A DNA stretch of 34,012 nt from Akkermansiaceae bacterium (GTDB lineage Bacteria > Verrucomicrobiota > Verrucomicrobiia > Verrucomicrobiales > Akkermansiaceae). Position numbers and translations under genes: made by a program. The stretch is from NCBI GenBank assembly GCA_013001695.1, contig JABDMC010000135.1:1-34012 (forward strand), given 5' to 3'. The notes beneath the pieces are model-generated. The model was not told the origin of the DNA and did not search any database. It saw nothing but the letters and a program-made list of their open reading frames with translations. This document shows, piece after piece, positions 1 to 34,012 of the stretch. Each line of letters starts with the position of its first letter. The stretch's first letter is position 1.

Positions 1-556
1 GGATGAAGTTGATGTCGCTGTAGCGGTAGGTCAGGCCCGCGACACCCACCGACGGCTCGCCGCAGGCCAGGGCGATTCCGTTTTCGTATCCGCTCCACGT
101 GAAGCCGCGCCGGATCCCGGAGTTCAGCCCGGAGGTGTGCGTCAGGAGGTGCCGGATGGTGACGCGCGGCTTGTTGGCATCGCCGGTCAGCTCGGGGAGG
201 AACTTCTGCGCCTTGTCGTCGAGCCGGATCCGGCCGTTCTCGACGAGCTTCATGATGCAGGGCGTGGTGGCGACGACCTTCGTGAGGGACGCCAGGTCGA
301 AGATGGTGTCCTCCGTCATCGCCTCGCGGGCCGGGACGGAGCTGCGGTTCCCGAACGCCTTCTGGTAGATGAGATCTCCGTGCTCGAGCCGGAACACCCC
401 GCCGGGAAGCTTCTTCCGCTTGATGGCGCGTTGCACCACGGGGCCGATCCGGGTGAGGGCCTCGGACCCGGCGGCGCGCTCCGCCCGGACCGGAACGGGA
501 CCCGCCATCCAGACGGCGAGGACGGAGAGGGAAAAGAGGAGGGCCGCGGAACGCAT
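1..556 (-). CDS. Serine hydrolase, beta-lactamase (class C/esterase) family, 3' end cut by window edge
   Basis: The minus strand is open from an ATG at 556 to the window edge, giving the first 185 residues. An N-terminal hydrophobic signal peptide (about residues 1-25) suggests export. The serine hydrolase/penicillin-binding fold is supported by the S90-L-T-K93 nucleophile motif (SxxK), the typical HLLTHTSGL stretch near residue 136, and Y179-S-D-I-N183, which matches the second catalytic motif (YxN-like, YSD variant). Members hydrolyse beta-lactams, esters or D-amino-acid peptides, and sequence alone does not say which. The third motif would lie beyond the window. It diverges from the repeat protein at 782 across a 225-bp gap. 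The family call is firm; the substrate is unknown. Confidence 0.88.
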   Translation of the reverse strand, partial: MRSAALLFSLSVLAVWMAGPVPVRAERAAGSEALTRIGPVVQRAIKRKKLPGGVFRLEHGDLIYQKAFGNRSSVPAREAMTEDTIFDLASLTKVVATTPCIMKLVENGRIRLDDKAQKFLPELTGDANKPRVTIRHLLTHTSGLNSGIRRGFTWSGYENGIALACGEPSVGVAGLTYRYSDINFI

Positions 557-665
557 CAGGTCATCTACGCACTTGCTGGGGGCAAAGTAACACCGGAGGG
601 CCGCCCGGGTCACCCCTCATCAAGATCCCAACCACGGGGATGTGAGCGGACCTCGTTTGGTAATT

Positions 666-729
666 CGGATAATATGTCGCGTGCAGGCAACCGGCAGGTC
701 CGGATATTTTCGGTTGCCCAAGTTATCCG
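666..729. repeat. Nested inverted repeat in divergent intergenic region
   Basis: In the 225-bp gap between the divergent genes starting at 556 (minus) and 782 (plus) there are two nested perfect inverted pairs. The outer pair is CGGATAA (666-672) with TTATCCG (723-729). The inner pair is GGCAACCG (686-693) with CGGTTGCC (711-718). It could be a cruciform, an operator or a transcript hairpin. No T-tract follows, so it is not a standard terminator. Confidence 0.5.
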
Positions 730-781
730 CATTTCCCGGAACAATCCTGCATACGCCGGCGGTTGGAGTCGTCGACGGGGC

Positions 782-4992
<4,211 letters not shown>

Positions 4993-5064
4993 TCAATAGC
5001 TTCCCCGTGGAGCGGGGAGGATTTGCGGTTGGCGCGGGCCGGTTTTCTGCTACCTCCTGTTGTC

Positions 5065-5694
5065 ATGACACGCCGCCTTCCCGTCCTCGCCGCCCTCCTT
5101 GCATTCGCCGCGCCTGCCGTCGCGGACCAGCACGAGTTCACAACGATCTACGACGGCAAGGATCTCTCCAAGATCAAGACCGAGGGAAACTGGAAGATCC
5201 AGGACGACGGGTCGCTCTTCCTCGAGCCGCGTCCGGGCGAGAAGGGGTGGCAGCGATACGGCTCCTACCTCTGGCTCAAGGACGACTACGAGGACTTCGT
5301 GGTCGACTTCGAATACAAGCACCCGAAGGGGGGGAACTCCGGGCTCTACTTTCGCATCTCCGACGAGTCGGATGCCACCGCGCACGGGTTCGAGGTGCAG
5401 ATCCTCGATTGCTTCGGCAAGGAGAAGCTCGGGCCGCACGACCTCGGCGGGGTGATCAAGACGGCCGGCCCGCTGGTCAACGCGTCGAAGAAGCCCGGCG
5501 AATGGAACCGCATGATCGTCACCCTCAAGGACGGGAAGCTGACCGTGGAGCTGAACGGCAAGAAGGTGCAGGACGGTCTCGACCTCGCGGCCCGGAAGCC
5601 GAAGGGCAAGGACCTCGCCGCGCAGGGCAAGATTGCCATCCAGGATCACGGCCAGCCCTTCTGGGTGCGGAACATCAGGGTGAAGCGGCTGTAG
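5065..5694 (+). CDS. Secreted DUF1080 protein (3-keto-disaccharide hydrolase-like)
   Basis: The product is 209 residues from the ATG at 5065, chosen because it begins a clear signal peptide (MTRRLP, hydrophobic core, cleavage near A20). The mature protein matches the DUF1080 / 3-keto-disaccharide hydrolase domain, a concanavalin-like beta-sandwich common in Verrucomicrobiota and Planctomycetota. Family stretches visible are TIYDGKDLSKIKTEGNWKIQ, YEDFVVDFEYKHPKGGNSGL, GLYFRIS and PGEWNRMIVTLKDGKL. Family members act on oxidised disaccharides or other glycans outside the cytoplasm; the specificity here is not known. The gene stands alone between icd (divergent) and a repeat-filled gap. Confidence 0.9.
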   Translation: MTRRLPVLAALLAFAAPAVADQHEFTTIYDGKDLSKIKTEGNWKIQDDGSLFLEPRPGEKGWQRYGSYLWLKDDYEDFVVDFEYKHPKGGNSGLYFRISDESDATAHGFEVQILDCFGKEKLGPHDLGGVIKTAGPLVNASKKPGEWNRMIVTLKDGKLTVELNGKKVQDGLDLAARKPKGKDLAAQGKIAIQDHGQPFWVRNIRVKRL

Positions 5695-5762
5695 GTCCGG
5701 GCGGGACCTCCCGTCTCCCCCGTCCTCGCCGCGGAATGCCGTGGAGCCGGGGTGCGAATGGC

Positions 5763-5917
5763 TGCAGGGCGGGCGCCCCGCCTGCCGGGCCTCACCCACC
5801 GCGCCCTCCCGGAACGCCACAATGAATTGTAGGGCGGGCGCCCCGCCTGCCGGGCATTACCAACCGCGCCTTCCCGGAACGCCACAAGGAATTGTAGGGC
5901 GGGCGCCCCGCCTGCCG
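5763..5917. repeat. 65-bp tandem direct repeats with GC-rich palindromic core
   Basis: A core beginning TGTAGGGCGGGCGCCCCGCC occurs at 5763 (with one base changed), 5828 and 5893, an exact 65-bp period. The linkers between cores are also alike: both contain CCCGGAACGCCACAA, then GAATTG before the next core. The core is itself nearly self-complementary (GGGCGGGCG facing CGCCC/CCGCCTGCC). This looks like a duplicated REP-like or miniature element. It lies in a 550-bp gap (5695-6244) that contains no convincing gene. Confidence 0.85.
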
Positions 5918-6036
5918 AAAGCCGCAGTGCAAACGCCCACCGGAGAGTCGCAAGAGGAGCAATGGAGAGCCCTCCGCGCCACCGGGATCCCGGACCCGAC
6001 AAGATCCCGTGGATGGGTGAGGCCTTGGTTGGTCGG

Positions 6037-6064
6037 CCTCGGCAGGCGGAGCGCCCGCCCTACA
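6037..6064 (-). repeat. Inverted copy of the GC-rich palindromic core
   Basis: The sequence CTCGGCAGGCGGAGCGCCC followed by GCCCTACA is the reverse complement of the core repeated at 5763-5917, with a CGCTCC variant in the centre. It is a separate copy in the opposite orientation and has no 65-bp linker. Confidence 0.8.
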
Positions 6065-6136
6065 ACGCGGGCAATCACGCCCGTCGGAGCACCCCGAAGA
6101 ACCGACATCCCGGTGGGGGGGACGCCATTGGCCTGG

Positions 6137-6166
6137 CCTCGGCAGGCGCGGAGCGCCCGCCCTACA
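6137..6166 (-). repeat. Second inverted copy of the GC-rich palindromic core
   Basis: The sequence CCTCGGCAGGCGCGGAGCGC followed by CCGCCCTACA is a further reverse-oriented copy, two bases longer in the centre than the copy at 6037. It ends 78 bases before the start of the MYG1-family gene. Confidence 0.8.
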
Positions 6167-6244
6167 GGACTTCGTGACGGCCGGGTCCGGGTCCGGCCGA
6201 CAATTGCTTGCCGCCGGGCGCCGGGTCCCTACGGTCCCGCTGCG

Positions 6245-7111
6245 ATGGCCATCGAGATGATCCTGACGCACCCGGGCGGGGCGCACAAAGACGAGTTCCT
6301 GGCGTGCAGCCTCCTGGCGGCGCGGCACGGCGTCCCCATCGTGCGGCGCGAGCCGGAGCTGGCCGACCTCGACAACCCGGCGGTGCTGGTGGTGGACGTG
6401 GGCGGCGAGCACGATCCGGAACGCGGCAACTTCGATCACCACCAGTTCCCGCGGGACCACGAGCCGATCTGCGCGCTCTCCCTCGTCCTCCAGCACCTCG
6501 GCCTCTACGAGGACGCGAAGCTCTTCTGCGACTGGCTGGAACCTGCGGAGTGGTTCGACACCCGGGGGGCCATCGGGACCGCCAGGTGGCTGGGCGTCGA
6601 GCGGGACATCATGGACAAGCTGAACTCGCCGATGGACATCACCCTCCTGCGGCGCTTCGCGCGGGAGGAGCGTCTCGCGCCCGGGGAGGTCCTCTACGAG
6701 ACGATGCGCTGGGTGGGGGAGGACCTGCTCGACTACCTGAAGACGCTGCACGACCGCCTCGCCGACATCGAGCGGCGCGGGGAGATCTGGGAACTGGAGG
6801 CGGACGGCGGGGAGTCCTTCAAGGTTCTCTTCATGCCGCGCGTCGATCCGCTGCCGGCGGAGCCGTCGCTCGGGCTCGGGCGCTACCTGCACTCCATCGG
6901 GAAGTCGGGGGAGGTGGCGGGGCTCGTCTACCCGGACCGCCGGGGGAGCGGCTACGGCCTCTCCCGGCACAACGATCACCCCCGCCTCGAGTTCACCCGC
7001 ATCGAGGGGCACGAGGACGTCCATTTCGCCCACGCCCGCGGGTTCGTCGCCAAGACAAGCGCCACCGAAACCGGCCGCCTGAAGGAGCTCCTGCGGGCCG
7101 CCTGGGTGTGA
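6245..7111 (+). CDS. MYG1/UPF0160 family metal-dependent hydrolase
   Basis: The product is 288 residues from the ATG at 6245. Upstream in-frame sequence is repeat DNA, so the longer open frame is not coding. The N-terminus (THPGGAHKDEFLAC, residues 8-21) and NFDHHQFPRDH with D64-H65-H66 match the metal-binding motifs of the MYG1 (UPF0160, DHH-like) family. VVDVGGEHDPERGNFDHH is the family signature. The C-terminal GLVYPDRRGSGYGL also fits. Eukaryotic MYG1 is a 3'-5' RNA exonuclease; bacterial members are little studied, so nuclease or phosphoesterase activity is inferred. No signal peptide is seen, so it is probably cytoplasmic. It ends 18 bases from the convergent permease gene. Confidence 0.85.
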   Translation: MAIEMILTHPGGAHKDEFLACSLLAARHGVPIVRREPELADLDNPAVLVVDVGGEHDPERGNFDHHQFPRDHEPICALSLVLQHLGLYEDAKLFCDWLEPAEWFDTRGAIGTARWLGVERDIMDKLNSPMDITLLRRFAREERLAPGEVLYETMRWVGEDLLDYLKTLHDRLADIERRGEIWELEADGGESFKVLFMPRVDPLPAEPSLGLGRYLHSIGKSGEVAGLVYPDRRGSGYGLSRHNDHPRLEFTRIEGHEDVHFAHARGFVAKTSATETGRLKELLRAAWV

Positions 7112-7129
7112 GATCCCGGCATGCCCCTC

Positions 7130-8452
7130 TCAGGCGCGGCGGCGCTTGAGGGTGTCGATCAGGACCGCGCCGAGGAGGACCGCGCCGAGGACGATTTTCT
7201 GGTTGAAGGGATCGACGTTGGTGAGGTTCATGCCGTTCTTGATGACCGCGATGATGAAGGCGCCGATGAGGGTCCCGAGGATCTTCCCCGATCCGCCGAG
7301 CAGGGAGGTGCCGCCGACGACGACCGCCGCGATCACCTCGAGTTCGTACATGAGCCCGAACTTCGGATCGCCGGCCTGGAGCTGGGATGCGAGGACGATG
7401 CCGCCGAGGCCGGCGAGGGCGCCGCTGATGGTGTAGACCGCGAGGAGGACGCGTTTCACCGGGACGCCGGAGAGGCGGGCGGCCTCGGCGTTGCCGCCGA
7501 TGGCGTACACGTAGCGGCCGAAGGTCATGCGGGTCATCAGGAGGTGGGCGAGGACGTAGAGGACGATCATGAGCCAGACGGGGTTCGGCAGGCCGAGGGT
7601 GACGCCGCCCCCGATCCAGAAGAACGATTCCGGGAGCTGCGGGATGGAGGCTCCCTTGGACAGGCGGAAGGCGAGACCGCTGGCCATGAGCATCATGGCG
7701 AGGGTCACGATGAACGCCGGGATGCGGAAGGCGGTCACCATGGCGCCGCTGAACGCCCCGGCCAGCGCGCAGAGGGCGATGCCGCCGAACAACCCGGCGA
7801 GCATCATGCCGGCGCCGGCCTCCGTTCCGCCGCCGAGGTCGCGGATGACCAGGGCGCCGGCCACCGAGGAGAGGGCCACGAGGGAGCCGACCGAGAGGTC
7901 GATCCCGGCGGTGATGATGACCATGGTCATCCCGATCGCGATGATGGCATAGATGGCGGTCTGGTTCGCGACGCCCAAGACGTTGCTCATCTTGAGGAAG
8001 TTCGGCCAGGTGTGCGAGCGTGGCACCACGAGGGCGTCGGAGAGGCCGTCGAACTGGCCGTAGACCGTCCAGCGGGAGGTGGCGTCGTTGGCGGCGATGG
8101 CGTCGATCGATTCGCCGCGGGCCAGGACGGCCACGATGGCGCGGCGGGCGTCGGCCGGGGAGCCGTTGACGGTGGCGTGGACGGTGGGGCCGAGGTCCGC
8201 GAGGCGGGCCGCGATGGCCGCGCTGAAGGCCCGGTCCTCGGCGGTGTCGCGCGTCACGATGATCACCCCGGCGGATTTTCCCGCGGCGTCGACGATCCGG
8301 TCCGCGACCTGGCGGCCGGCCTCGGCGCCGGTGGGATGTTGCTCGGCGAGGGTCAGGACGCTGAACAAGGCGACGAGGAGAAGCAGCACGAAGATCATGC
8401 CGTAGTCGCGGATGAACTGCCCGGCGGCGGAGTGTGCGGATGGCTTCGGCAT
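7130..8452 (-). CDS. rbsC: Sugar ABC transporter permease, RbsC-like, with extra extracytoplasmic domain
   Basis: The product is 440 residues from the ATG at 8452, against about 320 for ordinary RbsC. Residues 150-440 form the normal permease core, with AIGMTMVIITAGIDLSVGSL and later hydrophobic segments. The N-terminus has a transmembrane helix (about 17-35), then a ~115-residue soluble insert (36-150) before the core. The insert (GVIIVTRDTAEDRAFSAAIA, then RRAIVAVLARGESIDAI) has alternating strands and helices and loosely resembles part of a periplasmic sugar-binding fold. The gene lies 17 bases after rbsA and is last in the operon. The permease role is clear; the transported sugar and the function of the insert are not. 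Confidence 0.9.
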   Translation of the reverse strand: MPKPSAHSAAGQFIRDYGMIFVLLLLVALFSVLTLAEQHPTGAEAGRQVADRIVDAAGKSAGVIIVTRDTAEDRAFSAAIAARLADLGPTVHATVNGSPADARRAIVAVLARGESIDAIAANDATSRWTVYGQFDGLSDALVVPRSHTWPNFLKMSNVLGVANQTAIYAIIAIGMTMVIITAGIDLSVGSLVALSSVAGALVIRDLGGGTEAGAGMMLAGLFGGIALCALAGAFSGAMVTAFRIPAFIVTLAMMLMASGLAFRLSKGASIPQLPESFFWIGGGVTLGLPNPVWLMIVLYVLAHLLMTRMTFGRYVYAIGGNAEAARLSGVPVKRVLLAVYTISGALAGLGGIVLASQLQAGDPKFGLMYELEVIAAVVVGGTSLLGGSGKILGTLIGAFIIAVIKNGMNLTNVDPFNQKIVLGAVLLGAVLIDTLKRRRA

Positions 8453-8469
8453 GGGAATCGTGGAGGCGG

Positions 8470-9975
8470 TTATCCGACCGCGAGGGTCATGAGGTCCTGC
8501 TGGGATGCGGCGGGGACGTCCTCGATCGTCCCGGTGATTCTTCCCTCGTGCATGACGAGGATGCGGTCGCTCATCCCGAGGACCTCGGGCAGTTCGGAGC
8601 TGATCATGATGACGGCCTTGCCCGCCCTGGCGAGTTCGTTGAGGAGGAGGTAGATTTCGTACTTTGCACCGACGTCGATTCCCCGGGTCGGTTCGTCGAA
8701 GATGACCACCTCGGCATTGCGCTGGAGCCACTTGGCGAGGACGACCTTCTGCTGGTTCCCGCCGGAAAGGTTGCCGGCGGCCTGTTCGCGGTGGGGGATC
8801 TTGATCCGGAGCGAGTCGACGAAGCGGTCGAAGGCGTCGCGTTCGCGCCCGCGGTGCACGACGCCGGCCGCGGAAAACTCCGGGAGATTCGGCAGCCCGA
8901 AGTTCTCCCGGACGCTGAGACCGAGGACGAGCCCCTGCGACTTGCGGTCCTCGGTGAGGAGGCAGATCCCGTGCCGGATGGCGTCGCGGGGATTCCGGAT
9001 GTCGAGCGGCATCCCGTCGAGGGTGATCGTCCCGGCGTCGCGGCGGTCGGCCCCGAAGACGAGGCGCGCGGTCTCGGTGCGGCCCGCCCCGACCAGCCCG
9101 GTGAGGCCGAGGACCTCCCCGCGCCGGACCTCGAAGGAGACATCGCGCACCGCCTCGCCGCGCGCGAGGCCCCGCACGGCCAGGCGCGCCTCGCCGATCG
9201 GGTGGTGGTGCTTGGGAAACTCGTTCTCGATCCTGCGGCCGACCATCATCTCGATCATCCGCTGGCGGGTGAGACCGGCGATGGGGGCGGTTCCGACGTG
9301 TTCGCCGTCGCGCAGGACCGTGACGCGGTCCGCAATCTCGAAGATCTCGTCGAGCCGGTGGCTGATGTAGATGATGCCGATCCCCTGCGTGCGGAGGTCG
9401 CGGATGATGTTGAAGAGGTGCTCGACCTCGGTGGGGGTGATGGCGGCGGACGGTTCGTCCATGACCAGCACCCGGGCTTCCTGCGACAAGGCCTTCGCGA
9501 TCTCGACGATCTGCTGGTGGGCGACGGGCAGGCTGCCGCAGGGGGCATCGACCGGGACGCGCACGCCGATGCGGTCGAACAGTTCGCGGGCCCGCCGCCG
9601 TTCCTCGCCCCGGCGGATGAAGCCCGCCACGGATCGCTCGCGGCCGAGGAAGATGTTCTCCCAGGCGCCGAGGTCGGGGACGAGGTTGAATTCCTGGTAG
9701 ATGATGCCGATCCCGGCGCGCAAGGCATCCGCCGGGGAGTCGATGTCCACCGGCGTCCCGTTGATCAGGATGGACCCGCCGTCCGGCCGGTGGGCGCCGC
9801 CGAGGACCTTGATGAGGGTGCTCTTCCCGGCGCCGTTCTCCCCGAGGAGGGCCAGGACTTCGCCGGCCGCGAGTGACAGGTCGATGCCCCGAAGGGCGTG
9901 CACCCCGGGAAACGACTTGTCGATCCCGCGCATCTGGAGGAGCGGGGCCTCGATCGCCGCCGCGGCCCCCGTCAT
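8470..9975 (-). CDS. rbsA: Sugar ABC transporter ATP-binding protein, RbsA-like (two NBDs)
   Basis: The product is 501 residues with two fused nucleotide-binding domains, as in RbsA/MglA/XylG. The first has Walker A G45-ENGAGKST and Walker B VLVMDEPSAAIT, with a signature region LPVAHQQIVEIAKAL in place of the strict LSGGQ. The second has the family's degenerate Walker A (GLVGAGRTET), a full signature NLSGGNQQKVVLAKWL and Walker B VVIFDEPTRGIDVGAK. It powers uptake of a monosaccharide through the RbsC-like permease at the inner membrane. Its ATG (9973-9975) overlaps the TGA of the binding-protein gene by four bases (ATGA), indicating translational coupling. Confidence 0.95.
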   Translation of the reverse strand: MTGAAAAIEAPLLQMRGIDKSFPGVHALRGIDLSLAAGEVLALLGENGAGKSTLIKVLGGAHRPDGGSILINGTPVDIDSPADALRAGIGIIYQEFNLVPDLGAWENIFLGRERSVAGFIRRGEERRRARELFDRIGVRVPVDAPCGSLPVAHQQIVEIAKALSQEARVLVMDEPSAAITPTEVEHLFNIIRDLRTQGIGIIYISHRLDEIFEIADRVTVLRDGEHVGTAPIAGLTRQRMIEMMVGRRIENEFPKHHHPIGEARLAVRGLARGEAVRDVSFEVRRGEVLGLTGLVGAGRTETARLVFGADRRDAGTITLDGMPLDIRNPRDAIRHGICLLTEDRKSQGLVLGLSVRENFGLPNLPEFSAAGVVHRGRERDAFDRFVDSLRIKIPHREQAAGNLSGGNQQKVVLAKWLQRNAEVVIFDEPTRGIDVGAKYEIYLLLNELARAGKAVIMISSELPEVLGMSDRILVMHEGRITGTIEDVPAASQQDLMTLAVG

Positions 9976-10979
9976 GGCGCTTCCTTCAACTCGGGATCCT
10001 GCAGGGCGTCTTCGCGGTAATACAGCTTCGACGGGATGAGGACTTCGGCGGGCACCTCCTCGCCGTTGAAGTGCTTGAGGATCATCTCGATGGTGGTCTT
10101 GCCGATGCGGTCGGGAAACTGGACCGGGTCGCAGACGATCTTGCCCTCGAGGATGGCCTCCTTGCCGATCTTCTGGCCGTCGAAGGCGATGATCCTGACC
10201 TGGTCGGCCTTGCCCGCGGCCTCGAGGGCGGCATGGGCCCCGAGGGCGGAGGGGTCATTGATGGCGAAGATGGCGGCGAGGTCGGGATGGGCCTCGATGA
10301 TGTCCTTGGCGGCCTTGTAGCCCTCGTCGCGGACGCCGCCCCCGTCGAGGATGGCCACGATGTCGATCCGCCCGCCGATCCCGGCCCGGCTGAACGACTC
10401 GACCTGTTCGGTGAAGCCCTTCACGCGCAGCTGGCACGACTCGGCCTGCGGGAAGTGCAGGATGGCGACCTTGCCGCCGGTCCCGCCGAGCAACTTGATC
10501 ATGGCATCCCCGGCGAGCCTCCCGCCCTGGAGGTTGTCGGTGGCGACATGGCAGACCACCTCGGCGTCGCCGCCGTCGTAGGCGAGGTCGTTGGTGAAGA
10601 CCGGGATCCCGGCCTTGTTGGCCTTCTTGATGGCGGGGCCGATGGACTTCGAGTCGCAGGGATTCAGCACGATGGCGGCCACCCCCTTCACGATGAAGTC
10701 GTCGACCTGGTCGGCCTGGCGCTTCACGTCGCGCTCGCCGGAGACGAGGATCAACCCGTAGCCGTGCCTGGCGGCTTCCGCTTCCATGCTGTCGGCGATG
10801 ACCTTGAAGAACGGATTGGTGAGGGTCAGGGCGCTGAAACCGATGACGCCCTTTGGTTCGGCGGCGCCGGTCCCGGCGGCATCCTCCCCGGCGGAACCGG
10901 CGCCGCCGGAACCGTTGTCGTTGCAGGCGGCGAGGCCGAGGGCGGCGGTGGCCAGGATGGTGTGGAAAAGTCGCTTCAT
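9972..10979 (-). CDS. rbsB: Sugar ABC transporter substrate-binding lipoprotein, RbsB-like
   Basis: The product is 335 residues from the ATG at 10979, chosen because it starts a lipoprotein signal (MKRLFHTILATAALGLAAC with lipobox Cys19); a further in-frame upstream ATG has no signal. A Gly/Ala-rich linker leads into a type I periplasmic binding fold: IGFSALTLTNPFFKVIADSM, DVKRQADQVDDFIVKGVAAI, LNPCDS and AIFAINDPSALGAHAALEAA match the ribose/galactose-binding family. It captures a sugar outside the inner membrane and delivers it to the permease. It is first in the minus-strand operon. The ligand cannot be assigned; RbsB is used in the family sense. Confidence 0.93.
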   Translation of the reverse strand: MKRLFHTILATAALGLAACNDNGSGGAGSAGEDAAGTGAAEPKGVIGFSALTLTNPFFKVIADSMEAEAARHGYGLILVSGERDVKRQADQVDDFIVKGVAAIVLNPCDSKSIGPAIKKANKAGIPVFTNDLAYDGGDAEVVCHVATDNLQGGRLAGDAMIKLLGGTGGKVAILHFPQAESCQLRVKGFTEQVESFSRAGIGGRIDIVAILDGGGVRDEGYKAAKDIIEAHPDLAAIFAINDPSALGAHAALEAAGKADQVRIIAFDGQKIGKEAILEGKIVCDPVQFPDRIGKTTIEMILKHFNGEEVPAEVLIPSKLYYREDALQDPELKEAP

Positions 10980-11038
10980 GGGATACGAGGTGCTGGATGC
11001 GGAGCGGGCGCCGGCCATGGGCCTTCGCGCGCCGTCAG

Positions 11039-11050
11039 CAATTCAAATTG
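11039..11050. promoter_or_regulatory. Palindrome in the rbsB/aroE divergent region (possible operator)
   Basis: CAATT-CA-AATTG is a perfect 12-bp palindrome, notably AT-rich for its surroundings, in the 147-bp gap between the divergent starts of rbsB (10979) and aroE (11127). A regulator site is plausible, but no convincing -35/-10 pair could be fixed for either gene. Confidence 0.25.
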
Positions 11051-11126
11051 ACGATGCGATGCCCGCCGAGCATTTTCGCACCGAAGTTTGGCTCCGGCGG
11101 TTCGGGGCCTGCGGACCCGACCGGCC

Positions 11127-11981
11127 ATGAGCAGCATGAACTTCCGCAGTGAGTTGACCGGTTCCTTTTCCCAGCCGTGCGCCGAGAATCCCACCGTGGC
11201 GATGGTGGAGGCGGCCTACCGGCATCACGGGCTGGACTGGCACTACATCAATGCGGAGGTGTCTCCGGCGGACCTTGGCGACGCGGTGCGGGGGGCCCGT
11301 GCCATGGGCTGGAAGGGGTTCAATTGTTCGATTCCCCACAAGGTGGCCGTCATCGAGCACCTCGACGGCCTGGGGGAATCGGCGGCCATCATCGGGGCGG
11401 TGAATTGCGCGGTGCGCCGGGACGGGCAGTTCATCGGGGAGAACACCGACGGGAAGGGATTCGTGGAGTCGCTGCGCGAGGTCGTGGATCCGTCCGGGAA
11501 GCACCTTGTCATGATCGGGGCGGGCGGGGCGGCGCGCGCCATCGGGGTGGAAGTGTCCCTGGCCGGCGCCGACCGGGTGACGGTGGTGAACCGGAGCGCG
11601 GCTCGCGGCGAGGAGGTGGCGGCCCTCCTGGACGCGCAGACTCCCGCCGACGCGGAGTTGGTCCTCCTCGACGGGGAATACGCGGTTCCGGAGGACGCCG
11701 ATATCGTGGTGAACGCGACCTCCATCGGCCTCTTCCCCGACGTGGATGCACGCGTTCCGGTTGATCCGGGATCGCTGCGCGCGGGCGTGGTTGTGGCGGA
11801 CGTCATCCCGAATCCTCCGCGCACCCGCTTCATCGAGGAGGCGGAAGCCCGCGGGTGCAAGGTTCTCGACGGCCTGGGCATGCTCGTCAACCAGGGCGTG
11901 ATCGGGATCAAGTACTGGACCGGCCTCGACGTCGATCCATCCGTGATGCGCGCCAAGCTGGAGGAGATCTTCGGGGGGTGA
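11127..11981 (+). CDS. aroE: Shikimate dehydrogenase family protein
   Basis: The product is 284 residues from the ATG at 11127 (an ATG three codons later is possible). It reduces 3-dehydroshikimate to shikimate with NADPH in aromatic amino acid synthesis. Motifs visible are NCSIPHK with catalytic Lys72, ENTDGKGF with Asp108, the nucleotide-binding loop GAGGAARA (131-138), VVNRS, NATSIGLFPD and the C-terminal LGMLVNQGVIGIKYWTG. The N-terminal substrate loop reads GSFSQPCAENPT rather than the usual SxSPxxHN, so substrate preference (shikimate, quinate or related) deserves care. It is cytoplasmic, with no neighbouring aromatic-pathway gene. The family call is firm; the exact substrate is likely but not certain. 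Confidence 0.88.
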   Translation: MSSMNFRSELTGSFSQPCAENPTVAMVEAAYRHHGLDWHYINAEVSPADLGDAVRGARAMGWKGFNCSIPHKVAVIEHLDGLGESAAIIGAVNCAVRRDGQFIGENTDGKGFVESLREVVDPSGKHLVMIGAGGAARAIGVEVSLAGADRVTVVNRSAARGEEVAALLDAQTPADAELVLLDGEYAVPEDADIVVNATSIGLFPDVDARVPVDPGSLRAGVVVADVIPNPPRTRFIEEAEARGCKVLDGLGMLVNQGVIGIKYWTGLDVDPSVMRAKLEEIFGG

Positions 11982-12045
11982 GCTGGAAACCGCGGGCCAT
12001 GGAAACCGACTTGGCGGGGAGGGGCCGGGCGGCCGGGGAGACGGA

Positions 12046-12510
12046 ATGAAATACGGGAAGTGGCTGGCGGCCACCGCGGGTGCCGTCCTGCTGATCGCGG
12101 TCATCTTCGGCGGGAGGTATCTCGCCGGGTCGTGGGCCCCCTCCTTTGACAAGGGCGGGCTCCGCTTTCCGGCGCGCCCGGAATTGAGGGACGTGCACGG
12201 TGCGGCCTTGTCCGCGGAGGAACTGGGGGAGTTCGTGCGGATGTGCGGCGAGCTGCGCAGCACGAGCCGCGACATCGGCGAGGATCGCGGGAGCGGGTTC
12301 CTGAGCCTGCATTTTCCCGGCGTGGACACGGTGGAGTTCCTGACGATTTACGGGGACCGGAACGTGGTCTTTCCGGGATGGTGGATCGACGCCAAGACCT
12401 ACTCGATGATGGGTCGCCGGGCGCCGTGTTTCGAGCTGAGCGGGGAACTCGAACGGTTCATCCGCGAACACGAGCTGATGACATCCAGCGAAAAACAGTT
12501 GCCGAGGTGA
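12046..12510 (+). CDS. Hypothetical membrane-anchored protein
   Basis: The product is 154 residues with no recognised family. An N-terminal transmembrane helix (about residues 6-25) anchors a soluble domain outside the membrane. The domain contains FLSLHFPGVDTVEFLTIYGD and FPGWWIDAKTYSMMGRRAP, a pattern of beta strands with aromatic residues. The ATG at 12046 is preceded by GGGGAG at suitable spacing, one of the few Shine-Dalgarno-like sites in the window. It starts 64 bases after aroE and may be read from the same transcript. Confidence 0.65.
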   Translation: MKYGKWLAATAGAVLLIAVIFGGRYLAGSWAPSFDKGGLRFPARPELRDVHGAALSAEELGEFVRMCGELRSTSRDIGEDRGSGFLSLHFPGVDTVEFLTIYGDRNVVFPGWWIDAKTYSMMGRRAPCFELSGELERFIREHELMTSSEKQLPR

Positions 12511-12659
12511 AGGAGGCGGCCGGGGGATTACCGGACGCGCCGTGGCGGTTCCGGCCTCGACCCGGACCCGGGCATGTGCTCCGATACGGCCGGGACCGGC
12601 CGCCGACCCCCGGCGAGGCCGGGTGATCCCCGGATTGACCCGCCCCTGATCGTTCTCCG

Positions 12660-13142
12660 ATGCCGGCCGCGAAATACCTCAAGCTGTCCCTCGTCCTGGG
12701 CCTGCCGCTGCTGGTGGCCGGGTGTGATGGCGGGAGCGGACCGGGGAGCTCGTCCGGGGGGACCGCGCGCGATGTCGAGATCGACTGTCATTTTTTCCAC
12801 CGGGCCAGCACGGCGAGGGCGGACGGGGAATCGAAGAGTTTCACGATCACGGTTCCCTTCGTGGATGGACCGGTGCCCGAAATCGACCTCGGGATCGGAC
12901 AGAGCGTTTCCTTCGGGAACCTGACCTGCGGAGTGGCCGCCAACTACAACACCCTCGACGTCACCTTCTCGGATTCGCAGGCGGTGCTCTCGAAGATCCT
13001 CTACCAGCTTCCCGAGGAGCCCGTGGACTTTGCGGGTGGATTCGGCTTCACCGGATTGCACTACGTCTACGACCGCGAGTCGGGGGCCGAACTGCAGTTC
13101 TGGGCCGAGGTGCGGGGGGAGGACCGGAAAGCCGGCGAGTAG
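12660..13142 (+). CDS. Hypothetical lipoprotein
   Basis: The product is 160 residues beginning with a lipoprotein signal peptide: hydrophobic segment LVLGLPLLVAGC with a lipobox ending at Cys22, then a Gly/Ser-rich linker (about 23-38). The rest (FHRASTARADGESKSFTITV, later LTCGVAANYNTLDVTFS) looks like a small beta-rich domain. I recognise no family. It is convergent with fdhD across a 67-bp gap. The start is well supported by the signal peptide; the function is unknown. Confidence 0.65.
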   Translation: MPAAKYLKLSLVLGLPLLVAGCDGGSGPGSSSGGTARDVEIDCHFFHRASTARADGESKSFTITVPFVDGPVPEIDLGIGQSVSFGNLTCGVAANYNTLDVTFSDSQAVLSKILYQLPEEPVDFAGGFGFTGLHYVYDRESGAELQFWAEVRGEDRKAGE

Positions 13143-13209
13143 TCCGGATCGCCGGGCGCTTGCGGGGCGGACTGGTGGGGCCGCCGTCCGGGCGGTGCGC
13201 CGTCCGGGT

Positions 13210-14010
13210 TCAGGAAGAGATCCGCTCGCCGCCGGTGTAGATGTTGAGTGTCGGGGGGCGGAGGAATCCGACCAGCGTCTGGCGGGACTCGCGCGCGAAC
13301 TCGACGGCGAGGGAGGAGGGGGCGGAGATCCCGGCCACCACCGGGATGCGGGCGGCGAGGGCCTTCTGCATGAGCTCGAAGGAAATGCGGCCCGAGACGA
13401 GCAGGAAGCAGTTCGCGAGGTCCCGTCCATCGGTCCAGAGGCGGCCGATGGCCTTGTCGAGGGCATTGTGGCGGCCGACGTCTTCGCGCGCCACGAGGAG
13501 GGACCCGGAGGCGTCGAACACCGCGGAGGCGTGCAGACCGCCGGTGGCGCCGAAGGCCAGCTGGGCCTCGCGCATGCGGTCGGGCGCCGCGAGGAGGACC
13601 CCGGGGTCGAGGTCCGGGCCGCCGGCCACCGCGGGGTGTTGCTGCATGATGGCCTCGATGGTGGCCTTGCCGCACAAGCCGCAGGAGGAGGCGCTGAAGA
13701 GATGGCGGGTCAGGCGCTGCAGGTCGAGCGAGACGCCCTCCGCGAGGAAGACGAGGGCATGATTGTCGCGGGCCTCGAGGTCGATGCGCGCGATCTCGCC
13801 GGGCGACCGCACGATGCCCTCCGTGAAGAGGAAGCCCGCCACGAGATCGGCGTCGTCGCCCGGGGTGCGCATCACCACCGCCACCGGGTGCCCGTCGATG
13901 ACGATCTGCAGCGGTTCCTCGACGGCGATGCGGTCCGTTCCGTCCACCGCGGCCCCGGCATTCCAGCGCTGGATGCCGGACTCCCTGGACCTTTGATCGT
14001 GGTCCTTCAC
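13210..14010 (-). CDS. fdhD: Formate dehydrogenase accessory sulfurtransferase FdhD
   Basis: The product is 266 residues if started at the GTG at 14010, which gives the normal FdhD length; the upstream in-frame sequence is Arg/Pro-rich and does not look coding. FdhD passes sulfur from a cysteine desulfurase to the molybdenum cofactor of formate dehydrogenase. The motif SSCGLCGKATIE with C110 and C113 is the catalytic Cys pair. VMRTPGDDADLVAGFLFTEG, GGLHASAVFD, REDVGRHNALDKAIG and LLVSGRISFELMQKA are all family-typical. No formate dehydrogenase or molybdopterin gene is in the window, so its client enzyme must be encoded elsewhere. The start codon is the least certain part. Confidence 0.92.
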   Translation of the reverse strand: MKDHDQRSRESGIQRWNAGAAVDGTDRIAVEEPLQIVIDGHPVAVVMRTPGDDADLVAGFLFTEGIVRSPGEIARIDLEARDNHALVFLAEGVSLDLQRLTRHLFSASSCGLCGKATIEAIMQQHPAVAGGPDLDPGVLLAAPDRMREAQLAFGATGGLHASAVFDASGSLLVAREDVGRHNALDKAIGRLWTDGRDLANCFLLVSGRISFELMQKALAARIPVVAGISAPSSLAVEFARESRQTLVGFLRPPTLNIYTGGERISS

Positions 14011-14382
14011 GTCCAAACAAGCCCGTCCGGCGGGGCGCCTGTGCGGATCCTGCCCGGGATCCTCCGGCCCGGGCGGCCGCGCCTTCCGATGCCGGGATAT
14101 CCGCGGCCCGGCGCACCGTTCCGCGGGCCGGTGCCGGCGACGGGGGCGCGCGCGGCGCTCCCCGGGGGATGTCCCCTGGCCGGGCCGCCGTCGCCCGACG
14201 GGCACCCGGCGCCCGACGGGGGGGCCGGGATCCGCATCGCGGGAGTGTCGACCGGGGCGGGCTTCGGGACCGTCATAGCTCAATGAGGCTATGTCGGGGA
14301 GGCCGCGGGCCGCGACCATTTTCTTTGCGCGGCGGCGGGAGCGAAGCGTATCGCGGCCCCTGTTTTCGCGCCGATCCGGCAG
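14011..14382. other. Non-coding divergent region upstream of fdhD and ppdK
   Basis: The 479-bp gap between fdhD and ppdK holds no convincing gene. Its left part is extremely GC-rich and yields Pro/Gly/Arg-rich open frames in several frames, which I take as composition artefacts. A short inverted repeat, CATAGC (14274-14279) with GCTATG (14288-14293), marks the change to more balanced sequence leading to the ppdK promoter. Confidence 0.5.
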
Positions 14383-14410
14383 TTGACAGCACGGGGGCGA
14401 TTGATATGGT
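14383..14410 (+). promoter_or_regulatory. Candidate sigma-70 promoter for ppdK
   Basis: A perfect -35 hexamer TTGACA (14383-14388) is followed after 16 bases by TATGGT (14405-14410), a 4/6 match to the -10 consensus. Transcription would start near 14417 and give a leader of about 70 bases ahead of the ATG at 14490. No other good pair is seen in the gap. Confidence 0.5.
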
Positions 14411-14489
14411 GCGCGCCGTTTCCGCCGGGCGGGGCGTTGTTTGCTCCCTTCCGGCGGTCCTCATTTAGAACACCGATCCACCACATACG

Positions 14490-17330
14490 ATGGCAACTGT
14501 ATCACGCAAAGCGGGCCGCAAATCGGCGCGAAAGACGGCCAAGAAGACGGTCCGCAAGACAGCCCGCAAGGCAGCACGCAAAGCGAAAGCCGGGGGGAAG
14601 AGGAAGGATGTCTACTTCTTCGGCAACGGGAAGGCGGACGGCAACGGATCGCAGAAGTCGCTGCTCGGCGGCAAGGGCGCCAACCTCGCCGAGATGAGCC
14701 GGATCGGGCTGCCGGTCCCGGCCGGGTTCACCATCACGACGGAGGTCTGCACCTACTACTACGACCACCGCAAGACCTACCCGAAGACCCTCGAGGGCGA
14801 GATCCAGGCGAACATCGCGAAGATCGAGAAGGCCATGGGCAAGAAGCTGGGTGACCTGCAGAACCCGCTGTTGTTGTCGGTGCGGTCCGGGGCGCGGGAG
14901 TCGATGCCCGGCATGATGGACACGGTCCTGAACCTCGGGATCAACGACAAGGTGGTGGAGGCGCTGGCGAAGAAGACCGGCAACCCGAAGTTTGCGTGGG
15001 ACAGCTACCGCCGGTTCCTGCAGATGTACGGGAGCGTCGTGATGGGCGTGGAGGCCCATGCCCATGAGCACCACGATCCCTACGAGGTGATTCTCGACAA
15101 GGCCAAGGCGAAGGCGAAGGTCGCGGACGATTCCGGCCTGGAGGAGAAGGACCTGCGCTGGGTGGTGGCGGAATTCAAGAAGCTCATCAAGAAGCGGGCC
15201 GGGAAGGCCTTTCCGGAGGATCCCATGAAGCAGCTCTACGGGTCGGTGAACGCGGTGTTCAACTCGTGGAACAACGACCGGGCCAAGGTCTACCGGCAGA
15301 AGTACGGGATTCCGGCGGACTGGGGGACGGCCGTGAACGTGCAGGCCATGGTGTTCGGCAACACCGGGAAGGCCTCCGGGACGGGCGTGGCGTTCACGCG
15401 CGACCCGGCCACCGGCGAGAACGTGTTTTACGGCGAGTATCTCATCGACGCCCAGGGCGAGGATGTGGTGGCGGGGGTGCGCACCCCGAAGCCGGTGGCC
15501 CAGATGGCGAAGGACCTTCCCAAGTCGCACAAGGAACTCCTCAAGATCCGCAAGATCCTCGAGAAGCACTTCCGTGACGTGCAGGACGTGGAGTTCACCA
15601 TCGAGGAAGGGAAGCTGTGGATGTTGCAGACGCGCAACGGAAAACGCACCGGCTTCGCGGCGGTGAACATCGCGCTCGACATGGTGAAGGAGAAGCTCAT
15701 CACGAGGGATGAGGCCATTCTCCGGATTCCCGCCGAGGACCTGAGTCACCTCCTGGCCCCCATCTTCGACGGGGCCGACGAGAAGAAGGCCAAGACGATC
15801 GGGAGCGGACTGCCGGCCGGGCCGGGCGCCGCGAGCGGACACATCTACTTCACGGCGGACGCCGCGGTGGCGGCGGCGGCGAAGGGCAAGAAGGTCATCC
15901 TGACCCGCCAGGAGACGTCACCCGAGGATCTGCGGGGGATGATTGCGGCGGAGGGCATCCTGACCACGCGGGGCGGGGCATCGTCCCACGCCGCGCTGGT
16001 GGCCCGGCAGATGGGCAAGGTCTGCGTCTGCGGGGCGCACGACATGGACATCGACTACAAGAAGAAGACCCTGAGCGGTCATGGCGTGACGCTCAAGGAG
16101 GGCGACTACCTCTCCCTGAACGGCTTCGTCGGGAATGTCTACGCCGGCGACCTGAAGACCTCGCCGTCCTCGGTGATCCAGGGGCTCATCGAGAACAAGG
16201 CCGCGGCCAAGAAGACGCCGACCTACAAGAAGTTCGTGGAGCTCGTGGGCTGGGCCGACAAGCTGCGGCGTCTCGGGATCCGGACCAACTCGGACACCCC
16301 CGAGCAGGTCCGGACCGCCATCAAGTTCGGGGCGGAGGGCATCGGCCTGACGCGGACCGAGCACATGTTCTTCGAGGGGAACCGCATCGACGCGGTGCGG
16401 GAGATGATTCTCGCGGAGGACGACGCGGGCCGGGCCAAGGCGCTCAAGAAGCTGCTGCCCTACCAGAAGAAGGACTTCATCGGCATCTTCACGGCGCTGA
16501 AGGGCCTGCCCGCGACGATCCGCCTGCTCGATCCGCCGCTGCACGAGTTCATCGGCACCATGACGGAGGGGCAGATCAAGGACCTCGCCAAGAAGCTCAA
16601 GGTGAAGCCGGCCTACATCAAGAGCCGGATCAAGGCCCTCCACGAGGAGAACCCCATGCTGGGTCACCGCGGATGCCGCCTGGGGATCGTGTATCCCGAG
16701 ATCACCAAGATGCAGGCCACCGCGATTTTCGAGGCGGCGGTGGCGGTGCAGAAGAAGCGCATCAAGGTGCTTCCCGAGATCATGGTGCCGCTGGTCAGTT
16801 ACGCCAAGGAGCTCGAGCTGCAGAAGGCCGTTATCGACGAGGCCGCCGCCGAAGTCCGCGAGAAGCACGGCCTGAAGGCCAGTGAGCTCAAGTACCAGGT
16901 GGGAACCATGATCGAGATTCCGCGGGCCGCCCTGACCGCCGACGACGTCGCGCAGCATGCCGAGTTCTTCAGCTTCGGGACCAACGACCTCACCCAGACC
17001 TGCCTCGGGTTGAGCCGGGACGACTCGAGCTCGTTCCTGCCCGACTACCAGGATGCGGAAGTGGTCAGCAACAATCCCTTCGCGAGCCTCGACCAGACGG
17101 GGGTCGGCCAGTTGGTCGAAATGGGGGTCGAGCGCGGCCGCCAGACGAAGCCGAAGCTCAAGATCGGCATTTGCGGCGAACACGGCGGGGATCCGTCTTC
17201 GGTCAAGTTCTGCCACCGGAGCGAGTTGAACTACGTCAGTTGCAGCCCCTTCCGGATCCCGATCGCGAAGCTCGCCGCCGCCCAGGCCGTCCTCGAGGAG
17301 CGGGGTCAGTCCCGCTCGGAGATTTCCTGA
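14490..17330 (+). CDS. ppdK: Pyruvate, phosphate dikinase with histone-like basic N-terminal tail
   Basis: The product is 946 residues. Pyruvate phosphate dikinase interconverts pyruvate, ATP and Pi with PEP, AMP and PPi in the cytoplasm. After the tail, the ATP-grasp domain begins at [11 protein letters not shown] and includes [20 protein letters not shown] and [20 protein letters not shown]. The phosphohistidine domain carries [18 protein letters not shown] with His500; Ser498 stands where many homologues have the regulatory Thr. The PEP-binding barrel has [19 protein letters not shown] and [10 protein letters not shown] with Cys895. Residues 5-40 are an unusual Lys/Arg/Ala tail of repeating RK-x-A-RK units not needed by the fold. 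Its own promoter and terminator make it a single-gene unit. Confidence 0.96.
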
Positions 17331-17354
17331 GGCCCCGGCCATCGCTCTCCTTCC

Positions 17355-17388
17355 GCCGGATCCCGCCGAGTGCGGGGTCCGGCTTTTT
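17355..17388 (+). terminator. Rho-independent terminator of ppdK
   Basis: The stem GCCGGATCCCGC (17355-17366) pairs with GCGGGGTCCGGC (17372-17383) over 12 base pairs with one G-U wobble. The loop is CGAGT and a run of five T follows (17384-17388). It lies 25 bases after the ppdK stop codon. Confidence 0.92.
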
Positions 17389-17829
17389 CGTGTCCGCCGC
17401 GCGGCCGCAGGGGAGGGGACCGGGATGCCGCGCAATTAATAAGGTTATCCTGATTATCAAAAAATCCTTACTTGCATCGCTGGTCTCGGGAGAGGGGGGG
17501 TGGCTCCGCGGAGCAGAGAAATGGGGGGAAAATCACGAAAATTAGGTAATAACTAATAGATACCCACAAAACCAAGCATAAAAGGCCTACAAAAAATAAA
17601 AAAACATTGAAGGTTAAGCATATTTGGGATAATCACTCGTCGTGAACATGATGACGTGGAGGACTCTCCGCGGAATCTGCGACTGACAACACCACCCGAC
17701 CTTACCGACCACTTTCAGCTTTTGAGACCCCCAGACCCCGGAAAAGAACACGATGTAATCTTTCTGGTCAGTTGGGGTTCTTGAATAGGGCCCGCTCCCG
17801 CGTGTCCATCAACCGAACAAGAAACCAAA
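17389..17829. other. AT-rich leader region upstream of the pilin gene
   Basis: This 441-bp stretch contains no convincing gene. From about 17430 to 17640 it is markedly AT-rich (runs of A at 17459-17466 and 17590-17604) within a GC-rich chromosome. It precedes the pilin gene and so probably holds its promoter and a long untranslated leader. I could not match it to a known riboswitch. Confidence 0.5.
17607..17633 (+). promoter_or_regulatory. Candidate promoter for the pilin gene
   Basis: TTGAAG (17607-17612) and GATAAT (17628-17633, 5/6 match to the -10 consensus) are separated by 15 bases, slightly shorter than ideal. Transcription would start near 17640, leaving a ~190-base untranslated leader. 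No convincing -24/-12 sigma-54 site was found, although pilin genes often use one. Confidence 0.35.
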
Positions 17830-18261
17830 ATGACACTGACACACACCCAAAAGACCAAAGCAGCGAAGCCGGGCATGACTCTCATCGAGTTGACCGTCGT
17901 GATCCTCGTCCTTCTCTCGCTCATTAGTATCCTCTTCGTCGGCGCCCGCGCCTGGAAGAGGGGATCCGATCGGGCCGCCTCGATCCTGGAAATTCGTAAC
18001 GTGCAGCAAGCCGTTCGTTCCTTCCAGAACATCAACAATTACAATCCCGGCGATGCCGGTGTGATTGGTGCGGCCGACATCTTCGGGCCCGACGCGTTCA
18101 TCGCGGTGAACCCGACGACCGAAGGACACCCGGCTGGCACCGCATACAGCTACGCCATTGCGGCTCCCACGGACTGCCCGGCGCTCAGCACCCTCTACAT
18201 GACGGTGACGGGCGGATTGGATGCCTCCTATTACATGCCCGCCGACATCACCGGCTGGTAA
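17830..18261 (+). CDS. Type IV pilin-like / major pseudopilin
   Basis: The product is 143 residues with a class III (prepilin) signal: a 15-residue basic leader ending in Gly15, then MTLIELTVVILVLLSLISIL. This fits prepilin peptidase cleavage between Gly15 and Met16, with the conserved Glu at +5. The hydrophobic helix would pack into the core of a pilus or pseudopilus. The globular part is small and includes VQQAVRSFQNINNYNPGD, typical of GspG/PilA-like helices, and ends near Trp143. It is set apart by a long leader and followed at once by a strong hairpin, so it is probably expressed separately and more strongly than the assembly genes, as a main subunit would be. Confidence 0.88.
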   Translation: MTLTHTQKTKAAKPGMTLIELTVVILVLLSLISILFVGARAWKRGSDRAASILEIRNVQQAVRSFQNINNYNPGDAGVIGAADIFGPDAFIAVNPTTEGHPAGTAYSYAIAAPTDCPALSTLYMTVTGGLDASYYMPADITGW

Positions 18262-18298
18262 TGGAGCAGAGAGTCTCCGACTTTCTTTAGCGAATTTG

Positions 18299-18336
18299 CG
18301 AGCTCCCTGCCATCCGGCAGGGAGCTCGTCTCGTTT
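18299..18336 (+). terminator. Probable terminator after the pilin gene
   Basis: CGAGCTCCCTGCC (18299-18311) and GGCAGGGAGCTCG (18316-18328) form a perfect 13-bp stem with a four-base loop ATCC. The following TCTCGTTT is only moderately T-rich, so termination may be partial, allowing some read-through into the assembly genes. Confidence 0.75.
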
Positions 18337-18527
18337 CGGGGGGGGCGGAGGGGGCCCGGGCCGGGGGGTGGGCCGGGGCGCCGCGGGGGAACCCGGGGGG
18401 CGGCTCGGGGGGGGGATTCCGCCGGACGCCGGGGAGACTGCAAAAGTCGGAAGGTCCGGTAAAAATTCCGCTGGGGCTGTAAGAATAAGGCAAGAAAACA
18501 AGAAAATCCGGGAGCATATTTAATAAA
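18337..18527. other. G-rich tract followed by AT-rich sequence, no gene
   Basis: From about 18337 to 18416 the plus strand is a near-continuous series of G runs, several of six or more, then the sequence switches to AT-rich by 18480. No coding pattern is seen. The G runs could form quadruplexes or mark a hard-to-sequence region. Confidence 0.6.
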
Positions 18528-18545
18528 AATGATTGAACAATCATT
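18528..18545. promoter_or_regulatory. Perfect palindrome overlapping a promoter (possible operator)
   Basis: AATGATTG-AA-CAATCATT is a perfect 8+8 inverted repeat. It covers the -35 hexamer of the candidate promoter at 18533-18561, the arrangement expected of a repressor or activator site that controls the ABC transporter and pilus assembly genes. Confidence 0.45.
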
Positions 18546-18561
18546 GATTCTTCATTATTAA
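18533..18561 (+). promoter_or_regulatory. Candidate promoter for the ABC/pilus assembly operon
   Basis: TTGAAC (18533-18538) and TATTAA (18556-18561) are separated by 17 bases. The ATG of the next gene is only 11 bases after the -10 element, so the transcript would have almost no leader (close to leaderless). Confidence 0.45.
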
Positions 18562-18572
18562 CAATTCGACAT

Positions 18573-19244
18573 ATGAGTGTCCGCGAGGAGCAATGTTCAC
18601 CCGCTGGCCCGGCACTCAGCATCGAGTCGGGCCTTGCCATTGGCTACCGCAGCGTTCTGGCTGCGAGTGCCGAGGAAGTGTCCCTGGAAGCAGGGACGCA
18701 TTACCTGCTGGCGCGCAACGGACGAGGGAAGACGACCCTCCTGAAAACCCTGGTGGGCCTTCTCAAGCCCCTGCGGGGCCGCTATGAGCTGCACGGCGCC
18801 TGCCAGTTCGTCAGCGACGACCTTGGATTCGATCCGGAACTCAGCGCGCGCCTGGTATTTTCGAGCCTCATTCCGAAGGCGCGCCGGGCGGAAGCCTTCG
18901 CGATGGCGGAGCGGCTGGAGCTGGATGTGAAGAAATCCTTCAGCCAGCTGTCTCTTGGGAACCGCAAGAAGGTGGGGCTGGTCGTGGCGGAGTTCAACAT
19001 CGATCCGGCCAAGGCGAACGTGGTGTTGTTCGACGAGCCCTTCACGGGCCTCGACGCCCCGGCTCGCGAAGCGTTCCAGGAGCACTGGGAGCAATGCGGC
19101 GACGGCGTCCTGCGCCTCCTGAGCTGCCATCCCGATTTTGACGACATGGAAATGCCGAGCGCCGTCGTGATCTCCGACGAGAAGATCTTCCATGGAGGCG
19201 ACGGCACCCGCACCTGGCGGGACTTCCGCAAGATGCTGAACTGA
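18573..19244 (+). CDS. ABC transporter ATP-binding protein (PilH-like position)
   Basis: The product is 223 residues with a single nucleotide-binding domain. Walker A reads A47-RNGRGKTT, so the usual first Gly is Ala while K53 and T54 are kept. The signature is L126-S-L-G129, Walker B is VVLFDEP with D154 and E155, the D-loop is TGLD, and the switch His is H186. It would drive the membrane protein encoded seven bases downstream. Placed between a pilin gene and pilM/N/O/P/Q-like genes, it sits where Myxococcus xanthus has the ABC genes pilG-pilH-pilI needed for pilus assembly. That role is inferred from gene order. It could also export a small molecule. Confidence 0.85.
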   Translation: MSVREEQCSPAGPALSIESGLAIGYRSVLAASAEEVSLEAGTHYLLARNGRGKTTLLKTLVGLLKPLRGRYELHGACQFVSDDLGFDPELSARLVFSSLIPKARRAEAFAMAERLELDVKKSFSQLSLGNRKKVGLVVAEFNIDPAKANVVLFDEPFTGLDAPAREAFQEHWEQCGDGVLRLLSCHPDFDDMEMPSAVVISDEKIFHGGDGTRTWRDFRKMLN

Positions 19245-19251
19245 AAAGACG

Positions 19252-20022
19252 ATGCGCCCCTTCCTCCTTACTGTGACAACGCTGTTCGCCCGCAAGGGCT
19301 GGGTGGTGGCCCTCCTGGCCGCCATCGCGCTGCCATGGGTTCTTCCCTACCTCACCCCGTACGAGATGAACGTGCGGCTGCTCGAGCCGGCGCGCGCGCA
19401 GGTCGCCTGGCAGGTGGCATGGGTGATCGCGCTGCTCTGGACCTTCTCGCAGGCGGCCCGGCTCGGGGCGGCGAATTCCCGCACCGGCGTCGGGGCCTAC
19501 TTCCGGAGTTGCGGGATCAGCGGCATCTCGCAGCTCTTCCAGATCTGGCTCGCCACGATGGTCTACCTGCTGCCGGTGGTGGTGGTGGCCGCCGCGGTGT
19601 GCCTCCTCGGGGCCATGCCCGGGAACGCGCAGGAAGCCTCCATGTGGGTCGCCACCAACCTGCAGTATGCGGCCCTCTTCACGCTCGTCGTCGGTCCCCT
19701 GGCCCTCCTCGCGGTGGCGCTCGGGAGCCGCTTCGGGTCCCTTGTGGGCTATGCCCTTCCGGTGACCCTCTGCCTCTACGGCCTCTACGGGGTGCTCTTC
19801 CTCGGCCAGACCATCAAGCTGCGCGACAACGTCCTGCTCGAGTGGCTCTACGCGGCCTCGCCCCACTACCATCTCGCCGACCTGACGCCCCGCCTCGTGT
19901 TCAAGCTGGGGAACTACCCGCCGGAGACCTTCGTCTCCCTGCTCGCCTACTTCATCGGCATCACGGTGGTCCTCGGGGTGGTCTCCAGTTCCTTCTTCCG
20001 CACCGAGCCGCTGAAACACTGA
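19252..20022 (+). CDS. ABC-2-type transporter permease (PilI-like position)
   Basis: The product is 256 residues, almost wholly hydrophobic, with about six transmembrane helices: residues around 17-37, 50-68, 99-121, 140-162, 166-188 and 232-250 are visible as long hydrophobic stretches. It starts seven bases after the ATPase gene and is its evident membrane partner. Size and topology fit the ABC-2 export permease class. It ends two bases before the next gene, within the same tight cluster. Its substrate is not known; the pilus-locus context suggests a role in assembling or anchoring the machine. Confidence 0.75.
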   Translation: MRPFLLTVTTLFARKGWVVALLAAIALPWVLPYLTPYEMNVRLLEPARAQVAWQVAWVIALLWTFSQAARLGAANSRTGVGAYFRSCGISGISQLFQIWLATMVYLLPVVVVAAAVCLLGAMPGNAQEASMWVATNLQYAALFTLVVGPLALLAVALGSRFGSLVGYALPVTLCLYGLYGVLFLGQTIKLRDNVLLEWLYAASPHYHLADLTPRLVFKLGNYPPETFVSLLAYFIGITVVLGVVSSSFFRTEPLKH

Positions 20023-20023
20023 C

Positions 20024-21004
20024 ATGAACCTCAACGCAAAACGCTGGTCCGCAGGGGCCGTTTTGATCCTGGGCGGGCTCGCCTGGGCGGCGAACGCGTC
20101 GGCGTTGATGTCGGGCAACGCCTTCGAAGGACGGGCCAACATCCTGACGCTGAAGGGCAGTCCCTTCGGGCGCACCCTGGCGGTGGCCATGCGGGGCCCG
20201 GTGGATGTCTACTGGCACCAGGGTGAGGCCCATCACGTCTCCGGCCCGGGAAATGACGCGCACGATTGCGCGAATTGCTCGACCCACGACGCGGCGTGCG
20301 AGGAGCACACCCCGGGGGGAACCGCCGACATGCGCGAGGCGGTGAACGGGACCAAGACGGTCGATCCGCCGCGCTGGAGCCTGCGAACCTTCGCGCTCGA
20401 CCAGATCGCGGACTGGCGCAAGGCGTTCTACACCCGGACCAACCCCTTCGGAAGCACGAAGATGCACGAGGCCTACATCATGAGCGAGACGGAGAAGCGC
20501 CTTCGCCTCAGCTACGAGATGGATCCCGGAAACTTCGCGGCCTACGGTTCCTACTTCCTGTTCCTGAGCGAGGCGCTCTCGGCGTGGGAGAAGGAGGAGC
20601 GGCGGGACGAGGTGCACCGCCGGGCGCGGTCCGCGGCGTTGCAGCTGTCCTACCAGACGATCCAGGTCTGCCGCGGCCGGCAGGATGACCCGGCGGCCTT
20701 GCTGACGGCGGCCGTGGCGGCGCACGACCACGCCAACCTCCTCATCGGGACGCGCACCGCGGAAGGCCTCGAGAGAGCCCGCCGGTTCGTGGCGATCCAG
20801 GATGCCTGCCTGCGCGAGTTCGGGGCCTTGAGGGAGCGCCTCGAGTCCGCCGGCCAATGGGAGCGCATCCCCAGCCAACGCCTCCTCGAAATGGACCTCC
20901 AGGAGGACCTTCTCCGGAAATACCTCCAGGCGAACATCGACTATCTCAATTCCAAAGCGTCCCGGCAGACCACCAAATCCATCACTTCACCTTCCACCTC
21001 GTGA
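20024..21004 (+). CDS. Exported protein with His/Cys-rich segment, unknown family
   Basis: The product is 326 residues with an N-terminal signal/anchor (about 8-27, ending ANASA). Residues 65-95 hold an unusual cluster of possible metal ligands: H65, H70, H71, H80, C82, C85, H88, C92 and H95. The rest is helical and charged, with many Tyr residues (FAAYGSYFLFLSEALSAWEK). I recognise no family. It lies between the ABC permease (one-base gap) and the PilT-like ATPase (four-base GTGA overlap), so it probably works with the ABC transporter; in M. xanthus the comparable accessory gene is pilG. Its stop TGA lies at 21002-21004. Confidence 0.7.
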   Translation: MNLNAKRWSAGAVLILGGLAWAANASALMSGNAFEGRANILTLKGSPFGRTLAVAMRGPVDVYWHQGEAHHVSGPGNDAHDCANCSTHDAACEEHTPGGTADMREAVNGTKTVDPPRWSLRTFALDQIADWRKAFYTRTNPFGSTKMHEAYIMSETEKRLRLSYEMDPGNFAAYGSYFLFLSEALSAWEKEERRDEVHRRARSAALQLSYQTIQVCRGRQDDPAALLTAAVAAHDHANLLIGTRTAEGLERARRFVAIQDACLREFGALRERLESAGQWERIPSQRLLEMDLQEDLLRKYLQANIDYLNSKASRQTTKSITSPSTS

Positions 21005-22263
21005 GCACCGTAGCCCAACCCCCGGCCGTCCCCAATACGCCCGAGTTCCGTCCCTACCAGGCCGGCATGACCGGGATCGACCTTCTCGCCGTCACCTTCG
21101 AGGCCTGCGAGGGCCGGAACGTCTCGGACATCCAGTTTCGCTCGAACCGCCCCACCTACGTGGAAACGAACCACGGCATGGAGTGCCTCGATTTCCTCGG
21201 CATCCTCACCGATGTCCAGATGCTGGAGATCTACAAGGAGCTCCTCCGCCGGCAGGAAAAGGCGGCCCACGGGTTCGGGTCGGGGCACGTCGAGGCCGGC
21301 GAAGACCAGAAGATCACCCAGGCGCTGCAGCGCTTCCAGGAGTCGAAGGTCGATGACTTCTCCTCGGACGGCATTCCGCACACCGGCAACACCAAGGTGT
21401 CCGGGCGTCTCCGGATCCAGGTGCACCTCTCGGCATCGGGTCTCGGCATCACCTGCCGGATCCTCAACGACGGCATTCCCGGTCTCGACGCGCTCGGGAT
21501 CGACGGCGACACCGGCGCGGCCCTGAAGCGCGGGGTGTGCCGCCGGGCCGGCCTCGGGCTGGTCACCGGACCGACCGGTTCCGGCAAGTCGACCACCCTG
21601 GCGGCCATCATCGACTGGCTCCGGCAGAATCATCCCAAGCACATCGTGACGGTCGAGGACCCGATCGAGTACCGCTATCCGGCCGACATGGAGCACCCGA
21701 ACTACCCCGGGCATCGCTGCATGGCGCCGAGCATCGTCACCCAGCAGGAAGTCGGGCGGGACCTGGCGAGCTACCGCCAGGGATTGAAGGATGTCCTGCG
21801 GAAGGCGCCGATGGTCATTCTCCTCGGGGAGATCCGGGACCGCGACGCCATGGACACCTGCCTGGAGGCCGCGCAAACCGGCCACCTCGTGCTTTCCACC
21901 CTCCACACCACCGGGGCGGTGAAGACCATGGGCCGGATCCTCGAGATGTACCCGACCGAGCGGCAGCCCGCGATCCTGAATCGTCTCAGCGAGATGATGA
22001 TCTTCATTCACTCGCAGGGGCTCCTGAAGGGCACCGAGGGCAAGCGGGTCCTGACCTACGAGTTTCTCCAGAACAACGACGACGCCGTGGCGAGTGCCAT
22101 CGCGAACTACGCGTCGGGATCGAACTCCCTCGAGGACGTCATCCGGCGGGCCGGCAACATCGCCTGGGACGACAACCTGCAGAGGCTCTTCGACAAGGGC
22201 ATCATCTCGGGGGATGTCTTCGAGTCGGCCCGCATGAAACGCACCGAGCAAGACGACCTGTGA
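21001..22263 (+). CDS. PilT-like ATPase (type IV pilus retraction family)
   Basis: The product is 420 residues from a GTG at 21001 that overlaps the previous stop as GTGA; upstream in-frame codons lie inside the preceding gene. The N-terminal domain contains NVSDIQFRSNRPTYVETNHG, like the PAS-type domain of PilT. The ATPase core has Walker A GPTGSGKST (190-198), an Asp box (VTVEDPIEYRY), Walker B VILLGEIRD (272-280, catalytic E277) and the His box TGHLVLSTLH (293-302). PilT depolymerises pili; the AIRNLIRE motif needed for retraction in classic PilT is not seen, the matching region reading AIANYASGSNSLEDVIRRAG. The ATPase call is firm; retraction is likely but unproven. Confidence 0.88.
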   Translation: MSTVAQPPAVPNTPEFRPYQAGMTGIDLLAVTFEACEGRNVSDIQFRSNRPTYVETNHGMECLDFLGILTDVQMLEIYKELLRRQEKAAHGFGSGHVEAGEDQKITQALQRFQESKVDDFSSDGIPHTGNTKVSGRLRIQVHLSASGLGITCRILNDGIPGLDALGIDGDTGAALKRGVCRRAGLGLVTGPTGSGKSTTLAAIIDWLRQNHPKHIVTVEDPIEYRYPADMEHPNYPGHRCMAPSIVTQQEVGRDLASYRQGLKDVLRKAPMVILLGEIRDRDAMDTCLEAAQTGHLVLSTLHTTGAVKTMGRILEMYPTERQPAILNRLSEMMIFIHSQGLLKGTEGKRVLTYEFLQNNDDAVASAIANYASGSNSLEDVIRRAGNIAWDDNLQRLFDKGIISGDVFESARMKRTEQDDL

Positions 22264-22318
22264 ACCTTCCCGCGGCACCGGGACTTCCCGGCGGCCGCCC
22301 CCGACCCGGAACACCAGC

Positions 22319-22426
22319 ATGAACCTCCACCACCCTCTCGTCCAGAGACCGCCCGGCTCGAAGCCGCCGGCCGGTCCGCAGGCGCGGGTCGTGGAGCCGC
22401 CTGGAACGCCGATTCCCCCATCTTGA
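22319..22426 (+). CDS. Possible small proline-rich ORF
   Basis: An ATG at 22319 opens a 35-codon frame (MNLHHPLVQRPPGSKPPAGP and on, ending TPIPPS). It lies in the otherwise empty 196-bp gap between the PilT-like and PilM/N-like genes. Its start is preceded by the same C/A-rich, Shine-Dalgarno-free context as several true starts here. It may be a real small protein or chance; there is no homology that I recognise. Confidence 0.2.
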   Translation: MNLHHPLVQRPPGSKPPAGPQARVVEPPGTPIPPS

Positions 22427-22459
22427 CCAGCCCTACCGGACCCTGACACCCAAACAACT

Positions 22460-24217
22460 GTGGACACCCTTTTACACCCATCAGAACTCTCGACCTGGCA
22501 GCGATTCGTCCAGGCGCGGCGCCTCCATAAGCAGAGCAGCCGCTCCCGGAATCCGGATTGGTTCCGTCCGGCGCTGGAACTCGGCAGCCAGCTGCACCTC
22601 TTCGTCGAGGGGAAGAGCATCACCGCGGCCCGCCTCGGCGTGAAGGAGGGGGCCGGCACGACGTGGACGCGCATCGACTCGCCCCGGCTCGACATCGAGA
22701 CCGAGGACCTGCGGACCTTCCTTGCCAAGCTCCGCGCCGAGCACCTGTCCGGCAAGGCCCGCTCCCTGGGGGTCGTCCTTCACCTCGCGGATGAGTTCGC
22801 CATCTCCGAACTCGCGCCGCAACAGGACGAGCCGGAGGACCTCGCCACCTTCCGCGAAACCCTCCGGAACGCCCCCGAGACCCTCCTCGATGACCAGAAC
22901 ATTTCCGGGAGCGAGCTGTCCTTCCGGTTCTTTCCCTACCCGGGCACCGAGGATGAATCCCAGCCCGGCGCGGCCATCACGATCTCCCGGAAGCACCAGG
23001 CATTCCTCCGCCAGTTCCGCGAGATCGGGGAGGAAATGAAATTCCCGATCCGCACCGCGGCGGTCAGCGCCCCCCTGGTGGCCCTCGGAGCGCTTCCCAA
23101 GATCATCCCGACCGCTCCCAACCAGCCGTTCTGCGCGTTGCTCTCCTACTCGACCTTCTCGGTCCTGGCCTTCTTCAAGACGGGCGGTGAACTTCTCATG
23201 CTGCGGTCCGTCCGGCACCATTCCGGCGGGGTGGCGCCCAACGTGAGCGGCGTGGTGCAGACCATGGCGGCGGCCCTCGAGCTTCCGGACCCGGTCTCGC
23301 TGGTGATTCCGCTTTCGCAGCAGGAGAACGGGCCCTCGGTCCCGCCGCTGCCGAACGCCTCGCTCCTCAACTGGCAGCAGGTGGTCGGCTTCGAACCCGG
23401 GATTCCCTTCGAATTCCAGGCCGCCACGGCCACCGTGATTGCTCCCGAGGAGCGGCAGGGGATGGCCGACACCGACACCTTCCTCGAGCTCGATGACAAC
23501 CAGTGGGCCCTCCAGGATTTCCTGCCGCCCTCCGAGGACGAGATCGAGCTCTATCCGGGTCCCACCGAGATGAAGATCCTGCGCTTCGGCAGCATCGGCG
23601 TGAAGGTCGCGGCCCTCGCGCTCCTGCTGTCCATCGGGTGGACCGGGCTCCGCGCCTTCCAGATCCTGCGGGATCCGGCGTGGCACGCCAAGAAGTCGGA
23701 CATGAACGATGCCGCCAACCAGATCCTGGTGCAGAAGATCAAGCGCTTCGAGGTGTGGGACTCCTTCCTCGCCGACCGCTCCAAGGCGTGGGTCACGATG
23801 GAGCTCCTGAACCGGATCTTCCCGAACCCCACCGCCGTCGTGCTCATCATGGCGGACCACACCGTGCGCCCGGAACGAAGCCGGGAAGGCGACGCCGGGA
23901 GCCTCGTCAAGGAGTGGCGGCTGAAGGGGTTCTCCAACGAGGAGGCCCTCAAGCACCTCACCGCGATCAACACCCGGGACGGCATCGAGGCGATCTTCAA
24001 GGCCACCCAGGAAGTCACCGGCGACGCGGCCCTCGATCCCACCCCCGACACGCGGACCGTGGTGGTGAACCTGGTGGCCTCCGAAAACAAGCGCTACCGG
24101 CCGGATTCGGAGGACACCAGCTACGAGAGCCAGTTTCCGTTCCAGTTTGACCTGACCATCTCGCAGCGCTTCTCGGCAGAGGATCCGCTCGCCATCCCAA
24201 CCGCCGCAGCACCATGA
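22460..24217 (+). CDS. PilM/PilN-like (GspL-like) assembly protein
   Basis: The product is 585 residues, started at GTG 22460 after a G-poor leader. A large cytoplasmic part (1-370) precedes one transmembrane helix (about 376-403, VAALALLLSIGWTGL) and a periplasmic domain (404-585) that begins with helical NQILVQKIKRFEVWDSFL. This layout, cytoplasmic actin-like domain then helix then ferredoxin-like periplasmic domain, is that of GspL or of PilM fused to PilN. The context, directly before PilO-like and PilP-like genes and a secretin, supports it. Classical PilM nucleotide-binding motifs are not obvious. It would join the cytoplasmic ATPases to the inner-membrane platform. The call rests on topology and order more than motifs. 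Confidence 0.6.
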   Translation: MDTLLHPSELSTWQRFVQARRLHKQSSRSRNPDWFRPALELGSQLHLFVEGKSITAARLGVKEGAGTTWTRIDSPRLDIETEDLRTFLAKLRAEHLSGKARSLGVVLHLADEFAISELAPQQDEPEDLATFRETLRNAPETLLDDQNISGSELSFRFFPYPGTEDESQPGAAITISRKHQAFLRQFREIGEEMKFPIRTAAVSAPLVALGALPKIIPTAPNQPFCALLSYSTFSVLAFFKTGGELLMLRSVRHHSGGVAPNVSGVVQTMAAALELPDPVSLVIPLSQQENGPSVPPLPNASLLNWQQVVGFEPGIPFEFQAATATVIAPEERQGMADTDTFLELDDNQWALQDFLPPSEDEIELYPGPTEMKILRFGSIGVKVAALALLLSIGWTGLRAFQILRDPAWHAKKSDMNDAANQILVQKIKRFEVWDSFLADRSKAWVTMELLNRIFPNPTAVVLIMADHTVRPERSREGDAGSLVKEWRLKGFSNEEALKHLTAINTRDGIEAIFKATQEVTGDAALDPTPDTRTVVVNLVASENKRYRPDSEDTSYESQFPFQFDLTISQRFSAEDPLAIPTAAAP

Positions 24218-24753
24218 ACCCGTTTTACAAGGAACCCGTCATCGTCTTTGGAGGCGTGGCCCCGCTGGTCGCGGTGGTCGTGGCCTTTGTCGTCCTCTTC
24301 AACTACAAGGGGAAGCTCGAGACCGAGCACCGCATGAAGCAGAGAAGCTACGAGGAGGTCCAGAAGGTCGTCCGCGAACGGCAGCGGCTGGAGGCCAAGG
24401 TCGACGAGCAGGCCCCCTACCTGAACAGCTGGATGAGCCTCTTCGAGAAGCCGACCGCCACGAGCGTGAACGGCTTCCTTGGCGCCGTGCAGAAGAAGTT
24501 CGGTGGCGAGGAATTCCAGCAAACGGCCTTCCGCCGGAGCTCGTCCTCGAGCGGGATCGGCAGCGCCAGCGCGCAGCCCTCCATCCAGATCCAGCTTGCC
24601 TTCCGCGGGACCTACAGCGCCCTGCAGAATGCCTTCGTGGAGCTGGAGACCAGCATGCCCCAGCTCCAGCTCGACAGCATCAAGATCACCCCGAACGCAA
24701 ATCGCAAGGTCCTCAATGCCGACCTTGTCTACACCGCCTGGCAAACCGAATGA
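24214..24753 (+). CDS. PilO-like (GspM-like) inner-membrane assembly protein
   Basis: The product is 179 residues. A short cytoplasmic N-terminus leads to one transmembrane helix (9-31, VAPLVAVVVAFVVLF), then a coiled-coil (about 34-66, rich in Lys/Glu/Arg), then a small periplasmic domain with FRGTYSALQNAFVELETSMP, which has the pattern of PilO/GspM ferredoxin-like folds. A Ser-rich stretch lies at 107-118. The start ATG overlaps the previous TGA (ATGA at 24214-24217) and its own stop overlaps the next gene by four bases. It would form the alignment complex with the PilM/N-like and PilP-like proteins. Confidence 0.65.
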   Translation: MNPFYKEPVIVFGGVAPLVAVVVAFVVLFNYKGKLETEHRMKQRSYEEVQKVVRERQRLEAKVDEQAPYLNSWMSLFEKPTATSVNGFLGAVQKKFGGEEFQQTAFRRSSSSSGIGSASAQPSIQIQLAFRGTYSALQNAFVELETSMPQLQLDSIKITPNANRKVLNADLVYTAWQTE

Positions 24754-25373
24754 AATCCTACCTTTCCCTCCTCGTATTGATTCCGCTGGCGGCCCCGGTC
24801 CTCGGCGTGCAGGAACCGAAGTCCCCGGCTCCCGCGGAGCCCGGGGCCCCGGCCACCGCCGCGCCGACCGGCCCCACCCCGTCGCGCCTCGTGGGCGAGC
24901 ACGTCGAATCCTACGTGGCGCAGCTGCGGGCGCGCATGGCGATCAACGGGCGCGATCGCGGCCCCTTCGGCCTCTTCCAGGACCTCTCGAACTCGAAGCA
25001 GGGTCTTCTTCCCGTCACGACCCGCAAGATCGAGAGGAAGCCTCAAACGCCGTTCGCGGACGTGGTGAAATCCATCCCGATCGCGGCGGTCTTTCCGCTC
25101 GAGCAGGAATTCCTCGTGGGATCCCGCACCTTCCGGACCGGGCAGGTCTTCCCGCTCGTGGCGTCCGGCGAAAACATCTCCGTGCAGGTCGTGGCGGTGC
25201 GCTCCTCGAGCGTCCGCTTCAAGAACATCCGTTCCGGAGAAGTCCTGGACAAGCGCCTCGATCTTCTCCCCGACGGGGTGACCTCCGGGGGCGGCTCCAT
25301 CCAGGTCCAGGGCGTCACCTCCAACCGGGACGAGGCGTCCGAACCGCTCCACATCAACCTCTACGGAAAATAA
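24750..25373 (+). CDS. Exported PilP-like protein of the alignment complex
   Basis: The product is 207 residues with a signal peptide (1-20, LSLLVLIPLAAPVLG), a Pro/Ala-rich linker (about 22-46), then a soluble domain. The later part (FRTGQVFPLVASGENISVQV, VRFKNIRSGEVLDKRLDLLP) is beta-rich and ends GSIQVQGVTS..., fitting a small beta domain that could dock on the secretin, as PilP/GspC do. The similarity is in position and layout, not in a clear sequence motif. It overlaps the previous gene by four bases and precedes the secretin by 50 bases. Confidence 0.55.
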   Translation: MKSYLSLLVLIPLAAPVLGVQEPKSPAPAEPGAPATAAPTGPTPSRLVGEHVESYVAQLRARMAINGRDRGPFGLFQDLSNSKQGLLPVTTRKIERKPQTPFADVVKSIPIAAVFPLEQEFLVGSRTFRTGQVFPLVASGENISVQVVAVRSSSVRFKNIRSGEVLDKRLDLLPDGVTSGGGSIQVQGVTSNRDEASEPLHINLYGK

Positions 25374-25423
25374 TCACCCCACGCCTCACCCTTTGTACCG
25401 AAACCTGGCAACTGCTACCCACC

Positions 25424-27259
25424 ATGAATAGAATGAAACTGCTGCTACCCTGCATCCTGACCGGTCTGGCCCTCGTGCTTGCGCCCCAGGCTGTGACCGC
25501 ACAAGGATCCGATCTTCCGGAGCCGACCGCGACCAACGAGGCTGCCCCCGATGGCGGCCTCCCCGCCCCGGAACTGCAACTCCCCAGTCCGGACTTCGAC
25601 GAACCCGAGCCCGCGGAGGAATCCGGGGGCTTCTCGGATCTTCCCATTCCGACCCCGGTGGTGGCTGCCCCGAGTCCGGTGGGTGCTCCGCCGCTGCCCA
25701 GCGCCGAGGAGCTCGACAACGTTCCGCCGCCTCCCCCGGGACCCGGTGGCGCCAAGCCCGCGCCGGTCGGCCCGGACGGGGAACCCGGCGCGGACCCCAT
25801 CGAGGAGGCCGACGGCGGTTTCCTGATCCGCGATGCCGCCCTCAACGACATCTTCCAGATGCTCGCCAAGCGGGCCGGAAAGCAGTACTTCCACAATGCC
25901 CGCATCGCCGGGCCGGAGTTCAACGTGAGCGGCCACCTCAACGGCGGCGACCCGCTCTCCCAGATGGAGGAACTCGCCTTCCAGTACGGCCTGACGCTCT
26001 ACCGCAAGGGCGAAACGGTCTACGCCATGAGCCCCGAACAGCTCAACCAGGTCCCCGCGGAAGAATGGCACTACCAGCTCGCCTACCTCCGGCCGACCGA
26101 CATCGAGCAGATCAAGGCCTTGATCCAGCCGCTCCTTTCGCCGACCGGCCTGGTGAACTTCGAGCCCAAGACCAACACCATCATCGTCATCGACTCCTCC
26201 CAGCGGGTCGAGCGGGCCCAGGCCCTCCTCGAGAAGGTCGACCAGCCCAAGGGACAGATCGTGATCGAGGTGAAGATCCTGAGCGTCAACAGCTCGGCGG
26301 CGCAGCGCGTCGGCGTCAACTGGCTCTCGCTCGGACTCGAGGGGGTGGGCTTCGACGTCAAGACGAGCCTCGCCGGCGTCTTCGGCCTCGGGACTCCCGG
26401 GACCGCCTTCGCGGACAGCAATGTCGTCCTCTCCCCGCTCGAGATCAAGGCCGTCCTCCGGGCCCTCAACTCCGGGGGCCTCGTGAACCAGACCTCCAAC
26501 CCGACCCTCATCACGGAGGACAACGAGCTCGCCACGATCTCGCTCATCGATCGTGTCCCGATCATCACGACCACGATCAACCAGAGCAACGACAACACCA
26601 ACATCACCGACGAGGTGCGCTACCAGATCGATGCCAAGGACCCCGTGGGCGATCCCACCACCACCCGCGAGATCGGGGTGACCATGGCGGTGACCCCGAC
26701 GCTCCAGCCGGACGGCACGATCCGCATGAAGATGCGGCCCCGGTCGGCGCAGATCGTCGACGAGATCGAGGGCGGCAGCGGCAACATCTACCCGCGGGTC
26801 AGCGAGTCGATGATCGAGACCATCGCGCGGATTCCCGACGGATACTCGCTGGTGGTCGGCGGCTTCTACGGCCAGGTGAAGCAACGGGACGACAACAAGA
26901 TCCCGCTGCTCGGCGACATCCCGATCATCAACTTCTTCTTCAAGAACCGCGACACGCTGAAGGAAACCGCGAGTCTCGTGTTCGTGGTCACCCCGACGTC
27001 CTACAACCCGTCGTCGGCGGCCCAGAACTGCAGGATTGCCGGGCGGCTTCGCGACCGTCTCAGCATCGAGGAAGGACACGACTGGATCGATGACTCCCGC
27101 CCGGGCGCGGCCCATCGGCCCGACCTCGCGCGCGGGCTCAACGGGCTTCGTCCCGACCTTCCGGACCCGAGTCCCTCGATCCGCGATTTCCAGCCGACCC
27201 TCGAATGTTGCGACGACGGACCGAAGAGCGTCCTCAGCCGCGTGCGACGCCGTCGCTAA
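25424..27259 (+). CDS. Secretin (PilQ/GspD family outer-membrane channel)
   Basis: The product is 611 residues from the ATG at 25424. Signal peptide 1-26 is followed by a Pro-rich acidic linker (about 28-130). An N0/STN-like domain (131-210, FLIRDAALNDIFQMLAKRAG) and an N1-type domain (about 220-275, YLRPTDIEQIKALIQPLLSP) lead to the secretin core (276-527). The core has KGQIVIEVKILSVN, a NQTSNPTLITEDNELATISL stretch, VVGGFYGQ (477) and IPLLGDIPIINFFFKN, then FVVTPTSY (520). An 84-residue Arg/Asp-rich extension (528-611) follows, perhaps for pilotin binding. Twelve or more subunits would form the outer-membrane gate. Family membership is certain. Confidence 0.95.
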   Translation: MNRMKLLLPCILTGLALVLAPQAVTAQGSDLPEPTATNEAAPDGGLPAPELQLPSPDFDEPEPAEESGGFSDLPIPTPVVAAPSPVGAPPLPSAEELDNVPPPPPGPGGAKPAPVGPDGEPGADPIEEADGGFLIRDAALNDIFQMLAKRAGKQYFHNARIAGPEFNVSGHLNGGDPLSQMEELAFQYGLTLYRKGETVYAMSPEQLNQVPAEEWHYQLAYLRPTDIEQIKALIQPLLSPTGLVNFEPKTNTIIVIDSSQRVERAQALLEKVDQPKGQIVIEVKILSVNSSAAQRVGVNWLSLGLEGVGFDVKTSLAGVFGLGTPGTAFADSNVVLSPLEIKAVLRALNSGGLVNQTSNPTLITEDNELATISLIDRVPIITTTINQSNDNTNITDEVRYQIDAKDPVGDPTTTREIGVTMAVTPTLQPDGTIRMKMRPRSAQIVDEIEGGSGNIYPRVSESMIETIARIPDGYSLVVGGFYGQVKQRDDNKIPLLGDIPIINFFFKNRDTLKETASLVFVVTPTSYNPSSAAQNCRIAGRLRDRLSIEEGHDWIDDSRPGAAHRPDLARGLNGLRPDLPDPSPSIRDFQPTLECCDDGPKSVLSRVRRRR

Positions 27260-27287
27260 CCACCAACCATCACACCCTCCTCAAGCC

Positions 27288-27887
27288 ATGAACCTCGAAG
27301 CAGCATCCACAATCCAGAACGGCGACGACCCCGCCCCGCCGGCGGGGACGCGCCTCGGCAACGCCCAACTGGCGTGTGATCCGGCCTGCCTCGAGAGGAC
27401 GTGCCAGTCCTTGCAGCAGTTCGAACTGGCCACCGAGGAGGAAGTTCGCCAGCTCTACTCCCACGGCTCCGCGGCCCTCGCCGGGCCGCGACCGTGGGAC
27501 CCCCTCGAGTTCGTGGCGGCCCTGCGGGTGAGTGAGCCGGACGCCCGTCCGGTGGAGGTCGAGCGCCTTGGACGCGGGCTTGCAGCAGCCGCGGGCCAGG
27601 CCCTGACCCTCATCCCGTTCGCGGCCCGCATCCCCACCCCCAGCAGCTTCTACGACGACCACGCCGACCTGCGCCTCCAGTGCCACCAGTTGCTCGTCCC
27701 GATCCTCTATGCCGAGGAGATGGAGGTCGTCGGCATCGCATCCATCAACCCGGTGGCCCTCGACCTCGCCGAGCAATTCGTCGTGGCGGATATCCACAGC
27801 CGCACCGGCAACAACCCTCTCATCTCAAAACTCCTGCTTCATCACGACAGCTGGATGTCCCTCTGCCAAAAACAGTTCGCGCTATGA
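27288..27887 (+). CDS. Unknown protein upstream of PilB/GspE, possibly related to its N-terminal domain
   Basis: The product is 199 residues from the ATG at 27288, preceded by a C/A-rich leader after the secretin. It has no signal peptide or membrane helix, so it is cytoplasmic. The C-terminal half (YAEEMEVVGIASINPVALDL then AEQFVVADIHSRTGNN) recalls the N-terminal regulatory domain of GspE/PilB ATPases, and the next gene is such an ATPase whose start overlaps by four bases (ATGA). It may be a detached partner of that ATPase. This is a weak likeness, and otherwise I do not recognise it. Confidence 0.6.
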   Translation: MNLEAASTIQNGDDPAPPAGTRLGNAQLACDPACLERTCQSLQQFELATEEEVRQLYSHGSAALAGPRPWDPLEFVAALRVSEPDARPVEVERLGRGLAAAAGQALTLIPFAARIPTPSSFYDDHADLRLQCHQLLVPILYAEEMEVVGIASINPVALDLAEQFVVADIHSRTGNNPLISKLLLHHDSWMSLCQKQFAL

Positions 27888-29578
27888 TTGATTACGACGG
27901 AATACAGTTCAACGACTTCATCAGCGAGCGGATCATGTCCGTCCTGGTCGAGTGCGACGCATCGCTCGGCGAGCTGGCCCACGACCAGATCCCGAACCGC
28001 GTTTCCCGCTCCATGTTCATGGCGGCCGCGGCGAAGGTGAACGGCCTTCCCTTTCTTCCCAAGGTCGCGGAATTCTGCGACGCGGCCCTCCTCGAGAACT
28101 GCGACACGGCGGTCCTGACCCGCGGGGGGTTCACGCCCATCGCGACCCACGGCAGCCGCCTCGTGGTCGCGATCTCGAACCCGTGGAGCCCGCTCCCGGA
28201 CGAATACCTTTCGCCCCGCTTCCCGAACCTGCAGATCTGCAAGATCGTCACGCTGAGCAGCGAGATCAGCCGGGCCATCGAGCGGGTGGCCACCACCGCG
28301 GGGCCGAACCGCTCGGCCCTCGAGGAGATCGATGTCGAGGACAGCGACGACGGCCTCCAGGACTTCGACGTCACCACCGATTACGAGGAGCCCATCGCGC
28401 AACTGGCCGCCAACGTCCTCGCCACCGCGGTCAAGATGCGGGCCTCCGACATCCACTTCAAGGTCGAGAAGGACAGCTTCTACTACAGCCTGCGGATCGA
28501 CGGCGACCTCGGCGACAAGGTCGAGCTGCCCATGAAGCTCAAGGACCGCATCGACGCCTTCTTCCTGAACCTCATGAAGCTCCCCACCGAGACCCGCAAC
28601 ACCAAGCCGGGAATCTCGGGACGCTTCACGCTGGCGTACTACCACCGCCCGATCGACATCCGCTACGAGCGCCACCGCACCTACCGCGGATATCACGTCA
28701 CGATGCGTCTGCTCGACAAGAGCAACATCAACGTGAAGCTCGGGAAGGGGTCGCTGGCGTTCGACGACGAAACGCTCTTCGAGCTCTCCCGGGTCATGAA
28801 GATCCCGGCGGGAATCATCGTGATGAGCGGCCCGACCGGGTCGGGAAAGTCCACCACCCTCAACGCCATGTTGCGGGAGTTGAACCGCCCCGAGGTCAAT
28901 ATCCTGACGCTCGAGAATCCGGTCGAGGACGAGATCAGCGGCGTCACCCACTGCGACCTCAAGAGCCCCGCGGAATTCAAGCCCATGATCTCGAGTTTCA
29001 TGCGGAGTGACCCCGACATCATCCTCATGGGGGAGGTCCGGGACATCGAGTCCGCGGAGCTCGCCATCGAGGCCGCGGTCACCGGCCACAAGGTCCTCAC
29101 CACGATCCACTGCCCGCGGGCCTCGCAGATCATCGAGCGATTCGAGCAACTGGGCATCGAGCGCTGGAAGATCGCCCAGACGTTGAAGGCCGCCTGCGCG
29201 CAACGGCTTCTCAAGGTCCTCTGCAACCACTGCAAGGTTCCGCAGCACGGGGTCAGCGAGACCGACCGGCGCACCTTCAACCTCGACGAATCGTGGGCCT
29301 CCAAGGAGCTCTTCGAGGGCCGCCCCGGCGGCTGCGCGGAGTGCCGCAACACCGGCTACACCGGCCGGACCGCCATCCTCGAGATCATTCCGATCACCCC
29401 CAAGGTGTCCGACGCGCTTTCGAAGGGGGAAATGAGCCCCTACGACCTCGAGATGCAGCTCTACAAGGAGGGAAGACTCCCGAACCTCCGCCGCAACGGC
29501 CTGCGCGCCCTCGAATCCGGCATCACCGATTTGAAGGCCGTCAGCAAAGTGATCGACATGACTTATTCCGATGAGTGA
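27884..29578 (+). CDS. PilB/GspE-type assembly ATPase
   Basis: The product is 564 residues, the usual length of the family. The N-terminal T2SSE_N-like domain (about 1-150) is followed by MRASDIHFKVEKDSFYYSLR, Walker A GPTGSGKST (316-324), an Asp box (TLENPVEDEI), Walker B IILMGEVRD (379-387, E384) and the His box TGHKVLTTIH. A zinc-binding tetracysteine motif, C447-x2-C450 and C484-x2-C487, is typical of PilB/GspE. It hydrolyses ATP in the cytoplasm to power subunit insertion. The start ATG overlaps the previous TGA; its end overlaps the platform gene by eight bases. The presence of both this ATPase and a PilT-like one favours a dynamic pilus over a pure secretion system. Confidence 0.94.
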   Translation: MIDYDGIQFNDFISERIMSVLVECDASLGELAHDQIPNRVSRSMFMAAAAKVNGLPFLPKVAEFCDAALLENCDTAVLTRGGFTPIATHGSRLVVAISNPWSPLPDEYLSPRFPNLQICKIVTLSSEISRAIERVATTAGPNRSALEEIDVEDSDDGLQDFDVTTDYEEPIAQLAANVLATAVKMRASDIHFKVEKDSFYYSLRIDGDLGDKVELPMKLKDRIDAFFLNLMKLPTETRNTKPGISGRFTLAYYHRPIDIRYERHRTYRGYHVTMRLLDKSNINVKLGKGSLAFDDETLFELSRVMKIPAGIIVMSGPTGSGKSTTLNAMLRELNRPEVNILTLENPVEDEISGVTHCDLKSPAEFKPMISSFMRSDPDIILMGEVRDIESAELAIEAAVTGHKVLTTIHCPRASQIIERFEQLGIERWKIAQTLKAACAQRLLKVLCNHCKVPQHGVSETDRRTFNLDESWASKELFEGRPGGCAECRNTGYTGRTAILEIIPITPKVSDALSKGEMSPYDLEMQLYKEGRLPNLRRNGLRALESGITDLKAVSKVIDMTYSDE

Positions 29579-30731
29579 TACCACCGCCACCGCCAGCCCG
29601 CCGCCCATGTCCGCTTCCCAGGAGCGGGCCAAGACCGCCGTGGACCGGAAGGCCGCCAAGAAGGCCGCCCAGAAGCCCAAGAAGAAGGCCCACTTCAAGA
29701 AGAAGGAGCTGGTCCACATGTTCCGCGGCCTCGCCTCCATGCTGCGGGCCCAGATCAACACCTCCGACGCGCTCAAGTACTACAGCATGGGCCTCCCGAA
29801 CAAGGTCCTCGCCGACACCCTTCACAAGATCCGCCTCGACACGGACGCCGGCATCTCCATTCACGAGGCCTTCAAGCGGACGAAGCGCTTCGATGACATG
29901 ACCGTCGGCCTCATCCAGGCCGGCAGCGACTCCGGCCAGCTCCACCGCGCCTTCTCCGAGCTCTCGACGCGGATCAAGTCGGACCTCCACTTCAAGAAGC
30001 AGGTCAAGAAGGCGGTCCTGATGCCGAGCATCGTGATCTCGGTCCTGATCGGGGCCTTCATCATCTCGCAGGTGAAGATCACGCCGCAGGTCGAGGACAT
30101 GCTGCTCGGCGTCGGCCAGCAGCCGGACGGCCTGACCGCCATCGCCTTCTCGATGAGTCACCTCACCCAGAAGGCGTGGCCCATCGTGGTCCTGTCCCTC
30201 ATCACCTTCATCGTGGTGGTGTGGCGGGTCCCGAAGGTGCGCAACACCATCCTCATCGTCATGATGTCGAAGTGGAGGCTCCTGAACTCCCTCGTGATGA
30301 GCCTCCGCCAGATGACCTTTCTCTCCACCATGGAGCTCCTCTACTCGAACGGCATCAACCTCGCGAAGTCGATCCGCGTCGCGGCGAACTCCATCAAGCA
30401 AACGCCCCTCTACGAGGAGACCCTCAAGGCCGCCGACCAGTACGAGAACTCGGGCGTGCCGCTCTCCACGGCCTTCAGCAAGTACACCTCCGTCGACGAG
30501 CAGGTCGTCCACATGCTCTCGATCGGCGAGCGCTCGGCCTCCATCGACAGCCAGTTGAACATGCTCGCGGAAATGTACGAGGAGGAATCCGAGAGTCACA
30601 TGAACGACTTCACCCAGGTCCTGAACTTCCTGGTGCTGTTGATCGCGGTGACGCTCATCGGGGCCGTTTTCGTCAGCACCTTCCTGCCCATCTTCCTGAT
30701 GGGGCCGAAGATGATGCAGAGCGCCATGTAG
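29571..30731 (+). CDS. PilC/GspF inner-membrane platform protein
   Basis: The product is 386 residues. The cytoplasmic N-terminus is Lys/Ala-rich (about 24-46). Two GspF domains are visible: the first from FRGLASMLRAQINTSDALKY (about 51-70), the second from LRQMTFLSTMELLYSNGINL (about 244-263). Three membrane stretches (about 150-168, 203-220, 354-378) fit the family topology. It forms the platform that the PilB-like ATPase turns or pushes. The start overlaps the ATPase gene by eight bases; an ATG at 29607 is a possible internal start that would shorten the N-terminus by 12 residues. The family call is firm. Confidence 0.92.
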   Translation: MSDTTATASPPPMSASQERAKTAVDRKAAKKAAQKPKKKAHFKKKELVHMFRGLASMLRAQINTSDALKYYSMGLPNKVLADTLHKIRLDTDAGISIHEAFKRTKRFDDMTVGLIQAGSDSGQLHRAFSELSTRIKSDLHFKKQVKKAVLMPSIVISVLIGAFIISQVKITPQVEDMLLGVGQQPDGLTAIAFSMSHLTQKAWPIVVLSLITFIVVVWRVPKVRNTILIVMMSKWRLLNSLVMSLRQMTFLSTMELLYSNGINLAKSIRVAANSIKQTPLYEETLKAADQYENSGVPLSTAFSKYTSVDEQVVHMLSIGERSASIDSQLNMLAEMYEEESESHMNDFTQVLNFLVLLIAVTLIGAVFVSTFLPIFLMGPKMMQSAM

Positions 30732-30753
30732 GAAACAAGAGCCAGAGACAACC

Positions 30754-31173
30754 ATGCAACTCACGAAACTTGACCGCTGGATCCGGGAGCGCTTCATCTA
30801 CCGGACGCACATCTACACGATGCGTCTGCCCGATATCGGCGTGCCCGCCGGGGTCCGCATTGAGGAACTCGAAGAGAGTCCCACCCGGCGCTACCGGTTT
30901 CGCCTCGTCGCGAACGCGGATCGCGACGTGGAGTCGTTGCTCGAATCGCTTCGCGACGCCAACCAGATGTTCGCCACCCGCATCGTCGAATCGAACCCGT
31001 GGTACAAGGCCATCATCGCCCCGGAAGGCAAGAGCTTCTGCTTCCGCGTCTTCTGGTGGGGCCTCACCGTTCTCGGGGTGATGAGCCTGATCACCGCCGG
31101 GGGGGTGGTGCTTGCCGACGAGGCGCGTCGCGGCCAGATCATCGATGCCCTGAACCTGTTCCTGCACGGCTGA
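30754..31173 (+). CDS. Small single-pass membrane protein, unknown
   Basis: The product is 139 residues. A soluble N-terminal part (1-95, with ERFIYRTHIYTMRLPDIG and a mixed-charge helix at 56-72) is followed by one transmembrane helix (about 98-120) and a short tail. It lacks a signal peptide, so the N-terminus is probably cytoplasmic. It sits 22 bases after the platform gene and 67 bases before the pseudopilin, and is probably an accessory part of the machine. No family recognised. Confidence 0.65.
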   Translation: MQLTKLDRWIRERFIYRTHIYTMRLPDIGVPAGVRIEELEESPTRRYRFRLVANADRDVESLLESLRDANQMFATRIVESNPWYKAIIAPEGKSFCFRVFWWGLTVLGVMSLITAGGVVLADEARRGQIIDALNLFLHG

Positions 31174-31240
31174 GGTCCAGCCGGCCGGATTTCCCCGCCC
31201 CATGCCCACGCCCAACCCCAACCCCCCAACGCAACCAACA

Positions 31241-31651
31241 ATGAACACCCTCAACAACCAACCGCCGGGAACGCATCGCGGATTCACGCTGATCGAGATG
31301 ACGCTGGTCATCGCGATTCTCCTGGCCCTTGTCACCGCCTCGACCTACTTCGCCAACAACGTCGGCGACTGGCGCCGCGGCAAGCTGGCCAACGAGGCGC
31401 TGAACGAAGTCTACGCCGCGCAGCGCTCCTACCTCGCCGACAACCCGCGGACCCGGGTCGCCGACCTCACCGACGCCCAGGTGATCCCCTACCTGCCCAT
31501 GAGCGACGGGGCCTACCCCACCGTGCTCGATCTCGACGGAAACACCCTCGATTATGACATCACGGTCAGTCCCCCGGTCCTGATGAGCGGCGGGATTCCC
31601 TACGACCCCTCCGGCGCGGACGACGATTCGCTCTGGGACGTCGGCAAATGA
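31241..31651 (+). CDS. Pseudopilin (minor pilin), GspH/GspG-like
   Basis: The product is 136 residues from the ATG at 31241. An in-frame ATG at 31202 would add 13 Pro/Asn-rich residues, but that stretch looks like the C/A-rich leader seen before other genes here. The prepilin signal is a 14-residue leader ending Gly14, then FTLIEMTLVIAILLALVTAS with the conserved Glu at +5. The soluble part (LNEVYAAQRSYLADNPRTRV, then LDLDGNTLDYDITVSPPVLM) is small and acidic. It probably primes or caps the filament built from the main pilin at 17830, with which it shares only the N-terminal helix type. Confidence 0.85.
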   Translation: MNTLNNQPPGTHRGFTLIEMTLVIAILLALVTASTYFANNVGDWRRGKLANEALNEVYAAQRSYLADNPRTRVADLTDAQVIPYLPMSDGAYPTVLDLDGNTLDYDITVSPPVLMSGGIPYDPSGADDDSLWDVGK

Positions 31652-31655
31652 TGCG

Positions 31656-32153
31656 ATGACGAAGCGGCTTACGGTAGTGGTGATTGCCCTGGCGGGCTGC
31701 TTCGGCCCGCCCGGCAAGGCGCTTGCGGAACCGGTGGCCGCGGTGCCGGCGGAATTCGACTACGTCGGCACCTACCGCCTCGTGAAGAGGGTCAAGTTGC
31801 GCCATGCCGAGGTCTTTCCGGTGGCCATCCGCCCGGTCGACTACCGGGTCTACACCGACGGGATCACCCTCCGCCTCTACGGGAGCCAGGGGGACGGAGG
31901 GCACACCTCCTTCACGATCTATCGCAACGACGGGATCGTGCAGCGCCACAGCGATTCGGTGGTCGAGACGGTTCCCGGGATCCAGGCGCAATCGCTCGTG
32001 GGGCAGGTCCTCCGGCAGGTGTGCCTCACGGAACTCACCCTCACTCTCAACAAGATTCCCGCCCTTTCAGATGTCCTGGAAGTCACCTACGGGCGGCGCC
32101 TGCTTGAATTACCCCGGCCGCAGGATCCTCTTGCGGCGCAAATCGAAGAATAA
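31656..32153 (+). CDS. Exported protein or lipoprotein, unknown
   Basis: The product is 165 residues with an N-terminal signal (MTKRLTVVVIALAGC). Cys15 follows L-A-G, a valid lipobox, but cleavage after A24 (KALA) as an ordinary signal is also possible. The mature part is beta-rich (FDYVGTYRLVKRVKLRHAEV, ITLRLYGSQG, HTSFTIYRNDGIVQRH). Its TAA shares a base with the ATG of the next gene (TAATG), so translation is coupled. If it is a lipoprotein it could be a pilotin-like helper for the secretin; that is a guess from context only. Confidence 0.65.
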   Translation: MTKRLTVVVIALAGCFGPPGKALAEPVAAVPAEFDYVGTYRLVKRVKLRHAEVFPVAIRPVDYRVYTDGITLRLYGSQGDGGHTSFTIYRNDGIVQRHSDSVVETVPGIQAQSLVGQVLRQVCLTELTLTLNKIPALSDVLEVTYGRRLLELPRPQDPLAAQIEE

Positions 32154-33124
32154 TGAACAAGACTGCCGACCCGCCCCAGCCTGCCAGCACCTCCCGTGGA
32201 AATTCCGGAAATGATGACGAGGCGGCCTGCGCGACCCACGCGACCGTGGCGTGCACCACCTGCAACCTCTACAAGTGGTACCCGCCGCTGTTGCTCCTGA
32301 GCACCATCATGGCGGGGGTCTTCTGCTGCCTGTACCTGACGAAGCCGGTGTTCCTGGCGCCGTCCGGGGACGGCTATCCCGGCGCGGTGAGCCCCGCCGT
32401 GGAGACGATGCCCTCGCCGCTCGAGGAGGACGACCTCGAGCCCAAGACGGCGCAGATTCCGGCCCGGATGAATCCGGAGATGGGAGCGCTTCCGGGCGAA
32501 AGCAGGGCCGAGCCCCCCGCGGTGGCCGGGCTGCAGCCCCTCATCACGACTCCCCGGCCGCAGGGCCTCTTCCGGCCCCTCGCGCCCGCCGCGGCCCCCG
32601 ATCCGGAGGATACCCCCGAACCCCTGATCGTGATGGGCGGGGAGAGCGAACCGATCCGCATCCAGCGGACCGCGCCGATTCAACCGATGCGCATCGTGCG
32701 GCGCATTCCGGATCCCGTGGAAGAGCGGACGCCGCAGCCCGAACCGGCGGACCAGCCCGAACCGGCCGCTCCGTCCGGCGAGCCCGTCGTGGCCGGCCCG
32801 CCCGCCGAGTCCGGCCCGCCCCCGGCCGGGGAGGGGGAGGAGGCGTCCCTGGCGGCGTCGACCTTCGACCGCGCTCCGCTTTTGACCGGCCCGATCCTCT
32901 CCCCGGAATCGGCGGACTCCTCCGCCACCCCGGGTCCCGTGGCGGACGCCGGACCACCCACCGGCAGCGACCGGCCCGTGGACGTGGCGGGCCCGCCGGA
33001 AACCCCGGCCGCCCCCGAGTCACAGTATGAGATCGCGGCCTCGTTCATGAGCGAGTTCGCCTCCCGTCCCGAGGAGGTCGCCAGCATCGACCGGGATGAC
33101 CCGCAGTTCACCGCGATTCCCTGA
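32153..33124 (+). CDS. Membrane-anchored proline-rich protein with N-terminal CxxH/CxxC motif
   Basis: The product is 323 residues. The short N-terminus holds a possible zinc site, C26-x2-H29 and C34-x2-C37, just before one transmembrane helix (about 44-65). The remaining ~255 residues are Pro/Ala/Glu-rich and probably extended in the periplasm, as in TonB or GspC-like spanning proteins. A short ordered end (SQYEIAASFMSEFASRPEEV) may bind a partner. The start overlaps the previous stop by one base (TAATG). It has no recognised family. Membrane anchoring is clear; a role in bridging the inner and outer membranes is inferred. Confidence 0.65.
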   Translation: MNKTADPPQPASTSRGNSGNDDEAACATHATVACTTCNLYKWYPPLLLLSTIMAGVFCCLYLTKPVFLAPSGDGYPGAVSPAVETMPSPLEEDDLEPKTAQIPARMNPEMGALPGESRAEPPAVAGLQPLITTPRPQGLFRPLAPAAAPDPEDTPEPLIVMGGESEPIRIQRTAPIQPMRIVRRIPDPVEERTPQPEPADQPEPAAPSGEPVVAGPPAESGPPPAGEGEEASLAASTFDRAPLLTGPILSPESADSSATPGPVADAGPPTGSDRPVDVAGPPETPAAPESQYEIAASFMSEFASRPEEVASIDRDDPQFTAIP

Positions 33125-33150
33125 GCATCGACCCTCGTCCCCTGTTCCCC

Positions 33151-33633
33151 ATGAAGAAGTTACTCGTTCAAATTATCGGAAGCAGCGTGCTGCTGGGCCT
33201 CATGGCAGGTTCCGTCGCGCTCCACTACGCGCACATTTCGGCTGCCCGGGAGATGGGAGCCACCGCCACCTGGGCGGGCGATCCGGACAGCGGTCCGATC
33301 ATCGAAATCGCGCAGGAACGCCCCTCGCCCCTCGCCGGCCTGCGCCGGCCGAGCGAGAGCGCCCGGGATGGAATCGAGGTCCAGACGGTCGCGGCGATGC
33401 AACTCGTCCTCGAAGAGCTGCGGGACTTGCGCGAGGAAAACCAGTCCCTCCGCACCCAGATGAGATCCGAGGCGGACTCCCTGCGCGACCAGGTTTCGGA
33501 ATTCAACCGCGACATCACGGAACTCCAGTTCCGGGTCGATTCCCATAGCGAATCGTTCCGGCCGCTGCGGGTCGCCCCCGACCGGTTCGCGCGCCGCGAA
33601 GCGGCGCACCCGTTGCTTCCGCCGAAGCGCTAG
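33151..33633 (+). CDS. Membrane-anchored coiled-coil protein, unknown
   Basis: The product is 160 residues. An N-terminal transmembrane helix (about 5-25, IGSSVLLGLMAGSVAL) is followed by a linker and a coiled-coil (about 81-132, with heptads such as LEELRDLREENQSLRTQM). The C-terminus is basic. It is the last gene of the cluster, 26 bases after its neighbour, and is followed by a hairpin. It is probably a periplasmic structural or tethering part of the machine. No family recognised. Confidence 0.65.
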   Translation: MKKLLVQIIGSSVLLGLMAGSVALHYAHISAAREMGATATWAGDPDSGPIIEIAQERPSPLAGLRRPSESARDGIEVQTVAAMQLVLEELRDLREENQSLRTQMRSEADSLRDQVSEFNRDITELQFRVDSHSESFRPLRVAPDRFARREAAHPLLPPKR

Positions 33634-33640
33634 CTAGCCC

Positions 33641-33670
33641 GCATGTTTCACGAAGTGAAGCATGCGTTTT
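33641..33670 (+). terminator. Probable terminator of the pilus/secretion operon
   Basis: GCATGTTTCAC (33641-33651) pairs with GTGAAGCATGC (33655-33665) over 11 base pairs with one G-U wobble and a three-base loop, followed by GTTTT. It lies eight bases after the last stop codon of the locus. Confidence 0.65.
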
Positions 33671-33833
33671 GCGAATGTTTCTGACGATGAATGCCATGAT
33701 TCGCAAAACCGACCATGAGGAAGTGGCCCAAAGTGGACCTTCCAGGTGCTGCGGGGTTAGCCCCGATAGCCCCGACTTGTCGGGGCGTATCGTCCCCCGC
33801 GTTCGCGGGGGCGGAAATTTCATGAAGTTTCCG
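33666..33833. repeat. Array of perfect or near-perfect hairpins in non-coding DNA
   Basis: Four inverted repeats follow one another. GTTTTGCGAAT (33666-33676) pairs with ATTCGCAAAAC (33699-33709). A hairpin spans 33765-33791 (GATAGCCCCGAC / GTCGGGGC-GTATC). CCCCCGCG-TT-CGCGGGGG lies at 33794-33811. A 22-bp palindrome centred on TTCATGAA lies at 33812-33833. No gene is convincing here. Confidence 0.75.
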
Positions 33834-34012
33834 GGCTAGTGTGGTGTCCCGTAAGTAATGCAACATGATGCGCGAGGATGATTTTCCAAATTCAAGGCGC
33901 TCCGAAGGAGTGAATCGAGATTCACGACTGAGGAGGAACGAAGAAGTTGGGAAACCAGGCCGCGCTTCGACCTTCCCCGCGAACGAAGTGAGCCACTTTT
34001 TGAAACTCTGAA
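33834..34012. repeat. Dyad-symmetric non-coding sequence at window end
   Basis: No gene is seen. A perfect GTGAATC-GA-GATTCAC palindrome (33910-33925) is the centre of a wider imperfect dyad whose outer arms are TTTTCCAAATTC (33882-33893) and GAAGTTGGGAAA (33943-33954). The symmetry suggests a mobile or REP-like non-coding element that may be present elsewhere in the genome. Confidence 0.45.

Follow-up and report, generated by a model that had tools for sequence, protein, structure and literature searches.

A divergent type IV pilus-like gene cluster of the Verrucomicrobiales, probably encoding a retractable machine with its own three-gene ABC transporter

Type IV filament machines are usually modelled without an ABC transporter. 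In Myxococcus xanthus, the pilin gene is part of a pilA-pilG-pilH-pilI operon, and PilGHI, which comprises an ATPase, a permease and one accessory factor (PMC3546991), is reported to be indispensable for translocating pilin (PMC3546991, PMC3724824). This requirement has been hard to place and little followed up beyond that group (PMC6060248). Retraction ATPases are the mark of retractable type IV pili (Tfp) (PMC4471445). Fimbriae have been seen at the prostheca tips of Verrucomicrobium spinosum (PMC12283558). The stretch of DNA analysed here (34,012 nucleotides in total, hereafter the window) contains a block of genes that we read as a divergent type IV pilus-like machine, probably retractable, with its own three-gene ABC transporter. 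The nearest named genomes are those of Roseibacillus and the Akkermansiaceae, order Verrucomicrobiales, which bears out the verrucomicrobial origin proposed in an earlier sequence-only reading of the window. A search of the open-access literature, which is weak evidence on such a point, returned no published description of the cluster, nor of the pairing of an ABC trio with a divergent pilus that is kept in about 100 related genomes.

Open reading frames and profile searches of the window delimit a 17-gene block (g1 to g17), all on the + strand, at positions 17830-33633. The prepilins, ATPases, platform, secretin and ABC genes named in the sequence-only reading were all recovered where it had placed them. 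The many overlaps it described are also real, with 4 bp shared at g4/g5, g6/g7, g7/g8 and g10/g11, 8 bp at g11/g12 and 1 bp at g15/g16, but the block is not wholly contiguous, being interrupted by gaps of 311 bp downstream of the first pilin gene, g1, and 196 bp downstream of the PilT-like g5. A promoter and terminator scan gave overall no excess over chance. Since homologues of the block genes are conserved in relatives, in largely the same order, the arrangement is more than a chance one.

The probable major pilin g1 (17830-18261, 143 aa) is a prepilin with a G|MTLIE cleavage motif (TIGR02532, 19.0 bits, cut-off 16.3), whose homologue in relatives lies between the PilT and PilM/N genes, with a tandem duplication in three of these relatives. 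The second prepilin, g14 (31202-31651, 149 aa), has a G|FTLIE motif and is above the N_methyl cut-off with 25.6 bits. No other gene product of the 17 carries a class III prepilin signal, and the block lacks the GspH, I, J, K pseudopilin set, a minor-pilin set and a PilY1-like tip protein. The match to the Verru_Chthon cassette pilin model TIGR02596 is 14.3 bits, against a cut-off of 70. The prepilin peptidase is encoded outside the block, the single Peptidase_A24 match in the genome being on contig C185.

The PilT-like g5 (21001-22263, 420 aa, GTG start), a candidate retraction-type motor (TIGR01420, E 1e-68), carries a GPTGSGKST Walker A, a GEIRD Walker B and a His box; it scores 231.8 bits for this pilT_fam model, below the cut-off of 319.1, and is also TraJ-like (172.7 bits). 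Nearly all complete loci carry a PilT-family ATPase. The PilB and PilC proteins of the type IVa pilus have homologues with intact motifs, below the NCBIfam equivalog cut-offs, in g11 and g12. The former (27884-29578, 564 aa) is a PilB/GspE-like extension ATPase with an MshEN domain, Walker motifs and two CxxC (TIGR02538, E 1e-93; 314.5 bits, cut-off 675.65), and the latter (29571-30731, 386 aa) a PilC/GspF platform protein (PF00482, E 5e-35; TIGR02120, E 5e-38).

The PilM/N-like and PilO-like layouts noticed earlier hold up in g6 and g7. In the AF2 model of g6 (22460-24217, 585 aa, GTG start; pLDDT 85.4), residues 35-359 match PilM (2ych, Z 11.9; 4.3 A, 264 aa) and EpsL (1w97, Z 10.8), and beyond this actin-like domain come a predicted TM helix and, in the periplasm, a domain of ferredoxin-like fold. 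By this model, g6 is PilM and PilN in a fused, GspL-like form. The next gene product, g7 (24214-24753, 179 aa), matches the NCBIfam GspM_XpsM profile (E 7e-9) and T2SSM_b (E 5e-4), which makes it a PilO-class relative by profile. The protein in PilP/GspC position, g8 (24750-25373, 207 aa), lies between the PilO-like gene and the secretin gene, as it does in relatives, and had no match to any Pfam family or PDB entry and has no recognised fold. The secretin g9 (25424-27259, 611 aa; PF00263, E 4e-33; Secretin_N, E 3e-10) scores almost equally for GspD (127.1 bits) and PilQ (126.5 bits). Comparison of the profiles of g4, g6, g7, g8, g10 and the permease with PDB sequences gave no meaningful match, and whole-family Pfam scans of g4, g6, g8 and g10 nothing convincing.

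Five further proteins are encoded in the block. The conserved protein g10 (27288-27887, 199 aa), whose gene overlaps that of the PilB-like ATPase, has no family match and is conserved across the order; hhalign (E 0.35) found no relation between it and the TPR/MshEN-like protein encoded at the sister loci described below. The small single-TM protein g13 (30754-31173, 139 aa) belongs to no known family and is conserved across families of the order, and the exported protein g15 (31656-32153, 165 aa), also of no known family, mainly in its own family and one other. The Pro-rich single-TM protein g16 (32153-33124, 323 aa) is conserved within the family in its N-terminal part, and the single-TM coiled-coil protein g17 (33151-33633, 160 aa) in its C-terminus, with the motif NRdLxELQFRVD...FRPLR.

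The ABC genes follow the first pilin gene. The ATPase g2 (18573-19244, 223 aa; PF00005, E 9e-10) has a conserved variant Walker A, L-A-R-N-G-R-G-K-T, an LSxGN signature, and intact Walker B and H-loop. The ABC-2-type permease g3 (19252-20022, 256 aa) had itself no family match above cut-off, and was assigned through its relatives, 7 of the 28 family members matching ABC2_membrane_3 (best 7e-8). What had been described as an ATPase/permease pair, both members of which are indeed present, is really a trio, since g4 (20024-21004, 326 aa) always travels with them and adjoins g2-g3 in relatives. According to its AF2 model (pLDDT 85.5), g4 consists of a helix (residues 3-30), a disordered His-rich linker and an all-helical domain; the best matches in a fold search were TPR and helical-repeat proteins, none with a Foldseek E <0.05, for which reason this membrane-anchored third component is named merely TPR-like.

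The g6 and permease families were each found in 19 genera. Of the 289 genomes surveyed in the order, 99 have both and 183 have neither, while three have g6 only and four the permease only (Fisher test 3e-68, a value that ignores kinship among the genomes). When on one contig, the two genes are never more than 10.4 kb apart (77 of 77 pairs), so that the ABC genes beside pilus genes are not private to this genome, and 59 of the 80 named loci retrieved by the permease alone have pilus genes in their flanks. The position of the trio varies: one genome (G023) has it inverted, Prosthecobacter-type genomes have it at the opposite cluster end, and most sister Roseibacillus genomes have it unlinked from the cluster, still intact and retained, which means that co-transcription of trio and cluster is not required. 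The idea that the relocated Roseibacillus trio sits beside a canonical T2SS was rejected, no such genes being found in its flanks. One genome (G001) has the cluster with no permease detected, and neither family occurs in the listed genomes of the presumed Akkermansia genus. With the co-occurrence, the recurrent adjacency and the M/N and O matches, the view that the block codes for a single machine including the ABC module is much strengthened.

Beyond the order, matches to the permease profile were found in Verrucomicrobiota only, and belong to a sister trio which, in other families of the phylum, adjoins ExeA-like, GspB-like and GspE/GspF-type genes. Both trios have an ABC ATPase, a homologous permease (full-length hhalign E 2.7e-12 between g3 and the sister family) and a third protein with a TM segment and a helical repeat, with a D-x-Y-x-H-x-G-type motif. 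They differ in that the sister ATPase has an ordinary GPNGAGKT Walker A, and in that the sister trio is linked to the ExeA/GspB/GspE/GspF-like genes instead of a PilT/PilM-N cluster. A module of ABC ATPase, ABC-2 permease and TPR-like protein with a TM anchor might be an old component dedicated to type IV filament machines, pairing with two distinct filament systems in Verrucomicrobiota and corresponding to Myxococcus PilHIG, a suggestion we put forward tentatively and would not yet favour. If true, an ATP-driven membrane step would be a recurrent and overlooked part of pilus/T2SS biogenesis.

We consider it likely that the locus encodes one Verrucomicrobiales type IV filament machine, most probably a retractable type IV pilus, of which the ABC trio is a functional part. 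The major pilin g1 and second pilin g14 would be processed by the housekeeping prepilin peptidase encoded elsewhere in the genome, and the filament would be extended by g11 and retracted by g5, both through platform g12. The g6-g7-g8 proteins would form an inner-membrane alignment complex in the style of GspL/GspM, with PilM and PilN fused, below an outer-membrane pore made by g9. The g2-g3-g4 proteins would constitute an exporter-type ABC-2 ATPase/permease with a periplasmic TPR-like coupler, presumably needed for pilus biogenesis as reported for M. xanthus PilH/PilI/PilG, and probably inserting or moving a pilus or envelope component. Weighing against this are the PilT and PilB scores far below equivalog cut-offs, the missing minor-pilin set and PilY1-like tip protein, the P candidate g8 with no recognised fold, the unlinked trio of most sister Roseibacillus genomes, and the genome with a cluster and no detected permease.

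The GspL-like fusion g6, the GspM-like g7, the near-equal GspD and PilQ scores of the secretin and the position of the sister trio beside ExeA/GspB/GspE/GspF-type genes would all fit a T2SS variant, in which proteins would be driven out through the secretin by a short pseudopilus, with the PilT-like ATPase as second motor of assembly and the trio engaged in substrate handling. This is however unlikely, considering the PilT-family ATPase of nearly all complete loci, such ATPases being the mark of retractable Tfp (PMC4471445), the lack of a GspH-I-J-K set in the block and the tandem amplification of the first pilin in three relatives. The mobility of the trio, which was relocated intact in the Roseibacillus clade, inverted in G023 and moved to the other cluster end in Prosthecobacter-type genomes, shows that it is a separable unit, and could indicate an unrelated envelope transporter (for lipids, metals or efflux, for example) that merely shares a neighbourhood with pilus genes. 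We find this quite improbable given the near-perfect co-occurrence, unlinked cases included, and the linkage to type IV filament genes, which recurs in several arrangements and also in the sister family across the phylum. The co-occurrence could also reflect shared ancestry only, that is, inherited linkage and joint loss with no functional coupling, as the Fisher test ignores phylogeny and the losses may be few, for example the one in all listed genomes of the presumed Akkermansia genus. That the trio has been placed in various ways, and was kept even where it had moved, points to selection for having both, and makes this explanation very improbable. Under the preferred reading of a retractable pilus with a functional ABC trio, the locus is a candidate for the machine that makes the surface filaments of verrucomicrobia; as the trio is tied to a divergent pilus across the order and has a sister trio tied to T2SS-like genes elsewhere in the phylum, a role of ABC transporters in filament assembly can be tested in culturable isolates. 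Luteolibacter pohnpeiensis, Roseibacillus persicicus and Brevifollis gellanilyticus are culturable and carry the locus in linked form.

Compared with known systems, the locus shares with the Akkermansia Amuc_1098-type pilus genes that it is a verrucomicrobial secretin system, but g9 reaches only 52.4 bits for the Amuc_1098 family model (NF042912, cut-off 750), and the g6 and permease families are missing from the listed genomes of the genus inferred to be Akkermansia. It has in common with the T2SS (GspD/E/F/L/M) the GspL-like g6, the GspM-like g7, GspE/GspF-like proteins and a secretin, and differs by its dedicated PilT-like ATPase, its ABC trio and the lack of GspH-K. Unlike the type IVa pilus of M. 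xanthus, it has PilM and PilN fused, PilT and PilB far below equivalog scores, the trio beside PilT and not within a pilA operon, and no prepilin peptidase in the cluster; no PilGHI model was among the NCBIfam matches listed. Both nevertheless have a pilin with PilB/C/M/N/O/Q-type parts, to which the locus adds candidates for PilT and PilP. The likeness to M. xanthus pilAGHI drawn in the sequence-only reading is apt as one of make-up, in that a PilGHI-type set of ATPase, permease and accessory factor, encoded with the pilin in M. xanthus (PMC3546991; PMC3724824), is found near pilus genes as g2-g3-g4 in the window and in its relatives.

The seventeen genes at 17830-33633 of the window (g1 to g17, in order) all lie on the plus strand. 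Family scans of this block identified two prepilins (g1 and g14), an ABC ATPase (g2), PilT-like (g5) and PilB-like (g11) ATPases, a GspF/PilC platform (g12), a secretin (g9) and a GspM-like protein (g7), which confirms the prepilins, ATPases, platform and secretin listed in the sequence-only reading; no family was found for g8, g10, g13 or g15-g17. The upstream gene, which we take from its sequence, read by eye, to encode pyruvate phosphate dikinase, is separated from the block by a strong terminator-like hairpin (17355-17383), so the block starts after an unrelated gene. The GC skew turns from positive to negative where the pilus cluster starts (around 17-20 kb). The proline-rich g16 (32153-33124) has 323 aa here vs 227-277 aa in relatives, with conservation confined to its N-terminal part.

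Since g5 and g11 score well below the curated PilT and PilB equivalog scores, canonical T4aP membership is not claimed for the block. The genome contains other GspE/PilB-type ATPases (30-35% identity to g11), which makes the block an additional system. It is also observed that g5 (21001-22263) scores well against the plasmid TraJ (172.7 bits) and Dot/Icm DotB (107.8 bits) ATPases, and that a long stretch separates its Walker A from its Walker B.

For g6 (585 aa), a confident model was predicted (pLDDT 85.4). Residues 35-359 match PilM (2ych; Z 11.9, 4.3 Å over 264 residues) and the EpsL cytoplasmic domain (1w97; Z 10.8); close to the top of the structure matches there are also FtsA and further actin-like proteins. 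After these residues come one transmembrane helix and a periplasmic domain whose elements follow a ferredoxin-like order. The modelled layout is of the GspL or PilM+PilN type, in agreement with the PilM/N-like candidate proposed earlier, while the PilO-like candidate is borne out by the match of g7 to the GspM/XpsM profile (E 7e-9). The PilP/GspC position is occupied by g8, for which profile and family searches detected no family.

The ABC ATPase and permease previously described as a pair are both present, but the module is a trio, as g4 adjoins them, in the order ATPase, permease, g4, in nearly every relative whose contig extends far enough. The permease g3 is of the ABC-2 type via its relatives (ABC2_membrane_3 matched by 7 of 28 family members), and the ATPase has a conserved Walker A variant and an LSxGN signature, suggesting a specialised but ATP-competent enzyme. 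In its model (pLDDT 85.5), g4 has a membrane helix at the N-terminus, joined through a disordered, His-rich linker to a TPR-like domain that is all-helical. The commonest gene order is ABC-permease-g4-PilT-pilin1-M/N-O-P-Q-g10-B-C-g13-pilin2; the trio is placed after pilin2 in Prosthecobacter-type genomes, inverted in one genome (G023), and intact on another contig in most same-genus genomes. At the same-genus loci L050, L054, L056, L057, L082 and L086 it is away from the pilus cluster, yet kept as an intact three-gene unit. In the window, pilin1 (17830-18261) has shifted to a place before the trio; in the relatives examined it stands between PilT and M/N. Three loci (L072, L073, L074) have pilin1 in two or three tandem copies. 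In the same genome as the window, contig G000:C14 (L173) holds a further reading frame that resembles pilin1 (39% identity), as well as one for a PilT-like ATPase; the frames lie at about 1291-1686 and 14265-14885.

Among 289 genomes drawn from Verrucomicrobiales, 102 have g6 and 103 the permease; 99 have both and 183 neither (Fisher p 3e-68, in a test that ignores kinship). The two share a contig in 77 of the 99, always within 10.4 kb, so their adjacency is not private to this genome; fragmented assemblies and the Roseibacillus relocation are among the remaining 22. Pilus genes also flank 59 of 80 named loci that were retrieved by the permease only. Among named genomes, the closest are those of Roseibacillus and further Akkermansiaceae; other carriers are named as Verrucomicrobiaceae, Prosthecobacter and Chthoniobacteraceae. 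The linked locus is present in isolates such as Roseibacillus persicicus, Luteolibacter pohnpeiensis and Brevifollis gellanilyticus.

Outside the order, too, type IV filament genes are accompanied by ABC genes. A phylum-wide search of 388 genomes with the permease profile gave matches in 27 out-of-order genomes. All 16 loci fetched from these contain a conserved trio of ABC ATPase, homologous permease (hhalign E 2.7e-12 to the g3 family, 241 columns) and third protein, and the remaining 11 matches coincide in position with sister family members. Downstream of most of the 16 there is a gene for an ExeA-like ATPase, for a GspB-like protein or for a TPR protein; GspE and GspF follow in five. The third protein (about 290 aa) has a hydrophobic helix at its N-terminus, carries a D-x-Y-x-H-x-G-type motif and contains helical repeats. 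Its homology to g4 is probable (local E 6e-4; global E 6e-5 across 264 columns; control families 0.009 or worse and about 0.1 or worse, respectively), which is suggestive rather than proof. About 50 of the 388 genomes, from about 30 families, carry a member of the sister permease family (E below 1e-50). At L177-L192, from other Verrucomicrobiota families, the neighbours of the sister trio are ExeA-like, GspB-like, TPR+MshEN-like and GspE/GspF genes.

With roles taken from the named families, g11 would be the filament assembly motor, g12 the platform, and g6-g8 would align the inner membrane with the secretin g9; g5 may act as disassembly/retraction motor, solely by its PilT-family relationship. 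The sole Peptidase_A24 of the genome, on contig C185, would process the prepilins. In Myxococcus xanthus, pilG, pilH and pilI share one operon with pilA, and are annotated as accessory factor, ATP-binding protein and permease, respectively (PMC3546991); their products are described as essential to move pilin across the inner membrane (PMC3724824). PilGHI and the trio are alike in make-up (ATPase, permease, third or accessory protein), and the trio may likewise support pilus biogenesis.
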